A DNA stretch of 64,000 nucleotides, from positions 1-64,000 of the forward strand of contig WFVH01000037.1 of assembly GCA_015491735.1 (NCBI GenBank). Reading direction: 5' to 3'. The translations under genes and the position numbers were made by a program. The notes under the pieces were generated by a model, which saw only the letters and a program-made list of their open reading frames with translations, did no database searches and was not told where the DNA came from. Below, piece after piece: positions 1-64,000 of this stretch. How positions within the stretch are numbered: the first letter of the stretch is position 1; the number at the start of each line of letters is the position of its first letter. Source of the DNA: Gammaproteobacteria bacterium. Lineage in GTDB: Bacteria; Pseudomonadota; Gammaproteobacteria; Thiohalospirales; Thiohalospiraceae.

Positions 1-266
1 CTGGCGTCGGGTTGATCATGCTGGCGATGGTATTCAACCAGGTCGGCTTGCCGGTTGAGGGGATTGCCCTGATCATGGGCGTGGATCGGTTGCTGGACAT
101 GATGCGCACCGCCGTCAACGTGACCGGGGATGCCACCATCACCACTATCGTCGCCCGTGCCGAGAACAAAATCGACCTGGAGACCTACAGCGATCCTGCT
201 GCAGGTCATATCGAGGAGGTGCACCTGCCGCATGAGATGCCGGTGAAAGAGAGGCAGTCAGGGTAG
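1..266 (+). CDS. Dicarboxylate/amino acid:cation symporter, C-terminal part (partial)
   Basis: This is the C-terminal end of a DAACS-family (GltP/DctA-like) inner-membrane symporter, which couples uptake of acidic amino acids or dicarboxylates to Na+ or H+. The gene runs in from the left edge, reading in the frame that starts at base 3, and stops with TAG at 264-266. The visible part has the family's TM8 signature DRLLDMMRTAVNVTGD, containing the Asp, Arg-Thr, Asn and final Asp used for substrate and cation binding in homologues. A hydrophilic tail follows. Substrate cannot be decided from this piece. The last 9 bases overlap the 3' end of the convergent gene on the other strand. Confidence 0.9.
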   Translation, partial: GVGLIMLAMVFNQVGLPVEGIALIMGVDRLLDMMRTAVNVTGDATITTIVARAENKIDLETYSDPAAGHIEEVHLPHEMPVKERQSG

Positions 267-2024
267 TTCCAATGCTCCCATGGTATTCACAAAGGGGCGG
301 GGTTTCCCGTTCTGATGGTGTACATACTGATATTTCACCGGGTGGGTCCCGGCGATTGCAGGGGGCAAAGGCTGGTTGTGGTTTCGTATCGTTGGGGTGT
401 TCGTGGGTATGAGCGTCCTGATATCGACCGGTTTCTTTGCATTCACCGTGTTGATCAGGTTGCCGGCGCCGTTGAAAACCGGCTTGGTTTCATAGGGGGC
501 GCAAGCGGTCAGGGTTTCCTCGCTGTTCCAGCCAGCGGTGATCCAGTTGACTCCCAGGTTGATGGTGCCGCTTTCCCGCCCGATACAGAGATAACTGGGT
601 TCAGCCCCCGGTGTTTCGCTTTCCAGATAGATGATGTTGTTGAACACCTCGATAACCTCCTCTCCCGGAACTCCTTTTCTTTCGTCATACAACGAGACAT
701 CGAAGACCCTTGCCCGCCACCGTTTTTTCCGGTCATGCCGTAATACCAGTGTGTTGTTGTAGAAATAGAGTGTTCCTTTGCGTGCCAGTTGCGGATCGTT
801 GTCGAATCCGTAGTGCACGACATTGGCTCCGGCATTAGTGCCGATATTCAGAAAAAGATTACCGTAGACGTGGGTTTTCCGGTAGAGCGCTTCCGTTGCC
901 CTTACGTCCGCCAGCCGGGCCGGATCGGGTGTTTTACCTTTCAGATCCTCCAGGTAGACCTTTTCAATGAACCAGGGGGCGCTGTCCTCGACCTCAACCA
1001 GATCCAGCATGCGTGTTCCGCCTTCGAACCAGTTGTAGCGGATAACGGTCCCGGCGCTGCGATCCTTGAGGTTTGCTCCGCCTGAACCGGCGGTATTGGC
1101 GCCAAACCGGTTGTATTGAAAGGTTGCCCCAATGGCTTGGATATAGAGGCTGTGCTGGCGATCACTCTCCGGTTGCCCGTTGTTGTGTAAATAGTTTCCT
1201 TCGATCAGGATATTACGAGTCATGTTGGCTTCGTTGTATCCTTGTGACATGCTGAAAATTCCGTTGCCGCAGCTCTCCAGCTCATTGTTGCGGATTATCA
1301 CGTTGTCCGCGGCTTGCAGCCGGATACAGGCAGCGCCATTTCCATAATTTTTTCGCTCCCCACGGCTGTTGGTGAAACTGTACTCTTTGCGGGCATGTTG
1401 AAGATGCAACCCTTCGATAATGATGTTTGCCGGTTTTTCGTTATAGTTTCCCGAGAGAACTATCAGGCCAAGGCCCTGGAAATTGTCATGATCCCGGGAA
1501 AAGTAGTTGTCCAGATCTCCAAGCTGTTTCCGGGTGGTTGCGTTTTCTCCACTTATTCTGGGCCGTTCGCCGGCCGCGTTTGCCACTCCGCAAATTTTGA
1601 TGGGCTGTTCTCTGGTCCCCTTTGTGCTGATGAGAATTTTTTCGCGGTAAGGGGTTTCCTTCCAGAAAATTCGCACGGTATCCCCCCGCTTCAATGATGA
1701 CCAGGGTATCCGGGAAAGGGTAGGGTACTTTTTACCGGGTCCAACGGGATAGTCGGCCCCGGATCCGGTATGCTGGCAGCTGCGGGAGGGGGTCGCTGGA
1801 GGGGCATCGCTGTAGCGGATTAACGCGCTTTTTCCGCCATTGGCGGTTTCTGCGGCGGATCGGGAGGTTTGTTGTGGCTGACTGCTGTTGACAGGTGGAG
1901 TTCCGCAGGAAAACAGCGTTGCTAACCCGGCCACAACAAATACCGCACGCAGCCGCCGCGGGCTGATCCGTTGCAAGGCATCAAAACGTCGCCGGAGTTG
2001 CCCGGCAGTCAATCCAAAAGCCAT
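258..2024 (-). CDS. Right-handed parallel beta-helix lipoprotein
   Basis: A 588-residue predicted lipoprotein. After a basic N-terminus there is a hydrophobic stretch ending in a lipobox (LFSC, Cys about residue 40). The remainder has the repeated N-x-I-I-x-x-N pattern of a right-handed parallel beta-helix, for example NIIIEGLHLQHA, NVIIRNNELESCGNGI and NILIEGNYLHNN, and it ends in GALELP as many such proteins do. The fold is shared by pectate lyases, alginate epimerases and other polysaccharide-active enzymes, so a role on an extracellular or envelope polysaccharide is likely. No catalytic residues can be assigned. ATG at 2024 is preferred over an upstream TTG at 2051 because AAGGAAA lies just before it. 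The neighbouring acyltransferase, deacetylase and glycosyltransferase suit a polysaccharide context. Confidence 0.75.
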   Translation of the reverse strand: MAFGLTAGQLRRRFDALQRISPRRLRAVFVVAGLATLFSCGTPPVNSSQPQQTSRSAAETANGGKSALIRYSDAPPATPSRSCQHTGSGADYPVGPGKKYPTLSRIPWSSLKRGDTVRIFWKETPYREKILISTKGTREQPIKICGVANAAGERPRISGENATTRKQLGDLDNYFSRDHDNFQGLGLIVLSGNYNEKPANIIIEGLHLQHARKEYSFTNSRGERKNYGNGAACIRLQAADNVIIRNNELESCGNGIFSMSQGYNEANMTRNILIEGNYLHNNGQPESDRQHSLYIQAIGATFQYNRFGANTAGSGGANLKDRSAGTVIRYNWFEGGTRMLDLVEVEDSAPWFIEKVYLEDLKGKTPDPARLADVRATEALYRKTHVYGNLFLNIGTNAGANVVHYGFDNDPQLARKGTLYFYNNTLVLRHDRKKRWRARVFDVSLYDERKGVPGEEVIEVFNNIIYLESETPGAEPSYLCIGRESGTINLGVNWITAGWNSEETLTACAPYETKPVFNGAGNLINTVNAKKPVDIRTLIPTNTPTIRNHNQPLPPAIAGTHPVKYQYVHHQNGKPRPFVNTMGALELP

Positions 2025-2349
2025 GATAGTTTCCTTGATTGCGCGGCGCAAACCGCATGCTTTAATTGAACAAACCCGGTTAACCGGCAGACTTGTCAGT
2101 AATTTTATTTTTTACGCAGAATGCTCCCGCGCCGCATCGTGCGGGGCCGGCCAGTTGCAAACCTGCATTTCCGGCCTTGAAAGAGCACTTGGTATTGCTT
2201 GCGCATTTTAACAGGTTGTTGAAATGCGCACAGGTAAATGCGGCGCAGGGGAAAACAGGCCGAAAAGATGCCGTGTGTGGGCGGTGGCACTCCGCTATAG
2301 CGCGGTACACCGATAATGCAGACATGCGATCCGGCACTTTTGCAATGGG
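2025..2349. other. Intergenic region with one stem-loop
   Basis: This 325-bp stretch lies between two minus-strand genes. The only structure seen is a perfect 9-bp stem, TGCGCATTT at 2200-2208 paired with AAATGCGCA at 2222-2230 around a 13-nt loop. No T-run follows on either strand, so it is not a clear terminator. The promoter of the beta-helix gene presumably lies here but I could not identify it. No coding potential was recognised. Confidence 0.4.
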
Positions 2350-3513
2350 TTATTTGTTCTGTTTTTTCAGCAGCTTGCGTGCCCTTTTGTCCAGGCCAGC
2401 CCTGGTTAACAGTCCGGAAAAGGAGAGGTACAGCCTTGAGAGAGCAATTTGTAACGACATAAGCGCGTGCATTTTTGAACGGGTTTTCAATACAGCGGTG
2501 TTGTCCGCTTCATGACTGTAGTTGCCAAATATTTTCTTGTAGGTATTTTCCCCGTAGCCGAAGTCAAGTATTTCAGGACGGTTGGAGTGGTGCAGATCCT
2601 CAATCATCAGGTAGGTCAGAACCGTGCCTGGACTCACGTGATGCCATCGCCTGTCATAACCGATATATTCATAATAATAGCGTCCTTCATACTGATAGCC
2701 GATGATGTAGGCGGCCGGTTTTCCTGAGCAGACCAGCAGATAGGAGCGCAGCCACCCCAGTCTGGCGAGAGATTGATGGTAAGCTATATTTTCTGCGGTG
2801 CTGTGCCGGTGCGAACCCCGGACCTGTTTTTGCCAGCACTGTTCATAGATATAATCGACGGCGCGCAAGAAGGTTGCTACCTGCTCGGGGCGGATTATTT
2901 TTTCAACCTGGTAGTCTCCATCGACGGCATCACTTAGCAGCCGCACGTTCCGGTTCAGGTTGTAGCGCTTTTTCTTGCGAAAGGTTGCCAGATACTCAGA
3001 GAAACTGTTGCTGGTGCGGAGTCCGCGTACAATGTTTTTTCTGGCGCTGAAAGGGTGTATTTTGAAGCCGGGGAGGGGATCTGCCAACCGGTACAGGGGA
3101 GAACTGTATGCCAGGCTTTCGATATAGATGAGGTCATATTCCTCTCCTTTGCCGTGCAGTGCATTGGCGAGCGCTCCAAGGCACTCCCGCTGGTTTGCCT
3201 GCCGGGAGAACAGCAGTCCGGTGCCATAGAGTTTGTACTGGCGGATTCCGAACTTCCCCAGACGGAGGATTCCAAAAACCAGTTTAAACTCGCTTTTACT
3301 CAGAAAGAAAGGGGCGATGCAGGAGAGGAGGCCGTTTTTTCTGACCAGAAAAATCCGTATGCGGGTATCTGTGTAAACATGCTTCAGCAGCAGGTGAATA
3401 TTGTCCGGGTTCTGGTGATACTCGTGTGCCGGTGTTTCGTCGAGAAAACGCAGCCACTCCTCCCTGGCGGCAAGCAGTTCATTTTCTGATTCGATTATGT
3501 CGACGCTATACAT
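2350..3513 (-). CDS. FemAB/BioF2-like GNAT-fold acyltransferase
   Basis: A 387-residue soluble protein. The C-terminal half matches the BioF2-like acetyltransferase fold (Acetyltransf_6 type) found in FemAB-related enzymes of exopolysaccharide loci. It has a basic region FRKKKRYNLNRNVRLL followed by core strands such as KPAAYIIGYQYEGRYYYEYIGYD, and it includes HHVSPGTVLTYLMIEDL and LDFGYGENTYKKIFGNY. Family members transfer acyl or aminoacyl groups. The substrate here is unknown, and a sugar or lipid-linked saccharide is only a guess from the neighbours. The ATG at 3513 is the first in frame and gives the usual family length. It is transcribed towards the beta-helix gene and divergently from the deacetylase-glycosyltransferase pair. 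Confidence 0.75.
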   Translation of the reverse strand: MYSVDIIESENELLAAREEWLRFLDETPAHEYHQNPDNIHLLLKHVYTDTRIRIFLVRKNGLLSCIAPFFLSKSEFKLVFGILRLGKFGIRQYKLYGTGLLFSRQANQRECLGALANALHGKGEEYDLIYIESLAYSSPLYRLADPLPGFKIHPFSARKNIVRGLRTSNSFSEYLATFRKKKRYNLNRNVRLLSDAVDGDYQVEKIIRPEQVATFLRAVDYIYEQCWQKQVRGSHRHSTAENIAYHQSLARLGWLRSYLLVCSGKPAAYIIGYQYEGRYYYEYIGYDRRWHHVSPGTVLTYLMIEDLHHSNRPEILDFGYGENTYKKIFGNYSHEADNTAVLKTRSKMHALMSLQIALSRLYLSFSGLLTRAGLDKRARKLLKKQNK

Positions 3514-3958
3514 ATGTTCTGATTATTGAGTGGGTGTCACAGGGGCGGTCGAGTCCCGCATGTTAACAGGTGATTTATGTGACCGGGCTAATAACAAGCC
3601 AACTGGTGGAAAAGTCTCATCTGAACCCCCTTGCGGGCAGGGATTCCTTGTGCGAGGCTTTGTTATCAGTTCGGCTTGGCCAGCCTGATTACAGGCAGGA
3701 TAAACAGTAAGAGACCGGCCCTGTATCACTATCATTCTACATCAATATCGAGCTGCAACACGGTATTGCAAGGTGGTTTTATCCAATTTTAACAAGTGAA
3801 CAGTGCAAACTCCGGTAATTTGTCCGATTCCTTGATAAACTGTTGCCCGGCAGAGATTGCCGGTGGCCGTTGCTGAACGCACGGATCACCCCTGTCATTC
3901 GCCTGTTCAAGGTAAAAATGTGAGTTTCCACGGGTCAATGGGTTGAGTTGAATTGCCG
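3514..3958. other. Divergent intergenic region, no gene recognised
   Basis: A 445-bp region between the minus-strand acyltransferase and the plus-strand deacetylase, so it should carry promoters in both directions. One short inverted repeat is visible, CCGGCA around 3849 with TTGCCGG shortly after. No convincing -35/-10 pair, sigma-54 site or coding sequence was found. Confidence 0.4.
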
Positions 3959-4636
3959 ATGGGTGTTGTACGTCAGACAATCAAGTCCGCTTGCGGGGCG
4001 CTTGTTCCCCGGAGAATGTTTATGGTCCAAGGCCCTGGATGTTCACCGAAGGGGAGATCTTCCGGGCGCGTCTGTGATGTGGCGCTGACTTTCGATGATG
4101 GCCCTGACCCCGGCCATACACCGAAACTGCTCGAACTGCTCGACAAATATCAAATAAAGGCCACATTTTTCCTTATCGGAGAGAAAGCCGCCCGCCACCG
4201 CGGTGTGGTTCAGCAGATCGCCGCTGCGGGTCATGCACTGGGGAATCATTCGTATTCACACGCCGAGCCATGCCAAACCACCACGGCAGTGTTCCTTGAT
4301 GAAATCCGCAGAACACGCGATCTTCTGGAAACCATCAGCAATCGCCCCTGTACACTGGTTCGTCCGCCAAAAGGGGTTTTGTCGGCAGGGAAACAGCTTG
4401 GGCTATGGCGATTGCGGATGACAATAGCGCTGTGGAACGTCGATCCGCGGGACTACTCGATGCACTCCCGGCAGCAGGCGCTAACATGGGGAGCGGCTTA
4501 CCGGCCCCGCGCAGGAGACATTGTTTTGCTGCATGACAATCACCCTTGGGCGACCCCTATCGTTCAATCCGTTAGCCGTTTCAGGGGGCACGCTGGCGGG
4601 GTTCGTTTCGTCCGGCTGTCCGACTGGTTGCAGTGA
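3959..4636 (+). CDS. Polysaccharide deacetylase (NodB-homology family)
   Basis: A 225-residue carbohydrate esterase family 4 protein, predicted to remove N- or O-acetyl groups from a polysaccharide or its lipid-linked precursor using a metal ion. The NodB motif TFDDGP lies at residues 44-49 and carries the catalytic and metal-binding Asp. The second metal motif is HSYSH near residue 98, followed by RPPKG (RPP[YF]G in most members) and a terminal LLHDN motif. No signal peptide is evident. ATG at 3959 is chosen because the resulting N-terminus (VPRRMFMVQGP) looks like that of homologues. An alternative ATG at 4022 has a better-placed GGAG. The stop codon overlaps the start of the following glycosyltransferase, so the two genes are co-translated. 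Confidence 0.85.
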   Translation: MGVVRQTIKSACGALVPRRMFMVQGPGCSPKGRSSGRVCDVALTFDDGPDPGHTPKLLELLDKYQIKATFFLIGEKAARHRGVVQQIAAAGHALGNHSYSHAEPCQTTTAVFLDEIRRTRDLLETISNRPCTLVRPPKGVLSAGKQLGLWRLRMTIALWNVDPRDYSMHSRQQALTWGAAYRPRAGDIVLLHDNHPWATPIVQSVSRFRGHAGGVRFVRLSDWLQ

Positions 4637-6021
4637 TGTCTTCCGGCAGAAAAATCCATGGGGGAAAAACCGGCAGAAGAAGGGCGCTGTTTATCTGCTA
4701 TCTCTTTCCGCCGGTTGGCGGAGCGGGGGTGCAGCGTTCGGTCAAGTTCATAAAATATCTGCGCCATTTTGGTTGGGATGTTACGGTACTGACTGTCGAG
4801 AATCCTTCTGTTCCCGTATTCGACGATAGTTTGCTCGAAGATATTCCGGAAGGCACCCGGTTGCACAAGGCCCGTACCCTTGAGCCGGATTACCGCTACA
4901 AGATGCGGCTTGCGAAAGCGGAAGGGGTGGCACAAACCGTTCCAGCCGGATCCGGGAAACTGTCCCGCAAATCCCTTGCCGGAAGGGTGAAAGGGGTATT
5001 GCGCAATTTGATGGGCCGCCTGCTGCAGCCGGATCCCCAGATACTCTGGTTTCCGGCTGCCGCCAGAAAGGCGTTGAAGCTGTTACGGGACAACCCTCAT
5101 GACATTATTTTCGCCACCGCTCCCCCCTACTCAAGCATGTTGCTGGGGAGCTGGCTCAAACGTAAAACCGGGCTGCCGCTGGTTCTCGATTTTCGGGACG
5201 AGTGGGATCTCAGTAGCACCTATCTGGAAAACAGGGAACGGGATCTGTTTTCCCATTTCGTTCAGCAACGGATGCAGCGCAGGATTCTGCATTCGGCGGA
5301 TGGTGTGGTTGCTACTACCGAAGCAAGCACCCGGCGCATTACCGAACGCGCAGATGAGTATGGGGCGAAGATATCCGGGATATGTGTCTACAATGGATTC
5401 GATGAAACTGATTTTGCACCTGTCTCCTGCGCAGGGGGAACCAAACGGCCGGGGGAGCGGTTGCGGTTGGTGTATACAGGAACGCTGTGGAATCTCACAA
5501 CCGTCGAACCGCTGGTGGCCGCTGTCAAACGGCTTTCCGGCTGCCAGGATTTGATGGAAAGGCTGGAACTTGTCTTCGTGGGCAGAAAGATGTCGCACCA
5601 GTTGGCTTTGCTGGAGCAACTACGGGATAGGGGGTGCCGGCTGGATATTCGCGATTATTGTGAACATAAAGAGGTTGTCTCTATCATGAACTCGGCTGAT
5701 GTTCTCTGTCTGCTGTTGAGCAGTGTTGAAGGGGCCGAGCGCGTCGTACCGGCCAAACTGTTTGAGTATCTGGCTGCAGGAAGAGAAATATTGGCAATTA
5801 CCCCGGAAGGGGAAGCGGCCGATATCGTTACCCGCCATTTCCCCCGAAACCACTTCGTCGGCAGTGATATCGACGGCATCTCGAGCTGGTTGCGAAACCG
5901 GATCGAGGGGCTTGGTGAATCCCCGTACCCCCCTGTCCGCAATCGTGATATTTCCATGTTCAGCAGGAAATCTCAGGCTGGCCGGCTGGCCGATTATTTT
6001 GACCAGGTTGTGGCCGGGTAA
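4636..6021 (+). CDS. Glycosyltransferase, GT-B fold (family 4 type)
   Basis: A 461-residue GT-B glycosyltransferase. The N-terminal domain begins with LFICYLFPPVGGAGVQRSVK, the glycine-rich acceptor-side loop typical of GT4-like enzymes. The C-terminal domain starts near RLVYTGTLWNLTTVEPLV, and the donor-binding region contains VVPAKLFEYLAAGREILAI with the E-x7-E-type arrangement. It probably adds a sugar during exopolysaccharide or O-antigen assembly at the cytoplasmic face of the inner membrane. Donor and acceptor cannot be inferred. The ATG at 4636 overlaps the deacetylase stop by one base (TGATG). A GTG at 4633 is the alternative. The deacetylase-glycosyltransferase pair looks like a two-gene operon. 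Confidence 0.85.
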   Translation: MSSGRKIHGGKTGRRRALFICYLFPPVGGAGVQRSVKFIKYLRHFGWDVTVLTVENPSVPVFDDSLLEDIPEGTRLHKARTLEPDYRYKMRLAKAEGVAQTVPAGSGKLSRKSLAGRVKGVLRNLMGRLLQPDPQILWFPAAARKALKLLRDNPHDIIFATAPPYSSMLLGSWLKRKTGLPLVLDFRDEWDLSSTYLENRERDLFSHFVQQRMQRRILHSADGVVATTEASTRRITERADEYGAKISGICVYNGFDETDFAPVSCAGGTKRPGERLRLVYTGTLWNLTTVEPLVAAVKRLSGCQDLMERLELVFVGRKMSHQLALLEQLRDRGCRLDIRDYCEHKEVVSIMNSADVLCLLLSSVEGAERVVPAKLFEYLAAGREILAITPEGEAADIVTRHFPRNHFVGSDIDGISSWLRNRIEGLGESPYPPVRNRDISMFSRKSQAGRLADYFDQVVAG

Positions 6022-6096
6022 AAAAGGCGGGAAGTCAACGCACCGTACTTTATCAACCATGAGGCCGGGTTAATACTCATCCTCCCCGCCTGCCGG

Positions 6097-6148
6097 AAAA
6101 ATCAGAGCCACGAAGCAGAGGCGGCAAAAAGCTGCTGCTTCGTGGCTC
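6097..6148 (-). terminator. Hairpin terminator between convergent genes
   Basis: A perfect 14-bp stem (6105-6118 with 6135-6148, arm GAGCCACGAAGCAG) lies between the glycosyltransferase and the convergent PilJ-domain gene. Read on the minus strand it is followed by TGATTTTTCC, giving a U-tract, so it is a good Rho-independent terminator for the PilJ-domain gene. No T-run follows on the plus strand. Confidence 0.7.
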
Positions 6149-6174
6149 ACGGATTTCAGGAAGAACAGCGCGGA

Positions 6175-7032
6175 TTATTTGACCGATTCCTCGTACATTT
6201 GTACCGCCTTGTTCATCTCCACCAGCAGTGGAATGTTGAATTTGGCGGCTTTCTCCAGGCCTGCGGGGGAGACATCGACGCTATCCAGGACCGGTTTATA
6301 ATCGGCCCACAGCCCCTGCACCTCATCGAGTTGCGCACGGATCGCCGCGTCCTTGGTTCCAGGCAGACCGAGTTCACTGTCACCATCGAGCAGACCTTTC
6401 AAAGTGCGCTCAAACAGGGCAACCGTCTTTTTCAGGTTGGCCTTGTTGGCATCCACATCGATACCGTTGGCAATCAGCAGCAGCTCCTTGGTCATCTTCT
6501 GGGTCAGCATTCGCTGCTTGCCAGCCAGGTTGATGGTGGTGGCCACGGCGGGATCAAGATTGGAACCGCTCAACTTGGCGTACATCTGCACGGCCTCGTT
6601 CATGTTCTTCAGCAGCGGCAGATTCTGCGCCGCCACCTTCTCCAGCACGGCCTTGTCGAGATTTCCGCTCAACGCCGCATCGACGTTGGGCTTGAACTCC
6701 GTCCACAGTTCGGAAACCTTTTTCAGTTGAGCGAGGATGGCGGCATCGGTGGTTTTCGGCAGCCCCAGATCCGCGTCTCCGTCGATCAACCCTTTCAGGG
6801 TCTTGTCGAACAGATCAGCGGTCTCTTTCAGACTGGCCTTGTTGGCATCCACATCGATACCCTTGGCAATCAGCAGGATCTCCTTGCTCATTTTCTGGGT
6901 CAACATGCGCTGTTTGCCGGCCAGATTGATAACCGTGCCCATCTCCTGCCCGCTGAGCGCAAAAGCGCTACTCGAGAGACAGACCGTCAGGATGACAAAC
7001 AGAGGCAGGTAATAAATAGTTGGTCTTTTCAT
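6175..7032 (-). CDS. Periplasmic protein with two PilJ/NarX-type sensor domains
   Basis: A 285-residue exported protein. A Sec signal peptide ends about residue 25 (SSSAFA). Two tandem copies of the PilJ N-terminal (type IV pili methyl-accepting transducer N-terminal) helical domain follow, at about residues 30-150 and 160-280. Each starts with a nearly identical segment, INLAGKQRMLTQKMSKE and INLAGKQRMLTQKMTKE. In PilJ and NarX/NarQ this helix pair forms the periplasmic ligand-sensing bundle. Here there is no transmembrane, HAMP, kinase or methyl-accepting domain, so the protein is a free-standing periplasmic double sensor domain. Its ligand and partner are unknown. ATG at 7032 has AAGGAG in good position. 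It is divergent from the TonB receptor. Confidence 0.85.
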   Translation of the reverse strand: MKRPTIYYLPLFVILTVCLSSSAFALSGQEMGTVINLAGKQRMLTQKMSKEILLIAKGIDVDANKASLKETADLFDKTLKGLIDGDADLGLPKTTDAAILAQLKKVSELWTEFKPNVDAALSGNLDKAVLEKVAAQNLPLLKNMNEAVQMYAKLSGSNLDPAVATTINLAGKQRMLTQKMTKELLLIANGIDVDANKANLKKTVALFERTLKGLLDGDSELGLPGTKDAAIRAQLDEVQGLWADYKPVLDSVDVSPAGLEKAAKFNIPLLVEMNKAVQMYEESVK

Positions 7033-7463
7033 GAAGGTTCTCCTTCTTCATTGATGAATAATGAAATTTTCGTTTGGAGAGCCAACGTTAAAGCAGTTCA
7101 GCCCGATTTCCTTGATGTAGGACAAGCGAGACGGATATTGACCTGCTTTTTTTGCCAGTATTGGTGGAAAAACCACAGATACCCGGGCCGCAAACCTGCG
7201 CAGCACCAAGCGGCGGGGTTGCCCAAATAACCGCTCCAAAACGCTGCGTTACATTGTTGATGGTTTTCTTTAAAGGCAATCTGTCGAGGTGCTTTCTATT
7301 GATATACTATCCGCATTTATCTACAATCGGCGCCTGCCCTGCTTTTCTGGTACAACTCTTGTTTTCAGCGGTTTGGCGGTGGTCGATGTGGATGAACCGA
7401 GCAAGCGCGTTGCCTGGTCGTTACCCCTCTTCCCTTGGGGAACATGCTGAAGGAATCTGGAAA
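7033..7463. other. Divergent intergenic region upstream of the TonB receptor
   Basis: A 431-bp region separating the PilJ-domain gene from the BtuB-like gene. A TATACT hexamer at 7303-7308 could be a -10 element for the receptor but has only a poor -35. I looked for a cobalamin riboswitch and did not find its conserved B12 box. The open frame running from 7152 into the receptor gene has no signal peptide and no ribosome-binding site and is taken as non-coding. Confidence 0.4.
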
Positions 7464-9317
7464 ATGAACAATTTCATGCGCTTTCCGGCAACAGCCCTGT
7501 TGCTGGGTTCAACAATGGTTTTTGCCTCTGGCCCGGATTCCGGCGCGGTCGGAGAGTCCGAGCCTGTTGTTGTCACGGCGACCCGTACAGCGCAGATGGC
7601 CGGTGAAACACTGGCTGCTGTCACCACGGTTACGCGTCAGGATATCGAGCGGCTACAGGCGCGGTCGCTGCGGGATCTGCTGCGCGGCATGCCGGGGGTC
7701 GATGTCGCCAACCGCGGCGGAATGGGCAAGCGTACCTCGCTGTTTCTTCGTGGCACGAACCCGGAGCAGGTGCTGGTTTTCATCGATGGCGTTAGAACGG
7801 GATCGGTGACTTCAGGCACCACCGGGTTCGAGTCTATTCCTGTCGATCAGATAGAGCGGATTGAAATCGTCCGTGGACCGCGCTCCAGCCTGTATGGCAG
7901 CGGGGCGGTTGGCGGTGTCATACAGATATTCACCCGCAGGGGGGGCGGTGCGAACAAGGCCTCGTTCAGTGCCGGTGCCGGCAGTTTCAACACGTTCAAA
8001 ACCTATGCCGGTATTTCGGGAGGGGGTGAATCGGGCTGGTTCAGCGCAAATGTGAACACAATCGACACAAGGGGATTCAATGCCTGTTATGGCAAGCCCA
8101 ACCCTGGCGGCGCCGGCTGCAAGGTCATCGAACCGGACAAGGATGGATACGCCAACCGGGCGATCTCCCTGCGGGGTGGTTACCGCTTCGCGAATCGCGT
8201 CGAAATGGATGCCCATCTACTCCACACTTCGAATGATACGGATAACGATGGTGGCAATACCAATGAAACAGAAGGGATGCAGCAAGTTGTTGGCGTGCGT
8301 TTCCGTTACTCTCCGGCGGAGAATCTGCAGTTGACGCTTGGTGGTGGCCAGAGTCAGGACAACGCCGACTATTTTAAAAATGGCTCTGCCGTTCGGTATA
8401 TCGACACCAAACGTGACACCGTTTCCTTGCAGTATGATTTGACTATTGCCGCTAACCACCTGATAACTCAAGGGATTGACTATTATGGAGAGGGTGTGGA
8501 CAGCAGCATTGGCTTTACCACCGCGTCGCGGGACAACAGCGGCCTGTTTCTGCAGTACCAGGGTAAGTTTGGTGCGAACCGGGTTCATTTCAGTCTTCGG
8601 GAGGATAATAACGAACAGTTCGGCAAATATACGACCGGAGGGCTGGCCTGGGGTTATCCTTTGAGTGATCGGTTACGGCTTACCGCCGCCTGGGGCAGCG
8701 CTTTCAGGGCGCCTGCTTTCAACGAGCTGTATTACCCGGGCTTCAGTAACCCGGATCTCGAGCCGGAAGAGTCGCGCAGTTATGAACTGGGGCTTGCCGG
8801 AGAGGGAGAGTGGGGGCGCTGGACGCTCCATGCTTATGAGACCAGGGCCGAAGCGCTGATTACCCGTTTGGGCAATACGTTGAACAACATCGGAGAGGCG
8901 CGGATCCGTGGCATGGAGGCCGAAGTGGCTATCGGCATCGGTGGATGGATGATAGCCACGAACGTTACGCTGCTGGATCCGGAAAACCGCTCGGAGGGGA
9001 GCCGTTACGGCGATGTTCTACCCTGGCGGGCCGAGCAGTCGTTGCGAATCGATGCTGATCGTTCCCTTGGCCGCTATACGATTGGTGGAACGCTGCTGGC
9101 GGAGGGCCGGCGTTATGATTATGATGATGCGGCCAATACCAACACCCTCAAACTCGATAGCTATGCCGTTCTCGATCTGCGGTTGAGCTACCGCTTCAAC
9201 AAGCTGTGGTTGCTTCAGGCCCGGATCGAGAACCTGTTCGATGAAGCGTATGAAACGGAGGCCTACTATAACCAGCCGGGGCGAGGCCTGTATCTTACCC
9301 TGCATTACCGGCCTTGA
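7464..9317 (+). CDS. btuB: TonB-dependent outer-membrane receptor, BtuB-like
   Basis: A 617-residue outer-membrane beta-barrel receptor, close in length to E. coli BtuB. It has an N-terminal signal peptide (residues 1 to about 22), then the TonB-box region EPVVVTATRT. The plug domain contains LRDLLRGMPGVDV, FLRGTNPEQVLVFIDGVR and IEIVRGPRSSLYGSGAVGGV, all typical of the BtuB subgroup. The barrel ends in a C-terminal segment NLFDEAYETEAYYNQPGRG with a final aromatic strand. It imports a scarce ligand using TonB energy, most likely a cobalamin or other corrinoid. No B12 gene or riboswitch lies nearby, so the ligand is not certain. ATG at 7464 is chosen because it places the signal peptide correctly. 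Confidence 0.8.
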   Translation: MNNFMRFPATALLLGSTMVFASGPDSGAVGESEPVVVTATRTAQMAGETLAAVTTVTRQDIERLQARSLRDLLRGMPGVDVANRGGMGKRTSLFLRGTNPEQVLVFIDGVRTGSVTSGTTGFESIPVDQIERIEIVRGPRSSLYGSGAVGGVIQIFTRRGGGANKASFSAGAGSFNTFKTYAGISGGGESGWFSANVNTIDTRGFNACYGKPNPGGAGCKVIEPDKDGYANRAISLRGGYRFANRVEMDAHLLHTSNDTDNDGGNTNETEGMQQVVGVRFRYSPAENLQLTLGGGQSQDNADYFKNGSAVRYIDTKRDTVSLQYDLTIAANHLITQGIDYYGEGVDSSIGFTTASRDNSGLFLQYQGKFGANRVHFSLREDNNEQFGKYTTGGLAWGYPLSDRLRLTAAWGSAFRAPAFNELYYPGFSNPDLEPEESRSYELGLAGEGEWGRWTLHAYETRAEALITRLGNTLNNIGEARIRGMEAEVAIGIGGWMIATNVTLLDPENRSEGSRYGDVLPWRAEQSLRIDADRSLGRYTIGGTLLAEGRRYDYDDAANTNTLKLDSYAVLDLRLSYRFNKLWLLQARIENLFDEAYETEAYYNQPGRGLYLTLHYRP

Positions 9318-9539
9318 GTCCGGCACGGAACATGGCGGCAGAACCACTTCGCGACATGACGGTTGCCAGGGGTAACCTAACCTCACTGGCACCCTGCTGA
9401 AGGGATGAACGGGGTGATCCCGTGATTTGAACGGGGCCGGGCAGGGCGCTGCCTGTGAAGCTTGCCCGATGCCCCAGGGGCGAACAGTCGAGACGAGTGT
9501 CTCAACCGCCGTCTTGACCAGGATTGCAAGCAACGGTAC
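9318..9539. other. Intergenic region upstream of tRNA-Gly
   Basis: No gene was recognised in this 222-bp stretch between the receptor gene and the tRNA promoter. It contains short GC-rich inverted repeats around 9403-9475 (ATGAACGGGG with TTGAACGGGG as a direct repeat), which may contribute to termination of the receptor transcript. Confidence 0.3.
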
Positions 9540-9567
9540 TTGACATGGCGGATCGCGCCGCTAGAAT
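9540..9567 (+). promoter_or_regulatory. Sigma-70 promoter of tRNA-Gly
   Basis: A consensus -35 TTGACA at 9540-9545 and a -10 TAGAAT at 9562-9567, spaced by 16 bp, end 17 bp before the mature 5' end of tRNA-Gly. The nearby tRNA-Cys shows no promoter of its own and may be co-transcribed. Confidence 0.75.
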
Positions 9568-9584
9568 ATGCAATTCGCCAGTAA

Positions 9585-9660
<76 letters not shown>

Positions 9661-9868
9661 GATTTCACCTGCCCACCTTCGGTTTGGTAGAGCCAGGAGT
9701 CTGTTGTTCCTTGTGTCGGCATTGCTGTTTGAGGCCAGAACAGCGCTTCTCGATGGAGGTGCTGGCAGGTTGGTTCGGCTCCGGGGAGCGTCTTGATTGT
9801 GAGAACCTCTCCCTGCATGCGGCAAGGTTCCTTTGTGTGCGCATGAAGGCATCGATTTATCCACCCAA

Positions 9869-9942
9869 GGCTGGGTGGCAGAGTGGTTATGCAGCGGCCT
9901 GCAAAGCCGTCTACCTCGGTTCGACTCCGGGCCCAGCCTCCA
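9869..9942 (+). tRNA. tRNA-Cys (anticodon GCA)
   Basis: A complete 74-nt cloverleaf. The acceptor stem GGCTGGG pairs with CCCAGCC, the anticodon loop CTGCAAA gives anticodon GCA, and the 3' CCA is encoded. It lies 208 bp downstream of tRNA-Gly on the same strand. Confidence 0.97.
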
Positions 9943-10145
9943 TTGTTGTCCACTGATACCCGGATACGGGTATGACGATGGACAGCCATTGCGGCGAGCC
10001 GCACCTGGATCCGCCTCATCCCGGCGGCGGGAGCGCTGCACGGGACTCATGCCATGCAGGCATCTTCTCCAACCGGTTTCTGCTGCCGGAACTCACTGAA
10101 AATGCTACTATTGGCGCCATCGCGTGTTTTATTCAGGAGTTCTCA

Positions 10146-11402
10146 ATGAGCCATACCAATATTACGATTCCCGCCGATGGTGGCAAGATAGGTGTCAACG
10201 CCGATTTTTCACTGGAGGTGCCGGCGCACCCCATCATCCCGTTTATCGAGGGAGATGGCATCGGAGTGGACATCACTCCGGTGATGCGCAAGGTGGTCGA
10301 TGCCGCAGTGGACAAGGCGTACGGGGGAGAACGCGGTATCGCCTGGATGGAGGTCTATGCCGGGGAGAAGGCGCTCCAGGTGTACGGCGATGACAACTGG
10401 TTGCCGGACGAGACGCTCGATGCGGTGCGCGACTATGTCGTCTCCATCAAGGGGCCGCTGACCACACCGGTTGGAGGGGGAATCCGCTCTTTGAACGTTG
10501 CGCTGCGCCAGCAACTGGATCTTTATGTCTGTCTGCGGCCGATACGCTATTACAAGGGAACCCCCAGCCCCCTGAAAGAGCCGGAAAAAACCGATATGGT
10601 TATTTTCCGTGAAAACTCCGAGGATATCTATGCTGGCATCGAGTGGGAAGCCGGAACAGCCGAAGCGGAAAAGGTGATTGATTTTCTGCAGTGTGATATG
10701 GGGGTAACAAAGATTCGCTTCCCGGACAGCGCTGGAATCGGTGTCAAACCCGTGTCCAGGGAAGGAACCCGGCGGCTGGTGCGCAAGGCGATCCAGTATG
10801 CCATCGACAACCAGCGGGACTCTGTCACGCTGGTTCACAAGGGAAACATCATGAAGTATACCGAAGGCGCCTTCAAAAACTGGGGATACGAACTCGCCAA
10901 ACAGGAGTTTGGCGCGGAAACTCTTGACGGAGGGCCGTGGTGTCAGATGAAAAACCCGCTGACTGGCACTAATATTATAATCAAGGACGTCATTGCAGAT
11001 GCCTTTTTGCAGCAGATCCTGCTACGGCCAACGGAGTATGATGTGATTGCCACTCTCAATCTGAATGGTGATTATATCTCTGATGCCCTGGCAGCCCAGG
11101 TTGGCGGGATTGGTATTGCTCCGGGAGCCAATCTCTCCGACAGCACAGCGATGTTTGAGGCCACCCACGGAACGGCGCCGAAATATGCGGGGCAGGACAA
11201 GGTCAATCCCGGCTCGCTCATCCTGTCCGCGGAGATGATGTTGCGCCATATTGGTTGGTTCGAAGCAGCGGATCTGATCGTGAAGGGGGTAGCGGGTTCC
11301 ATCGAGGCCAAAACGGTAACCTATGATTTTGCACGTTTGATGGACGCCCCCCGGAAAGTTGGCTGCTCGGCATTTGGTGAGGCGGTGGTTGCTCATATGT
11401 GA
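10146..11402 (+). CDS. icd: NADP-dependent isocitrate dehydrogenase
   Basis: A 418-residue enzyme of the TCA cycle that oxidatively decarboxylates isocitrate to 2-oxoglutarate, producing NADPH in the cytoplasm. It is nearly collinear with E. coli Icd (416 residues). The substrate loop [13 protein letters not shown] holds the serine (residue 115) that is phosphorylated by AceK in homologues. The active-site segment [15 protein letters not shown] follows, and the Lys-Tyr pair of [17 protein letters not shown] marks NADP rather than NAD specificity. Of several in-frame starts, ATG at 10146 is chosen because it has CAGGAG upstream and matches the family N-terminus. The order icd-clpS-clpA-infA is conserved in gammaproteobacteria. 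Confidence 0.97.
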
Positions 11403-11504
11403 TCGTTGGGGGTAAGGACTTGGCTAGTACTCTTTCAAGTTCCACAACTTTGCTGAGCAGTTACGATGAGAAAGAGGCGCGTGGCCAGGAGGGTATTAGT
11501 TGTT

Positions 11505-11828
11505 ATGGGTGAGCTTACCGACAAACAGGGTCAGGAAGGGAGCGTTTCCGTCCAGGCCGCCCGGCCCAAACTGAAACGTCCGCCGATGTACAAGGTCATA
11601 ATATTGAACGATGACTATACACCGATGGATTTTGTCGTGATGATACTGGAGAAATTTTTTGCCATGAACCGCGAAAAGGCGACCCGGATAATGCTGCAAG
11701 TGCATACCCGCGGGGCAGGGGTGTGCGGTATTTTCAGCCGGGATATCGCCGAGACCAAGGTGGCGCAGGTCGAAAACTACTCACGGCAGCACAACCATCC
11801 CCTGAAATGCACCATGGAGGTGGCTTGA
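11505..11828 (+). CDS. clpS: ATP-dependent Clp protease adaptor ClpS
   Basis: A 107-residue adaptor that delivers N-degron substrates to the ClpAP protease. After a short variable tail the conserved core begins with [17 protein letters not shown], whose Asn-Asp-Asp contributes to binding of the substrate N-terminus. It continues with [24 protein letters not shown] and [10 protein letters not shown] at the C-terminus, all as in the E. coli protein. Upstream in-frame codons extend the frame by 13 residues, but ATG at 11505 gives the normal length and has AGGAGGG about 12 bases upstream. The stop is only 3 bases before clpA, so the two are in one operon. Confidence 0.95.
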
Positions 11829-11831
11829 GTC

Positions 11832-14123
11832 ATGTTGAGTAAAGAGCTGGAGTTCACGCTGAATCTCGCCTTTAAGGAGGCGCAGGAGAAGAAGCATGAA
11901 TTCATTACCATCGAGCACCTGCTGCTGGCCCTGCTGGACAACCCGGCGGCGGCAGACGTGCTGCGCGCCTGCGGCGCAAACCTGGATGAGCTGCGCAGTG
12001 AGCTGACCCGGTTTATCGACAGTAATACCCCTGAGCTGGCGGCGGAAGATATCCGGGATGTTCAGCCGACGCTGGGATTTCAGCGGGTCATGCAACGGAC
12101 CCTGTTTCACGTCCAGGCCGCGGGCAAGGAAGAGGCAACCGGAGCCAACGTCCTGGTTGCCATCTTCAACGAACAGGAGTCCCAGGCTGTCTATTTTCTC
12201 GGCAAACAGAACATTACCCGCTTCGATGTGGTGAATTACATCGCCCATGGAATATCCAAGTTTCATGAAGAGGGGGGGGGAGAAGAGTCACATACGGGAT
12301 CGGAGGAGGAAGATATTTCGGAGCAGAGTGGTGGCGCGTCACCGCTGGACAGTTTCGCCACCAATCTCAACGAAATGGCGATGCAGGGCAAAATCGACCC
12401 CCTGATAGGCCGCAAGAAAGAGATCGAGCGCACTATCCAGATCTTGTGCCGCCGCCGCAAGAACAATCCCCTGTTCGTTGGTGAAGCCGGCGTAGGGAAG
12501 ACTGCACTGGCTGAAGGACTGGCAAAAAAAATTGTCGATGGCGAGGTGCCCGAAGTGCTGGCGCCGGCCGTTATCTACTCCCTGGATCTGGGCGCGCTGC
12601 TGGCGGGGACCAAATACCGGGGGGATTTCGAAAAACGGATCAAGGCGGTGTTGGGGCAGCTAAAAAAAGAGTCCGGCGCCGTACTGTTTATCGATGAAAT
12701 TCATACCATTATCGGTGCCGGTTCCGCTTCCGGCGGAGTGATGGACGCCTCCAATCTCATCAAACCCATGCTGGCCTCCGGCGAGCTGAGATGTATCGGT
12801 TCCACCACCTACCAGGAGTACCGCTCCATTTTCGAGAAAGATCGTGCCCTGGCGCGGCGTTTTCAGAAGATTGATGTTATTGAGCCCAGCGTATCCGAAG
12901 CGGTACAAATTCTGGAGGGGTTGAGATCCCGTTACGAGTCACATCACGCGGTGAAATACAGCGGCGCGGCGCTGCGCAGCGCCGCCGAGTTGGCGCATCG
13001 CCACCTTGCCGATCGTCACCTGCCCGATACCGCAATTGACATTCTCGATGAGGCAGGCGCCAGCCAGCAGTTGCTGCCGCCCTCGCGGCGCAAGAAGAAT
13101 ATCGGGGTAAAGGATATCGAGGCGATTGTCGCCAGCATGGCCCGCATTCCACCCAAACAGGTGTCCAGTTCGGACTTGGAGCAGTTGGGAAAGCTGGAGC
13201 ACCATCTCAAACAGGTTATTTTTGGTCAGAACGAGGCCATTGCCACATTGGCGGCCGCTATCAAGATGGCGCGTTCCGGGCTGGGGGAGGAGCATAAGCC
13301 CATCGGCTCATTCCTGTTTGCAGGGCCAACCGGCGTGGGCAAAACAGAACTGACCCGTCAACTTGCAACCGTACTGGGCATCGAGCTGGTTCGTTTTGAT
13401 ATGTCTGAATATATGGAGCGCCATACGGTTTCCCGTCTTATCGGCGCGCCTCCGGGTTACGTGGGCTATGATCAGGGAGGCTTGCTTACCGAAGCGATCA
13501 ACAAGCACCCTTATGCTGTATTGCTGCTGGACGAGATCGAGAAGGCGCACCCTGACGTATTCAATCTGCTGCTGCAGGTGATGGATCATGGCACACTGAC
13601 CGATAACAACGGCCGCAAGACCGACTTCCGCAATGTCATTATCGTGATGACCACCAATGCCGGAGCCGAACAGATGAGCCGGCCATCCATCGGTTTCGCC
13701 TCCCAGGATCACAGCTCGGATGGGCAGGAGGCAATTCGGCGCAGCTTTACCCCGGAGTTCCGTAACCGGTTGGATGCGGTTATTCAGTTCAACGCCCTGG
13801 ACGAGAAGACCATCGGCTTCGTGGTAGATAAACTGGTCGCGCAGATTGAAGCGCAGTTGATGGACAAGCATGTCTCCCTGAATGTCGATGATAAAGCGCG
13901 CACCTGGCTCGCTCGCCACGGTTACGACAAGAGCATGGGCGCACGCCCGATGTCACGCCTGCTTCAGGAGCACCTGAAAAGAAAACTGGCCGACGAGTTG
14001 CTGTTTGGAAAGCTGGTGCAGGGAGGAACGGTCGATATCAGTGCAGAAAAGGATGAACTGGTGTTTGCGATCAAACCAAGAGAGCAGGTCAAAAATCAGA
14101 AAGTCAAGATGAAAACAAAATAA
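11832..14123 (+). CDS. clpA: ATP-dependent Clp protease ATP-binding subunit ClpA
   Basis: A 763-residue Hsp100 unfoldase that threads substrates into ClpP. The N-terminal double Clp-N domain (residues 1 to about 145), which binds ClpS, is followed by two AAA+ modules. Walker A motifs are GEAGVGKT near residue 217 and GPTGVGKT near 498. Walker B motifs are VLFIDEIHT and VLLLDEIEKAH. The ClpP-docking loop carries the IGF tripeptide in PSIGFASQD near residue 618, and there is a typical ClpB-D2-small C-terminal region. The sequence is full length with no disruption. It is translated directly after clpS, matching the adaptor-unfoldase pairing in E. coli. Confidence 0.97.
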   Translation: MLSKELEFTLNLAFKEAQEKKHEFITIEHLLLALLDNPAAADVLRACGANLDELRSELTRFIDSNTPELAAEDIRDVQPTLGFQRVMQRTLFHVQAAGKEEATGANVLVAIFNEQESQAVYFLGKQNITRFDVVNYIAHGISKFHEEGGGEESHTGSEEEDISEQSGGASPLDSFATNLNEMAMQGKIDPLIGRKKEIERTIQILCRRRKNNPLFVGEAGVGKTALAEGLAKKIVDGEVPEVLAPAVIYSLDLGALLAGTKYRGDFEKRIKAVLGQLKKESGAVLFIDEIHTIIGAGSASGGVMDASNLIKPMLASGELRCIGSTTYQEYRSIFEKDRALARRFQKIDVIEPSVSEAVQILEGLRSRYESHHAVKYSGAALRSAAELAHRHLADRHLPDTAIDILDEAGASQQLLPPSRRKKNIGVKDIEAIVASMARIPPKQVSSSDLEQLGKLEHHLKQVIFGQNEAIATLAAAIKMARSGLGEEHKPIGSFLFAGPTGVGKTELTRQLATVLGIELVRFDMSEYMERHTVSRLIGAPPGYVGYDQGGLLTEAINKHPYAVLLLDEIEKAHPDVFNLLLQVMDHGTLTDNNGRKTDFRNVIIVMTTNAGAEQMSRPSIGFASQDHSSDGQEAIRRSFTPEFRNRLDAVIQFNALDEKTIGFVVDKLVAQIEAQLMDKHVSLNVDDKARTWLARHGYDKSMGARPMSRLLQEHLKRKLADELLFGKLVQGGTVDISAEKDELVFAIKPREQVKNQKVKMKTK

Positions 14124-14157
14124 AAAACCATGAACCTGGCCAGCGTTGCGCCGGTTA

Positions 14158-14376
14158 TCAGCGCTTGCGGTAGGTAATGCGCCCCTTGGTCAGATCATAG
14201 GGGGTAAGGGCGACTGTCACCTCATCGCCTGTCAGGATGCGGATATAGTGCTTGCGCATCTTGCCGGAGATGTGTGCGGTGACGATGTGGCCGTTCTCCA
14301 GCTCCACACGAAACATGGTGTTGGGCAGGGTTTCAATGACCTTGCCTTCCATCTCTATACTGTCTTCTTTGGCCAT
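14158..14376 (-). CDS. infA: Translation initiation factor IF-1
   Basis: A 72-residue OB-fold protein that binds the ribosomal A site during initiation. The sequence starts [19 protein letters not shown] and contains [21 protein letters not shown] and [14 protein letters not shown], essentially the canonical gammaproteobacterial IF-1. It is on the minus strand, convergent with clpA, which is the common arrangement. Immediately upstream of its start (14377-14467) lies its promoter region, followed by a full copy of the MITE-like repeat. Confidence 0.98.
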
Positions 14377-14467
14377 ACTTAACAGAATTCCTCTTTTGAA
14401 AAAGTTAATGTCCCATTTTGCCTGAACGGCAAGACCCTGTCCACATTACGCCAATGCAAATCCGCTT

Positions 14468-14615
14468 GTAACCATTCAGTTTGCCCCTGAAATCTGCGAT
14501 TCCTGCGCTGAAAAACAGCCGTTTGCGTAAACTCCCATTTTTCGCCTTGAACTGACGAATTTCAGGGGCAATCTGAACAGTTACCGGCTTGTTTCATACC
14601 ATGCTGAATGGTTAC
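14468..14615 (+). mobile_element. MITE-like repeat, 148 bp, subfamily A
   Basis: A full-length copy of the dispersed repeat. Perfect 12-bp inverted ends GTAACCATTCAG (14468-14479) and CTGAATGGTTAC (14604-14615) enclose a palindromic interior (CCCCTGAAATCTGCG against GACGAATTTCAGGGG) and an internal copy of the end, CTGAACAGTTAC at 14573-14584, which is 31 bp inside the right terminus. It encodes no protein. No convincing 8-bp target duplication is visible here. The right terminus supplies the TAA stop codon of the adjacent minus-strand aminotransferase. Confidence 0.85.
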
Positions 14616-15772
14616 CCGTTATACCGCCTTGCCTCGGCGAGTACGGCGAGCGCTTTTTGCAGGGTGGCCTTGCCGGTATGGAAATGGGGAGAGAAGCGGA
14701 TACCACCGCCACGCCGGGCGCAGACCACGCCGCGCCCGGTTAGCTGCTGGAACAGCTGTTTGTTGCAACGGGAGCGGTGACGAAAGGTGACGATTCCTGC
14801 ATAACGTCCCTTTTCGCGGGGAGAGAGCAGCTCATATTGCCCAAGCCGGGCAATCTCCTCCTGAAGGAGATTGCTGTTATCCAGCAACTGGCTCTCTACC
14901 TGCTCCATGCCATACTCCAGCAGCAGCGACAGGCTGGCATTCAGGGCGTGGATCCCCAGCATGTTCGGGCTGCCACACTCGAAACGGCGGGCTGTGGAAG
15001 CGATTTGCCAGTCGTGGCGATCGTAGTCCAGGTACTCTTCGACCATGTGCCAGCCATACTGGTATAGCCGCAGTTGATCGCGCAGGTCGGCCCGGCAGTA
15101 GAAAAGAGCCACCCCCTCCGGTCCCAGCATCCACTTGTGTCCGTCGGCGACCAGAAAATCGATGCTGTCCGCCTGCACATCCGTTGCGATTGCCCCCACG
15201 CTCTGAATGGCATCTACACAGAACAAAACATCATGCGCGCGGCAATACTCCCCCAGCCGCTTCAAATCCAGGCGCAGGCCGCTGGCGTACTGCACGGAGC
15301 TGATCGCGAGCAGGCGGGTATTGCCGTCTATCTGCGCAATCAACGCCTCTTCCGGTGACGCGCCTTCCGCAAGCCGGGCAGGGCGCAACTTCACCCCCTT
15401 GCCACGCAACGACTCCCACACGATCCGGTTGGAGGGAAACTCTTCGTCGCTGCTGACGATGTTGTCACCCGGGTTCCACTCCAGTCCGTACGCGATGACA
15501 GACAGCCCTTCCGAGGTGTTTTTTAGCAGTGCGATATCGTCAGCGGCAGGGGCATTGATCAGCGTGGCCAACTGCTCACGCAGCCGCTTTTCCGTATTTA
15601 TCCATCGGGGATAGTGGCGTGCACCCTCGGCGGCATTTTCCCGCGCAAACGACTCCACCGCCAGCCGGGTGCGCCGGGGCCAGGGGGTGACCGCCGCATG
15701 GTTGAGATAGGCGACCCCGGGCCGCAAGGTAAACTCCCTTTCAACAAGTAATTGCCGCTGTTGCCTGTTCAT
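14612..15772 (-). CDS. Class V aminotransferase-fold PLP enzyme
   Basis: A 386-residue PLP-dependent enzyme of aminotransferase class V, related to cysteine desulfurases and isopenicillin N epimerase-like proteins. The PLP lysine is in DFLVADGHKWMLGPEG, preceded by LFCVDAIQSVGA with the ring-stacking Asp and Gln. The N-terminus has YLNHAAVTPWP and the C-terminal domain ends with RGGGIRFSPHFH. No conserved catalytic Cys loop of IscS/SufS type was seen, so desulfurase activity is not implied. ATG at 15772 is preferred because it overlaps the upstream CDF stop as ATGA. ATG at 15784 is possible. The stop codon TAA lies inside the terminal repeat of the MITE at 14468-14615, so the last codons were set by that insertion. 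Confidence 0.8.
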   Translation of the reverse strand: MNRQQRQLLVEREFTLRPGVAYLNHAAVTPWPRRTRLAVESFARENAAEGARHYPRWINTEKRLREQLATLINAPAADDIALLKNTSEGLSVIAYGLEWNPGDNIVSSDEEFPSNRIVWESLRGKGVKLRPARLAEGASPEEALIAQIDGNTRLLAISSVQYASGLRLDLKRLGEYCRAHDVLFCVDAIQSVGAIATDVQADSIDFLVADGHKWMLGPEGVALFYCRADLRDQLRLYQYGWHMVEEYLDYDRHDWQIASTARRFECGSPNMLGIHALNASLSLLLEYGMEQVESQLLDNSNLLQEEIARLGQYELLSPREKGRYAGIVTFRHRSRCNKQLFQQLTGRGVVCARRGGGIRFSPHFHTGKATLQKALAVLAEARRYNG

Positions 15773-16683
15773 GGTCGGGTACATGGCTGTTTGTCCGTCT
15801 GACAAACCCCGTTACAGTGCTCCATCTCGAATTCCAGCGTCGAATGCGTAATGGAGAACCGTTTTTCCAGCTCCGCTTTCAGGGTTTTTTTAATCTGTTC
15901 CGTCCGGGCGAAATCATCAATGATAACATGGGCTTCGAGGGCATTCTCATGCTCGTCAAGCTGCCAGATATGAACATGATGGACATTTGTAACCCCCTCC
16001 AGTTGCTCCAGGGAATCGATCACCTCCTCAATGGAGATATCTTCCGGAGCGCCCTGCATCAGAATGTGAATGGTTTGCGGCAGGAGGGTGGCGGCCTGAT
16101 ACAGCACATAGCCGGCAATCAGCAGCGTCAGGACAGTATCACTCCAGTACCAGCCATGGACCAGAATCAGGGTGCCGGCGATGATCACGCCTACCGACGC
16201 CAGGGCGTCGGAGACATTGTGCAGGAAGGCGGCGCGGATGTTCAAGCTGTGCCGGGACATACTGTAGGTGAGCAGCGCCGTGGCCACATCGACCACCAGG
16301 GCAACCGCAGCCACTATGACTACCGTCCACCCTTCGATGGGTTGTGGCTCATAGAAGCGCCACAATGCTTCATAGATTAGATAGAGTCCCACAATCACCA
16401 GCGTGACCAGATTGATCAGCGCAGCGATCACTTCGGCCCGCTTGTAACCGAAAGTTTTGAAGTGATCCGGCGGCTGCCTGCCGATACGGCGCGCCACCCA
16501 GGCGATCAGCAGGGAGGCGGCATCGCTGAAGTTGTGCAGGGCGTCGGCGATCAGCGCCAGACTGCCGGAGACGATACCACCGATAATCTGCGCCAGGGTC
16601 AGCAGCATGTTGATGGCGATGGCCCAACCCAGACGGCGGTCACCCATTGCGCTTGTATCGTGGTGAGTGTGGCCGTGCCCCAT
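15769..16683 (-). CDS. Cation diffusion facilitator metal exporter
   Basis: A 304-residue inner-membrane transporter of the CDF family (CzcD/ZitB-like), exporting Zn2+ and related divalent ions in exchange for protons. It has a His-rich N-terminus (MGHGHTHHD) and six predicted transmembrane helices. The tetrahedral Zn site is formed by HNFSD in TM2 and HNVSD in TM5, and the cytoplasmic dimerisation domain contains VHHVHIWQLDEHENALEAHV. The C-terminal tail has several Cys and His residues. ATG at 16683 is used because GAGGAAG lies 5 bases upstream; GTG at 16689 is the alternative. That Shine-Dalgarno lies in one copy of the apparent target duplication of the repeat at 16696-16787. It follows czcCBA on the same strand. 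Confidence 0.92.
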   Translation of the reverse strand: MGHGHTHHDTSAMGDRRLGWAIAINMLLTLAQIIGGIVSGSLALIADALHNFSDAASLLIAWVARRIGRQPPDHFKTFGYKRAEVIAALINLVTLVIVGLYLIYEALWRFYEPQPIEGWTVVIVAAVALVVDVATALLTYSMSRHSLNIRAAFLHNVSDALASVGVIIAGTLILVHGWYWSDTVLTLLIAGYVLYQAATLLPQTIHILMQGAPEDISIEEVIDSLEQLEGVTNVHHVHIWQLDEHENALEAHVIIDDFARTEQIKKTLKAELEKRFSITHSTLEFEMEHCNGVCQTDKQPCTRP

Positions 16684-16695
16684 AATCACTTCCTC

Positions 16696-16787
16696 GTAAC
16701 GACTTGGCGAGTTGTGGAATCTGGATGTAACAGTTCAGACTGCCCCTGAGATCCGCCGCGGATTTCAGGGGCTGGCCGAGTGGTTAC
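16696..16787 (-). repeat. MITE-like repeat, 92-bp internally deleted copy
   Basis: The outer end GTAACGACTTGGCGAGTTG begins at 16696. The inner end GTAACAGTTCAG starts exactly 31 bp later at 16727, and the opposite terminus GAGTGGTTAC ends at 16787. Most of the central loop is missing, leaving CCCCTGAGATCCGC paired with GCGGATTTCAGGGG. Flanking octamers ACTTCCTC (16688-16695) and GCTCCCTC (16788-16795) match at 6 of 8 positions and differ only by transitions, consistent with an aged target duplication. It sits between czcA and the CDF gene. Confidence 0.75.
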
Positions 16788-16804
16788 GCTCCCTCCTTTA
16801 CGGA

Positions 16805-19800
16805 TTATCGCATATCCGCCAGTTTGCCCCTGGAGAACCAGCGGAAAAGTGATGGCAGCACAAACAGCGTCAGAAATGTCGCCGTCAGCAACCCGCCGAC
16901 GATTACGGTGGCCAGTGGTTTCTGGATCTCCGCCCCGACGCCGGTGGAGAGCAGCATCGGAATCAGTCCCAGCGCGGAGGTGATGGCGGTCATCAACACC
17001 GGGCGCAACCGGGAGACGGCGCCGCTGAATACCGCCTCGTCTACCGGCAGGCCGCCGGCGATGCGCTGGTTGATGCTCTCCACCATCACCACGCCATTGA
17101 GCACCGCCACCCCAAACAGGGTGATGAATCCGATGGAGCTGGGCACCGACAGATACTGTCCGGAGAGGTAGAGCGAAAACACGCCACCGATGACCGCCAG
17201 CGGCACATTGACCAGAATCAGCAGCGCCTGCCCCACCGAGTTGAATGCAAAATAGAGCAGCAGCGCAATCAGTCCCAGTGACAGCGGCACCACCATGCTC
17301 AGGCGTTTCTGTGCACGTTGCTGGCTCTCGAACTGGCCGCCGATATCCACAGAGTAACCGGGCGGGAGTTCCACCTGTTGCTCAATGGCCTGCCGGATGT
17401 CGGCCACCACGCTGCCCATGTCGCGCCCCTGGACGTTGGCCTGGATCACCACGCGGCGCTGGACATCATCCCGGCGCACCTGTGGCGGGCCGGATTCAAT
17501 ACTGATCCGGGCGACATCGCCGAGCCGCACCCAGGGTCCGGTGGGGGATTGCAGCCGCAGATCGGCGATGGTTTCGGGGTTGGTGCGAAACGGGTGGGCC
17601 AGACGCACATAGATATCATAACGCTCGTTGCCGTTGATAATCTGTCCGGCGGTGCGGCCACCCAGGCCATCCCGCACCACAGCCATCACGTCCCCCACCG
17701 CCAATCCGTAGCGGGAGAGCTGTCCGCGATCCGGACGGACAACCAGCTGCGCCTCACCGGCGATCTGCTCCATGGCCACATCCCGGGCGCCATCGATGCC
17801 CTGGACCACCTTCTCGATTGCCTGGCCCTTTTCCGCCAGCACCGCCAGATCAGGACCGAATAGCTTGATTGCCAGCTGCGCCCTGACGCCTGACAGCAAC
17901 TCGTCGACCCGGGTGGCAATCGGCTGCGAAAAGTTGAGCAGCAGCCCGGGGTGCTGCTCCAGCTTCCGTTCCATCAACGCCTGCAACTCCTGGCGGCTGG
18001 AGGCGCTGGTCCATTCGCTGACCGGTTTCAGGCCGATGTAGATTTCGATATTGTTGACCGGCTCCGGATCGCCACCGATCTCCGGGCGGCCGATCCGGCT
18101 CAGCGCATAGTTGACCTCGGGGAACTCCAGCAGCATCGCCTCCAGTTTGGGGGCCACGGCAAGGGTGGTATCCAGGCTGGAGGAGGGGGCCAGCGTGACA
18201 CGCAGGTTGATGGTGCCCTCTTCCAGCTCCGGCACGAACTCTGTACCCAGCCGGGGCAGCATCGCCAGTGCGGCTGCCAGCAGCAACAGCGCACTGCCCA
18301 CCACCACCTTGGGTCTGCCCAGCGCCCAGCCCAGACCGCGCTGGTAGAGTGCATCCAGCGGCTTCAGGATAAAGCTCTCCCTCTCCCTTATTCCGCTGTG
18401 AAACAGGTAGCTGGCCAGGGCGGGGACGATGATCAACGCCACCAGTACCGCCCCCACGATGGCCAGCATGATGCTGATCGCCATCGGTTGAAACAGCTTT
18501 GCTTCCACCCCTTCGAAGGTGAAAAGTGGCATGAATACCACCAGGATGATGGAAGCCGCAAAGAATATCGGCCGCGCCACCTCCTTGCCCGCCTCTTGCA
18601 GGCGCAGTGCGATCCCATGCCGGTCATTGGCAACGTCACGGGGATCGGGAACGCCGGTACCGGCAAGGGTTTGGGCATCCTTTTCGTGTCCGGCGTCGGG
18701 ATGGGACAGATGTTTGAACATGTTGTCCACCATCACCACCGAGCCATCCACCAGCATGCCGATGGCAACGGCGATCCCGCCCAGCGACATCAGGTTGGCG
18801 GAGAGTCCGAACCAGGCCATGATCATCAGGGCGATGCCGATGGAGATCGGGATCGAGATCAGTACCAGAAGGGTAGCGCGCAGATTCATCAGAAACAGTG
18901 CCAGCACCACCACAATAAACACAAAGGCCAGCAGCAGCGCGTTGACCACTGTCGTCACTGCCTGGGTAATCAGATCTGCCTGATCGTAGAACACTTCAAA
19001 ACGCACCCCCTCGGGCAGCGCCTGCTGGATCAGCGCAGCCCGGCTGTTGATCCCGTCGATAGTGGCTTTGGTGTTGGCGCCCATTCGTTTCAGCACGATA
19101 CCGGCAACCACCTCACCCAGCATCTCGGGTTGGCCCGCAGTATCGCGCCGGGTCATGGTTACTGCTCCCTGGCGGATTTCGCTGCCCAACTCCACCGTGG
19201 CCACCTGCGCGACCGTTACCACGGTCCCATCGATGGTTTTCAACGGGATCTGGCGCAGTTCCTCCAGCCCCTGTTCATCATGGCTCAGCCAGCCCACGCC
19301 GCGGATCACCAACTGCTCCTGGCCACGATCCATGTACCAGCCGCCGGCGTTGACGTTGTTGTTCTCCAGCGCTTCCACTACATCTTCCTGGCTCAGTCCA
19401 TAGGCCAGCAGGCGCGACGGGGCCAGATTGACCTGATACTGTCTGACATGACCGCCGAAGGACAATACATCGGTCACCCCGTCCACCGGCATCAGCAGCA
19501 ATTTGACCACCCAGTCATTAAGACTGCGCAGGGTCATGGCATCCAGGCCGGTATCGGGATCGGCCACCAGAAGATACTGGTAGACCTGCCCCAGGCCCGA
19601 GGTGTTGGGACCAATCTCGGGTGTGCCCACCCCCTCCGGGATCAGCTCTTTCGCCGAAACAAGCCGCTCGAACACCAGCTGACGGGCAAAGTAGATGTCG
19701 GTACCCTCCCTGAACACCACCGTAATGCCGGACAGGCCGGTCTTGGAGATGGATCGCACCTCTTCCACATCGGGCAGGGCATACATTACTGCCTCGATAG

Positions 19801-20002
19801 GGAAGGTGATCAACTGCTCCACCTCCTCGGCAGCCAGGCCGGGAGCCTCGGTGTTGATGGACACCTGGATATTGGTGACATCGGGGAAGGCATCCAGATT
19901 CAGCTTTGGAATAATCAGTGTGGCGGACGCGATCAGCGCCAGCAGGGCAATCACCACCAGTAGCCGGTTGGTGACCGACCAGTCGACCAGACGATTCAAC
20001 AT
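16805..20002 (-). CDS. czcA: Heavy-metal efflux RND transporter, CzcA family
   Basis: A 1065-residue inner-membrane pump of the HME-RND family, which drives proton-coupled export of divalent metals such as Zn, Co, Cd or Ni through a tripartite channel. It has the expected 12-helix layout with two large periplasmic loops. TM4 carries GMLVDGSVVMVDN, related to the D-G-x-V-V-x-V-E/D-N signature, and the N-terminus contains LNLDAFPDVTNIQVSINTEAPG, typical of CzcA/CusA proteins. The TM4 motif is closer to Czc than to the Cus subgroup, but the exact metal is not certain. It starts 25 bases after czcB, forming czcCBA on the minus strand. Long open frames on the opposite strand here are shadows of its codon bias. 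Confidence 0.93.
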   Translation of the reverse strand: MLNRLVDWSVTNRLLVVIALLALIASATLIIPKLNLDAFPDVTNIQVSINTEAPGLAAEEVEQLITFPIEAVMYALPDVEEVRSISKTGLSGITVVFREGTDIYFARQLVFERLVSAKELIPEGVGTPEIGPNTSGLGQVYQYLLVADPDTGLDAMTLRSLNDWVVKLLLMPVDGVTDVLSFGGHVRQYQVNLAPSRLLAYGLSQEDVVEALENNNVNAGGWYMDRGQEQLVIRGVGWLSHDEQGLEELRQIPLKTIDGTVVTVAQVATVELGSEIRQGAVTMTRRDTAGQPEMLGEVVAGIVLKRMGANTKATIDGINSRAALIQQALPEGVRFEVFYDQADLITQAVTTVVNALLLAFVFIVVVLALFLMNLRATLLVLISIPISIGIALMIMAWFGLSANLMSLGGIAVAIGMLVDGSVVMVDNMFKHLSHPDAGHEKDAQTLAGTGVPDPRDVANDRHGIALRLQEAGKEVARPIFFAASIILVVFMPLFTFEGVEAKLFQPMAISIMLAIVGAVLVALIIVPALASYLFHSGIRERESFILKPLDALYQRGLGWALGRPKVVVGSALLLLAAALAMLPRLGTEFVPELEEGTINLRVTLAPSSSLDTTLAVAPKLEAMLLEFPEVNYALSRIGRPEIGGDPEPVNNIEIYIGLKPVSEWTSASSRQELQALMERKLEQHPGLLLNFSQPIATRVDELLSGVRAQLAIKLFGPDLAVLAEKGQAIEKVVQGIDGARDVAMEQIAGEAQLVVRPDRGQLSRYGLAVGDVMAVVRDGLGGRTAGQIINGNERYDIYVRLAHPFRTNPETIADLRLQSPTGPWVRLGDVARISIESGPPQVRRDDVQRRVVIQANVQGRDMGSVVADIRQAIEQQVELPPGYSVDIGGQFESQQRAQKRLSMVVPLSLGLIALLLYFAFNSVGQALLILVNVPLAVIGGVFSLYLSGQYLSVPSSIGFITLFGVAVLNGVVMVESINQRIAGGLPVDEAVFSGAVSRLRPVLMTAITSALGLIPMLLSTGVGAEIQKPLATVIVGGLLTATFLTLFVLPSLFRWFSRGKLADMR

Positions 20003-20027
20003 GGCATTTTTACTCCTGATCAGTCAA

Positions 20028-21323
20028 TCAATGGTTGTGTGGATCGAAACCGCCCTTGGCCATCTCGGACTGGACAAAAAAGGCCCCCTTGCCGACGATG
20101 GTGGTTCCTTCGGCAATCCCCTCGATCAACATCCGGTCGCCCACTGTGGCCACTATCTCCACCTCCCTTGGCTCGTAGCGCCCCGGCGCGGTCTCCACGA
20201 AGAGCTGCCAGTCACCGTCCGGGCTGTGCAGTACGGCAGCGACAGGCACCACGATACCTTCCTGTTTTTCCTGTCCCTCGATAACCACGGTAACAAACTG
20301 GCCGGGGTGCAGGGAGTCATCCGGGTTGGCAACCTCCACATGCAGGGCCAGGGTGCGGGTCGTCTGGTCGAGGGTATGACGCGCCTGGGCGACTCTGCCT
20401 TCCAGCCAGCGTGCTCCCACCTGGATACGGGCGGGTGAATCCAGGGCAATGCGCGCCGCGCTTTCCGGCGTCAGACGGGCCTCCACCCAGAGCAGGGACT
20501 CGTCGCTGATCTCCATCAGCGGGAATCCTGGCTCCACCAGTTGACCCACCACGAAATCGTCACTGATAACGGTGCCATCCTGGAGCGACAGTAGCTGAAA
20601 CTTCCCGGTGGCGCGGGCAGCGTCACTCGTCTTGATCAGTGAATCGATCTGTTGTTTGGTCATGCCGTAGGCGTTTACCCGGGCGTAGGCCTGTTGCCAG
20701 GCGATCTGGGCGGTTACATAGCGCTTCTCCGAGACCACCTTGCGCCCGAGTTTTTTCACCCGGCGCAGTTCAGTATTGGCTTCCATCAGCGCACCCTGGG
20801 CGTCGGCCATCTCGACGCTGGTCAGGGTAAGCAGCGGCTGCCCCTTTTTGACATGCTCACCCAGGCGCACATGGCGCTCCACGACCTGGGCGGGAATGCG
20901 GGGTGTTACTTTCGTGGTGCGGTAGGCATTGAGCATCACCTCACCGGGAGCGCTGATCGCCTCTCCCAGCGAGTGGCGCTTGACGACGATGGTTTCGATA
21001 CCGGCCAGGCGGCGTTGCGTGTCACTCAGTTCGGCATGGGTAGCGGACTCGCCATGGCCGTGTTCATCTTCCCCGTGGGAGGCATGTTCTTCGCCGTGAT
21101 CATGTTGGTCGCCATGTTTGTCATGCACCGCTTCATCGATATCCATTCCCGAGAAGTCGAGAGGCTCCTCCTCATGGGCGTGATCATGGTCATGCTCTTG
21201 TTGCGTGGCGCCGGCTGCATAGGCGCCGTTCATGCTCAGCAGGGCTGTCACTGTTAGTCCGGCGGCCCAGGACGGTATGGCTGGCAGCCGGGTTATTAAT
21301 AAAAACAGTCTCTTGTTCATCAT
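20028..21323 (-). CDS. czcB: RND efflux periplasmic adaptor, CzcB family, with His-rich N-terminus
   Basis: A 431-residue membrane-fusion protein linking the CzcA pump to the outer-membrane channel. An N-terminal hydrophobic segment (residues 1 to about 37) serves as signal or anchor. It is followed by a strongly His/Glu/Asp-rich region of roughly 50 residues (EHDHDHAHEEE, HGDQHDHGEEH, EDEHGHGES) that is likely to bind metal in the periplasm. The alpha-hairpin and lipoyl/beta-barrel domains follow, for example VVERHVRLGEHVKKGQPLLTL and IQVGARWLEGRVAQ. The C-terminal membrane-proximal domain includes VVPVAAVLHSPDGDWQLFVE. The start is directly adjacent to the czcC stop codon, so it is translationally coupled. 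Confidence 0.92.
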   Translation of the reverse strand: MMNKRLFLLITRLPAIPSWAAGLTVTALLSMNGAYAAGATQQEHDHDHAHEEEPLDFSGMDIDEAVHDKHGDQHDHGEEHASHGEDEHGHGESATHAELSDTQRRLAGIETIVVKRHSLGEAISAPGEVMLNAYRTTKVTPRIPAQVVERHVRLGEHVKKGQPLLTLTSVEMADAQGALMEANTELRRVKKLGRKVVSEKRYVTAQIAWQQAYARVNAYGMTKQQIDSLIKTSDAARATGKFQLLSLQDGTVISDDFVVGQLVEPGFPLMEISDESLLWVEARLTPESAARIALDSPARIQVGARWLEGRVAQARHTLDQTTRTLALHVEVANPDDSLHPGQFVTVVIEGQEKQEGIVVPVAAVLHSPDGDWQLFVETAPGRYEPREVEIVATVGDRMLIEGIAEGTTIVGKGAFFVQSEMAKGGFDPHNH

Positions 21324-22607
21324 CTATTCTCCGGAATTCATTTTGATATCCTGTCCGGCAACTCCCAGCCACGGTTTAATCTGGCCAGAAGCCGCCAGCC
21401 AGTCGATCGCCGACAGCCAAACTTCGCTCATCAGTTTGGTTGCGGTTGCCTGGGTATCGATATTCTGTTTGGCTTGAATGAGAAAGTCGGTAGCGGTCAA
21501 CTCGCCCGCCTGCCACATCTGCTCCAGCAGCTCCATCTGTTTCCCCAGGGCCCGTTGGCCGGTGGTGCGCCAGGTGCGCCAGGCCCGGGCGGTGTTGCCA
21601 AAACGGCCGAGGGCCGCATGGAGCCGCGCGCTGGCGCGCTGGCGGGCGTCGTGGTAGGCCAATGTTTCCGCGGCAGCGTCATGCGAGGCGGCACGTATCT
21701 CCGCCTGATAGTTGTTGCGCACGAACAGCGGGAAACCGATGCTCAAGCCCACCAGCCGATCCGATTCTTCCTGGCCTGCCCGGATACCGAAGGTGGGGTC
21801 GATTTTCCCCTGTTTTCTGGCCAGATCGATGCGGGCACGTGCGGCAGCCATGCGGCTGCGGAGCATTTCCAGCTCCGGCAGTGAGTCGAGCAGCGCGGGA
21901 TCCGCATCATCGGGAGGTGGCGCAAGTTTTTCGGGGAGCCGGGGCCAGTGGGTGACCGATATGCCACTGACCGCTTGCAGCGCCGATTCCGCCTCCACCC
22001 GTTTGCTGTCGCTTGCCGCCTGTTCCATCAATGCCTCGCTATAGGCGACCTGGGCCAGGGTCACGTCCAGTGCGGCCACGTCGCCAGCCCGCTGGCGTTG
22101 TTGCACGGCATCGGCGAACCGCTTCATCAGCCGGGCAGCACGCGAGGCCAGAACTTGCTGCTCCCTGGCAGCGTAATAGCGAACAAGGGCGCTCAGCGCC
22201 TCCGCGCTGATGCGCTGCCGAACCACTTTCAGCGCCGCTTCGGCCACTTGAACCTGCCGGGCGGCGACCTGGATCTGCGCCTCCCGCTTGTTGCTCAAGT
22301 CGATTGTTTGACTCAGGCCGAGGGAGGTGGTGCTCGTTCCGGTTTGCTCTGTATCCAGCTCCAGCACCGGGTTGTGCAGCGGCATGACGGCGCTCTCGGC
22401 GCGTGCTTTGGCTGCATCGAGTGCTGCTTGCGCTCCCTGGACGGCCGGGTTTTCAGACCACACTTGCTGCATGAATGATTGCAGCGCCGGATCGGCATTC
22501 TGCTCGATATCGGTGACGATTGTCAGCGACATTGCCCGATCGTCCGCCCATGCGGGCAGGATCAGGCACAGACACAGGCCTGCACAGTAAACAGGTTTCA
22601 AAAACAT
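21324..22607 (-). CDS. czcC: Outer-membrane efflux channel, TolC/CzcC family
   Basis: A 427-residue outer-membrane factor for the CzcCBA pump. A signal peptide spans residues 1 to about 21 (LCLILPAWA). Two TolC-type repeats of long amphipathic helices follow, with typical segments NPVLELDTEQTGTSTTSLGLSQTIDL and GLSIGFPLFVRNNYQAEIRAA. ATG at 22607 is chosen over a longer frame starting at 22646 because it directly precedes the signal peptide and has GAGGAG upstream. It is the first of the three efflux genes and follows a small His-rich secreted protein that may share its promoter. Confidence 0.92.
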   Translation of the reverse strand: MFLKPVYCAGLCLCLILPAWADDRAMSLTIVTDIEQNADPALQSFMQQVWSENPAVQGAQAALDAAKARAESAVMPLHNPVLELDTEQTGTSTTSLGLSQTIDLSNKREAQIQVAARQVQVAEAALKVVRQRISAEALSALVRYYAAREQQVLASRAARLMKRFADAVQQRQRAGDVAALDVTLAQVAYSEALMEQAASDSKRVEAESALQAVSGISVTHWPRLPEKLAPPPDDADPALLDSLPELEMLRSRMAAARARIDLARKQGKIDPTFGIRAGQEESDRLVGLSIGFPLFVRNNYQAEIRAASHDAAAETLAYHDARQRASARLHAALGRFGNTARAWRTWRTTGQRALGKQMELLEQMWQAGELTATDFLIQAKQNIDTQATATKLMSEVWLSAIDWLAASGQIKPWLGVAGQDIKMNSGE

Positions 22608-22684
22608 GATGTAACTCCTCAAGATCGGGGCACAACAGGCTGCCACGCGGCGCCACGGGCAGCACAGGCGGTACTGGAGAGGAG

Positions 22685-23002
22685 TCAGGTTATGGGGGGT
22701 CTCAAGTGGGGCGCAATGTAGCGGGACGGGATGAGTGACGGCGGGATGGTATGTTCGTTCTGGCCGGTAGCGGCAACCGGAATCGCGGTGTTGTGGATGA
22801 TGCCAATCAGATGGGCTGCCCCGTGGCAGCTATGGCTGTCATGGTGCGGTTCACTGCCGGCATGATGGGTGGACTCCCCTGCCGGTTGATCGAATGCCAC
22901 GAGGTCATGGCCGGCCATTGCGCCGGGGTGGGTGTCCCACGCAAACGCCAGGCCCGAACAGAGGTGGGCCAGCAACAGGGGGTAGATCAGGAGTCTCTTC
23001 AT
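22685..23002 (-). CDS. Small secreted His-rich protein, CzcI-like position
   Basis: A 105-residue protein with an N-terminal signal peptide (KRLLIYPLLLAHLCSGLAFA). The mature region is rich in His (THHAGSEPHHDSHSCHGAAH) and the tail is proline/arginine rich (IPSRYIAPHLRPP). It is the first gene of the metal-efflux operon, 77 bases ahead of czcC. Small secreted His-rich proteins called CzcI occupy the same place in some czc operons, where they affect metal-dependent expression. The resemblance here is in size, composition and position only, so the name is not assigned. A consensus promoter ends only a few bases before its start codon. Confidence 0.65.
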   Translation of the reverse strand: MKRLLIYPLLLAHLCSGLAFAWDTHPGAMAGHDLVAFDQPAGESTHHAGSEPHHDSHSCHGAAHLIGIIHNTAIPVAATGQNEHTIPPSLIPSRYIAPHLRPPIT

Positions 23003-23009
23003 TATCTTT

Positions 23010-23039
23010 AATGTATGGGAATCGTTGCTGTACTGTCAA
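23010..23039 (-). promoter_or_regulatory. Putative sigma-70 promoter of the metal-efflux operon
   Basis: On the minus strand a -35 TTGACA (plus coordinates 23034-23039) and a -10 TACATT (23010-23015) are separated by 18 bp. Transcription would start at about 23003, almost exactly at the ATG of the His-rich gene (23002). The first mRNA would then be leaderless or nearly so. No clear MerR-type dyad was seen between the hexamers. Confidence 0.5.
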
Positions 23040-23130
23040 CCACCGTTTGCTCCCTGGTTCAGAAGTTCGCAGCCGATCCCGTTTTGAGCAATCAACATGA
23101 GCCGTTTGAAGCCGGCCGGATCCGGCGTGT

Positions 23131-24621
23131 TTACGATGCGCGGGATCTGTATTGATCCGCCGTTTTGGCTGCGGGCATTGTCAAATTGATTGCGCCACTC
23201 TCCTGGAGCCGCTTTTCTGTTTTGAGTGACGATGCGGTAAGCGGGTTTTCGTCCCGGATCATGAATGAATGAAGTCCCGAGAGCGTATCCGGGTTTTCGA
23301 GCAGATGATGAGAGATGATCAATGATGCCGCGCTCCAGACCTGCTTCAGGTTGGAGCGCCGGCCGATGAGGTTCCCCCGTTTGCCATCATAGTATTCCGC
23401 CCAGTCGTCCTGCTGCAAACGTTCGGCGGCGACAGCGATGGCGCGTTTCGCCAGATCGCGCCGGCCGGTGCGAATTGCCGCACCGGCAAAGGCCCATAAC
23501 AGGCAGGGCCAGTGACCGCCATTGTGATAGGACCAGGGCCGGTTTTTGGGGTCACTTCCCGTTGTGTAGGCCCACTCGTCTCCCTCCACTGCCGGATAGC
23601 AGATTTTTACCGGCATTTCACCAATCATCTCTTGCCAGCGCTGTTCGAACAAATTCATGATTTGGTCCGCCTGGCTGGTTGTTGTCAGGCCGAACAGTAT
23701 CGAGAGCAGATTACCGAAAGAGAAAAAACGGAAATCGATGCGGCTGGGTCCCAGATTGCCCAGCAGGTAACCCGCCTGCCTGGGAAGCCAGCCGTCAATC
23801 CAGTCCGGAATGGATTCCGGATAGATATTCAGAACGTTGGTAACGTCATGACCAAACTCTTCGCCCTGATAGCGGTGAATCTCGTTCAGCCTTTCCGTAT
23901 CGAGCCAGTAGTAAATGCGCACGTAGGAGCGCAATGTCTGCATCCGCTTGTTGCACATGGCGAGCAGATGATCGTTTTCATCACCGGGAAGCAGAAGATC
24001 CTGGGTGGTGTAGAGCATTCCATAGAAGAGCGCCTGGATCTCCAGGGGGTGGCCATGCACCCCCATGCGCCGATCGATCATGAACGACGCATCGGGAACC
24101 AGCAGGGAAGGGGATGTTTCGAAATTCTCTTTCAGATAGAGTTGCAGATTCAGGCGCAGTCCTTCTTGAAACTTCGGACTGTGAGCCAGTTCCAGATTGC
24201 CGGTGGTGATGACATAGGCGCGCAGCAGCAACGTCCACCACAATGCGGAATCCACCGGCGCAACGCGGCCTATTGCCCTGTCGCCAAAATCGGCTGATGG
24301 CATATCGTCATCGTCGGCGTCACTGGGTATACGGAAACTGGCCGGCATCAATCCGGGTGCGCGTTCATGACCAAGAATAATGGGTTGTTGCGCCCGCAGA
24401 TCGAGCACCATTTGCAGAAAATTCTCCACGATTTCCGCCTTTCCCTCCATCAGGAATACCAGTGCCGAGGGAACGAAGTCCCGCACGAAGCACTCTGCGT
24501 AGTTGGGGGCAACCAGGGTGGGATCCAGGGCCGCCAGTGTTCCAACCGGCTTGTCTCCATGGTAGAGAATGGACTGCTCAAGCAGTTCGTGCGCTGAGTC
24601 GAGCGTGCTCTTTTTAATCAT
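23131..24621 (-). CDS. Glycoside hydrolase family 100 (alkaline/neutral invertase)
   Basis: A 496-residue soluble enzyme with the alpha/alpha-six barrel signature of GH100. It is predicted to hydrolyse sucrose to glucose and fructose in the cytoplasm. Family landmarks include NYAECFVRDFVPSALVFLMEG near residue 40, SALWWTLLLRAYVITTGN, ASFMIDRRMGVHGHPLEIQALFYGML, and the C-terminal active-site block DPKNRPWSYHNGGHWPCLLW. GH100 enzymes are best known from plants and cyanobacteria and occur in scattered proteobacteria. No sucrose-phosphate synthase, sucrose synthase or sugar transporter is in the window, so the sucrose source is unknown. There is no signal peptide. It stands alone between the czc operon and the HDOD gene. 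Confidence 0.88.
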   Translation of the reverse strand: MIKKSTLDSAHELLEQSILYHGDKPVGTLAALDPTLVAPNYAECFVRDFVPSALVFLMEGKAEIVENFLQMVLDLRAQQPIILGHERAPGLMPASFRIPSDADDDDMPSADFGDRAIGRVAPVDSALWWTLLLRAYVITTGNLELAHSPKFQEGLRLNLQLYLKENFETSPSLLVPDASFMIDRRMGVHGHPLEIQALFYGMLYTTQDLLLPGDENDHLLAMCNKRMQTLRSYVRIYYWLDTERLNEIHRYQGEEFGHDVTNVLNIYPESIPDWIDGWLPRQAGYLLGNLGPSRIDFRFFSFGNLLSILFGLTTTSQADQIMNLFEQRWQEMIGEMPVKICYPAVEGDEWAYTTGSDPKNRPWSYHNGGHWPCLLWAFAGAAIRTGRRDLAKRAIAVAAERLQQDDWAEYYDGKRGNLIGRRSNLKQVWSAASLIISHHLLENPDTLSGLHSFMIRDENPLTASSLKTEKRLQESGAINLTMPAAKTADQYRSRAS

Positions 24622-24673
24622 TGTTGGTATTGGTCCCTATCTGTATCTGTCATCTGTTCCGGTGAAGTGCTTG

Positions 24674-26188
24674 TCACTGTTTTTGGCAAGGTTTTGTTGA
24701 CTGCCTGTCGAAGCGCTCCATTGCGGTAGCGACGAACTCGCATACATGCTGAAACTCGCTGTAACACGCCTCATTCAGATTGCTGCTGTCCCGGTGGCAA
24801 TCACAGTAGAACATCCCCACGGGCCGCCCATCGATGAACATTGAACTGGCGAAAAAGCTGTCCGCATCCAGTGAGTCAAGCAGGCTGGTAGGCAGCAGCT
24901 CCTTGTATTTCGCCCGGTTGTCATCGTTTATCCAGATGCTTGCGGGTTTTTCCATTAGACGGGTAAACAGGTGCGGGGGGGCAAGATCCATATGAAACTG
25001 GCTGAATTCCGCGCTCTTTTCCGAGCTGCGTACTACTCTAGCTTTCAGGCTCCGCTTGTCGGGGGTGCAGATGGCAAATACCACCCGGTACAGCCCCAAT
25101 CCTTTATGCAGCCCCTGTACAGCCTGTTTTACGATGGCGGGCAGGGTGGGGGGCGGATCGTGCTCTTCGCTTAGCCAGCAGATGGTTTGCTCGAGAATTT
25201 CCGGTTGCGCCGCCAGTTGGGGCTCGACAGCGTGCTGTTGCTCTTTTCCCGCTGCATCCGCCGATTCGATATGCGGTTTTTTTACGCAAACCGGCGGTGC
25301 CAGCCTTCTGTCCACCCGGGGAGGTGGCGTCACTGTCAGACCGGCGGCTGCGGGCACGATACCAAATGCCTGCCACTCTCTGGCGGCCGACAGGGTCGCC
25401 TGGTGAATGACATTCACCATCTCCGTATAAGAGAGATGCAGCAATCCGGCACCCTCGTCGATATGGGCTATCATCGTGTCCGAGTACCAGTTCTGTTCCG
25501 CGGCCCTGGCAATGGCGTTGGCCAGCAATATGACCTTTATGCGTGGTTTGCCGCTGTTTTCATGATCGAGCGCATCATGTACGAGCAGGGGCAGTTTCCA
25601 GAAACTGGCCAGCTCTGCGGACAGTGCGCGATAGGTGAAACCGAACACATGAAGCTGGGCAGATTCCCGCGACTGAACTCCTGTTCCGTGAGTGAGATCG
25701 TCCACCTCGCCAGCTTTTTCTGGTTGAAAGCTCCAGGCCGCCATCTCCCCCAGGTCGAGCAGCAGGGTGGCGGCGAACACCTCCCAGGGAACCATGTCGG
25801 CCCGCAGCCTCGCCCAGGCCGAAGCCTGTGTCGCGGCGTGATAGGCGCGGCTGTAAACGGACAGCAGCCCTTTCCCGTTTTCTCCGGTGGTGGCTGGATC
25901 GAGTACCGGAAGCGCATCCGCAATCGCGCGCATCCGGTCCAGCCCCAGCATCATGGCCGCATGTTCCACGGTTGTTACCGGCATACTGAAGTGCTGGTGC
26001 TGAACGCTGTTGGCAGAGGTGAATACATGGCAGGTGGCTCCCGGATCCCGGTGGATGATGTCCGGAAGATGCTCAAACGGATCATCGCTGCAGGACAGCG
26101 TGTCGAGATCGGCAGCCGTCCTCTGCAGCGCGGGCAGATTCCGGTTTTTGACCCAATTGTCAATCCACCGTTTCGGGTTTTCGTTCAT
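24674..26188 (-). CDS. HDOD-domain protein with a GAF-like C-terminal region
   Basis: A 504-residue cytoplasmic protein. Residues from about 20 to 215 look like an HDOD domain, a degenerate HD-hydrolase fold common in bacterial signalling proteins. Visible features are EHAAMMLGLDRMRAIADALPVL and VFAATLLLDLGEMAAWSF; the canonical HD metal residues are not intact. A charged linker with no clear domain (about 255-330) is followed by a region (about 335-495) with a GAF-like look: VKQAVQGLHKGLGLYRVVFAICTPD and SMFIDGRPVGMFYCDCHRDSS. The role is presumably regulatory; the signal and output are unknown. It is divergent from motA, which hints at motility or chemotaxis control but does not show it. 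Confidence 0.75.
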   Translation of the reverse strand: MNENPKRWIDNWVKNRNLPALQRTAADLDTLSCSDDPFEHLPDIIHRDPGATCHVFTSANSVQHQHFSMPVTTVEHAAMMLGLDRMRAIADALPVLDPATTGENGKGLLSVYSRAYHAATQASAWARLRADMVPWEVFAATLLLDLGEMAAWSFQPEKAGEVDDLTHGTGVQSRESAQLHVFGFTYRALSAELASFWKLPLLVHDALDHENSGKPRIKVILLANAIARAAEQNWYSDTMIAHIDEGAGLLHLSYTEMVNVIHQATLSAAREWQAFGIVPAAAGLTVTPPPRVDRRLAPPVCVKKPHIESADAAGKEQQHAVEPQLAAQPEILEQTICWLSEEHDPPPTLPAIVKQAVQGLHKGLGLYRVVFAICTPDKRSLKARVVRSSEKSAEFSQFHMDLAPPHLFTRLMEKPASIWINDDNRAKYKELLPTSLLDSLDADSFFASSMFIDGRPVGMFYCDCHRDSSNLNEACYSEFQHVCEFVATAMERFDRQSTKPCQKQ

Positions 26189-26346
26189 CGATATTCTCGT
26201 GGCTCTTCAGAGATCCCCTTCACCGTTCGATAACCAATTCAACAAGCCCCGGCTTGTGATGAAGATGTCAGTAATACAGGTTATCGGCAAAAACAAACAA
26301 TGGTTTAATCCACCGCGTTGCGGTTGAGGGATGGGAATCGGTACTC

Positions 26347-27195
26347 ATGAAAATCATCATCGGTATTTTGATTGTTTCAGCAAGTGTCGTGGGGGGCTAC
26401 CTGATGGCTCACGGCAAGCTGGCAATTCTCTGGCAGCCTGCCGAATATGTCGTCATCTGTGGCGCGGCGTTCGGTGCGTTCGTTATCGCCAACCCCGGCG
26501 GCGTGATCAAAAAGACAATGATGAGCTTTACTGTTCTGATGAAAGGCTCTCCCTACAACAAAGCGATGTATATGGAGCTGCTGGCGCTGATGTACGAGCT
26601 TTTCAGCAAGGCCCGCAAAGAGGGGGTGATGGCGCTTGAGTCGCATATCGATGATCCCGGCAGCAGCGACATATTCACGAAATACCCCAAGGTTTCAGCG
26701 GACCATCACGCCATGGAGTTTTTGACCGACTATCTGCGCCTGATTGTCGGTGGAAACATGAACGCCTTTGAACTGGAAAACCTGATGGATATCGAGCTGG
26801 AAACCCATCATGCGGATGCAATGAAGACCGGCGATGCGCTGACCGCCATCGGTGATGGCCTGCCCGGTTTTGGTATTGTCGCCGCGGTGCTTGGCGTTAT
26901 CATTACCATGGGCTCCATCGGCGGCGATCCGGCAGTACTGGGTGCCCACGTCGGCGCAGCCCTGGTGGGTACGTTTCTGGGAATACTGCTTTCCTACGGT
27001 TTTGTCGGTCCCATGGGTACGGCCGCGGCGGTGATAGCCGAGGAGGAGTCAAAGTTCCTGTCCTGCATCAAGGTCTGCATCATGGCCACTCTGAACGGTT
27101 ATGCGCCACCCATCGCCGTCGAGTTTGGCCGCAAGGCTATCAGCCATGAATACCGGCCCGGTTTCAGCGAACTGGAAGAGCACGTCAAGGGTTGA
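26347..27195 (+). CDS. motA: Flagellar motor stator protein MotA
   Basis: A 282-residue inner-membrane protein with four predicted transmembrane helices. It forms the ion-conducting stator of the flagellar motor with MotB. The sequence is of the E. coli MotA type, with a large cytoplasmic loop between TM2 and TM3 (about residues 55-165). The conserved TM3-TM4 segment TAIGDGLPGFGIVAAVLGVIITMGS contains the prolines essential for torque generation. VGTFLGILLSYGFVGPMGTA forms TM4, and the tail is EFGRKAISHEYRPGFSELEEHV. It precedes motB by 84 bases. Other flagellar genes are absent from the window. Confidence 0.95.
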   Translation: MKIIIGILIVSASVVGGYLMAHGKLAILWQPAEYVVICGAAFGAFVIANPGGVIKKTMMSFTVLMKGSPYNKAMYMELLALMYELFSKARKEGVMALESHIDDPGSSDIFTKYPKVSADHHAMEFLTDYLRLIVGGNMNAFELENLMDIELETHHADAMKTGDALTAIGDGLPGFGIVAAVLGVIITMGSIGGDPAVLGAHVGAALVGTFLGILLSYGFVGPMGTAAAVIAEEESKFLSCIKVCIMATLNGYAPPIAVEFGRKAISHEYRPGFSELEEHVKG

Positions 27196-27279
27196 GGGTG
27201 CTCCGGAAAATGTTGACGATGTCAAACCGCTGCCCGATCGTCTGCGTGGCGGAAGAGCGCGCGCGGGGGAACCATTATA

Positions 27280-28347
27280 ATGGATAGTAACGCCGTTCAG
27301 CCCATTATCGTCAAACGCGTCAAAAAAGGGGGGCATGGCGGGCATCACGGCGGCTCCTGGAAGGTGGCCTATGCCGACTTCGTAACCGCCATGATGGCGC
27401 TGTTTCTGCTGTTGTGGCTGTTGGAAACCACCCCCAAAGAGGACTTGAAGGCGATGGAAGGGTATTTCCAGAGTCCCAGCATGATCGAGGCGGCCGGTGG
27501 AGCCAGCAGCGCGGTGATCGACATGGGGGGGGGAATGGATGCCCCCAAAGGGGAGGGTGGCACCATTCTCAAGACGAATCCGAAGGAGGGGACCGCCGAG
27601 TCGGAAATCACCGAAACCCCGGAGAGAAGCAGCCATGGCTCCATCAATGAGCTGATGCTCAAACTCAAGGAAAAACTGCAGAATCACCCCACGCTCCGCA
27701 GCTTCAAGGATCAGATCTATCTGGATGTTACCGACGAGGGATTGCGCATTCAGGTGGTGGACAGGGAAAACCGGCCGATGTTCGATTCAGGAAAGGCGAA
27801 ATTCAAACCCTATGCGCAGGTCATCCTCCGGGAAATAGGCAAGGTGATAGCCGAGGTTCCCAACAAAATCAGTATTACCGGGCATACCGACTCCCGGCCG
27901 TTTACCGGCAGGAAGAACTACAGCAACTGGGAGTTGTCAAGTGATCGGGCCAACGCCGCCAGAAGAGAGCTGGTTGAACACGTAATGGATGAAGAGCGGA
28001 TTGCCCGTGTCGTTGGTCTGGCGGACTCGGTTCCCTTTCTTCCCGATGAGCCGGACGCACCGATAAACCGCCGTATCAGCATCGTGGTAACGGATGAAGC
28101 AGTCGTGGACTCTTTCAATACCGAGGAGCACAAACCAGTAGCGGAAGTGCTTCTGGAACAACTGGAGCTGCAGCCTCCATCCACCCCATCGCACGACCTG
28201 GAAAAACCCCGTTCCCCCATCGAGATTACGCAAACCCCTGACGCGAAAACAGGGATAACGTTGAACCTGGATCACAAGGGAGCATTCGACGCCAATGTGC
28301 TGGAAGAGCGGCTGAAAAAACTGCTGGATAACCCGCCGGATCACTAA
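27280..28347 (+). CDS. motB: Flagellar motor stator protein MotB
   Basis: A 355-residue partner of MotA. After a basic, His/Gly-rich N-terminus (VKKGGHGGHHGGSWKVAYAD) the single transmembrane helix begins with the ion-binding aspartate in YADFVTAMMALFLLLWLLE. The periplasmic plug and linker follow. The OmpA-like peptidoglycan-binding domain spans about residues 150-270, with ISITGHTDSRPFTGRKNYSNW and LSSDRANAARRELVEHV. About 85 extra residues at the C-terminus are Pro/Glu rich and not part of the family core. The stop is 33 bases before a MITE-like element whose hairpin might also end transcription. Confidence 0.95.
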   Translation: MDSNAVQPIIVKRVKKGGHGGHHGGSWKVAYADFVTAMMALFLLLWLLETTPKEDLKAMEGYFQSPSMIEAAGGASSAVIDMGGGMDAPKGEGGTILKTNPKEGTAESEITETPERSSHGSINELMLKLKEKLQNHPTLRSFKDQIYLDVTDEGLRIQVVDRENRPMFDSGKAKFKPYAQVILREIGKVIAEVPNKISITGHTDSRPFTGRKNYSNWELSSDRANAARRELVEHVMDEERIARVVGLADSVPFLPDEPDAPINRRISIVVTDEAVVDSFNTEEHKPVAEVLLEQLELQPPSTPSHDLEKPRSPIEITQTPDAKTGITLNLDHKGAFDANVLEERLKKLLDNPPDH

Positions 28348-28380
28348 CGCTACTAATCCGGCCACAATTGAACCTCTCTT

Positions 28381-28532
28381 GTAACTATTCAGCTCACCCC
28401 TGAAACCTGCCATTTCTGCGTTGAAAAATGGTTATTTACACCAGTAAACTCCCGTTGTTCGCCTTGAATCGGCGAATTTCAGGGGCAATCTGAACAGTTA
28501 CCGGCTTGCTTCATACTAAGCTGAATAGTTAC
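28381..28532 (+). mobile_element. MITE-like element, 152 bp, with perfect 8-bp target duplication
   Basis: Perfect 12-bp terminal inverted repeats GTAACTATTCAG (28381-28392) and CTGAATAGTTAC (28521-28532) bound a non-coding palindromic interior. The octamer CCTCTCTT stands immediately on both sides (28373-28380 and 28533-28540). A second copy of the end, CTGAACAGTTAC at 28490-28501, lies exactly 31 bp inside the right terminus. The element is about 93% identical, in reverse orientation, to 37251-37402. It was inserted in a decayed transposase fragment whose codons continue to the right of it. Confidence 0.92.
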
Positions 28533-28535
28533 CCT

Positions 28536-28673
28536 CTCTTTGCCAAAGTCTGCGATAGTCTCCCAACCATTAGCACCACTGGCCACGGCACCTACCGTCA
28601 GCGCGCCAGGATCGAGTAATGCGCAAGCTTTGTTGCGCTCGATTTACGGATCGTCCAGTTTCTGGAAATAGCC
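28536..28673 (-). pseudogene. Decayed N-terminal fragment of an ISAs1-family transposase
   Basis: Read on the minus strand from 28673, the translation is GYFQKLDDP, a stop codon (TAA at 28644-28646), then IERNKACALLDPGALTVGAV and ASGANGWETIADFGKE. This matches the N-terminal region of ISAs1-type DDE transposases as I know it (DDPRIERNKACALLDIL, then GWETIADFGKEK). The arginine codon after DDP has become a stop and the frame ends at the MITE insertion, so it is a relic with no function. The rest of the transposase is not recognisable on either side. Confidence 0.75.
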
Positions 28674-29094
28674 GATAAAACAAGGAATTACAATAATATC
28701 ATCATACTTTTTCTCTCAACAAGCCCCTGTTTTTGATTTGACTGGCTCGCTCAGCGGTGGGCATGCTCTGGCTAACGCCCGAAGTTACTTGAGATTGCGC
28801 GTCTAGCCAACTCATTTTTCTGAGGAACTCTATCGCATAACAGTGGTTCGGTTGCCTTCGGCCGGATACGGGGTGCCGGGATATCGGTCTTGGCGGCGGT
28901 GCCCCCGGATTTGAATGCTTGCGCAAAGAAGCTCCTGTAATGTTGCCGGGGTAGTAACTTGTCGCGGTTTCTGTAAAGGCGTATTCTACTGGCGTGGCAG
29001 CGGCATGTCCGGATGTATAACGTCGAAGGAGTGCGCGGAATGGGAGTTCCCATGCCCGATTGTTGCCAGGTTCATCGCGATTGATTTGACCACC
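28674..29094. other. Intergenic region upstream of tRNA-Ser, no gene recognised
   Basis: A 421-bp stretch between the transposase relic and tRNA-Ser. An open frame of 93 codons crosses the minus strand (28772-29053), but it has no ribosome-binding site and no recognisable family and is probably chance. No promoter with both hexamers was convincing. Confidence 0.35.
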
Positions 29095-29187
29095 GGAGAG
29101 GTACCGAAGCGGTCATACCGGCACCGACTCGAAATCGGTTGGGGGTTTTTACGCCCCACGCGGGTTCGAATCCCGCCCTCTCCGCCA
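29095..29187 (+). tRNA. tRNA-Ser (anticodon CGA)
   Basis: A complete 93-nt class II tRNA. The acceptor stem GGAGAGG pairs with CCTCTCC, the anticodon loop CTCGAAA gives CGA, there is a long variable arm (GGGGGTTTTTACGCCCC), the T-loop is GTTCGAATC and the 3' CCA is encoded. Confidence 0.97.
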
Positions 29188-29224
29188 ACTTGCGGTCAGC
29201 GCCGGGTGCGGTCCCACCTGACGG

Positions 29225-29375
29225 GTAGCCTCCTGGCCAGCCACTTGAAACCCACCATTTCCACATTAGAAAAATGGTTATCTGCAGTCAATACTCATCT
29301 TTTGCCTTGAACCCGGGCGTTTCATGGGTGATTCGGGCAGTTACCTTCGAGTTCTGTAACTTGCGAAGTGGTTAC
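29225..29375 (+). repeat. MITE-like repeat, 151 bp, diverged copy
   Basis: A diverged copy with the same layout as the 152-bp elements. The left end is GTAGCCTCCTGGCCAGCC at 29225, and AAAAATGG and TTGCCTTGAAC blocks lie inside. The inner right end GGGCAGTTAC finishes at 29344, and the outer end GAAGTGGTTAC finishes at 29375, again 31 bp apart. Flanking octamers CCTGACGG (29217-29224) and CCAGACAG (29376-29383) agree at 6 of 8 positions. It lies between tRNA-Ser and the gltB promoter. Confidence 0.7.
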
Positions 29376-29511
29376 CCAGACAGCTTCAACGGGTTTTTCC
29401 TGGACAGCGGTAATTTTTCAACCGGATGGTGGTCGTACCGCATGAAAACCGGCCGGTCCCGGCCGGTGGCCGCTCACCATACGCTTGCGTGCCGGCTTGG
29501 GTCTCTCTTCA

Positions 29512-29540
29512 TTGAACAAAACCAGCTGCGGTAGTATAAT
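29512..29540 (+). promoter_or_regulatory. Sigma-70 promoter of gltB
   Basis: A -35 TTGAAC at 29512-29517 and a perfect -10 TATAAT at 29535-29540 have the ideal 17-bp spacing. The start would be near 29547, leaving a leader of about 60 nt before the gltB ATG. Confidence 0.75.
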
Positions 29541-29607
29541 CCCCAGCCATTTTGCCCGCCCTGAGAGGGTTTCATTTGCTTTTGGGTGACACAATCAAAG
29601 AGTATCG

Positions 29608-32600
29608 ATGAATTCAGATAACAACGGAACTCCCACCCTTTATCGTCCCTCCTTTGAGAAGGATAGCTGCGGTTTTGGCCTGATCGCTCATATGGACGGC
29701 GTTCCCGGCCACTGGCTGGTACAGACGGCCGTCGATGCGCTGACCCGGCTAACCCATCGGGGTGCTGTCGCTGCGGACGGCAAGACCGGTGATGGTTGCG
29801 GGTTATTGATGAAGATGCCGGATCGATTCATGCGCGCCGTAGCGCGACAGGATGGCATTCATCTGGACAAAAAATTTGCCACCGGAATGGTGTTTTTGAA
29901 CCCGAACCCGAAACTGGCTGAAAAGGCCCGTAGCCGTCTTGAGCGGGAGCTTGTAGCCGAGGGGCTGCAGGTGGCGGGTTGGCGAACGGTACCGACTGAC
30001 AACAGCGCCTGTGGCGAAGAGGCGCTTGAAAGCCTGCCGCTGTTCGAGCAGATTTTCATCAATGCCGGTGAAAGCATGGACGAAACCCGATTCGAACGCC
30101 ACCTCTACATTGCCCGGCGGCGTACCGAAAAGGCCATCGGTAATGGCGATAAAACCTTCTATATTCCCAGCCTCTCATCACGGGTGGTGTCCTATAAAGG
30201 GTTGGTGATGCCGGCCAATCTGCCGGTGTTTTACCGGGATCTGCAGGATGAGCGGCTGGAGTCCGCCCTGTGTGTGTTCCACCAGCGCTTCTCCACCAAC
30301 ACCTGGCCGGAGTGGCGGCTGGCGCAGCCGTTCCGTTATCTGGCCCACAACGGCGAAATCAATACCATCCAGGGAAACCGCAACTGGTCAATGGCGCGGG
30401 GCCACAAGTTCAAAACGCCCCATATCCCCATGCCGGATGTGCGTCCGATGGTCTCCATGAGCGGCTCCGACTCCAGCAGCCTGGATAACATGCTGGAGGC
30501 GCTGCTGGCCGGCGGAATGGACATCTTTCGGGCCATGCGGCTGCTGATTCCGCCCGCCTGGCAGAACGTGGAGACCATGGACCCGGATCTGCGCGCCTTT
30601 TACGAATACCACTCCATGCACATGGAGCCGTGGGATGGCCCGGCCGGCATCGTGTTGACAGACGGCCGCTACGCCGGCTGCGCGCTGGATCGTAACGGTC
30701 TGCGCCCGGCGCGCTGGGTCATTACCAGCGATCGCCACATCACCCTGGCTTCGGAGATCGGTGTCTACGACTATCTTCCGGAGCAGGTCGTGGCCAAGGG
30801 CCGGCTCGGCCCCGGCCAGATGCTGGCCGTTGACACGGCGACCGGCAAGCTGCTGTTGCCGGAGCAGATCGAGCAGCAACTCAAATGCCGCAAACCGTAC
30901 AAACAGTGGTTGAACACGCACACCCGCCGCCTGAAGTCGCAGTTGCAGGAAGAGGAACAGTGCGTTCAGCCGATGGCGCGGGAGCGTTTTGAAGTCTGTC
31001 AAAAACTGTTTCAGATCAGCTTCGAGGAGCGGGACCAGGTGTTGCGGGTTCTGGCCGAAGCGGGGCAGGAGGCCATCGGTTCGATGGGTGATGACACCCC
31101 TGCGGCAGTGCTGTCGCGCCGGGTGCGCTCCCTGTACGACTATTTCCGCCAGCAGTTCGCCCAGGTGACCAATCCGCCCATCGATCCGATCCGGGAGCGG
31201 ATCGTGATGTCGCTGGAGAGCTGTTTTGGCCGGGAAAAAAACCTGTTTGAAGAGACCGAAGACCATGCTGTCCGCCTGTTGGTGGACTCTCCGGTGCTGT
31301 CGGTCAGCAAGTTTCAGCAGCTGCAGGAACTGGGTGATCCCGACTACGCCTGCTGGCGTATCGATCTCAACTATTCTGTCAGCAGCACGCTGCAGGAGGC
31401 GTTGCAGCGTATCTGCGATCAGGCGGTTGCAGCGATAAAGGGTGGCAAGGTGGTGCTGATTCTGTCGGATCGGGAGGTTACTCCGGACAGTATACCGGTC
31501 CATGCCCTGCTGGCCACTGGCGCGGTGCACCACAAGCTGATTCGCGAAGGGCTGCGCTGTGATGCCAATATCGTGGTGGAGACCGGCACTGCCCGCAATC
31601 CTCACGAGTTCGCGGTGCTGATCGGCTACGGCGCCACCGCTGTTTATCCCTGGCTGGCCTATGAGTGTCTGCTCGATCTGCAGCGCAGCGGCGAAATCAG
31701 CGGCTATGGCTGTGGCCAGTTGATGCACAACTACCGCAAGGGGATCAACAAGGGGTTGTACAAGATCATCTCCAAGATGGGCATCTCCACCATCGCCAGC
31801 TACCGGGGCGCCCAGCTGTTTGAGTCGGTGGGGCTGCATGATGAGGTGGTGGCGTTCTGTTTCAGGGGTACCACCAACCGGCTTCAGGGCAGCCGCTTCG
31901 AGGACCTGGAGCAGGATCAACGCATCCTGGCGAGCGAAGCCTGGGATCCACGCTGCCAGATCACTCAGGGCGGACTGCTCAAGTACATTCATGGCGGAGA
32001 GGATCACGCATACAATCCCGACGTGGTGCAGGCATTGCGTCAGGCGGTGACCCGGGGTGAGTACGAGGACTACCGGGAGTTTGCCCGCCTGGTCAACCAG
32101 CGGCCGATACTCGCCTTTCGTGATCTGATGGAGCTGCGCAAGGCGGAGGTGCCGCTCAGCCTGGATGAGGTGGAGCCGGTGGAGGCGATTATCCCGCGTT
32201 TTGACAGCGCCGCCATGTCGCTGGGCGCGCTCTCTCCTGAGGCCCACGAGACCCTGGCCGAGGCGATGAACCGGCTGGGCGGGCGCTCCAATTCCGGCGA
32301 GGGAGGAGAGGATCCGGCCCGTTATGGCACCGTCAAGCGCTCCAAGATAAAACAGGTGGCTTCCGGGCGGTTTGGAGTTACACCCGCCTATCTCTCCAGC
32401 GCCGAAGTGATTCAGATCAAGATTGCCCAGGGCGCCAAACCCGGTGAGGGTGGCCAGCTTCCTGGCGGCAAGGTGAATGAGCTGATTGCGGAGTTGCGTT
32501 ACTGCAAGCCGGGTGTTTCGCTCATCTCTCCGCCGCCGCATCACGATATCTACTCTATCGAGGATCTGGCGCAACTCATTTATGACCTCAAGCAGGTCAA

Positions 32601-34077
32601 TCCCGACGCGCTGGTTTCCGTCAAGCTGGTGGCCGAGGCGGGTGTGGGTACCATTGCTGCCGGGGTGGCCAAGGCTTATGCTGATCTGATCACCATATCG
32701 GGGTACGATGGCGGTACCGGCGCCAGTCCGTTGACATCGGTGAAGTATGCCGGTTCGCCGTGGGAGCTGGGGCTTACCGAGACCCACCAGATTCTGCGCG
32801 CCAACAATCTGCGCGGCAAGGTGCGGGTACAGACCGATGGCGGTCTCAAGACCGGGCTGGATGTGGTCAAGGCAGCGTTGCTTGGGGCAGAAAGCTTCGC
32901 TTTCGGCACCGCGCCGATGATCGCTATCGGTTGTAAATATCTGCGGATCTGCCATCTGAACAATTGCGCCACCGGAATCGCCACCCAGAACACCGTATTG
33001 CGCAAGGAGCACTACATCGGCAAGGTGGAGATGATGATGAATTACATCCGCTTCGTTGCTGAAGAGGTGCGTGAACTGCTGGCGGAACTGGGTTACCGGC
33101 GCCTGGACGAGATTATTGGCCGCACCGATCTGCTGGAGCTGTTGCCCGGCGCTACCAGCAAACAGCAGCAGCTCGATCTGACCCCTGTTCTGGGTGATGG
33201 GGGCGTGTCTGCGGACAAGCCGCGCTATTGTACCGAAGCGCGCAACGAGCCGTTCGACAAGGGCAGACTGGCTGAGCAGATGGTGCGTGATGCGCTGCCC
33301 GCCATCGAGAACAAGCGTGGTGGCCGTTTCCGCTACCACCTGAAAAACATCCATCGCTCTATCGGTGCCCGCCTCTCGGGGGAGATAGCGCGGCGGCATG
33401 GTAATCTCGGCATGGCAGATGCACCCATCATACTTCGCCTGCAGGGAACGGCCGGGCAGAGTTTCGGAGTATGGAATGCCGGCGGGTTACACATGTATCT
33501 CGAAGGGGATGCCAATGACTACGTGGGCAAGGGCATGGCCGGTGGCAAGCTGGTTATCTACCCGCCGCAGGGCAGCATCTTCCCCAGCCACGAGACTACC
33601 ATTATCGGCAACACCTGCCTGTACGGAGCAACTGGCGGCCAGTTGATGGCAGCCGGTCAGGCCGGGGAGCGGTTTGCGGTACGCAACTCTGGCGCCTGCG
33701 CGGTGGTGGAGGGGGTTGGCGACCACTGCTGTGAATACATGACTGGCGGGGTGGTGGTGGTTCTTGGCCAAACTGGACTCAACTTTGGTGCCGGTATGAC
33801 CGGTGGATTTGCCTATGTGCTGGATCGGGACAACTGCTTTGTGGATCACTATAACCACGAGCTGATCGATATCCACCGGATCACTACCGAGAACATGGGT
33901 GCCTACCGCGACTATCTGCAACAGGTGATCAGGAATTTCGTAGCGGAGACAAATAGCCGTTATGGTCAGGAGGTCCTTGACAACTTTGCCGATTTGGCCG
34001 GCAAATTCTGGCTGGTCAAACCCAAGGCGCTGGCGCTGGCCGCATTGATTGCCGATCTCCAGAATGCGGCCGCATGA
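29608..34077 (+). CDS. gltB: Glutamate synthase (NADPH) large subunit
   Basis: A 1489-residue iron-sulfur flavoprotein that, with GltD, makes two glutamates from glutamine and 2-oxoglutarate (GOGAT step of ammonia assimilation). The N-terminal class II glutamine amidotransferase begins at Cys21 in [16 protein letters not shown], so a 20-residue propeptide is expected to be removed. The central and FMN-binding synthase domains follow, with [19 protein letters not shown]. The 3Fe-4S cysteines are in [19 protein letters not shown], and the C-terminal GXGXG beta-helix domain has LVIYPPQGS and [13 protein letters not shown]. It is full length. gltD follows after 86 bases. Confidence 0.97.
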
Positions 34078-34160
34078 AACATGTTACCCCGCTAATCACG
34101 GTGGAGTATGCGGATATTCCACATTTTTTTTCAAACAGGTGGCTGCGGCCTGAATAGTGA

Positions 34161-35570
<1,410 letters not shown>

Positions 35571-35576
35571 TTCCTG

Positions 35577-36641
35577 ATGAAAACACTTGAAAACGATCGT
35601 TTTCTGCGCGCCCTGTTGCGTGAGCCTGTCGATGTAACGCCGGTGTGGATGATGCGCCAGGCGGGCCGCTATCTACCGGAATATCGCGCTACCCGTGCGC
35701 GGGCCGGCAGTTTCATGGATCTGTGCAAATCACCGCAGCTAGCCTGTGAAGTTACCCTGCAGCCGCTGGAGCGTTTCCCGCTGGATGCGGCCATTCTGTT
35801 CTCCGATATTCTGACCATCCCCGATGCCATGGGGCTGGGACTCCATTTCGCCGAGGGAGAAGGTCCCCGCTTTGAACATCCGGTGCGCTGTGCGGCTGAT
35901 ATCGACAAACTGGGTGTTCCCGATCCGGAGCTGGAACTGAAGTATGTGATGGATGCGGTACGCACCATACGCCGCGAGCTGCATGGCCGGGTTCCCCTGA
36001 TCGGTTTTTCCGGCAGTCCCTGGACACTCGCCACCTACATGGTGGAAGGTGGATCCAGCAAGGAGTACGCCCATGTCAAGGGGATGCTGTACGATCGTCC
36101 TGAATTGATGCATGCGTTGCTCGACACCCTGGCGCAAACCGTCACCGCTTATCTCAATGCCCAGATTGCCGCAGGTGCGCAGGCAGTGATGGTTTTCGAT
36201 ACGTGGGGCGGCATCCTGACGCCCCGCGATTACCGTGAGTTCTCACTGCGCTACATGGCGCAGATAGTCGCCGGCCTGACCCGCGAAGCGGACGGTCGCC
36301 GGGTGCCGGTGGTGCTGTTCACCAAAGGTGGCGGCGCCTGGCTGGAGGCGATGGCTGATACCGGTTGTGATGCGCTGGGTGTGGACTGGACGCTGGATCT
36401 CGGTGATGCAAGGCGCCGGGTCGGTGATCGGGTGGCCTTGCAGGGCAACATGGATCCGGCGGTGCTGTATGCATCGCCGGAGAGAATTCGCCAGGAGGTA
36501 GCCGCGATTCTGAAAAGTTATGGCAGGGGCAGCGGCCACGTATTCAACCTTGGACACGGGATCCATCAACATGTGGATCCCCAGCGCGCTGCGGCCTTCA
36601 TAGAGGCGGTGCATGAGTTAAGCCCCTCCTGGCACCCCTAG
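35577..36641 (+). CDS. hemE: Uroporphyrinogen decarboxylase
   Basis: A 354-residue cytoplasmic enzyme converting uroporphyrinogen III to coproporphyrinogen III in heme synthesis. The signature [16 protein letters not shown] near residue 22 contains the arginines that bind substrate carboxylates. [19 protein letters not shown] follows with the catalytic Asp, then [17 protein letters not shown] and the C-terminal [14 protein letters not shown]. Its place directly after gltD is common in gammaproteobacteria and gives it the gltB promoter. Confidence 0.97.
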
Positions 36642-36648
36642 CCGGCTT

Positions 36649-36716
36649 GTAACTGCCCGGTGATTTGTAAAATGTTATGGGAACTGACGGATTTCAGGGG
36701 CAAGCTGAGCTGTTGC
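36649..36716 (+). repeat. MITE-like repeat, 68-bp remnant
   Basis: Starts with GTAACTGCCCGG and ends with GCTGAGCTGTTGC, enclosing GACGGATTTCAGGGGCAAG, the right half of the family's palindrome; the left half is lost. Flanking octamers GCCGGCTT and ACCAGTTT match at 5 of 8 positions, all three differences being transitions. It separates hemE from the rhodanese gene. Confidence 0.55.
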
Positions 36717-36744
36717 ACCAGTTTTTACTAAAGGAGCGTAACTA

Positions 36745-37134
36745 ATGAAATTGCAACATGTTTTTTTCTTGTTACTCGCATTGTCGTTTACCATCGCCGC
36801 CTGTGCCAGGACTACGGACGGCACGGCGGAAAAGGCGGCATGGGAGGAGATTCGCAACGGAGCGCTGCTGGTGGATGTCAGAAGTCAGGAGGAGTATGAT
36901 GCCGGCCACCTCGAAGGTGCGCTGTTGATCCCTCATGATCAGATTCCGGAGCGGTTGTCGGAGTTCGGTGACGACAAAGACCGCAGCATCGTTGTTTACT
37001 GCCGCAGCGGCAAGCGGGCAGGTGTTGCTGAGCGGATGCTGCGGGAGGCAGGTTTTACCCATGTGCTGAATGCGGGAGGATATGAGGCGATGAAAGCCGC
37101 ACAGCAGCAAAAACGGCTGGACTCAAACCCCTGA
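36745..37134 (+). CDS. Rhodanese-domain lipoprotein
   Basis: A 129-residue protein consisting of a lipoprotein signal peptide (lipobox IAAC, Cys20) and a single rhodanese domain. Recognisable elements are LLVDVRSQEEYDAGHLEGA and the active-site loop VVYCRSGKRAGVAERML, whose Cys would carry a persulfide, followed by HVLNAGGYEAMK. It would sit in the periplasm anchored to a membrane and could transfer sulfane sulfur or bind thiols; the actual substrate is unknown. AAGGAG precedes the ATG at a good distance. It is separated from hemE by a repeat remnant and may have its own promoter. Confidence 0.88.
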   Translation: MKLQHVFFLLLALSFTIAACARTTDGTAEKAAWEEIRNGALLVDVRSQEEYDAGHLEGALLIPHDQIPERLSEFGDDKDRSIVVYCRSGKRAGVAERMLREAGFTHVLNAGGYEAMKAAQQQKRLDSNP

Positions 37135-37196
37135 TTCCCGGTCTTCCCGGAAACAGCGGCCCTGTGGTGCGCGAGAGGCAAGAAAAACGCGATTGC

Positions 37197-37227
37197 TTTC
37201 AATTTCTACAACTCGCCGGGTAGTTGC
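37197..37227 (+). repeat. Solo 31-bp terminal arm of the MITE-like family
   Basis: The sequence from TTTCAATTTC to GGGTAGTTGC is a 31-bp arm that aligns base for base in length with the outer arm ending at 55666 (TTTCAACTCC to GGGTAGTTAC). No other part of an element is recognisable upstream. It lies 23 bp before the intact copy at 37251. Confidence 0.55.
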
Positions 37228-37250
37228 GAAAAGAGAGACTTGGAAACTTT

Positions 37251-37402
37251 GTAACTATTCAGCATAGTATGAAACAAGCCGGTAACTGTTCAGATTGCCC
37301 CTGAAATTCGTCAGTTCAAGGCGAAAAATGGGAGTTTACGGGTGTAAATGACCATTTTTCAACGCAGAAATGGCGGATTTCAGGGGTGAGCTGAATAGTT
37401 AC
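37251..37402 (-). mobile_element. MITE-like element, 152 bp, with perfect 8-bp target duplication
   Basis: Perfect inverted ends GTAACTATTCAG (37251-37262) and CTGAATAGTTAC (37391-37402) are flanked on both sides by GAAACTTT (37243-37250 and 37403-37410). The inner end GTAACTGTTCAG begins at 37282, 31 bp inside. The interior contains CCCCTGAAATTCGTC against GCGGATTTCAGGGG plus AAAAATGG and CCATTTTT blocks, so a transcript would fold into a long hairpin. There is no coding sequence. It lies 57 bp upstream of the exosortase start and may affect its expression. Confidence 0.92.
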
Positions 37403-37459
37403 GAAACTTTTTTGTTTACTCGCGGCTGGGTGCAGGGCCGCTGTTGATGAGGGTTGTTC

Positions 37460-39076
37460 GTGAAAGATAGTTTGAAGAGACAGACAATATGGCGAGAGTC
37501 CCCATGGATGTGGGCGGCTCTGGTGGCTCTGTTTGGGCTGCTGGTGCTTATTTTTTACGACGGTCTCTACGCAATGGTGCAGGCATGGAAGAGAGAAGAG
37601 TACAGCCATGGCTACATGATTCCGCTGGTCGTGGCCTTTCTCATCTGGCAGAAAAAAGATCAGCTGGAGAAGATCCGGTTCGACGACTCCTGGATTGGTG
37701 TCGCTTTTGTCCTCCTGGGAATTGGACTCTATTTTCTGGGAGAGCTAAGCACCCTCTATATCATTATCCAGTATGCCTTTCTGGTGACCCTGTTTGGGGT
37801 CGTGTTCTGCCTGGTTGGCCGTGAAGGTATGCGGAACATATGGATTCCGCTACTCTTTCTGGGCTTCATGATCCCCCTTCCATCATTTATTTTCAATAAC
37901 TTGTCGGCCCTCCTTCAGCTGATCTCTTCGGAATTGGGGGTGGCGGTAATCCGCCTTTTCGGTGTCAGCGTCTATCTGGAGGGGAATGTTATCGACTTGG
38001 GCAACTACCAGCTGCAGGTGGTAGAAGCCTGCAACGGGCTGCGCTACCTGTTCCCGTTGATGAGTCTGGCTTTTTTGTGCGCCTATTTTTTCAAGGGGGC
38101 TTTCTGGAAACGGGCAGTTATCTTCATTTCCAGTATTCCCATCACGGTACTGATGAACAGTTTTCGCATTGGTGTCACGGGTGTTCTCGTTGACTACAAA
38201 GGTATTGCGATGGCCGAGGGGTTTCTGCATGACTTCGAAGGCTGGTTCATCTTCATGAGTTGTCTGGCCATTCTTCTTGGTGAAATGTGGCTACTGTCCA
38301 AAATAGGCCGCGACGGCAAACGCCCATTGCGCGAGGTGTTCGGTCTGGATTTTCCTGAACCCTCTCCACAAGGCGCTTCCATACGCTATCGATCGTTGCC
38401 AAAACCGTTCATTTTCTCAGCGGTTTTATTGGCGGTGACCGCAGCATCCTCCTTTCTGCTGGTACAGAGAGAGGAAATCATCCCCTCGCGCACGGATTTT
38501 TCCGCTTTCCCGTTGCAAATAGGTGATTGGCAGGGAAAGGGTGAGCGCATGGAGCAAATCTATGTCGATGCGCTCAAGTTTGATGACTACATCATGGCGA
38601 ATTTTGCCAATGGAACCGGCGGGGTCGTCAATTTCTACGTTGCCTATTACGGCTCGCAGAGAAAGGGGGAGTCGGCCCATTCCCCCCGTTCATGCCTGCC
38701 GGGGGATGGGTGGCAGATGACCGGATTGACGGTGAAGCAGGTGGACGATGCGCATATCAATGGTGTTCCGTTGAAGGTAAACCGTGTCGAGATCCAGAAA
38801 GGGGAGTACAAGCAACTGGTCTACTATTGGTTCCAGCAGCGGGGCCGGATAATAACAAACGAGTATTTGGTAAAATGGTACCTGTTTTGGGATGCGCTGA
38901 CCAAAAACCGCACCGATGGGGCGTTGGTCAGATTGACTACACTGGTGCTGCCAAACGAGGATATGAGCGATGCGGAGAGGCGGCTTGATAACTTTACCAA
39001 AAGCGTTGCCGGCGTACTGGACGGTTATGTCCCGGGTGCTGATGCGGATCCTCCGCAGATTGTGGCTCACAATTGA
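37460..39076 (+). CDS. xrtD: Exosortase XrtD fused to an EpsI domain (VPLPA-CTERM-specific type)
   Basis: A 538-residue protein. Residues 1 to about 300 form a multi-pass exosortase with the transpeptidase triad Cys191 (VVEACNGLRYLFPL), Arg236 (LMNSFRIGVTG) and His257 (FLHDFEGWFIF). After a further membrane segment near residue 315 comes a periplasmic EpsI/DUF3485 domain (DFSAFPLQIGDWQGKGERM, HSPRSCLPGDGWQM). Exosortases cleave the C-terminal sorting tag of exported proteins and attach or release them at the cell surface. Assignment to XrtD rests on the EpsI fusion and the VPLPA-CTERM substrate nearby. GTG at 37460 is preferred because GAGGG lies 6 bases upstream; TTG at 37454 is less likely. 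prsT follows. Confidence 0.85.
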   Translation: MKDSLKRQTIWRESPWMWAALVALFGLLVLIFYDGLYAMVQAWKREEYSHGYMIPLVVAFLIWQKKDQLEKIRFDDSWIGVAFVLLGIGLYFLGELSTLYIIIQYAFLVTLFGVVFCLVGREGMRNIWIPLLFLGFMIPLPSFIFNNLSALLQLISSELGVAVIRLFGVSVYLEGNVIDLGNYQLQVVEACNGLRYLFPLMSLAFLCAYFFKGAFWKRAVIFISSIPITVLMNSFRIGVTGVLVDYKGIAMAEGFLHDFEGWFIFMSCLAILLGEMWLLSKIGRDGKRPLREVFGLDFPEPSPQGASIRYRSLPKPFIFSAVLLAVTAASSFLLVQREEIIPSRTDFSAFPLQIGDWQGKGERMEQIYVDALKFDDYIMANFANGTGGVVNFYVAYYGSQRKGESAHSPRSCLPGDGWQMTGLTVKQVDDAHINGVPLKVNRVEIQKGEYKQLVYYWFQQRGRIITNEYLVKWYLFWDALTKNRTDGALVRLTTLVLPNEDMSDAERRLDNFTKSVAGVLDGYVPGADADPPQIVAHN

Positions 39077-39189
39077 TATCCGCGCTTGGAAGCGCCTTGT
39101 ACGCGGGGCCGTTATCCGTTGTTTTGGCAAGGGCAGAGCCTGTCCGGCAGTCCGGGTGGATAGCCGGGCCTGAAAAAGTTTAAAGAAGG

Positions 39190-39311
39190 GCAACGACTCA
39201 ACTGGTCCCTGAAATCCGCCACTTCTGCGTTGAAAAAGGGTCAGTTACAACGATAAATTCGCGCTTTTCGCCTTGAACTGGCAGATTTCAGGAGGGGCGG
39301 TTGAGAGTTAC
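39190..39311 (+). repeat. MITE-like repeat, 122 bp, without the 31-bp arm
   Basis: Runs from GCAACGACTCAACTGG to GGTTGAGAGTTAC with the family's interior blocks CCTGAAATCCGCC, TTCTGCGTTGAAAAA, TTCGCCTTGAACTGG and CAGATTTCAGG. Its 122-bp length equals the 152-bp form minus one arm. Flanking octamers AAAGAAGG (39182-39189) and AAAGAAAA (39312-39319) agree at 6 of 8, with two transitions. It ends 31 bases before the prsT start codon. Confidence 0.75.
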
Positions 39312-39342
39312 AAAGAAAATTATTCGGAATTCTGGAGATAAT

Positions 39343-41727
39343 ATGTTTTCTCGAACAGCGGGCTACCTGTGTTTATCCTTGTTAATAGTACTGTTCCTGC
39401 CGGGTTGCAGTTCGAGCGAACAGGCTGCCAAATATCTGGAGAGGGGAAAGGCCTATTACGAGGAAGGTAACTATGACAAGGCCAGAATCGAACTGAAGAA
39501 TGTACTTCAAATCGATCCGAAGAGTGTTGATGGGCACTACTATCTTGCGCTGACTTACGAGAAAAAACAAGATCTTAAAAAGGCTTTTTCACATTTTCTG
39601 GCAGTGCTCGAACTGGATCCCGAAAGCATTCCCGGGCGGCTTCAGGTTGGAAGATACCATTTGCTTGCCCGGCAGGAAGAGAAGGCGATGGAGATGGTTG
39701 ATTCGCTGTTGGCCGAAGAGCCGGATAACCCGGAGGCCATTGCGCTGAAGGGGGCCGTTCTTGCCCGCCAGGGGGATGAAGCGGGGGCACTCAAAGCGGC
39801 GGAAAAAGCCTACCAATTGGCACCGGGGAACAAGGAGGTCATTCTGCTACTCTCTTCGCTCTATCAAAAAGAGCAGCCTGGTAAAGCTGCCGAGGTGTTG
39901 AAGAAAGGGATGGAGAAAAACCCGGATGCGGAGATTCTCCGCCTCAAGTTGATTGAGGTCTACTGGAACAGCAAGAATACTGCCGCCCTGGAAGGGGTAC
40001 TTCGGGAAAGTATCGCGGCTTTTCCTCAAAACTCCCTCTATGTCACACAACTGGCGCAGTTGTATGCTGGAATGGAGAAGCTGGACGAGGCTGAACAGGT
40101 TCTTCGGGATTCGGCTGCCGCCAATCCCGGCGACGAGGAGCGGGAGCTGGTATTGGCCAGCTTCCTTGAGGAAAAGCGTGGCGCAGAGGCTGCCGAGAGT
40201 GAACTTCTCGAGTTTATCGGCAACTACCCGGAGGCATTCAAGGCTCGTTTTGGACTGGCAACCTTGTACAAGAAAAACAATCAGCTAGAAAAGGCGGAGC
40301 AGGTTTATCGGGATATCGTTGCTGCAAAAGATACGGAACTGGAAGGACTGCAGGCCAAAAATGAGCTGGCAATCCTTTACTTCAATAAAGGGGAGTTTGA
40401 CCAGGCAAAAGGGCTGGTTTCAGAGATACTGGAGACCAGTGCCAAAGATCCCCAGGCCTTGCTGACGCGGGGACGGATTGCGTTGCAGCAAGGGGAGGTC
40501 AAACAGGCCATCAACGATTTCCGGACTATCTTGCAGGGAGAGCCCGAGTCTGACACTACCCTGATGCTCCTGGCCGATGCGCAACTGCGCAATAACGAAC
40601 CGGAGTTGGCGCGGGAAAACCTCCGTAAGGCAATCAAGGCCAACCCAAGGGCGCTCAACGCCCGTTATGCGTTGATGAATCTGCTGATCTCGCAGAAGAG
40701 ATATGACGAAGCATTGCAGCAGACAGAGGCGCTTTTGAAACGCTACCCCGAAGATCGCCGCGGACTGCTGACAGCGGCTGATATCCACGCAATCAAGAAA
40801 GAGTGGGATCAGGTTGAAGAGATCGCCGCCAGACTCAAACAGCTTCATCCCGGGGATTCAGCAGGATATGTCAGGCTGGGGCGGCTGTACGCTTCGCAAA
40901 AGCGCTATGATGAAGCCATCAAGGAGCTGAAAACCGCTTTGGCCAAATTCCCCGGGCAGCCTGCTGCTGTCATCGCATTGACGAAGGTCTACGTGGCGAA
41001 AGGGGAGATAGCCAAGGCCGTTTCTTTCTTGCAGCAGCAGATCGAAAGCACGCCAGACAACCGGGCCGGCTATTATAACCTGCTCGGCGAACTCCACCTG
41101 CTGCAGCAACAGCAGCAGGCCGCAGTTGGGGCCTTTCAGGAATCCATTTCATCTTCCGGCAAGGCGTGGAGTACCGCTGTCAGAAACCTGGCGAATCTTT
41201 TTTTGAGACAGGGAAAGCCTGAACAAGCGGTGAAGCTAGTCCGAACAGCCATAAAAAAAGAGCCGGGTAACAGTGTGCCGATGCTGTTTCTGGCAGGTAT
41301 CCATGAGCGTACCGCCGACTACGACAGCGCCATACAGGTATACAGGGATACCCTCGAAACTCACCCGGGCAGTGATGTGGCCGCCAACAATCTTGCATCA
41401 CTGTTGACCGACCATAAAGGAGATGCCGACAGTCTGCAGCAAGCATTTGAGCTGGCCCAGGGTTTCGAAGATGCTGCCAATCCGGCCTATATCGATACCC
41501 TTGGTTGGCTGTATTACAAGCTGGGCGACGGTGACAAGGCGGTAGAACTGCTGGAAAAAGCGGTGCGCAAGGCGCCCGGGGTTGCTGTTTTCAACTACCA
41601 TCTTGGCATGGCCTACTCGGCAATCGGAAAAAACGAGCTGGCCCGTCGACACCTGGAAACCGCCTTGGCAGCCGGAGAGGGTTTCTCGAACGCCGCTGAG
41701 GCCAGGAAAAAGCTCGATTCATTGTAA
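39343..41727 (+). CDS. prsT: PEP-CTERM-system TPR lipoprotein PrsT
   Basis: A 794-residue lipoprotein with signal peptide and lipobox (FLPGC, near residue 22) followed by about 20 tetratricopeptide repeats covering the whole mature chain. Examples are AAKYLERGKAYYEEGNYDKARIELKNVLQ at the start and YIDTLGWLYYKLGDGDKAVELLEKA near the end. Length, architecture and position beside an exosortase match PrsT, a TPR protein that accompanies exosortase/PEP-CTERM systems and exopolysaccharide loci. It probably scaffolds export or surface assembly in the periplasm; no enzyme activity is expected. ATG at 39343 is chosen over an upstream TTG because GGAG lies just before it and the signal peptide then starts correctly. 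Confidence 0.88.
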   Translation: MFSRTAGYLCLSLLIVLFLPGCSSSEQAAKYLERGKAYYEEGNYDKARIELKNVLQIDPKSVDGHYYLALTYEKKQDLKKAFSHFLAVLELDPESIPGRLQVGRYHLLARQEEKAMEMVDSLLAEEPDNPEAIALKGAVLARQGDEAGALKAAEKAYQLAPGNKEVILLLSSLYQKEQPGKAAEVLKKGMEKNPDAEILRLKLIEVYWNSKNTAALEGVLRESIAAFPQNSLYVTQLAQLYAGMEKLDEAEQVLRDSAAANPGDEERELVLASFLEEKRGAEAAESELLEFIGNYPEAFKARFGLATLYKKNNQLEKAEQVYRDIVAAKDTELEGLQAKNELAILYFNKGEFDQAKGLVSEILETSAKDPQALLTRGRIALQQGEVKQAINDFRTILQGEPESDTTLMLLADAQLRNNEPELARENLRKAIKANPRALNARYALMNLLISQKRYDEALQQTEALLKRYPEDRRGLLTAADIHAIKKEWDQVEEIAARLKQLHPGDSAGYVRLGRLYASQKRYDEAIKELKTALAKFPGQPAAVIALTKVYVAKGEIAKAVSFLQQQIESTPDNRAGYYNLLGELHLLQQQQQAAVGAFQESISSSGKAWSTAVRNLANLFLRQGKPEQAVKLVRTAIKKEPGNSVPMLFLAGIHERTADYDSAIQVYRDTLETHPGSDVAANNLASLLTDHKGDADSLQQAFELAQGFEDAANPAYIDTLGWLYYKLGDGDKAVELLEKAVRKAPGVAVFNYHLGMAYSAIGKNELARRHLETALAAGEGFSNAAEARKKLDSL

Positions 41728-41864
41728 GCTTGCCTTGCCTGCCAGACGAGGGTCCCGCCTACGCTGGTTTTTGAGGAGCCATTTACCTGTCACCGGGCTT
41801 GCTATTTCTGTCACTTGTGCCCGGTCGCTGTTTTTCCCTCTCCCCGTGTCGGCTTTTTTTACGA

Positions 41865-41890
41865 GTCAATTTGATTAGGATAAAATTGAC
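41865..41890. promoter_or_regulatory. Dyad operator, possible enhancer-binding-protein site
   Basis: GTCAATTT-N10-AAATTGAC is a perfect 8-bp dyad spanning 26 bp. Its centre is about 185 bp upstream of the sigma-54-type element at 42063, within the 100-200 bp range usual for enhancer-binding activators such as PrsR-type regulators. The link to a specific regulator is inference; no regulator gene lies in the window. Confidence 0.45.
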
Positions 41891-42062
41891 TGCACCTTTT
41901 AACTGGCTGTTTTTAAAATAAGTTTTTAAATCACAGCGTGAGCTGTTCGGTTCAGAAAGAGTAGCAACCTGCTCCAGGTGTGTTGATTTTTTTTACAAAT
42001 CGCTTCCTTGTTGAACAAAAGCAGGAGTCTAACATATTGATAGATGGGGGGATGTTTCGGGT

Positions 42063-42079
42063 CTGGCGCAAATAGTGCA
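42063..42079 (+). promoter_or_regulatory. Sigma-54 (-24/-12) promoter of the VPLPA-CTERM gene
   Basis: CTGGCGCAAATAGTGCA has the essential GG and GC dinucleotides separated by exactly 10 bp, and TGGCGC is one base from the TGGCAC consensus. Transcription would start near 42090, about 37 nt before the ATG at 42127. Confidence 0.6.
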
Positions 42080-42126
42080 TTATTTTTGTCTGGATAATAA
42101 TACAACTTAAGTTAAGGAGCAAAACA

Positions 42127-42756
42127 ATGAGCAGTAGACGCAAACTGGGTATGTTGCTGGGAGGCATGTTTTTCACTCTTTCAGCCAACGCGGCAGTTAC
42201 CGGGTACACCAGTGGAGTGGAGAACATTCCGGATTTGAGTGGTGGTTATGACGTTACCCATCCGGGTACCGAAAACGACAAGGTTGTCGTGTTTCAGGAG
42301 AAGTACTCTTTCCAGCTCGACAGTGATCTGGTTACCGATAGTGGCACCATCGGCGCGGGCACCTATATTGGCAGCTATCTGGTCAACTACAGCCCGGTAG
42401 GCACCGGCCCCCGCAGTTCGGGACTTCAGGAGATATCATTCAGTGACGAGATATTGGGTGTTATTTATACCACCAGCGGACTGAATGCGACAGACGGCCT
42501 GCTCGGGCATGACAATGTGTCCTATCCAACCGGCACCTACAACTGGCGAGGCTTGGAAGGGGGGGCTGACACCGTCACCTTCGTCGATGCGACGGTAGCC
42601 CAGATTTTGAATACCGTTAACAACGGTGTCGATCAGATGCGTGTTATCACCGCGGCGCCTGTACCGCTGCCTGCTGCGGTCTGGATGTTTGGCGCAGGCC
42701 TTCTCGGGCTGGTTGGCTTTGCCCGGCGATCGGCAAAAAAGGCTGCTGTTGTTTAG
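42127..42756 (+). CDS. VPLPA-CTERM sorting-domain surface protein
   Basis: A 209-residue exported protein. It has an N-terminal signal peptide (KLGMLLGGMFFTLSANAA) and a mature region rich in Gly, Ser, Thr and Asn without a recognised enzyme fold. The C-terminal tripartite sorting signal consists of APVPLPAAVWMF, a hydrophobic helix GAGLLGLVGFA and a basic cluster RRSAKKA. VPLPA at this position is the tag processed by XrtD-type exosortases, so this is the probable substrate of the enzyme at 37460-39076. Its function, perhaps in biofilm matrix or surface layer, is unknown. It has its own sigma-54-like promoter and ends at a strong terminator. Confidence 0.88.
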   Translation: MSSRRKLGMLLGGMFFTLSANAAVTGYTSGVENIPDLSGGYDVTHPGTENDKVVVFQEKYSFQLDSDLVTDSGTIGAGTYIGSYLVNYSPVGTGPRSSGLQEISFSDEILGVIYTTSGLNATDGLLGHDNVSYPTGTYNWRGLEGGADTVTFVDATVAQILNTVNNGVDQMRVITAAPVPLPAAVWMFGAGLLGLVGFARRSAKKAAVV

Positions 42757-42781
42757 GATTGTCTTTTGCGCCAGGGCGCAG

Positions 42782-42811
42782 AGCGCGAACCGGCCGGTTC
42801 GCGCTTTTTTT
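42782..42811 (+). terminator. Intrinsic terminator after the VPLPA-CTERM gene
   Basis: A perfect 24-bp palindrome (42782-42805, arms AGCGCGAACCGG and CCGGTTCGCGCT) is followed directly by a run of T to 42811. It closes the VPLPA-CTERM transcript and separates it from the convergent JAMM protease gene. Confidence 0.9.
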
Positions 42812-42846
42812 ATGCCTTGAACGGCTGCATGAATTGATTTTGCCGT

Positions 42847-43278
42847 TCAGGGTTCAATTTCCAGAGTCACCTCTTTCATTCCGTTGCCATCCTGCCGGTA
42901 AGCGCGTATCTCCAATACGCCTTTGGTATCAAGGGATATAATCAAATGGCAAACATCCGGGTAGCTGACCTGCTGTATATCGGTAGGGGACGGCCGGGCC
43001 GGGCTGTGAGGGTGGGAGTGATAGATGGCAATGAGCTGTTCATCCCGTTCCCGCATGTTGCGCATTGCATCTATCAGGCCTTTGGGATCCATCTGGAACA
43101 GTCTATCAGCAGCGGTTGCAACGTTGGTTATCGGGTAGGCTTTCGCTGGCTGGCCGTTCCGGCTGGAGACAAGACCGCAAATCTCCTCGTCGGGTGATTG
43201 CTGGGCCTGGGTCAGAAGTTGATTGACCAGGGAGCGGGGAAGGGTAATGGCTTGTTCAGATAAGGTTGTCCTGTTCAT
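42847..43278 (-). CDS. JAMM/MPN metalloprotease, Mov34 family
   Basis: A 143-residue JAB1/MPN protein with a complete zinc-protease signature. The glutamate is in EEICGLVSSRNGQ, and the metal-binding block is AIYHSHPHSPARPSPTD (HxH-x7-S-x2-D). Bacterial members such as Mec+ cleave amino acids or peptides from the C-terminus of ubiquitin-like sulfur carrier proteins (ThiS/MoaD/CysO type). Its start overlaps the stop of moeB as ATGA, which supports a joint role: MoeB activates a sulfur carrier and the JAMM protease processes it. No sulfur-carrier gene lies in the window. ATG at 43278 gives the correct N-terminus. Confidence 0.88.
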   Translation of the reverse strand: MNRTTLSEQAITLPRSLVNQLLTQAQQSPDEEICGLVSSRNGQPAKAYPITNVATAADRLFQMDPKGLIDAMRNMRERDEQLIAIYHSHPHSPARPSPTDIQQVSYPDVCHLIISLDTKGVLEIRAYRQDGNGMKEVTLEIEP

Positions 43279-44027
43279 GATGCGGGCTCCTTGCAGACGG
43301 GGCATTGTGGATCTTTACGCAATCTTACGGTACGGAACTCCATGTTCATCAGATCGACCAGCAGAAGGCGGCCATCCAGGGTCAATCCGATATTGAGCAC
43401 TGCCTTGATGGCTTCGGCAGCTTGCAGACTGCCGATGACCCCGACCAGCGGCGCCAGCACGCCGTTTTCGCTGCAACTCTCCTGCAACTCGCCACCATCA
43501 GGATACAGGCAGCGGTAGCAGGGACCGCCCGAACCACTGTTCGGGAACAGCGCCACCTGGCCTTCCATGCGGATAGCGGCGCCAGATACCAGCGGTTTAC
43601 CCGCAGCGACACACGCCTCGTTGAGGGCGTGGCGGGTGGCAAAGTTGTCAGAGGCATCGATAATGACGTCGGCGAGCCGGATCTGCTCGCGCAGTTCTGC
43701 CCCTTCAAGGCGCCTGCCGATTGCGGTGGTTCTGATATCCGGGTTGAGTTTGCCCAGTGTGTCGGCGGCCGACTCGGCTTTTGAGCGTCCAATGTCTCTG
43801 CTGCTGTGGGCAATCTGGCGCTGCAGATTTGAGAGTTCAACAGAGTCAAAGTCCGAAATCACCAGATGGCCGATACCCGCCGCGGCCAGATACATGGCAA
43901 CCGGAGAGCCAAGCCCGCCAAGCCCGATGAGCAGTATTCGGGAGTTCAGCAGCCTCAGCTGACCCCCGGCGTCTATCTGGGGCAGCAGGATGTGGCGGCT
44001 GTAGCGCAGGAGCTGCTCGTCGTTCAT
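43275..44027 (-). CDS. moeB: MoeB/ThiF-family adenylyltransferase (E1-like)
   Basis: A 250-residue E1-like enzyme that adenylates the C-terminal Gly-Gly of MoaD or ThiS, allowing thiocarboxylate formation for molybdopterin or thiamine synthesis. The nucleotide-binding motif is ILLIGLGGLGSPVAMYLAAAG, followed by DFDSVELSNLQRQ with the ATP-contacting Arg and DVIIDASDNFATRHALN. Two CxxC pairs (CYRC and CPVC) form the structural zinc site. The frame extends upstream to 44282, but ATG at 44027 gives the standard MNDEQLLRYSRHILLP start. Whether the partner is MoaD, ThiS or another carrier is open. Confidence 0.9.
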   Translation of the reverse strand: MNDEQLLRYSRHILLPQIDAGGQLRLLNSRILLIGLGGLGSPVAMYLAAAGIGHLVISDFDSVELSNLQRQIAHSSRDIGRSKAESAADTLGKLNPDIRTTAIGRRLEGAELREQIRLADVIIDASDNFATRHALNEACVAAGKPLVSGAAIRMEGQVALFPNSGSGGPCYRCLYPDGGELQESCSENGVLAPLVGVIGSLQAAEAIKAVLNIGLTLDGRLLLVDLMNMEFRTVRLRKDPQCPVCKEPAS

Positions 44028-44035
44028 GGCCAGGA

Positions 44036-44881
44036 TTATACCGCTTGTCCCACGCTGATACGATCCTGACCGGCCAGATCGGGATAGCACTGTATCCGGC
44101 TGTAACCGGATTGCCGCAAAAGGCGGTTGACCGCTGCTCTCTGCTCGAAACCATGTTCTATCAGCAGCCAGCCCCCGGAGTCGAGATGGCGGCGGCCACC
44201 GCGGATCAGTGTCCGGATGGCATCCAGCCCGTCCCCTCCGGCTACCAGCGCGGTTTGCGGTTCGAAGCGGAGATCGCCGCATCCCAAATGGGGATCGTCA
44301 GGGTGGATGTAGGGTGGATTGGATACGATGATGTCAAATCGCTCATCCATCAATGAATGATACCAGTCACCTCTCCTGAAAGTGATATTACCCAGGCCAT
44401 GTTTGTCGGCGTTGCGCCGGGCTGTGTCCAGCGCGGCCGGACAGTGATCAGTGGCCACGATACGGCAGCCGGGCCGCTCGGCAGCGATGCTGATTGCGAC
44501 CGCTCCGCTTCCGGTGCCCAGATCGGCAATACGCAGGCGAGCGCCGGGTGGAATACGCTGCAGGGCCTGTTCAACCAGGAGCTCGGTCTCCGGCCGGGGG
44601 ATAAGCGTTGCCGGGTTGACCTCCAGGGCCAGTGACCAGAATTCGCACTGACCGGCAAGATAGGCGACGGGCGTCCCTTGCCGGCGCTGTTCGATCAAAG
44701 ATTGAAAATGGGCGCACTCATCCGCATCCGGGTAGTGATCCGGCCAGGTGTAGAGCCAGGCACGGGATTTCCCTAGTGCATGGGCCAACAGCAGTTCGCT
44801 GTCCAGGCGGGCGGTATCATGAGCGGTTGAAAGCCGTGACCGCGCGTAGAGCAGCATCTCCGCGATAGTGGTTTTGCTCAC
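44036..44881 (-). CDS. prmC: Peptide chain release factor N5-glutamine methyltransferase
   Basis: A 281-residue SAM-dependent enzyme that methylates the glutamine of the GGQ motif in release factors RF1 and RF2. The N-terminal helical domain is followed by a Rossmann methyltransferase domain with [18 protein letters not shown] (SAM loop) and the catalytic NPPY in [17 protein letters not shown]. The start is GTG at 44881, overlapping the prfA stop as GTGA, which is the normal coupling of prfA and prmC. Full length. Confidence 0.95.
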
Positions 44882-45966
44882 TGCTCCCCGGCCAGCGCTG
44901 CCAGCTGATCGGCCTGGTGCTCGTTGACAAGCGGTTCGATAATCTGATCCAGTGCACCCTCCATGATCTCGTCCAGCTTGTAGAGCGTCAGATTGATACG
45001 GTGATCGGTAACCCGCCCCTGGGGAAAATTATAGGTGCGGATACGCTCCGAGCGGTCACCGCTGCCCACCTGAAGGCGGCGCGTTTCGGCCCGTTCGGTC
45101 TGCTGTTTTTCCTGCTCGGCAGCGAACAGTCTGGCCTGAAGCAGCGCCATCGCCCTGGCGCGGTTCTTGTGCTGTGAACGTTCATCCTGACACTCCACCA
45201 CAATACCGGTGGGGAGGTGGGTAAGGCGAATGGCGGAATCGGTTTTGTTGACATGTTGCCCCCCCGCGCCGGAGGCGCGATAGGTGTCCACTTTCAGATC
45301 GGCCGGGTTGATGGTGATGGCTTCGATCTCATCCGCTTCGGGCATGATGGCAACGGTACAGGCGGAGGTGTGGATACGCCCCTGGGACTCCGTTTCCGGT
45401 ACACGTTGTACCCGGTGGGCGCCGGATTCGAATTTGAGCCGTGAGTAAGCCCCGCGCCCGACGATGCGGGTGACAATCTCCTTGTAGCCGCCATGCTCAC
45501 CCAGACTGGCGCTGATGATCTCCACCTGCCATCCGCGCAGTTCGGCATAGCGTGAGTACATGCGAAACAGATCGCCTGCAAACAGGGCGGCCTCGTCCCC
45601 GCCGGTGCCGGCCCGGATCTCAAGATAGATGTTTTTTTCATCATTCGGGTCGGCCGGCAGCAGCAAGCGTTGCAGCTCCTTCTCCAGAATAATTTGCCGC
45701 TGCTGTGCCTGCGCGATCTCCTCTTCGGCCATGGCGCGCAGCTCTTTGTCCTCTTCCTTGAGCATGCTTCTGGCGCTGCTGATATCCTCTTGAAGCTGCA
45801 GGTACTCCCTCCAGGCGGTGATCAGGGGGCTGAGCTGCGCGTACTCCCGGGACAGGGCGCGAAAGCGGTTCTGATCCGCAATGACTCCGGGGTCCGTGAG
45901 CAGGGCGTTGATCTCTTCCAGCCGTTCGGCAAGGCCGTCTATTTTACTGCGAATGGAGGGTTTCAA
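44878..45966 (-). CDS. prfA: Peptide chain release factor 1
   Basis: A 362-residue factor that reads UAA and UAG stop codons and triggers peptide release. The catalytic GGQ is in [17 protein letters not shown] near residue 235, with [17 protein letters not shown] downstream. The N-terminal coiled domain and overall length match the family. Its start overlaps the hemA stop (ATGA) and its stop overlaps prmC, so hemA-prfA-prmC are read as one message, as in many gammaproteobacteria. Confidence 0.97.
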
Positions 45967-47246
45967 GATCGGGTGTTGTTAATTTTATTGAGGTTGAACA
46001 GTTCGCGCGCAGCTTCCAGCAGTTCATTTCGTCCGGCATAGGCGGCCTGGCTCATCTGTGCGGTCGGCGTATGGATAAGTTTGTTGGTCAGGCCGTAGGC
46101 CAGCTCCTGCAGTACCTGATCGGGGTCGCAGCCGGCAGCCAGATGGCGTTGGGCTTTCTCCAGTACCGTATCGCGTATCAGCGCTGCTTCTTCACGATAA
46201 CCACGGATGGTATCTACAGCGCTCAGGGACTGCAGCCAGCCCATGAAGTGGGAAACATGGGTGTCGATAATCTCATCGGCCTGTTTGGCAGCTTCCTGGC
46301 GGGAACGCAGACCCTCCTGGATGATGTCCTGCAGATCGTCTACCGTGTACAGATAGACATCGTCCAGCTCGCTCACATCGGAGGCGATATCCCGCGGTAC
46401 AGCGATATCGATCATCAAGATCGGGCGCCGTTTACGGATTTTGACCGCCTGCCGGGCATCCTCCCTGTCGATTACCGGATCCTGGCTGGCGGTGGACGAA
46501 ACCACCAGATCGGCTTCCGCCAGGTGCCCTTTGATCTCCGGCAGCCCGATGGCATAGCCGTTCACCTCAGTGGCCAGCAGATGGGCTTTTTCGAGGGTGC
46601 GGTTGGCGATAATGATTCTGCCAATGCCATTTTCACGAAGGTGGCGCGCCACCAGTTCGGTGGTCTCACCAGCACCGATCAACAGTGCGGTGTGCTTGTT
46701 GAGTTCGCTGAAAAACTGCCGCGCCAGGCTGACCGCTGCAAAAGCAACGGAGACCGGGCTGGCGCCGATAGCGGTGTCGGTTCGTACCCGTTTGGCGACA
46801 GAAAAGGTGTGCTGAAACAGCCGGTTGAGCTGGCTGCCGATGGTGCCGGCCTGATGGGCTGTAGCGTAGGCTGCCTTCATCTGCCCAAGAATCTGGGGTT
46901 CTCCCAGCACCAGGGAGTCCAGACCACTGGCTACACGCATGATCTGCCTTACGGCGGAGCGATCCGGATAGAGATAGGTGTAGGGTTCGACCCGCCTGCT
47001 ATCGATATCGTGGTAGGAGCAGAACCACTGCAGCAGCACTTCCCGGTAGTCCATGACGCCATCATCGGCGGTGCCGCAATAAAGTTCCGTGCGGTTGCAG
47101 GTGGAGAGGATTGCGGCTTCACGCAATCCGTCACGCGCCAGCAACTCCCTTAGCGCGCCCGAAACGCTTTCCGGAGCAAAAGCAACTTTCTCCCGGATTT
47201 CGACGGGGGCTGTTTTGTGGTTAACACCAAATGCCAATAGCGACAT
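45963..47246 (-). CDS. hemA: Glutamyl-tRNA reductase
   Basis: A 427-residue NADPH-dependent enzyme making glutamate-1-semialdehyde from glutamyl-tRNA, the first step of C5 tetrapyrrole synthesis. The nucleophile is Cys50 in [34 protein letters not shown] and the NADPH-binding segment [21 protein letters not shown] follow, then a helical dimerisation domain. It is divergent from the TPR-lolB operon, the usual gammaproteobacterial arrangement, and begins the hemA-prfA-prmC-moeB-JAMM operon. Confidence 0.97.
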
Positions 47247-47396
47247 AGATCATCTTGCAGATTGATATGTTATAAATTTTGCGTCATGCACCGCCTGAAT
47301 ACAAGGCTGATGTCTCAGAATTAACGAATTTAATGAAAACAGGGGACGAAGTTGGGTATAGTTGTGCATTGGTTGTAATCGGGAGTCGTTTGATAA

Positions 47397-49190
47397 ATGA
47401 GCGTACCTATCCATCAAGGACAGATCTCCATCAAGGGTAAAGCCGGTTTTTTGAAGGCTGGTGTCTGTCTGACGCGAATTCGCCTGCCGGCAATGGCGTT
47501 TGCCCTGGCCATTACCCTGTTGGCGGCCTGTGCCACGCATCTGCCTGTACCGGAGAGCGGAGATGGCTCTTTGGCGATGCAGCAAACCGCAGCACAACGC
47601 TCCCCCAAGGCCGATCTGCTCTATGACCTGCTGGTGGGGGAGATAGCCGGGCAGCGGGGAGCCGTCAACATATCGGCCGAAAACTATCTGCGAGCCGCGC
47701 GCCTTTCGGGTGATCCGCAGATAGCGGAGCGGGCAGCGAAAATAGCCGTTTTTGCCGGCGATGACAAAAAGGCACTGGAGGCCGCCAGGAAATGGGTGAC
47801 ACTGGCGCCGGAGGATGCCGAAGCACAGCAGGTGGTCGCCATCATGTACCTGCGCAACGGGCAGGTGGAAAAGGCGATACCCTATCTGCAGCGGATACGG
47901 CAGTCGAACGCGCATCAACCGTACAAAGGGTTTATGTTCGTTGCGCGCCTGCTGAGCCGCGAGAAGAACAAAGAGACCGCCCTGCAGGCCATGTCCCGCC
48001 TGGTGGAGAGATACCCCGAGGAAGCGGAGGCCCAGTTCGCCTATGCCCATCTGGCGATGCAGGCGCGGCAGTATGCCAAGGCGCACAAGCTGCTGGACAA
48101 GGTGATCTCCCTGCGTCCTGACAGGGCAGATGCCTACGTGCTGCGGGCCAATCTCTATCGGGCCGAAGGCGATATCGAGTCGGCCTCGAAGGCCTATCGG
48201 CAGGCGATTAGGCTGAATCCCGGCAACCTGGAGACGTCGCTCTCCTACGCCCGTATGCTGGTGGAAGCCCGCCGCTTTCAGCAGGCCCGGGAAGCGTTCA
48301 AGCAGCTGGAGGCGCGTGCCCCCGACAATGCCGATGTCCTGTTCGCCCTGGGGTTGCTGGCGCTCCAGGCCGAGCAGAACGAGGAGGCCAAAAGATATTT
48401 TTCCATGTTGATTGAGAAAGGCCAGCGAGTCGAGGATGCCAGTTTTTTCATTGGCCGTATAGCCGAGACCGAAACAGACAATCCAGAGGCGCTGCGCTGG
48501 TATCGAAAGGTGACCAGTGGCGTGAATCATGCCGAGGCCCGAATCCGCATTGCCGTTCTTACGGCGAGGCAGGGTGACCTGGAAGCAGCCCGTCAGATAC
48601 TGCACGAACTTGCGCAGGACGATCCGCGCCATGAGGTGCGCGCCCTTCTTGTGGAGGGGGATATCCTGAGGAGATCCGGGCAGAACAGTGAGGCGTTTGA
48701 GGTGCTTGGACGCGGTCTGGAGAAATACCCCGACAATCCACAACTGCTCTATGCTCAAGCGTTGACAGCGGAACGGATCGATCGTCTCGATGTGCTGGAA
48801 CAGAATCTGAACAGAATGTTGAAGGCGGATCCCGACAATGCGCAGGCGTTGAACGCACTGGGGTATACATTGGCTGATCGCACCCACCGTTACGAAGAGG
48901 CGTACCGCTACGTGAAGCGTGCCCTGGAAATCGAGCCGGATGATGCGGCCATTCTGGATAGCATGGGTTGGGTACTCTATCGGCTGGGCCGCTATTCAGA
49001 GTCAATCGGGTATCTGCGCCGCGCGCTAAAGAGAACCAGGGACGGTGATCCGGAGATTGCCGCCCATCTGGGGGAGGTTCTGTGGGTTTCCGGTGACCGG
49101 GATGCAGCGCGCAAGGTGTGGGAACAAGCGCTGAAGCAGTTCCCTGATGACGAGAAACTTCGCAACACTGTTGAAAGGCACTTGAAATGA
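47397..49190 (+). CDS. Tetratricopeptide-repeat lipoprotein upstream of lolB
   Basis: A 597-residue predicted lipoprotein: a basic N-terminus, a hydrophobic stretch (MAFALAITLL) and lipobox LLAAC with Cys45. The rest is a chain of about 12 TPR motifs, such as ADAYVLRANLYRAEGDIESASKAYRQAIRLNPGN and LNALGYTLADRTHRYEEAYRYVKRALEIEPDD. Such TPR proteins are conserved next to lolB between hemA and ispE in gammaproteobacteria; the molecular function is not established. ATG at 47397 leaves a rather long n-region; an internal ATG just before MAFALAIT is an alternative. It overlaps lolB as ATGA. Confidence 0.88.
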   Translation: MSVPIHQGQISIKGKAGFLKAGVCLTRIRLPAMAFALAITLLAACATHLPVPESGDGSLAMQQTAAQRSPKADLLYDLLVGEIAGQRGAVNISAENYLRAARLSGDPQIAERAAKIAVFAGDDKKALEAARKWVTLAPEDAEAQQVVAIMYLRNGQVEKAIPYLQRIRQSNAHQPYKGFMFVARLLSREKNKETALQAMSRLVERYPEEAEAQFAYAHLAMQARQYAKAHKLLDKVISLRPDRADAYVLRANLYRAEGDIESASKAYRQAIRLNPGNLETSLSYARMLVEARRFQQAREAFKQLEARAPDNADVLFALGLLALQAEQNEEAKRYFSMLIEKGQRVEDASFFIGRIAETETDNPEALRWYRKVTSGVNHAEARIRIAVLTARQGDLEAARQILHELAQDDPRHEVRALLVEGDILRRSGQNSEAFEVLGRGLEKYPDNPQLLYAQALTAERIDRLDVLEQNLNRMLKADPDNAQALNALGYTLADRTHRYEEAYRYVKRALEIEPDDAAILDSMGWVLYRLGRYSESIGYLRRALKRTRDGDPEIAAHLGEVLWVSGDRDAARKVWEQALKQFPDDEKLRNTVERHLK

Positions 49191-49816
49191 GCATGTCGCG
49201 CCTGTCCATCCTGTTGAGCGTGCTGTTGCTGACTGCTTGCAGCGGCCAGCAAATACGCCCGCCAACCCAGGATCCTGTTCAGGAGTGGCGCCGGCACCAG
49301 CAACAGCTACAGGGGTTGACCCACTGGAATCTGCGGGGCCGGATTGCCTTGAAAAGCGGCCGTGAAGGACTCAATGCCAATATCTTCTGGCGCCAGTGGG
49401 ACGAGAACTACTATCTCCGCCTGTCAGGACCTTTCGGACTCGGCGCCTTGACCCTGGCGGGTAACGCGCAAGGCGTTGCGCTTCGCGATCGGGGGGAAAC
49501 AGCGCTTTACCGCGGAGATGCCGAACAGCTGTTTTTCCGGCGGACGGGCATGCGGTTACCCGTGGAGTCCCTCAGCTACTGGGTACGGGGCATCCCGCGG
49601 CAAGGGGCTACAGCAAAAATAGTGCTGGATGACCGGGGCAGATTAAAGTCGTTGCGGCAGTCAGGCTGGAAAATAGATTACAGGCGTTACACCCAACAGC
49701 AGGGGGTGGCGCTGCCTGCCAAACTGTTTCTGGAGAACCGGCAAATCAAGGTGCGGTTGGTGATCGACCGCTGGATGCCGGCAATCCCGCCCGCGCGGCA
49801 CCGGCAAAAGGGGTGA
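49187..49816 (+). CDS. lolB: Outer-membrane lipoprotein insertion protein LolB
   Basis: A 209-residue outer-membrane lipoprotein that receives lipoproteins from LolA and inserts them in the outer membrane. Signal peptide and lipobox (LLTAC, Cys18) are followed by the LolB fold with HWNLRGRIALKSGREG, FWRQWDENYYLRLSGPFGLGAL, ESLSYWVRGIPRQ and LFLENRQIKVRLVIDRW. Length is normal. It is translationally coupled to the upstream TPR gene and followed after 9 bases by ispE. Confidence 0.92.
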   Translation: MSMSRLSILLSVLLLTACSGQQIRPPTQDPVQEWRRHQQQLQGLTHWNLRGRIALKSGREGLNANIFWRQWDENYYLRLSGPFGLGALTLAGNAQGVALRDRGETALYRGDAEQLFFRRTGMRLPVESLSYWVRGIPRQGATAKIVLDDRGRLKSLRQSGWKIDYRRYTQQQGVALPAKLFLENRQIKVRLVIDRWMPAIPPARHRQKG

Positions 49817-49825
49817 CAGCCGGGT

Positions 49826-50680
49826 ATGATCTCCATGGTTCCCTGGCCGGCACCGGCAAAACTCAATCTGTTTCTCCACATAACCGGGCGCCGCGCCGAT
49901 GGCTATCATCTTCTGCAAACCGTATTCCAGTTTCTGGACTATGGCGACGCGCTTCTCTTCCGTATTCGCAAGGATGGCTCGATTCGCCGTCTCTCTTCCT
50001 TGACAGGGGTTGGCGAGAACCAGGATCTGGCCATACGCGCGGCCCGGTTGCTGCAGCAGCAGTGCCGCGTTACCCAAGGCGTCGAGATCCGGGTGGACAA
50101 ACGGCTGCCTTTGGGTGGCGGGCTGGGGGGGGGGAGTTCGGATGCGGCAACCACGCTCGTTGCGTTGAATCACTTGTGGAATACCGGCCTGGATACAGAA
50201 GCGCTTTGTGCGCTGGGGTTGACACTGGGCGCTGATATCCCCGTGTTCATCCAGGGGCATGCAGTCTGGGCAGAGGGCATCGGGGAGCGGTTTACCCCGG
50301 TGGAGCTGCCGGAGCCGTGGTTTCTGGTAGTGATCCCGCCCGTCGAGGTCGCCACGGCCGAAGTTTTTTCAGCTCCGGATTTGATACGCGACGCCCAGCC
50401 TATTACAATACGCGCTTTTCTCGAGGGGAAAGGGGAAAACACCCTTGAGGAGTTCGTCACGAAACGCTACCCCCCGGTGAGGGAAGCGCTGGCCTGGTTA
50501 AGCCAATACAGCCAGGCGAGGATGACCGGCAGCGGAGGCTGCCTGTTTGCCTCCTTCGGGAAACGGGCGGAGGCGGAGCAGGTATTGAGCCGGCTGCCTG
50601 AGGGCTGGGGCGGCTTCGTGGCCAGAGGGCGGAACCGTTCACCGCTGCTGGAGCGGTTGCGCCGGGAAAAGTTCGCCTAA
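49826..50680 (+). CDS. ispE: 4-diphosphocytidyl-2-C-methyl-D-erythritol kinase
   Basis: A 284-residue GHMP-family kinase that phosphorylates CDP-ME in the MEP pathway of isoprenoid synthesis. The N-terminus WPAPAKLNLFLHITGRRADGYH has the substrate-binding Lys, and the glycine-rich ATP loop is LPLGGGLGGGSSDAATTL. The C-terminal GHMP motif is ARMTGSGGCLFASF. The length matches the family. The TAA stop lies within the first bases of the repeat that begins at 50677, so the repeat end now supplies the stop codon. Confidence 0.95.
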   Translation: MISMVPWPAPAKLNLFLHITGRRADGYHLLQTVFQFLDYGDALLFRIRKDGSIRRLSSLTGVGENQDLAIRAARLLQQQCRVTQGVEIRVDKRLPLGGGLGGGSSDAATTLVALNHLWNTGLDTEALCALGLTLGADIPVFIQGHAVWAEGIGERFTPVELPEPWFLVVIPPVEVATAEVFSAPDLIRDAQPITIRAFLEGKGENTLEEFVTKRYPPVREALAWLSQYSQARMTGSGGCLFASFGKRAEAEQVLSRLPEGWGGFVARGRNRSPLLERLRREKFA

Positions 50681-50797
50681 CTGCCCGGATTATCGCTGGA
50701 GATCGGTCGGTTCAAGGCGAAAAAAGCGAGTCTCAACTGTAACTGACCATTTTTCAACACGGCAATGGTGGTTTCCAGGGGCTGGCCGAGCAGTTAC
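50677..50797 (-). repeat. MITE-like repeat, 121 bp, without the 31-bp arm
   Basis: Starts CTAACTGCCCGG (a one-base variant of GTAACTGCCCGG) and ends GGCCGAGCAGTTAC, with TTCAAGGCGAAAAAA, CCATTTTTCAACAC and GGTTTCCAGGGG blocks inside. Flanking octamers AAGTTCGC (50669-50676) and AAATTTGC (50798-50805) agree at 6 of 8, both differences being transitions. It sits between ispE and tRNA-Gln, providing the ispE stop and ending 23 bases before the tRNA. Confidence 0.78.
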
Positions 50798-50820
50798 AAA
50801 TTTGCTTGATATATAGTTAC

Positions 50821-50895
50821 TGGGGCGTCGCCAAGCGGTAAGGCACAGGGTTTTGATCCCTGCATTCCCAGGTTCGAATCCTGGCGCCCCAACCA
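50821..50895 (+). tRNA. tRNA-Gln (anticodon TTG)
   Basis: A complete 75-nt cloverleaf. The acceptor stem TGGGGCG pairs with CGCCCCA, the anticodon loop TTTTGAT carries TTG, the T-loop is GTTCGAATC and the 3' CCA is encoded. A tRNA-Gln between ispE and prs is the conserved gammaproteobacterial order. Confidence 0.97.
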
Positions 50896-51030
50896 TTTTG
50901 TGGATAATCCATACAGGTCACATCAGGTTGTCACCACTGTTGGGTGTTGGGCGGAACTGTCAGGCGTAAAGAGCAGATGGTTACCCGCATACATTCAGAA
51001 AACTACTTGCCCGGTTCCAAAGGAGAAGCC

Positions 51031-51984
51031 GTGTCCGACAACAGAATGATGGTGTTTTCCGGCAACGCGAATCCGCGGCTCGCCCGGGCCATCGTTGGCC
51101 ATCTGAACATGCCGCTGGGCAAGGCCATCGTTGGCCGCTTCAGCGATGGCGAAGTGATGGTGGAGATCATGGAAAACGTGCGTGGCAAGGATGTTTTCGT
51201 GGTTCAGCCAACCTGTGCGCCGACCAATGACAACCTGATGGAGTTGCTGATAATGGTCGATGCGCTGCGCCGGGCTTCGGCCCGGCGCGTTACCACCGTG
51301 ATACCCTATTTTGGCTATGCCCGCCAGGATCGCCGTTCGCGATCCGTGCGTGTGGCGATCACTGCCAAGGTGGTCGCCAACATGATCGAGGCAGTGGGTA
51401 CCGACCGGGTACTGACGGTGGATCTGCACGCTGATCAGATCCAGGGGTTTTTCGATATTCCGGTGGACAATGTGTACGCCTCTCCCATCCTGTTTGGTGA
51501 TATCTGGCGTCAGAAACACAAGAATCTGATAGTCGTTTCCCCGGATGTTGGCGGGGTGGTCAGAGCGCGGGCAGTAGCCAAGCAGCTGGATGATGCCGAA
51601 CTGGCGATCATCGACAAGCGCCGCCCGCGGGCCAATGAAGCCAAAGTAATGAACATCATCGGTGACGTGGCGGGGCGTAATTGTGTGCTGGTGGATGACC
51701 TGGTGGATACCGCCGGTACGTTGTGCCAGGCCGCCGGAGCGCTCAAGGAGCACGACGCGGCCAGTGTGACCGCCTACTGTACCCATCCGGTACTCTCGGG
51801 GCCAGCGGTAAAAAACCTGATGGAATCCCAACTGGATGAACTGGTCGTGACCGATACGGTGCCGTTGCGGCCCGATGCTCGCGAGTGCGGGCGCATACGG
51901 GTGCTGAGTATTGCCGAGATGCTGGCGGAAACCATGCGCCGTATCAGTAACGAAGAGTCTGTGAGCTCGCTCTATATGGAGTAA
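51031..51984 (+). CDS. prs: Ribose-phosphate pyrophosphokinase
   Basis: A 317-residue cytoplasmic enzyme making PRPP from ribose-5-phosphate and ATP for nucleotide, histidine and tryptophan synthesis. Conserved blocks are [67 protein letters not shown] and the PRPP-binding loop [20 protein letters not shown]. The frame opens at 50944, but GTG at 51031 is preferred: AGGAG lies just upstream and the N-terminus and length then match the family (E. coli 315 residues). Confidence 0.95.
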
Positions 51985-52075
51985 CAGGGGAGTTTTGCCG
52001 AACCTGGTCGCGGGGGAGGCTATTTGTCGTCCATCTTCGTCAGGAGATGGATTAATAACCAGCGTGGAGAGCAAA

Positions 52076-52735
52076 ATGAGTAGTGAATTTGTCGTATCAG
52101 CAGAACGCCGTAAGGACCAGGGCAAAGGTGCGAGCCGCCGCCTGCGCCGTACGGGCAAGGTGCCGGCTATCCTGTACGGAGCGGGCAAGGAGCCACTTCC
52201 GATAACGGTGGATCATAATGAGCTGCTGAAGCAGGTGGAAAACGAAGCCTTCTACTCTCATATCCTGACCATCGATTTAGAGGGCAGTAAAGAGCAGGCG
52301 ATTCTCAAGGATATGCAGCGTCATCCCGCCAAGCCCTTTATCTTGCATATGGATTTTATGCGGGTCAGCGCCGGAGAGAGGATTCGGGTGAATGTTCCGC
52401 TCCATTTTACCGGTGAAGAGGTGGCTCCGGGAGTGAAGATCGGTGGCGGGATAGTTACCCACGCTGTCACCGAGGTTGAAATAAACTGTCTTCCCAAAGA
52501 TCTGCCGGAGTATATCGATGTCGATCTGTCCGGACTGGAGCTGGGACAATCCCTGCATCTTTCCGACATAAAACTCCCCAAGGGGGTGGAGCTGGTGCAG
52601 CTATTGCAGGGTGAAGAGCATGATACCGCTATTGCGGCGATTCAGACCGTTCGCGGCGCTGTTGACACAGAGACCCAAGAGGCGGCGGGTGAAGAGGGTG
52701 AGGCTGGAGGAGAAGGCGGGGCCGACAAAGAGTAA
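52076..52735 (+). CDS. rplY: 50S ribosomal protein L25 (CTC form)
   Basis: A 219-residue long-form L25/general-stress protein Ctc that binds 5S rRNA. The N-terminal L25 domain reads FVVSAERRKDQGKGASRRLRRTGKVPAILYG, and the C-terminal beta domain contains VPLHFTGEEVAPGVKIGGGI and IDVDLSGLELGQSLHLSDI. It ends in an acidic Gly/Glu-rich tail. ATG at 52076 is chosen over an upstream start because it matches the family N-terminus. It lies between prs and pth, the usual order. Confidence 0.95.
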   Translation: MSSEFVVSAERRKDQGKGASRRLRRTGKVPAILYGAGKEPLPITVDHNELLKQVENEAFYSHILTIDLEGSKEQAILKDMQRHPAKPFILHMDFMRVSAGERIRVNVPLHFTGEEVAPGVKIGGGIVTHAVTEVEINCLPKDLPEYIDVDLSGLELGQSLHLSDIKLPKGVELVQLLQGEEHDTAIAAIQTVRGAVDTETQEAAGEEGEAGGEGGADKE

Positions 52736-52839
52736 CCGGCTTTGTAACCACGTGGCTTTTTTGTATTGATCTGGTGACCGGATATACCCGCCTGGATATG
52801 CCGGTCTCGGGACAACCCTTGACCCGAGGAGCAACAGAC

Positions 52840-52941
52840 ATGGCACGTATCAAGAGGCGACCCCCAAGCGCGCACACGGAAGCTGGCACCGGTATATCCG
52901 GTTGCCGGGTCGACGGCGACGGGTCAGGGGGAGGTGAGTGA
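52840..52941 (+). CDS. Possible 33-residue leader ORF coupled to pth
   Basis: A short frame encoding a 33-residue basic, Gly-rich peptide (begins MARIKRRPPSAHTEAG, ends GGGE). It has a strong Shine-Dalgarno GAGGAG 8 bases before its ATG, and its TGA overlaps the GTG start of pth as GTGA, the usual geometry for translational coupling. No homology was recognised. It could be a leader that couples pth translation, or a chance frame. Confidence 0.35.
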   Translation: MARIKRRPPSAHTEAGTGISGCRVDGDGSGGGE

Positions 52942-53552
52942 CCGCTCCCACCATTCAGCTTGTCGCAGGTCTGGGAAATCCGGGTGATGAGTATCGGGAG
53001 ACCCGGCATAACGCCGGTTTCTGGTTTGTCGATGCCCTGAGCCGGCAGTGGGGCGTACCCTTTCGCCGGGAGGCAAAGTTTCATGGAGAGGTGTGCCGGA
53101 TTTCGATGAAGGGCGAGCCGGTCTGGTTGCTCAAACCCGACACCTGGATGAACCGCAGCGGCCAGGCCGTTGCGCGCCTGGCCCGGTTCTACAAGATCCC
53201 CGTTGAGTCAATCCTGGTGGCCCATGATGATTTGGATTTGCCACCGGGAGCTGTACGTCTCAAGCAGGGCGGTGGGCACGGCGGGCACAACGGATTGCGC
53301 GATATCGCCTCCCTGATGGGGGACAACGGGTTTGTCCGGCTGCGTATCGGCATTGGTCATCCCGGCAGTACAAAGGAGGTTACCGGTTTCGTCCTGGGCA
53401 GCGCATCAGCAGAAGAGCGCCGTCTGATAGATGAGGCTATTGCCAGGGCGGTAGAGGAGTTGCCCCATATCATCCACGGTGATTACCAGAAAGCCATGAA
53501 CCGGCTTCACTCCAGGGCGGAGCAGTCCCGGCTGAAACAGACAACAGGATAA
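52938..53552 (+). CDS. pth: Peptidyl-tRNA hydrolase
   Basis: A 204-residue enzyme that recycles peptidyl-tRNA by cleaving the ester bond. The signature LVAGLGNPGDEYRETRHNAGFWFVD contains the catalytic His in RHNAG, followed by LLKPDTWMNRSGQAV (tRNA/peptide contact Asn) and VAHDDLDLPPGAVRLKQGGGHGGHNGLRD. The start is GTG at 52938. Only three bases before ychF after the stop, so pth-ychF are co-transcribed. Confidence 0.96.
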   Translation: MTAPTIQLVAGLGNPGDEYRETRHNAGFWFVDALSRQWGVPFRREAKFHGEVCRISMKGEPVWLLKPDTWMNRSGQAVARLARFYKIPVESILVAHDDLDLPPGAVRLKQGGGHGGHNGLRDIASLMGDNGFVRLRIGIGHPGSTKEVTGFVLGSASAEERRLIDEAIARAVEELPHIIHGDYQKAMNRLHSRAEQSRLKQTTG

Positions 53553-53555
53553 TCA

Positions 53556-54647
53556 ATGGGATTCAAATGCGGTATCGTTGGGTTGCCGAATGTTGGCAAA
53601 TCCACACTGTTCAATGCGTTGACCAAAGCGGGTATCCAGGCGGAAAACTATCCGTTTTGCACCATTGAGCCAAACGTGGGGGTTGTTCCAGTGCCGGATC
53701 CGCGTCTGGAGCGGTTGGCGGCCATCGTTGCCCCGGAGCGGATTGTTCCCGCCACCATGGAGTTTGTGGATATTGCCGGCCTGGTGGCTGGAGCCTCCCG
53801 TGGCGAAGGGCTTGGCAACAAGTTCCTCGCCAATATCCGTGAAACGGACGCTGTTGCGCAGGTGGTTCGTTGCTTCGAGAACGATGATATCGTCCACGTG
53901 GTGGGGAAGATCGAGCCGCTGAACGACATCGAGGTAATCAATACCGAATTGGCGTTGGCCGATCTTGAAACGGTGGAAAAGGCGATTCTGCGGGTTGGTA
54001 AAATTGCCAAGGGTGGTGACAAGGAGGCCGAGGCCAAAAAGGAGCTGCTTGAACAGATACGCGCTCGGCTGGACAGGGGGGAGGCGGTGCGCTCGATGGG
54101 GCTGGACAAGGAGCAACTCGGACTGGTTCAGGACCTCCACCTTCTCACCGTCAAGCCCACCATGTACATTGCAAACGTCAATGAGAACGGTTTTGAAAAC
54201 AACCCGTATCTTGAACAGGTGCAGGCGTTGGCGCAGAGAGAGGGCGCCGTTGTCGTGGCGGTTTGTGCTGCAATCGAATCGGAGCTTACCGAACTCGATG
54301 AGGAGGAGAGGGCGGAGTTTCTTGCCGATTTGGGGCTGGAGGAGCCTGGCCTGCACCGGGTCATTCGTGCCGGATACCAACTGTTGGGTCTGCAGACCTA
54401 TTTCACGGCCGGGGTCAAGGAGGTGCGCGCCTGGACTGTTTCGAACGGTGCAACGGCCCCCCAGGCTGCCGGAGTTATTCACACCGATTTTGAAAAAGGG
54501 TTTATCCGCGCCGAAGTGACCTCCTGTGAGGATTTTGTTGCGTATAATGGCGAACAGGGCGCACGCGAGGCCGGCAAGCTTCGTCTGGAAGGCAAGGAGT
54601 ACGTAGTGCAGGATGGTGATGTGATGCACTTTCGCTTCAATGTCTGA
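53556..54647 (+). CDS. ychF: Ribosome-associated ATPase/GTPase YchF
   Basis: A 363-residue Obg-family P-loop protein with ATPase activity, linked to stress and redox responses and binding the ribosome. The G1 loop is [20 protein letters not shown]3 includes [19 protein letters not shown], and the noncanonical G4-region is NVNE in place of NKxD, which explains ATP preference. The C-terminal TGS-like domain ends in [18 protein letters not shown]. Full length. Confidence 0.97.
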
Positions 54648-54771
54648 TATTGGCCCGGCCACGATATAGTTCGCGTTCAGGGCTCCAAGCGTTCTCCGGC
54701 TCCGGGTGTCTCTCGCCGGCAGAACAGGTTCTGCCCGGTGGCCGGAGTAACAATTACAAGGAGCTATCAAG

Positions 54772-55239
54772 ATGAAAAAATGCGCCGGCTTTCTCATTGC
54801 GCTGATGGTGTTGCTGGTTGCAAGCATGGGCCATGCAAATGGTGATCTCCATCCGGCTGGCTGTTCCGTTGACAATGCCTGGATCCGTGAAGCGCCTCCG
54901 GTAGCAAGAGCATTGGCCGGGTTTATGACAATCAGAAACCCGGCAGACACCGGACAGTTACTGTTGGGTGCTGAAAGTGTGGTATTTGAAAAAATCGAGA
55001 TGCATCGCACCGTAATGGAGGACGGGTTGGCCAAAATGGTGCGGCAGGAAACCGTCGAGGTTCCCGCCAATGGCCGGGTGGAGTTTGCCCCCGGTGGTTT
55101 GCATTTGATGTTGATAAATCCCGGACAGCGCCTCAAGGCCGGTGATACGGTGAGGGTAACTCTCAAGTTTAAAGGTGGAAAGCGTATTCCCGCAGAGTTC
55201 ACTGTTCGCCCGGCGGATACCCCAAAACACCACCATTGA
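54772..55239 (+). CDS. Periplasmic copper chaperone PCu(A)C
   Basis: A 155-residue exported protein with a signal peptide ending near ASMGHA. The mature domain has the Cu(I)-binding pattern of the PCu(A)C family: KIEMHRTVMEDGLAKM supplies the first His and Met residues and GGLHLMLINPG the second His-x-Met. It continues with VRVTLKFKGGKRIPAEFTV and ends in HHH, which may add a metal ligand. Family members deliver copper to cytochrome oxidase. AAGGAG lies in front of the ATG. No partner gene such as Sco is adjacent. Confidence 0.9.
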   Translation: MKKCAGFLIALMVLLVASMGHANGDLHPAGCSVDNAWIREAPPVARALAGFMTIRNPADTGQLLLGAESVVFEKIEMHRTVMEDGLAKMVRQETVEVPANGRVEFAPGGLHLMLINPGQRLKAGDTVRVTLKFKGGKRIPAEFTVRPADTPKHHH

Positions 55240-55379
55240 AGCGGGCGGTGAGTTCAAGCGCCGTTCATGGCCGGTTACCTGTGTCCGGGTCAGAATACAA
55301 GGGGAGTGGGCAAATCATCCTTGGCAGGCTGCATTTATTGCCCCGGTTCCCGTTTTATGGTTGAATAAAGCATCTTGCA

Positions 55380-55455
<76 letters not shown>

Positions 55456-55460
55456 CTCAC

Positions 55461-55489
55461 AAGGGCAAACGGCCGTTTGCCCTTTGATT
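55461..55489 (+). terminator. Intrinsic terminator of tRNA-Lys
   Basis: The perfect palindrome AAGGGCAAACGG-CCGTTTGCCCTT (55461-55484) is followed by TGATTTG, 5 bases after the tRNA 3' end. Position and symmetry indicate a Rho-independent terminator, although the T-tract is interrupted. Confidence 0.75.
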
Positions 55490-55524
55490 TGTTAACCCGG
55501 CAACAATGGATGCCGCATTCAGAA

Positions 55525-55594
55525 CTTCAAGAACAGACCGGAATACGGGGCGGCTTGCAGGCAAACGCAGTGCCGGGCCAGTCTGTTCTTGAAG
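55525..55594. repeat. 17-bp hairpin sharing its first bases with 59424-59527
   Basis: CTTCAAGAACAGACCGG (55525-55541) pairs with CCAGTCTGTTCTTGAAG (55578-55594) with one mismatch. It is preceded by ATTCAGAA, as is the second hairpin at 59 kb (GTTCAGAA). The common block is TTCAGAACTTCAAG. It may form the interior of a variant MITE copy that ends at 55666. Confidence 0.5.
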
Positions 55595-55600
55595 CCTCTG

Positions 55601-55666
55601 GTAATTTGGTTTTATAAGGCTGGCTGAGCAGTTACTTTCAACTCCTGCAACTCACTGGGTAGTTAC
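55601..55666 (+). repeat. MITE-like right end with 31-bp arm
   Basis: The inner end GGCTGGCTGAGCAGTTAC finishes at 55635 and the outer end ACTGGGTAGTTAC at 55666, the family's 31-bp spacing. A left end is uncertain. If it is GCCGCATTCAG at 55512, the element is 155 bp with flanks CAATGGAT and CAATGCAC (6 of 8). The arm ends 2 bases before the ATG of the uracil-DNA glycosylase and contains its initiation region. Confidence 0.6.
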
Positions 55667-55668
55667 CA

Positions 55669-56298
55669 ATGCACTTCGATCCGGACTGCCGCTCCTGTCC
55701 CCGTCTGGCCGGTTTTCTGGCCGGTATCCGGGAGGCGTATCCAGCTTATCACGCCCGGCCGGTGGCGCCGTTTGGTGATCCTGATGCCCGGTTGCTGATT
55801 GTTGGACTGGCGCCGGGCATGCATGGCGCCAACGCCACCGGTCGGCCTTTTACCGGGGATTATGCCGGCATCCTGCTTTATGAGACGCTCTACCGGTTCG
55901 GTTTCAGCAATCAATCTGCCGCTACGGGGAGGGACGACGGGTTGACTCTCGATGGCTGCCGCATTACCAACGCCGTAAAATGCCTGCCGCCGCAGAACAA
56001 GCCGGTTGGCAGCGAGGTAACCGAGTGCAACCGCTATCTGCGTGCAGAGCTGGCGGATCTCGATGACGGCGCGGCCGTCCTGGCGCTGGGTTTGGTTGCT
56101 CATCGCGCCGTGATTCGGGCGCTGGGACTGAAGATGACAGATTACCCGTTTGCCCACTGCCGGAAGCACCGGCTGGACAGAAAGCGCTGGCTGATCGATT
56201 CTTATCATTGCAGCCGCTACAATACGCAGACGCGCCGTCTTACGGAGGAGATGTTTCACAATGTGTTCCGGGAGATAGAGAAACTCCTGGCCGCCTGA
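55669..56298 (+). CDS. Uracil-DNA glycosylase, family 5 (UDGb type)
   Basis: A 209-residue DNA repair glycosylase that removes uracil, and in family 5 also hypoxanthine, from DNA. Family 5 landmarks are LLIVGLAPGMHGANATGRPF (motif 1 without the Asn/Asp of other families) and FTGDYAGILLYETLYRFGF. The DNA-minor-groove loop is SYHCSRYNTQTRRL, in place of HPSP. Cysteines in DCRSCPRL, AVKCLPP and VTECNRYL are placed to bind a 4Fe-4S cluster. It is followed after 4 bases by uvrC, so two excision-repair functions are in one operon. No good Shine-Dalgarno is present; the region just upstream is the arm of a repeat. Confidence 0.88.
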   Translation: MHFDPDCRSCPRLAGFLAGIREAYPAYHARPVAPFGDPDARLLIVGLAPGMHGANATGRPFTGDYAGILLYETLYRFGFSNQSAATGRDDGLTLDGCRITNAVKCLPPQNKPVGSEVTECNRYLRAELADLDDGAAVLALGLVAHRAVIRALGLKMTDYPFAHCRKHRLDRKRWLIDSYHCSRYNTQTRRLTEEMFHNVFREIEKLLAA

Positions 56299-56302
56299 TC
56301 GC

Positions 56303-58144
56303 ATGAATCCGGTTCCATTCAATCCCAAGCAGTTTATCTCCAGGCTGACCAGCCGTCCGGGTGTCTATCGCATGATGGATGGTGAGGGAAACGTTATCTA
56401 TGTAGGCAAGGCGCGCAACCTCAAAATGCGGGTCTCCAGCTATTTTGGACAGCACATTTCCAGCGCAAAAACCCGTCATATGGTGGCGCAGATCCGGCAG
56501 ATCGAGATCACCATAACCCACACAGAAAACGAGGCGCTGATTCTGGAGAACAATCTCATCAAGGCGTTGAAGCCCCGCTACAACATCCTGTTGCGTGATG
56601 ACAAGAGCTATCCTTATATCTATCTCTCCAGTCATCAAGACTTTCCGCGGCTGGGCAGTTACCGGGGCGCCAGAAGCGGGCCGGGCCGCTATTTTGGCCC
56701 CTACCCCAGCACCGGGGCGGTGCGGGAGACGCTGAATTTGATGCAGAAGCTGTTCCGGGTGCGCCAGTGCGAAGACTCGTTCTACGGAAATCGCAGCCGT
56801 CCCTGTCTGCAGTACCAGATTAAACGTTGCAGTGCTCCCTGCACCGGCTTGATCGACAAAGAGCGTTATCGGCAGGATGTTCGCCATGCGGCGCTTTTTC
56901 TGGAGGGAAAGAGCAACGAGGTGATCGATGATCTGGTCAAGCAGATGGATGCGGCATCGGAGGCGCTGGAGTTTGAGCAGGCAGCGCGCTATCGGGATCA
57001 GATTGCCAGTTTGCGCCGGGTGCAGGAGCGGCAGTATGTCAGCGGTGCGGGGGGAGATCTGGACGTGATTGCCGGCGTGGTAAAGAACGGGGTCGGCTGC
57101 ATCCAGCTGTTTTCCATCCGCGACGGGCGCAATCTCGGAAACAGGAGCTGGTTTCCCCGCCACACCGGTAACAGCGATGCAGCCGAATTGCTGGCCGCCT
57201 TTTTGCCGCAATACTACCTTTCGGGCGACAGCCGCAGCCGGGAAATTCCCGCTGATATTTTGCTCAATCAGCCGCTGGATGAGGCCGGGTGGCTGACTGC
57301 CGTACTGACATCCCGGGCGGGCCACAAGGTGGCGATCCGTCACCGGCTACGGGGTGAGCGCGCCCGCTGGGTGAAGCTGGCCGAGGCAAACGCCGCTGCG
57401 GCGCTGGAGAGCCATCTGGCCGGCAGGGCCAGTATGCACAGCCGTTTCGAGAGGTTGCAGGAGGCGCTGGGGCTGGACGAACTGCCCCGGCGAATCGAGT
57501 GTTTCGATATCAGCCATACCACGGGAGCATTTCCTGTGGGTTCGTGTATCGTGTTCGATGTTTGCGGTCCAGTGAAAGCGGAGTACCGCCGCTTCAATAT
57601 CAGGAATATCACACCAGGCGATGATTACGCCGCGCTGGAGCAGGCGCTCAGCCGCCGCTACACCCGCGTTGTAAAAGGGGAGGGGAAATTGCCGGATGTG
57701 CTGATAATCGACGGTGGCAAGGGGCAGATTGCCCGGGCAAACAGCGTACTGGAAGAGCTGCAGATTCGTGGTGTTGCCGTACTGGGCATTGCCAAGGGGC
57801 CGACCCGGAAGCCGGGGCGGGAGACGCTGTTCTTGTCCGGACGGGAGCAGCCCCTTATACTGCCGGGAGACTCGCCAGCGCTGCATCTGATTCAGCAGAT
57901 CGACGGAGAGGCACATCGTTTTGCCATCACAGGGCACCGCCAGCGGCGTGGAAAGGCGCGTGCTACTTCGGTACTGGAGGGGATCTCTGGTCTCGGCCCA
58001 AAACGGCGCCGGCAGCTATTGCGGCAGTTTGGCGGCCTGCAAGAGGTGGCGCGCGCCGGGGTCGAGGATCTGGTGCGGATACAGGGTATAAGCCGCGCCC
58101 TGGCGCAACGGATTTATGACAGTTTCCACCCGGATAGTGGGTAG
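56303..58144 (+). CDS. uvrC: Excinuclease ABC subunit C
   Basis: A 613-residue nuclease making both incisions in nucleotide excision repair. The N-terminal GIY-YIG domain contains GVYRMMDGEGNVIYVGKARNL, the UVR domain near residue 205 has SNEVIDDLVKQMDAASEALEF, and the RNase H-like 5' nuclease domain includes RIECFDISHTTGAFPVGSCIVF and VLIIDGGKGQIARA. Two helix-hairpin-helix motifs at the C-terminus end in GISRALAQRIYDSF. Full length. It is followed after 5 bases by pgsA, the conserved uvrC-pgsA pair. Confidence 0.97.
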   Translation: MNPVPFNPKQFISRLTSRPGVYRMMDGEGNVIYVGKARNLKMRVSSYFGQHISSAKTRHMVAQIRQIEITITHTENEALILENNLIKALKPRYNILLRDDKSYPYIYLSSHQDFPRLGSYRGARSGPGRYFGPYPSTGAVRETLNLMQKLFRVRQCEDSFYGNRSRPCLQYQIKRCSAPCTGLIDKERYRQDVRHAALFLEGKSNEVIDDLVKQMDAASEALEFEQAARYRDQIASLRRVQERQYVSGAGGDLDVIAGVVKNGVGCIQLFSIRDGRNLGNRSWFPRHTGNSDAAELLAAFLPQYYLSGDSRSREIPADILLNQPLDEAGWLTAVLTSRAGHKVAIRHRLRGERARWVKLAEANAAAALESHLAGRASMHSRFERLQEALGLDELPRRIECFDISHTTGAFPVGSCIVFDVCGPVKAEYRRFNIRNITPGDDYAALEQALSRRYTRVVKGEGKLPDVLIIDGGKGQIARANSVLEELQIRGVAVLGIAKGPTRKPGRETLFLSGREQPLILPGDSPALHLIQQIDGEAHRFAITGHRQRRGKARATSVLEGISGLGPKRRRQLLRQFGGLQEVARAGVEDLVRIQGISRALAQRIYDSFHPDSG

Positions 58145-58149
58145 GCGAT

Positions 58150-58725
58150 ATGTGGTCAAATATTCCCAATATTCTCACCTTGCTGCGTATTGCCCTGATT
58201 CCGATTTTTGTGATTTGCTTCTATCTTCCGATCGCCAGCGCACATACCGCCAGTGCACTGTTGTTCACCCTGGCGGCGGTTACCGACTGGCTTGACGGCC
58301 ACCTGGCCCGCCGACTGCAACAGGTTTCACCGTTTGGCGCCTTTCTCGACCCGGTAGCGGACAAACTGATGGTGGCGGCGGCCCTGGTGTTGCTGGTGGA
58401 GAACAACCCGACCAACTACGCAGGCGTTTACATCGCCATCCCGGCCATTGTCATTATTGGACGTGAAATTGCCATATCCGCCTTGCGGGAGTGGATGGCA
58501 GAGCTGGGCGCCCGCACCAGGGTCGCGGTCTCTTACATCGGCAAGGTGAAAACAGCCCTTCAGATGACGGCAATCATCCTGCTGCTCTACCGCGCGCCGA
58601 TTGGGAGCGTTCCGGTAGTGGAAGTGGGGTTCTGGCTGCTGTATGCGGCTGCCGGATTGACGCTGTGGTCGATGGCGGTCTATCTGCGGGCGGCCTGGCC
58701 CATGCTCAAGGGAAGTTCGCCTTGA
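58150..58725 (+). CDS. pgsA: CDP-diacylglycerol-glycerol-3-phosphate 3-phosphatidyltransferase
   Basis: A 191-residue inner-membrane enzyme that makes phosphatidylglycerol phosphate. The CDP-alcohol phosphatidyltransferase signature D-G-x2-A-R-x8-G-x3-D-x3-D is complete in DWLDGHLARRLQQVSPFGAF followed by LDPVADK. N-terminus WSNIPNILTLLRIALIPIFV and several transmembrane helices fit the family. It is downstream of uvrC and upstream of tRNA-Met. Confidence 0.95.
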   Translation: MWSNIPNILTLLRIALIPIFVICFYLPIASAHTASALLFTLAAVTDWLDGHLARRLQQVSPFGAFLDPVADKLMVAAALVLLVENNPTNYAGVYIAIPAIVIIGREIAISALREWMAELGARTRVAVSYIGKVKTALQMTAIILLLYRAPIGSVPVVEVGFWLLYAAAGLTLWSMAVYLRAAWPMLKGSSP

Positions 58726-58770
58726 CAGGAGAGCACCGAAACCGGAAAATGCGCGTGCGGAACCCATCAT

Positions 58771-58847
58771 GGCTATGTAGCTCAGCTGGTTAGAGCACAG
58801 CACTCATAATGCTGGGGTCGGTGGTTCGAATCCACCCATAGCCACCA
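58771..58847 (+). tRNA. tRNA-Met (anticodon CAT, elongator type)
   Basis: A complete 77-nt cloverleaf. The acceptor stem GGCTATG pairs with CATAGCC, the anticodon loop CTCATAA gives CAT, the T-loop is GTTCGAATC and CCA is encoded. The first pair is G-C, and the body resembles elongator Met rather than initiator (no C-A mismatch). A lysidine-modified Ile tRNA is less likely. Confidence 0.92.
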
Positions 58848-59334
58848 TAACCTCATCCAATACCATCCCATAAGCACGCCAACCCCCTGTTGTTTAAAAA
58901 AATTATTTAATCGCCATGATGACGATGGCAGACCTGAGTGGTGGGGAATCTGGGCGTGGTGGTTATCTTGGAGTATAAGGTGTAGTAGTTCAGATTTGAC
59001 CTGACAGTCGCTTCTACACCTTATCTTTGCTCATGGTAACATACCTCCTCTGCTGTTCATCAGTTATGCAAAACCGGTTTCAGCAGGGTGCGCCACCTTC
59101 TCCAATCTTTCCGTACACCAGTTTCGAGCATGGTTCACGCATGCATTATCTGGCCCCAGGTGAGTTCATCGCCGATGTTCGCTTTGATCTTTACTTCCGT
59201 ATTGTGGAAGTTGTTTTTGGTGGTTATCATGTGTATCCCCTGAATTGTTGCTACCTGACGGTAAATTTGACGGCATGCAAGTTTCGAGGACGGGAAATGC
59301 CCAGCGGAAACAGATAGTTCCGGGGGGCGACAGC
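58848..59334. other. Gene-poor region with an inverted repeat and possible relics
   Basis: A 487-bp stretch without a recognised gene. ATAAGGTGTAG (58975-58985) and CTACACCTTAT (59014-59024) form an 11-bp inverted repeat around TCAGATTTGACCTGA. On the minus strand there is GAGGAGG followed by an ATG at 59034 and only five codons before a stop. Further right, on the minus strand, a 31-codon frame (59135-59230) starts MITTKNNFHNTEVKIKANIG with AGGGG upstream. Broken reading frames with good ribosome-binding sites suggest decayed mobile DNA, but no family was identified. Confidence 0.35.
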
Positions 59335-59419
59335 GCCCATACTTGGTGAGTTGCAGAATTTGAAAGTAACTGCCCGGATTGCGCCTGAAATCCGTTGGCC
59401 CAAGGCGAAAAAACGGATC
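59335..59419 (-). repeat. MITE-like repeat, truncated left half
   Basis: The inner end GTAACTGCCCGG starts at 59366. The 31 bp before it (59335-59365) resemble the outer arm at 16696 (ACTTGGTGAGTTGCAGAAT against ACTTGGCGAGTTGTGGAAT), although its first bases are no longer GTAAC. GCCTGAAATCCG and CAAGGCGAAAAAACGG follow, then the copy breaks off at a hairpin beginning near 59420. Confidence 0.6.
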
Positions 59420-59423
59420 ATGT

Positions 59424-59527
59424 TCAGAACTTCAAGCGTCCTTCCGATCAAGACATCACATGTCGTCAATGGTTATTCCATTGGAACAAACGTGATAACA
59501 CAGAGCTGAAGGACGCTTGAAGTTCGG
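59424..59527. repeat. Long-armed hairpin related to 55525-55594
   Basis: GAACTTCAAGCGTCCTTC (59427-59444) is perfectly complementary to GAAGGACGCTTGAAGTTC (59508-59525). The stem extends outwards with one mismatch. Its first bases TTCAGAACTTCAAG are the same as in the hairpin at 55 kb, while the remaining stem sequence differs on both arms. Confidence 0.55.
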
Positions 59528-59586
59528 AATACAGTCCCGTCGATGCCAGGTCAATACTATCCAACAACCATTCAAGACACGCGATA

Positions 59587-60744
59587 ATGACTTCATGGCC
59601 GTATTTTGCTGAGGACGAAATTGCTGCGGTCAGCGCTGTTTTGCGTTCCGGAAAGGTGAATTACTGGACCGGGCAAGAGGGGCGGGAGTTTGAAAAAGAG
59701 TTCGCCGACCACTGCCAGGTGAACCATGCCGTCGCGGTAGCAAATGGCACGGTTGCGCTGGAACTGGCTCTGCAGGCCCTGGGGATTGGCCCCGGTGATG
59801 AGGTGGTTGTAACACCGCGGACATTTCTGGCAACAGCCAGCGCGGTTATCATGCGGGGTGCGAAACCGCTGTTTGCCGATCTGGATCCGGCCTCCGGCAA
59901 CCTGTCAGCAGAGACAATCGAGGCCGTGTTGACACCCGCTACCCGCGCTGTTATTCCCGTCCATCTGGCAGGTTGGCCGTGCGACATGGATCCCATACTG
60001 GAGCTGGCTGGCAGGCGGGGCATAAAAGTCATCGAGGATTGCGCCCAGGCGCATGGCGCGCGCTACAAGGGGCGGCCGGTCGGTTCGATGGGTGATGCCG
60101 CGGCATTCTCTTTCTGTCAGGACAAGATTATGACCACCGGCGGCGAGGGCGGGATTCTGGTCACCAACAGCGAGACCACATGGAAGCGGGCCTGGGCTTT
60201 CAAGGATCACGGCAAGAGTTACGATACGGTGTATCGCCGCCAGCATCCTGACGGATTCCGCTGGTTGCACGAATCCTTCGGCACCAACTGGCGCATGAGC
60301 GAGATGCAGTCGGCAATTGGCCGTTTGCAACTGCGCAAACTGCCGCAATGGCATGAGGCCCGAAGCCGTAATGCCGGGGTATTGCAACGCTGCTTCCAGG
60401 CCATCCCGGCCCTGCGCGTCGAGCATCCCCCTGAAGAGATACAGCATGCCTGGTACAAGTACTATGTCTATGTTCGTCCCGAGCGGTTGAAGCCGGGCTG
60501 GAACCGGGATCGGATCATGGCGGCCATCAATACCGCCGGAGTACCCTGTTTCAGCGGTTCCTGCTCCGAAATCTATCGGGAGAAGGCGTTCGATGAAACA
60601 GGACTGCGTCCTGCCAGCCGCCTGCCCGTTGCCAGGGTATTGGGTGAAACCGCGTTGATGTTTCTCGTCCATCCAACGCTTGCCGCAGCGGATCTGGAGC
60701 GCACCTGCCGGGTGGTGGAGAAGGTGTTCGCGCAAGCAGCCTGA
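59587..60744 (+). CDS. DegT/DnrJ/EryC1/StrS family aminotransferase
   Basis: A 385-residue PLP-dependent enzyme that usually aminates keto-sugars on nucleotide carriers for polysaccharide or natural-product synthesis. The N-terminus FAEDEIAAVSAVLRSGKVNYWTG is typical, the phosphate-binding loop is VANGTVALELALQALGIGPGDEV, and the PLP aspartate is in IKVIEDCAQAHGARYKG. The Schiff-base Lys is in FSFCQDKIMTTGGEGG, followed by GTNWRMSEMQSAIGRLQL. Substrate is not evident and no sugar nucleotide genes are adjacent. The TGA stop coincides with a fragment of the repeat family. It precedes the SRP RNA gene. Confidence 0.88.
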   Translation: MTSWPYFAEDEIAAVSAVLRSGKVNYWTGQEGREFEKEFADHCQVNHAVAVANGTVALELALQALGIGPGDEVVVTPRTFLATASAVIMRGAKPLFADLDPASGNLSAETIEAVLTPATRAVIPVHLAGWPCDMDPILELAGRRGIKVIEDCAQAHGARYKGRPVGSMGDAAAFSFCQDKIMTTGGEGGILVTNSETTWKRAWAFKDHGKSYDTVYRRQHPDGFRWLHESFGTNWRMSEMQSAIGRLQLRKLPQWHEARSRNAGVLQRCFQAIPALRVEHPPEEIQHAWYKYYVYVRPERLKPGWNRDRIMAAINTAGVPCFSGSCSEIYREKAFDETGLRPASRLPVARVLGETALMFLVHPTLAAADLERTCRVVEKVFAQAA

Positions 60745-60772
60745 GCAGAAATTACAACTCGCTGAGTGGTTG
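60739..60772 (+). repeat. Fragment of the MITE-like right arm
   Basis: GCCTGAGCAGAAATTACAAC and CTCGCTGAGTGGTTGTG resemble the inner end (CTGAGCAGTTAC) plus the last part of the 31-bp arm (CAACTCGCYGRGTRGTTAC). The TGA stop of the DegT-family gene lies within it. Confidence 0.4.
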
Positions 60773-60775
60773 TGA

Positions 60776-60804
60776 TTGTGGAAACCTCCGGCTTCGGTGA
60801 TAAT
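60776..60804 (+). promoter_or_regulatory. Sigma-70 promoter of the SRP RNA gene
   Basis: A -35 TTGTGG (60776-60781) and a -10 GATAAT (60799-60804) with 17-bp spacing end 16 bases before the 5' end of the RNA. The -35 lies just beyond the repeat fragment ending at 60772. Confidence 0.55.
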
Positions 60805-60820
60805 AGCCGCTTCGATTTAT

Positions 60821-60935
60821 GGTGGCCCGTATCGGCCCCCTCGCAACGTAAGGCCGTGAACCCCGTCAGGCCCGGAAGGGAGCAGCGGTAGCGGCGACTG
60901 CGGGTGCCGGGGTGTGGCTGGTGCGGGCTGCCACC
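60821..60935 (+). ncRNA. ffs: 4.5S signal recognition particle RNA
   Basis: A roughly 115-nt RNA with terminal pairing GGTGGC against GCCACC. The invariant SRP domain IV is present: GTCAGGCCCGGAAGGGAGCAGC, containing the GGAAG tetraloop flanks, and on the other arm GGGTGCCGGGGTGTGGCTGG. It binds Ffh to target membrane proteins co-translationally. ffs immediately upstream of dnaX is a conserved proteobacterial arrangement. Exact ends are estimated from the terminal stem. Confidence 0.93.
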
Positions 60936-60955
60936 CTTCATGCAGGCTTTGTCTT

Positions 60956-62608
60956 ATGGGTTATCAGGTTCTGGCGCGAAAATGGCGGCCCCGTACATTC
61001 GGCGAGATGGTGGGACAGGAGCATGTATTGCGCCCACTGATCAATGCGCTGGATAATGGCCGCCTGCATCACGCCTTTCTGTTTGCCGGCACCCGCGGGG
61101 TTGGCAAGACCACGATTGCACGCATACTGGCGAAGGCGTTGAACTGTGATCAGGGAGTCGGTTCCAACCCCTGTGGGGAGTGTGCCGCTTGCCGCGACAT
61201 CGATGCCGGCCGGTTCGTTGATCTCATCGAAGTGGATGCTGCATCCCGCACCAAGGTGGAGGATACCCGCGATCTGCTGGAGAACGTGCAGTATGCCCCC
61301 ACCCGCGGCCGTTACAAGGTGTACCTGATCGACGAGGTGCATATGCTCTCCAACCATAGCTTCAATGCCCTGTTGAAGACGCTGGAAGAGCCGCCTCCCC
61401 ATGTCAAGTTTCTGTTGGCGACGACCGATCCGCAGCGGCTGCCGGTGACAGTGTTGTCACGCTGCCTGCAGTTCAATCTGCGGCGGCTGCTTCCCGAACA
61501 GATAAGCACGCACCTCCAGCAGGTTTTGTTGCAAGAGGATATCCCGGCGGAGGCGCCGGCGCTGGCGCAGATCGCCCGCGTTGCCGATGGCAGCATGCGT
61601 GATGCGCTCAGCCTGCTGGATCAGGCCATCGCGTACGGTGGTGGCGAACTCCGGGAGCAGGAGGTGCGCACCATGCTGGGCACCATCGAGCAGTGCCATC
61701 TGTTTGAACTGCTGGGAGCGTTGGTTGCCGGTAATGGCATGGCGCTGCTTCGGGCCGTGGAGAACCTCGCCCGGAATACGCCGGACTTTTCCGCCGTTCT
61801 GGCCGAATTGATCTCCTCTTTGCACCAGATTGCACTTCTTCAGATAGTTCCCCAGTCAGTTGATGAGTTGTTGCCGGAGCGGGATCGGTATCTCGAACTG
61901 GCGAATGGACTGACTCCGGAAGATATCCAGCTTTATTACCAGATCGCCTTGCTGGGCCGCAAGGAGCTGGAGCTGGCCCCCGAGCCGCGCAGCGGATTTG
62001 AAATGATTATGTTGCGAATGTTGGCGTTCCAGCCCGATGCCTCCTGTACGGATGACCGGGAGTCGCCGATCGCCGTTTCCGCAGCCGGGGAGGGTGCGCC
62101 TGAAGCGCCCAAATCCGTTGAGTCTTCACCCGCTCCGCAGGCCGCGGGAAAGAAGCGCGGGAAACGGCCCCGTAACGAGGAAAAGGAAACTGATAAAGAG
62201 CGCCTCCGCGAGCCTCTGGCCTCATCAAAAGACGAACAGTGGGCAGAAAAGGTAGCTGCGTTGAAACTGAACGGGATGACCCGGCAGCTGGCGCTAAACT
62301 GCATCTGCAAAAGCGAGAGAGAGGGTGTTCTGGAGCTGGTTTTGACGCCACAGCACAAACACCTGCTCAGCGAGCGTCACCGGCAACGCCTGGAGGCGGC
62401 GCTGCAGACGCTCAAAGGCGGTCCGCTGAAGGTGGTGATTGCATGCGCCCCCGACGAGGGCATGAGTCCGGCGGCCATCGAGCAGCGCAGGGAGCTGGCG
62501 CGCCGACAGCGGGCGGAGCAGGCGATAAGGGAGGATAGCAACATACAGAACATGATCGACACCTTCGGTGCAGAGATTCAGACAGACTCCATCGTGCCGG
62601 CGGATTGA
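60956..62608 (+). CDS. dnaX: DNA polymerase III subunits tau/gamma
   Basis: A 550-residue clamp-loader ATPase and replisome organiser. Walker A GTRGVGKTTIARILAKALNC is near residue 45 and the zinc module has CDQGVGSNPCGECAAC. Walker B is in VYLIDEVHML, and sensor 1 in LLATTDPQRLPVTVLSRC. Domain III ends near 370, followed by a charged linker (KKRGKRPRNEEKETDKERLRE) and the tau-specific C-terminus that contacts alpha and DnaB in homologues. ATG at 60956 gives the canonical MGYQVLARKWRPRTF start. No AAAAAAG slippery site like that of E. coli is present, so a frameshifted gamma form is not evident. Confidence 0.95.
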   Translation: MGYQVLARKWRPRTFGEMVGQEHVLRPLINALDNGRLHHAFLFAGTRGVGKTTIARILAKALNCDQGVGSNPCGECAACRDIDAGRFVDLIEVDAASRTKVEDTRDLLENVQYAPTRGRYKVYLIDEVHMLSNHSFNALLKTLEEPPPHVKFLLATTDPQRLPVTVLSRCLQFNLRRLLPEQISTHLQQVLLQEDIPAEAPALAQIARVADGSMRDALSLLDQAIAYGGGELREQEVRTMLGTIEQCHLFELLGALVAGNGMALLRAVENLARNTPDFSAVLAELISSLHQIALLQIVPQSVDELLPERDRYLELANGLTPEDIQLYYQIALLGRKELELAPEPRSGFEMIMLRMLAFQPDASCTDDRESPIAVSAAGEGAPEAPKSVESSPAPQAAGKKRGKRPRNEEKETDKERLREPLASSKDEQWAEKVAALKLNGMTRQLALNCICKSEREGVLELVLTPQHKHLLSERHRQRLEAALQTLKGGPLKVVIACAPDEGMSPAAIEQRRELARRQRAEQAIREDSNIQNMIDTFGAEIQTDSIVPAD

Positions 62609-62956
62609 CCGGCGGTATCCCGCGCCACGCTAATCCGGGTGTTTCAGCCGGGAACGTGATGAACCTGCCGGAGTCGCCCTCCAGGCGCGCCTTCGGCCCG
62701 ACGACTGTAACCGGCGGACTGCTTGCCACGCGCCAGCCTTTGCAAAGGAGGGCTGCTTGAGGCAAGCGTGATCCGGGCAGGCCGCTTCAGATGTTCGGGG
62801 CAGCCTCCCATAAAACCGGGCAGCTTTTGCCGGGAGGGCAGGCTGTGCCCTGTTCCATCCCGTTCCCGGAACCCGCGATGCAGCATATATCGTTGCCCGG
62901 TTAATGGTTATACTATGGGCGGGATCAATCCGGATTGAAACTGAGGAAAGAGCAAA
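62609..62956. other. Intergenic region between dnaX and ybaB
   Basis: A 348-bp stretch with no recognised gene. It contains small GC-rich inverted repeats near 62810-62850 and a TATACT hexamer at 62909-62914 that could be a -10 element for ybaB, without a good -35. Open frames on either strand lack ribosome-binding sites and family resemblance. Confidence 0.35.
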
Positions 62957-63280
62957 ATGAAAGGTGGTCTAGGTAATTTGATGAAGCAGGCGCAGAAGAT
63001 GCAAGCCGAGATGCAGAAGGCGCAGGAGGAGCTGGCCAGCATGGAGGTTACCGGGCAGTCGGGTGGGGGCATGGTGCAGGTGGTTATGACCGGCCGCCAT
63101 GATGTCAGGCGCGTAACCATCGATGACACGCTAATGGGGGACGACAAAGAGATGCTGGAAGATCTGCTTGCGGCAGCAGTGAACGATGCGGTGCGTCAGG
63201 TAGAGAAAAACTCGCAAGAGAAGATGGCGGGTATGACAGCGGGCCTGAACCTGCCCGGTGGCATGAAGCTGCCATTTTGA
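62957..63280 (+). CDS. ybaB: Nucleoid-associated protein YbaB/EbfC
   Basis: A 107-residue small DNA-binding protein that forms a tweezer-like dimer. The N-terminal amphipathic helix [20 protein letters not shown] and the core [10 protein letters not shown]-like strand ([19 protein letters not shown]) are typical, with Met/Gly-rich C-terminus. It sits between dnaX and recR, as in most gammaproteobacteria, and is 7 bases from recR. Confidence 0.96.
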
Positions 63281-63287
63281 CAACCGG

Positions 63288-63884
63288 ATGGCCGTTACAC
63301 CCCTGCTGAGCCGCCTTGTGGACGGACTGCGCTGTCTGCCCGGAGTCGGGCCGAAATCGGCGCAGCGGATGGCCTATCACCTGCTGGAACGGGATCGGGA
63401 GAGTGCCCGCCGCCTGGCAGCCATCCTGGCGCTGGCGGCTGACAAGATTGGCCACTGCAAAAGCTGCCGCACCCTGAGCGAAACCGATATCTGTCCCTTG
63501 TGCGCCAGCGGCAGCCGGGATCGCACTCAACTCTGTGTAGTGGAGATGCCTGCGGATGTGGAAGCCATCGAGCAGTCCGGCAGCTACCGGGGACTCTATT
63601 TCGTGCTGATGGGTCATCTCTCCCCCCTAGATGGCGTCGGGCCGGAGGATATTGGTCTCGATCAGCTGAAAGAGCGCTGCCGTGCCGAGGAGGTCAGGGA
63701 GGTGATTCTGGCCACCAATCCAACCGTGGAGGGAGAGGCCACTGCCCACTATATCAGTGAGCAGGTGAAGGATCATGGTATTCGGGTAACCCGGATTGCG
63801 CACGGAGTGCCACTGGGCGGTGAACTGGAGTATGTCGATGGTGACACGCTGTCACACGCCTTTTCGGGGCGGCGTGAATGGTGA
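63288..63884 (+). CDS. recR: Recombination mediator protein RecR
   Basis: A 198-residue protein that, with RecO and RecF, helps RecA load at gaps. The N-terminal helix-hairpin-helix is [17 protein letters not shown], the four-cysteine zinc finger is [16 protein letters not shown], and the Toprim domain runs from [19 protein letters not shown] to [18 protein letters not shown]. The C-terminal Walker-like tail is [15 protein letters not shown]. Full length. Confidence 0.97.
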
Positions 63885-63933
63885 TCGCACCCGGAATGTT
63901 AAAAAGCGGCAGGGGCCGGGCAGGGCACCACTT

Positions 63934-63964
63934 GATAACCCGGCACCTGTCGGTGAATGGTTAC
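63934..63964. repeat. Possible end of another MITE-like copy
   Basis: GATAACCCGGC at 63934 and CGGTGAATGGTTAC ending at 63964 resemble the two ends of the family. The sequence between them is too short for an element and no target duplication is visible, so this may be a remnant or a chance match. Confidence 0.25.
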
Positions 63965-64000
63965 AGTTTTCGTGACCACCCGGCGAGCCGGGCTGGTTTG

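Follow-up and report, generated by a model that had tools for sequence, protein, structure and literature searches.

What are the short repeats scattered over this gammaproteobacterial contig, and what moved them? In the current study, we analyzed a window of 64,000 nucleotides (bases 1-64000 of contig C37, from a 2.43-Mb draft genome in 101 contigs), for which a sequence-only reading had proposed eight main copies and several fragments of a non-autonomous, MITE-like element with 8-bp target duplications. A profile search of the window recovered all eight copies at the proposed starts, six of them at E 1e-24 or better and those at 16696 and 36649 at E 5e-9 and E 5e-6, respectively (Table 1). 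The GTAACTATTCAG 12-mer occurred 19 times in the window when up to 2 mismatches were allowed, vs. 1.7 expected. The list of fragments needed revision. Those placed at 55601 and 59335 were recovered, the one at 60739 is weak and had no match in the window profile search, and a core fragment at ~3880-3940 (E 1e-7) had been overlooked; the sequence at 37197 is related, as proposed, and is corrected here to an orphan 31-bp tail. The flanking octamers, both the two identical pairs and the partial matches, were as originally reported, and 10 of the 11 differences are transitions, in agreement with the earlier statement that most would be. The 121-bp (39190, 50677) and 152-bp (28381, 37251) forms in the earlier list should be distinguished from one another.

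Table 1. Copies and fragments of the element in the 64,000-nucleotide window.
Feature	Position	Strand	Duplication or basis
Core fragment, absent from the earlier list	~3880-3940	-	Profile search, E 1.3e-7
Full-type copy, 148 bp	14468-14615	+	No target duplication (1/8)
Old copy, internally deleted, left-hand tail	16696-16787	-	Octamers 6/8
Full 152-bp copy: core 28381-28501, tail 28502-28532	28381-28532	+	Perfect 8-bp duplication CCTCTCTT, 8/8
Old full-type copy with tail	29225-29375	+	Octamers 6/8
Old remnant, internally deleted	36649-36716	.	Octamers 5/8
Orphan 31-bp tail, old subfamily, adjoining the 37251 copy on its left	37197-37227	+	Similarity to other old tails
Full 152-bp copy, 99% identity to genome consensus	37251-37402	-	Perfect 8-bp duplication GAAACTTT, 8/8
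Old core-only copy, 122 bp	39190-39311	+	Octamers 6/8
Old core-only copy, 121 bp	50677-50797	-	Octamers 6/8
Right-end fragment with 31-bp tail	55618-55666	+	Profile search
Right-end fragment, tail degenerate	59339-59416	-	Profile search
Tail-like fragment, weak	60739-60772	.	Sequence only

Searches beyond the window confirmed the family and showed it to be larger than first claimed. The elements are 121 or 152 bp long, contain no transposase gene and carry the terminal inverted repeat GTAACTATTCAGC at both ends. This motif occurs exactly 348 times in the genome, and its reversed control 0 times. There are 164 perfect-ended cores and 111 copies of the full 152-bp form with both outer ends intact, and 28 copies show 1-12 differences from their consensus over the 152 positions. 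Among the 26 internal copies of this genome for which both flanks were fetched, the octamers agree at 8/8 in 19, at 7/8 in two and at 6/8 in one. Summed over these copies, the matches amount to 177, far above the maximum of 95 (mean 58) in 10,000 shuffles, a result that leaves the MITE reading standing. Contigs of the draft often start or end inside a copy, and some contig ends can be paired via the octamer: GACAGAAG joins C64 to C22, and ACTGTTAC joins C32 to C86.

The family is present in 7/7 genus mates, each with its own variant. Identity to the consensus of our genome is ~95% in G001 and G007, ~89% in G006 and G003, and 83% or less in G004 and G005, and perfect-ended cores number 45 in G006, 39 in G007, 14 in G001, 5 in G003, and 2 in G002. 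No perfect-ended core was found in four relatives that belong to the same bacterial family but to other genera. The MITE also occurs in single genomes from other families of the class (G020, G211, G242, and G327), and a search for copies in plasmids, phages, and viral contigs found none. This distribution points to old or horizontal spread, probably followed by species-specific bursts.

Empty sites in sister species were seen at two insertion sites. At 36649, where the remnant sits between uroporphyrinogen decarboxylase and rhodanese genes, G006 has a full copy, and G003 and G004 have a plain, empty spacer of ~20 bp. When the joined flanks of five young copies were used as queries, one site of the five (locus L017, contig C52) aligned straight through without the element in G001, G003, and G006. 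At that site G001 has one octamer-like sequence, GAAACTAT, and our genome has the octamers AAAACCAT and AAAACTAT; at the mere ~73-85% identity of the sister species, a single exact octamer can be made out only partly. The intergenic flanks of the 28381 and 37251 copies gave no alignment in the sister species, and exact empty sites are therefore not demonstrable for these two. Genome-wide duplications and empty sites thus bear out the proposal of a non-autonomous MITE with 8-bp duplications, and the repeats are confirmed as a MITE family.

Insertions favor intergenic DNA, since a long frame of at least 150 aa spans the joined flanks in 12/25 copies from our genome vs. 90% of positions drawn at random from the window; as such a frame is not equivalent to a gene, 12/25 is an upper bound. 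Two of the window copies provide the adjacent gene with its stop codon. The copy at 14468 gives a stop codon (TAA in GTAAC) to a class-V aminotransferase ORF on the minus strand (14612-15805), and the copy at 50677 does the same, also by the TAA in GTAAC, for a GHMP-kinase ORF (49826-50680).

The element exists in two mobile forms, the 121-bp core by itself and the core with one more end motif lying 31 bp beyond its end. An outer motif was found beyond the core in 86 of the 108 distinct copies among all fetched loci, at a distance of 31 bp in about 70 of the 86 and 32 bp in 7, and in such copies the duplication follows the outer motif. In a small number of copies the core stands alone, and the duplication directly abuts the end of the core (8/8 at L210, 7/8 at L256, and 6/8 at 39190 and 50677 in the window). 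Copies in G020 that looked like the 121-bp form, and some such copies in G006, proved to be of the 152-bp form with another spacer. When five tails were compared, their 18-base spacers were unrelated (11-44% identity) and their outer 13 bases were 77-100% identical; in G327 the motif spacing is 20 bp in two copies. A tail of fixed length and free sequence suggests a phased second site for the transposase.

Another feature of the element is its core, a near-perfect palindrome that folds as a long hairpin; folded as DNA, the whole element has a z of -6.0. Across ten aligned cores (six species of five families), 93.8% of cells pair and both sides have changed at 18 of 42 pairs, a level that 0/500 shuffles reached. 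If the arms are shifted by one to three bases, pairing falls below 48%, a large drop even though the test somewhat favors the structure, which was drawn from one member. A long hairpin is therefore maintained by paired changes across bacterial families. Such changes could reflect selection on the hairpin or template-switch correction of palindromes.

With regard to the mobilizer, the sequence-only reading had guessed at an IS66-type transposase encoded elsewhere. Our data support the family and narrow it to the single-gene ISBst12 group, which has GTAACTAYTCAGC-like ends and 8-bp duplications, rather than classical IS66. The only IS66 gene of our genome, on contig C39, is truncated, with GTAACTATTCAGCTGAG at its left end and GTAACTATTCAGCTGAGAAACTG... 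as its upstream sequence. This left end is homologous to that of a single-gene element of 1.73 kb, found intact in an Ectothiorhodospiraceae MAG (protein identity 81%), whose IS66 protein is 100% identical to that of another genome of the class, G273. Just past an IS66 C-terminus, the genus mate G002 carries GCTGAATAGTTAC, a right end identical to that of the MITE. An IS element on an Oceanisphaera plasmid has perfect ends GTAACTATTCAGCTT, and nine further intact IS66 elements of the same class (1.47-1.72 kb) terminate in sequences such as GTAACTACTCAGC or GTAACCATTCAGC and are flanked by 8/8 duplications. The ends of the MITE match those of the remnant in our genome, the genus-mate remnant and the L098 element at 13/13 positions, and those of the L096 element at 12-13/13; the octamers of the L096 and L098 elements do not match. 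The tested proteins are IS66 transposases according to Pfam and NCBIfam. Transposition has been observed for ISDge4, a member of the ISBst12 group with ends GTGACTACTCAGCA / GTAACTGCTCAGCA and an 8-bp repeat (PMC12898284). A classical IS66 mobilizer was rejected, as the MITE ends read GTAACTATTCAGC and the classical ones GTAAGCG. Classical ends are given as GTAAGCGTCCGG... (PMC12888890), and locus L113 shows ends of this type (GTAAGCG).

An intact cognate transposase was found neither in our genome nor in the seven genus mates (eight draft genomes), and G020 has many MITE copies and no IS66 match. A 2.16-kb gap between motif pairs on contig C3, checked for a transposase, holds ordinary genes between separate MITE copies. 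Because these are draft genomes, with assemblies interrupted at repeats, the absence of a mobilizer is weak evidence; for want of an intact one in the eight genus genomes (ours, in 101 contigs, has the truncated copy only), mobilization is something we infer. Past the outer 13-14 bp, local alignment of the MITE to six IS ends and one whole IS stayed near the shuffled level. An origin of the MITE by internal deletion of an IS66 element finds no support, as no subterminal sequence is shared beyond the outer 14 bp. The MITE may have acquired its ends, or may have had its interior replaced.

Taken together, we think it very probable that these elements are non-autonomous MITEs moved in trans by a single-gene (TnpC-only) IS66 transposase of the ISBst12 group. 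Such an enzyme would recognize GTAACTATTCAG(C) at both ends of the element and join it to cuts staggered by 8 bp, and repair of the gaps would produce the 8-bp duplication. The 121-bp core is a mobile unit alone; in the 152-bp form, with its extra end motif 31 bp outside the right end of the core, the outermost motif is used, and the double end presumably helps binding. Each species would have amplified its own subfamily, mostly into intergenic spaces. The ISBst12-type transposase was probably present recently and may now be lost or unassembled.

The lack of an assembled, intact IS66 element of the right type in the genus, together with a MITE interior unrelated to IS66, would also fit mobilization by a transposase of another family that happens to have the same end sequence. 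We consider this unlikely in view of the 13-bp end identity with the IS66 remnants of our genome and of the genus mate, the equal length of the duplications and the occurrence of the same end in intact ISBst12-group elements. A different kind of explanation is that the repeat has been domesticated by the host as an intergenic transcription terminator or mRNA-stabilizing hairpin, is kept for its RNA structure and was mobile only in the past. The hairpin kept by paired changes across families, its strong folding (z -6.0 as DNA) and the bias of insertions to intergenic sites would all be expected of such a repeat. However, purifying selection also predicts an intergenic bias, template-switch correction of palindromes can also yield paired changes, and the perfect duplications, empty sites and 98-99% identity indicate recent mobility. 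Domestication in place of mobility is thus very improbable, although a host role could hold alongside mobility. That contigs often begin or end inside a copy might suggest palindromes similar by chance and combined as a mosaic, or an artifact of assembly, to which we give almost no credence. Internal copies have unique flanks with duplications far above those of shuffles, and the family and its cores recur in independent genomes with 0 control matches, which refutes this explanation.

The MITE resembles several known elements in part. It shares the ends GTRACTRCTCAGCA and the 8-bp direct repeat with the ISBst12 group (e.g., ISDge4, PMC12898284), but the ISs are 1.5-1.7 kb long and encode TnpC, whereas the MITE is gene-less and has only 13-14 end bases in common with them. 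Classical IS66 elements (e.g., ISPsko1 and ISPa75, PMC12888890) likewise start with GTAA, but their ends continue GCGTCCGG where those of the MITE continue CTATTCAG, and they carry tnpA, tnpB, and tnpC (PMC12888890). Duplications of 8 bp are listed for Paracoccus IS66 elements (PMC3281130). Chunjie, MITEAba12, MITECca01, QMITE1/2, and ERIC are similarly short and gene-less, with terminal inverted repeats, target duplications and many, mostly intergenic copies (PMC10969869, PMC9769881, PMC5896051); MITECca01 differs in deriving from an IS982-family element, and no second end motif at a fixed spacing appears in the descriptions consulted. IS66 is absent from a 2024 review of prokaryotic MITEs, and a keyword search of a limited literature collection yielded no MITE attributed to the IS66 family or the ISBst12 group. 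The element thus forms a new MITE family within a known kind, and its right end is unusual; its two forms with a fixed-length tail and its maintained hairpin look to be new features.

It is conceivable, though we hold the idea with more doubt than confidence, that the doubled right end is functional, with a second transposase site, phased some three turns of the helix (31 bp) beyond the core, giving the element an advantage as a substrate over its parent IS. The hairpin would then be a second functional part, for example as extruded DNA in transposition or as an RNA hairpin that makes insertions harmless. If so, the family would represent a class of IS66-dependent elements with an end architecture of their own, and not a shrunken IS. 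For the genome itself, the 164 perfect-ended cores make up about 1% of the sequence, and the family breaks draft assemblies, supplies neighboring genes with stop codons and leaves duplications that can be used for joining contigs. IS66 elements, and the ISBst12 group above all, are mechanistically ill-understood, and a 121-bp element with defined ends, along with its natural 152-bp and spacing variants, offers a ready set of substrates for study of the transposase. More broadly, mobilization by this group would mean that one-gene IS66 transposons can support highly successful parasites.

Besides the MITE family, a second dispersed palindromic repeat (~115-150 bp, with ends AATCAGGATTCAG / CTGAATCCTGATT) was seen in the left flank of L021, a locus on another contig of the same genome. 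This repeat is present across all or nearly all genus genomes (our own and seven genus mates), where it often lies within the first 140 bases of a contig, and it is absent from the window.

On L054, a stretch of contig C39 carrying the only IS66 gene of the genome, the ORF entered by that truncated gene resembles, on inspection by eye, a Y1-type (REP-associated) transposase. In front of this ORF, likewise seen by eye, are short repeats of the CACACATGGGGTCAG type arranged in tandem.

Coordinates of the additional features (joined query, both flanks of the young MITE copy fused)
Feature	Location	Details
Second palindromic repeat	L021 joined query 24-174	left flank, contig C21
Truncated IS66 gene running into ORF	L054 3319-4269	contig C39
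Direct repeat pair	window 6293-6545 and 6689-6941	253 nt, 74% identity
Lone GTAACTGCTCAG motif	window 11453-11464	short intergenic gap
Exosortase gene, then large TPR protein	window 37454-41724	EpsH domain + DUF3485

Within the window, the lone motif could be a remnant end or a chance occurrence, and the direct repeat is probably a duplicated protein domain. The exosortase gene together with the large TPR protein suggests an exopolysaccharide or PEP-CTERM locus.

What the first reader, a model, noticed from the sequence alone, without database searches (positions are those of the whole stretch)
41865..42079. Sigma-54 promoter plus upstream dyad controlling the VPLPA-CTERM gene
CTGGCGCAAATAGTGCA at 42063-42079 has GG-N10-GC spacing, and a perfect GTCAATTT-N10-AAATTGAC dyad lies about 185 bp further upstream, the placement of an enhancer-binding-protein site. 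Known: PEP-CTERM genes in some floc-forming bacteria depend on RpoN with the PrsK/PrsR pair. The dyad could be the binding site of the activator here.
Basis: partly seen in the sequence, partly recalled or inferred. Interest (0 to 1): 0.6.

Follow-up and report, generated by a model that had tools for sequence, protein, structure and literature searches.

The report
PrsR-controlled sigma-54 promoter, tandem boxes

Summary
Both features are real: CTGGCGCAAATAGTGCA (42063-42079) is a good -24/-12 element, and the GTCAATTT-N10-AAATTGAC dyad is exact (41865-41890). The sigma-54/PrsR idea is well supported, but the dyad is almost certainly not the activator site. Haft et al. 2006 described the PEP-CTERM promoter as a 17-nt box ending TTTACA, about 63 nt of spacer, then a -24/-12. 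The window has exactly this: TGTTGATTTTTTTTACA at 41981-41997, 65 nt before the -24/-12, plus a second box at 41847-41863. A matrix trained on non-orthologous promoters ranks these as the two best box matches in the window. Three diverged orthologues keep both boxes and the spacing; the dyad has 0 of 28 invariant positions and occurs nowhere else in the genome. The genome holds one each of PrsK, PrsR, RpoN and exosortase (XrtD, in the window). Box pairs precede 5 of 8 tag-gene candidates and epsB2-prsK-prsR. There the promoter is followed, in six of eight genus members, by a conserved ~115-nt structured, terminator-ended RNA candidate absent from Rfam. The window promoter is a new member of a known kind; the RNA is the novel lead.

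The parts
37454..39076 (+). xrtD, VPLPA-CTERM-specific exosortase; the only exosortase found in the genome
   Evidence: TIGR04152 602 bits, cut-off 400; TIGR02602 finds no other in the genome
39301..41727 (+). prsT, TPR-repeat lipoprotein of the PEP-CTERM system
   Evidence: TIGR02917 349.6 bits, cut-off 312.2
41847..41863 (+). distal PrsR box (PEP-CTERM motif 1), TGTCGGCTTTTTTTACG
   Evidence: 2nd best box match in the window with a matrix of non-orthologous promoters; a distal box is kept in three orthologues, 11/17 positions invariant
   Evidence: exact; unique in the genome; 0/28 positions invariant in four orthologues
41981..41997 (+). proximal PrsR box (PEP-CTERM motif 1), TGTTGATTTTTTTTACA
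   Evidence: best box match in the window; 65 nt from the -24/-12; kept at 63-65 nt in three orthologues
42063..42079 (+). sigma-54 -24/-12 element (PEP-CTERM motif 2), CTGGCGCAAATAGTGCA
   Evidence: GG-N10-GC kept in three orthologues
42114..42119 (+). ribosome-binding site AAGGAG (read directly from the sequence)
   Evidence: inference
42127..42756 (+). VPLPA-CTERM protein gene, 209 aa, target of the promoter
   Evidence: TIGR03370 27.6 bits, cut-off 25.35; orthologues in G006, G003, G005 at 82, 71, 63% identity
42780..42812 (+). intrinsic terminator closing the single-gene unit
   Evidence: 12-pair stem and T run; -20.4 kcal/mol

Best explanation
The region is a PrsK/PrsR-controlled sigma-54 promoter of the published PEP-CTERM-box type. 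Shown by sequence: two 17-nt boxes (41847-41863 and 41981-41997), a -24/-12 65 nt after the proximal box, one each of prsK, prsR and rpoN in the genome, and the same box pair in front of other tag genes and of epsB2-prsK-prsR. Inferred: the membrane kinase PrsK phosphorylates PrsR; PrsR, an NtrC-type activator, assembles on the boxes and drives open-complex formation by sigma-54 polymerase at 42063-42079, with a start near 42090; the tag protein is then exported and processed by XrtD. The distal box probably adds a second PrsR dimer site. The dyad is a lineage-private inverted repeat that this step does not need.
For: Published motif 1 / spacer / motif 2 architecture matched at 65 nt (published 62.8 +/- 10.6) and 47 nt to the start codon (published mean 71). 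Matrix from 14 non-orthologous promoters ranks the two boxes 1st and 2nd in the window; no shuffle of 2000 reaches the pair score. Profile built without the window finds it at E 0.0024 and lists only regulon sites in the genome. All four strict-pattern matches in the genome are upstream of VPLPA-CTERM genes. Boxes and spacing kept in three orthologues. Single PrsR, PrsK, RpoN and exosortase. RpoN-dependent tag gene beside prsT shown by experiment in Aquincola (PMC9850573).
Against: No experiment on this organism. The -12 half is TGC rather than the usual TTGC. Seven other NtrC-type proteins with a sigma-54 activator domain are in the genome, so another activator is not formally excluded. Three of eight tag-gene candidates lack a good pair. 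Over 12 genomes the strict pattern is no commoner than its reversed control, so the case rests on location, spacing and conservation rather than on number.
Confidence: 0.87

Rival explanations
1. The dyad at 41864-41891 is the enhancer site of the activator (PrsR or another NtrC-type protein).
For: A perfect 9-bp inverted repeat about 170-200 nt upstream of a -24/-12 is a plausible enhancer position; only 10 of 400 shuffles of the region give such a repeat.
Against: Absent from all other tag genes and from three orthologous promoters, where 0 of 28 positions are invariant; no similarity to the box (score -0.4).
Confidence: 0.03
2. The dyad is the operator of an additional, species-specific regulator that modulates the distal box, since it starts at the next base after that box.
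For: Direct adjacency to the distal box (41863/41864) and a symmetric, near-perfect 28-bp dyad.
Against: No second copy in the genome; not kept in relatives. 15 comparable inverted repeats occur in the window, so chance remains a fair account.
Confidence: 0.1
3. The gene is read from an ordinary sigma-70 promoter and the -24/-12 match is accidental.
For: A 9/12 sigma-70-like site TTTACG-N17-TAAAAT lies at 41858-41886, over the distal box and dyad; -24/-12-like matches are common by chance.
Against: About one such sigma-70-like site is expected per shuffle of the region; it would leave a 240-nt leader; box plus -24/-12 at near-fixed spacing is kept while the surrounding bases are not.
Confidence: 0.05

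Closest known systems
PEP-CTERM-box promoter (motif 1 + motif 2) with PrsK/PrsR/PrsT, Haft et al. 2006 (PMC1569441)
   Same: [quoted passage not shown] repeated motif 1 was already noted there
   Different: Here the only exosortase is XrtD and the tags are VPLPA-CTERM; two boxes 134 nt apart; a box pair also stands before epsB2-prsK-prsR
pepA of Aquincola tertiaricarbonis RN12 (PMC9850573)
   Same: Tag gene next to prsT, -24/-12 promoter with a predicted enhancer upstream; start site and RpoN dependence shown there by experiment
   Different: Gene order differs (here prsT precedes the tag gene); the window protein is below the PepA family cut-off (28 against 80 bits); no experiment for this organism

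Membership tests
PEP-CTERM-box (PrsR) sigma-54 promoter | 17-nt motif 1 with 3' end TTTACA | tested here: met
   TGTTGATTTTTTTTACA at 41981-41997; published description (the logo itself was not available as text)
PEP-CTERM-box (PrsR) sigma-54 promoter | spacer of 62.8 +/- 10.6 nt (32-92) to motif 2 | tested here: met
   65 nt; 63-65 nt in orthologues
PEP-CTERM-box (PrsR) sigma-54 promoter | motif 2 with -24(GG)/-12(GC) | tested here: met
   42063-42079
PEP-CTERM-box (PrsR) sigma-54 promoter | single-gene unit with more than 200 nt of non-coding DNA upstream | tested here: met
   399 nt between prsT and the gene; terminator at 42780-42812
[quoted passage not shown]
   all over curated cut-off
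PEP-CTERM-box (PrsR) sigma-54 promoter | PrsR binding and RpoN-dependent transcription | not testable with these tools
   needs footprinting and mutants
XrtD / VPLPA-CTERM sorting system | VPLPA-CTERM tag and XrtD exosortase, both over cut-off | tested here: met
   TIGR03370 27.6 (cut-off 25.35), TIGR04152 602 (cut-off 400)
Flocculation protein PepA (NF033554) | score over the curated cut-off of 80 bits | tested here: not met
   28 bits; a distant resemblance only

The most novel reading that the evidence does not exclude
PrsR controls its own operon region and, from that promoter, a genus-conserved ~115-nt structured RNA (G000:C62 16238-16123, minus strand) that ends in a terminator. It is either a free small RNA of the exopolysaccharide/sorting regulon or a terminating leader in front of epsB2-prsK-prsR.
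Probability: 0.6. Interest if true: 0.55.

Novelty: new member of a known kind. Interest (0 to 1): 0.38.

Why it matters
It moves the predicted activator site of a sorting-tag promoter to the right bases, so that a binding or mutation test would not be spent on the wrong palindrome. It gives a regulon with near-fixed spacing, tandem boxes and apparent self-control for a genome whose only exosortase is XrtD, and it adds a candidate regulatory RNA to a system for which a search of the held papers showed no regulatory RNA.

Tried and rejected
Dyad as a shared operator: rejected. Dyad as terminator of prsT: the hairpin folds (-8.3 kcal/mol) but is A/T-rich and no T run follows. Rfam over the promoter region and the RNA candidate: nothing at threshold, only sub-threshold matches. 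The candidate as a micro-ORF (MIRG...): disfavoured, since an inserted T in G006 shifts the frame and later residues are not kept. Box pairs near prsK in more distant genomes G021 and G047: none found in the stretches fetched. Literature on VPLPA-CTERM/XrtD regulation: none beyond the PrsK/PrsR papers.

Full report
WHAT IS THERE. The -24/-12 is at 42063-42079; the dyad is at 41864-41891 with 9-bp perfect arms. The gene downstream encodes a VPLPA-CTERM protein (TIGR03370 over cut-off), is preceded by xrtD and prsT, and is closed by an intrinsic terminator at 42780-42812. The window lies in a 2.43 Mb genome of 101 contigs (G000).

A repeat search showed a direct repeat in the intergenic region: GTGTCGGCTTTTTTTACG at 41846 and GTGTTGATTTTTTTTACA at 41980. 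Haft et al. 2006 describe, upstream of proteobacterial PEP-CTERM genes, a 17-nt motif 1 ending TTTACA and sometimes repeated, then 62.8 +/- 10.6 nt, then a 17-nt sigma-54 motif 2, then on average 71 nt to the start codon; motif 1 was proposed as the activator (PrsR) site (PMC1569441). The window gives 65 nt and 47 nt. In Aquincola a tag gene beside prsT has an experimentally mapped, RpoN-dependent start and a similar predicted enhancer (PMC9850573).

TESTS. (a) A strict pattern GTGTN8TTTACA-N50-80-GGN10GC has four matches in the genome, each upstream of a VPLPA-CTERM gene. Over 12 genomes the pattern is no commoner than its reversed control, so location, not number, is the evidence. (b) Weight matrices found two more pairs, at the C2 tag gene and upstream of epsB2-prsK-prsR on C62. 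(c) A profile built from ten pairs, leaving the window out (but including three orthologues of its promoter), scored the window at E 0.0024 in its genome and listed only regulon sites there. In relatives it found held-out sites at tag genes (G003:C98, G006:C194 twice) and at epsB2 (G003, G004, G006, G007). (d) To remove the orthologues, a matrix was trained on 14 pairs not orthologous to the window gene. It ranks 41981 and 41847 first and second of the whole window (23.8 and 19.3, next 13.6) and the -24/-12 second of 127,970; none of 2000 intergenic shuffles reaches the pair score. (e) Orthologues in G006, G003 and G005 (82, 71, 63% identity) keep two boxes 133, 122 and 130 nt apart (134 in the window) and a GG-N10-GC 65, 64 and 63 nt after the proximal one. 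Invariant positions in the four-way alignment: distal box 11/17, proximal box 8/17, -24/-12 7/16, dyad 0/28.

ACTIVATOR. The genome has one PrsR (724 bits, cut-off 502.6), one PrsK (746, cut-off 300), one RpoN (496, cut-off 277) and one exosortase, the XrtD of the window. All five genus members in which XrtD was found also have PrsK. prsK and prsR follow epsB2 (TIGR03013, 554 bits) on C62, reading frames overlapping or nearly so. Because a box pair stands before epsB2 in six genus members, PrsR probably feeds back on its own expression. That is inferred: the promoter lies roughly 500-800 nt from epsB2 and a terminator intervenes.

MECHANISM, with status. Boxes, spacing, -24/-12 and gene content: shown by sequence. 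PrsR occupying the boxes, phosphorylation by PrsK and activation of sigma-54 polymerase: inferred from the family (NtrC-type) and the literature. Role of the distal box: inferred from conservation. Role of the dyad: none supported; it abuts the distal box and looks private to this lineage.

SIDE FINDING. Directly after the epsB2-side promoter lies a ~115-nt block, near-identical in five genomes (G000, G001, G003, G004, G006) and present but diverged in G007, while flanking DNA has drifted. Predicted structure: a 5' hairpin, two conserved hairpins and a terminator. 97.4% of cells pair, five pairs have changes on both sides (5 of 500 shuffles reach that), and slid controls pair at 38-54%. There are only six sequences and the structure came from the same alignment, so support is moderate, and most covariation is in the terminator stem. 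Single sequences fold 3.9-4.1 SD better than shuffles. No Rfam family matches at threshold.

VERDICT. The promoter is a new member of a known kind, with the activator site corrected. The RNA is the item worth further work.

Noticed in passing
G000:C62:16238-16123 (-), in L047; same block in L092, L094, L095, L096 and L136: Conserved ~115-nt structured RNA candidate with terminator directly downstream of a PrsR-box sigma-54 promoter, between that promoter and epsB2-prsK-prsR; found in six of eight genus members, not in Rfam.
   Followed up: partly
G000:C62:16512 (-) region, and aligned sites in G001, G003, G004, G006: A second, distal box variant (TGTYRG-N-ATTTTGACG) about 170 nt upstream of the proximal box at the epsB2-side promoter, kept in all five aligned genomes; the two-box layout recurs there.
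   Followed up: partly
G000:C25:26240-27286 (-), C33:5109-5774, C62:19775-20833 (-): Three tag-gene candidates without a good box pair; C25 has a box-like TGTCAGGAGTTTTTACA but no convincing -24/-12. They may be regulated differently.
   Followed up: no
window 47397-49190: A second TPR protein resembling PrsT but below the PrsT cut-off (193.9 against 312.2 bits), next to the hemA/prfA genes.
   Followed up: no
L053 (G055:C1) and L056 (G019:C7): XrtD is present in G055 and in the incomplete G019 without a detectable PrsK, so XrtD systems may exist without this regulator.
   Followed up: no
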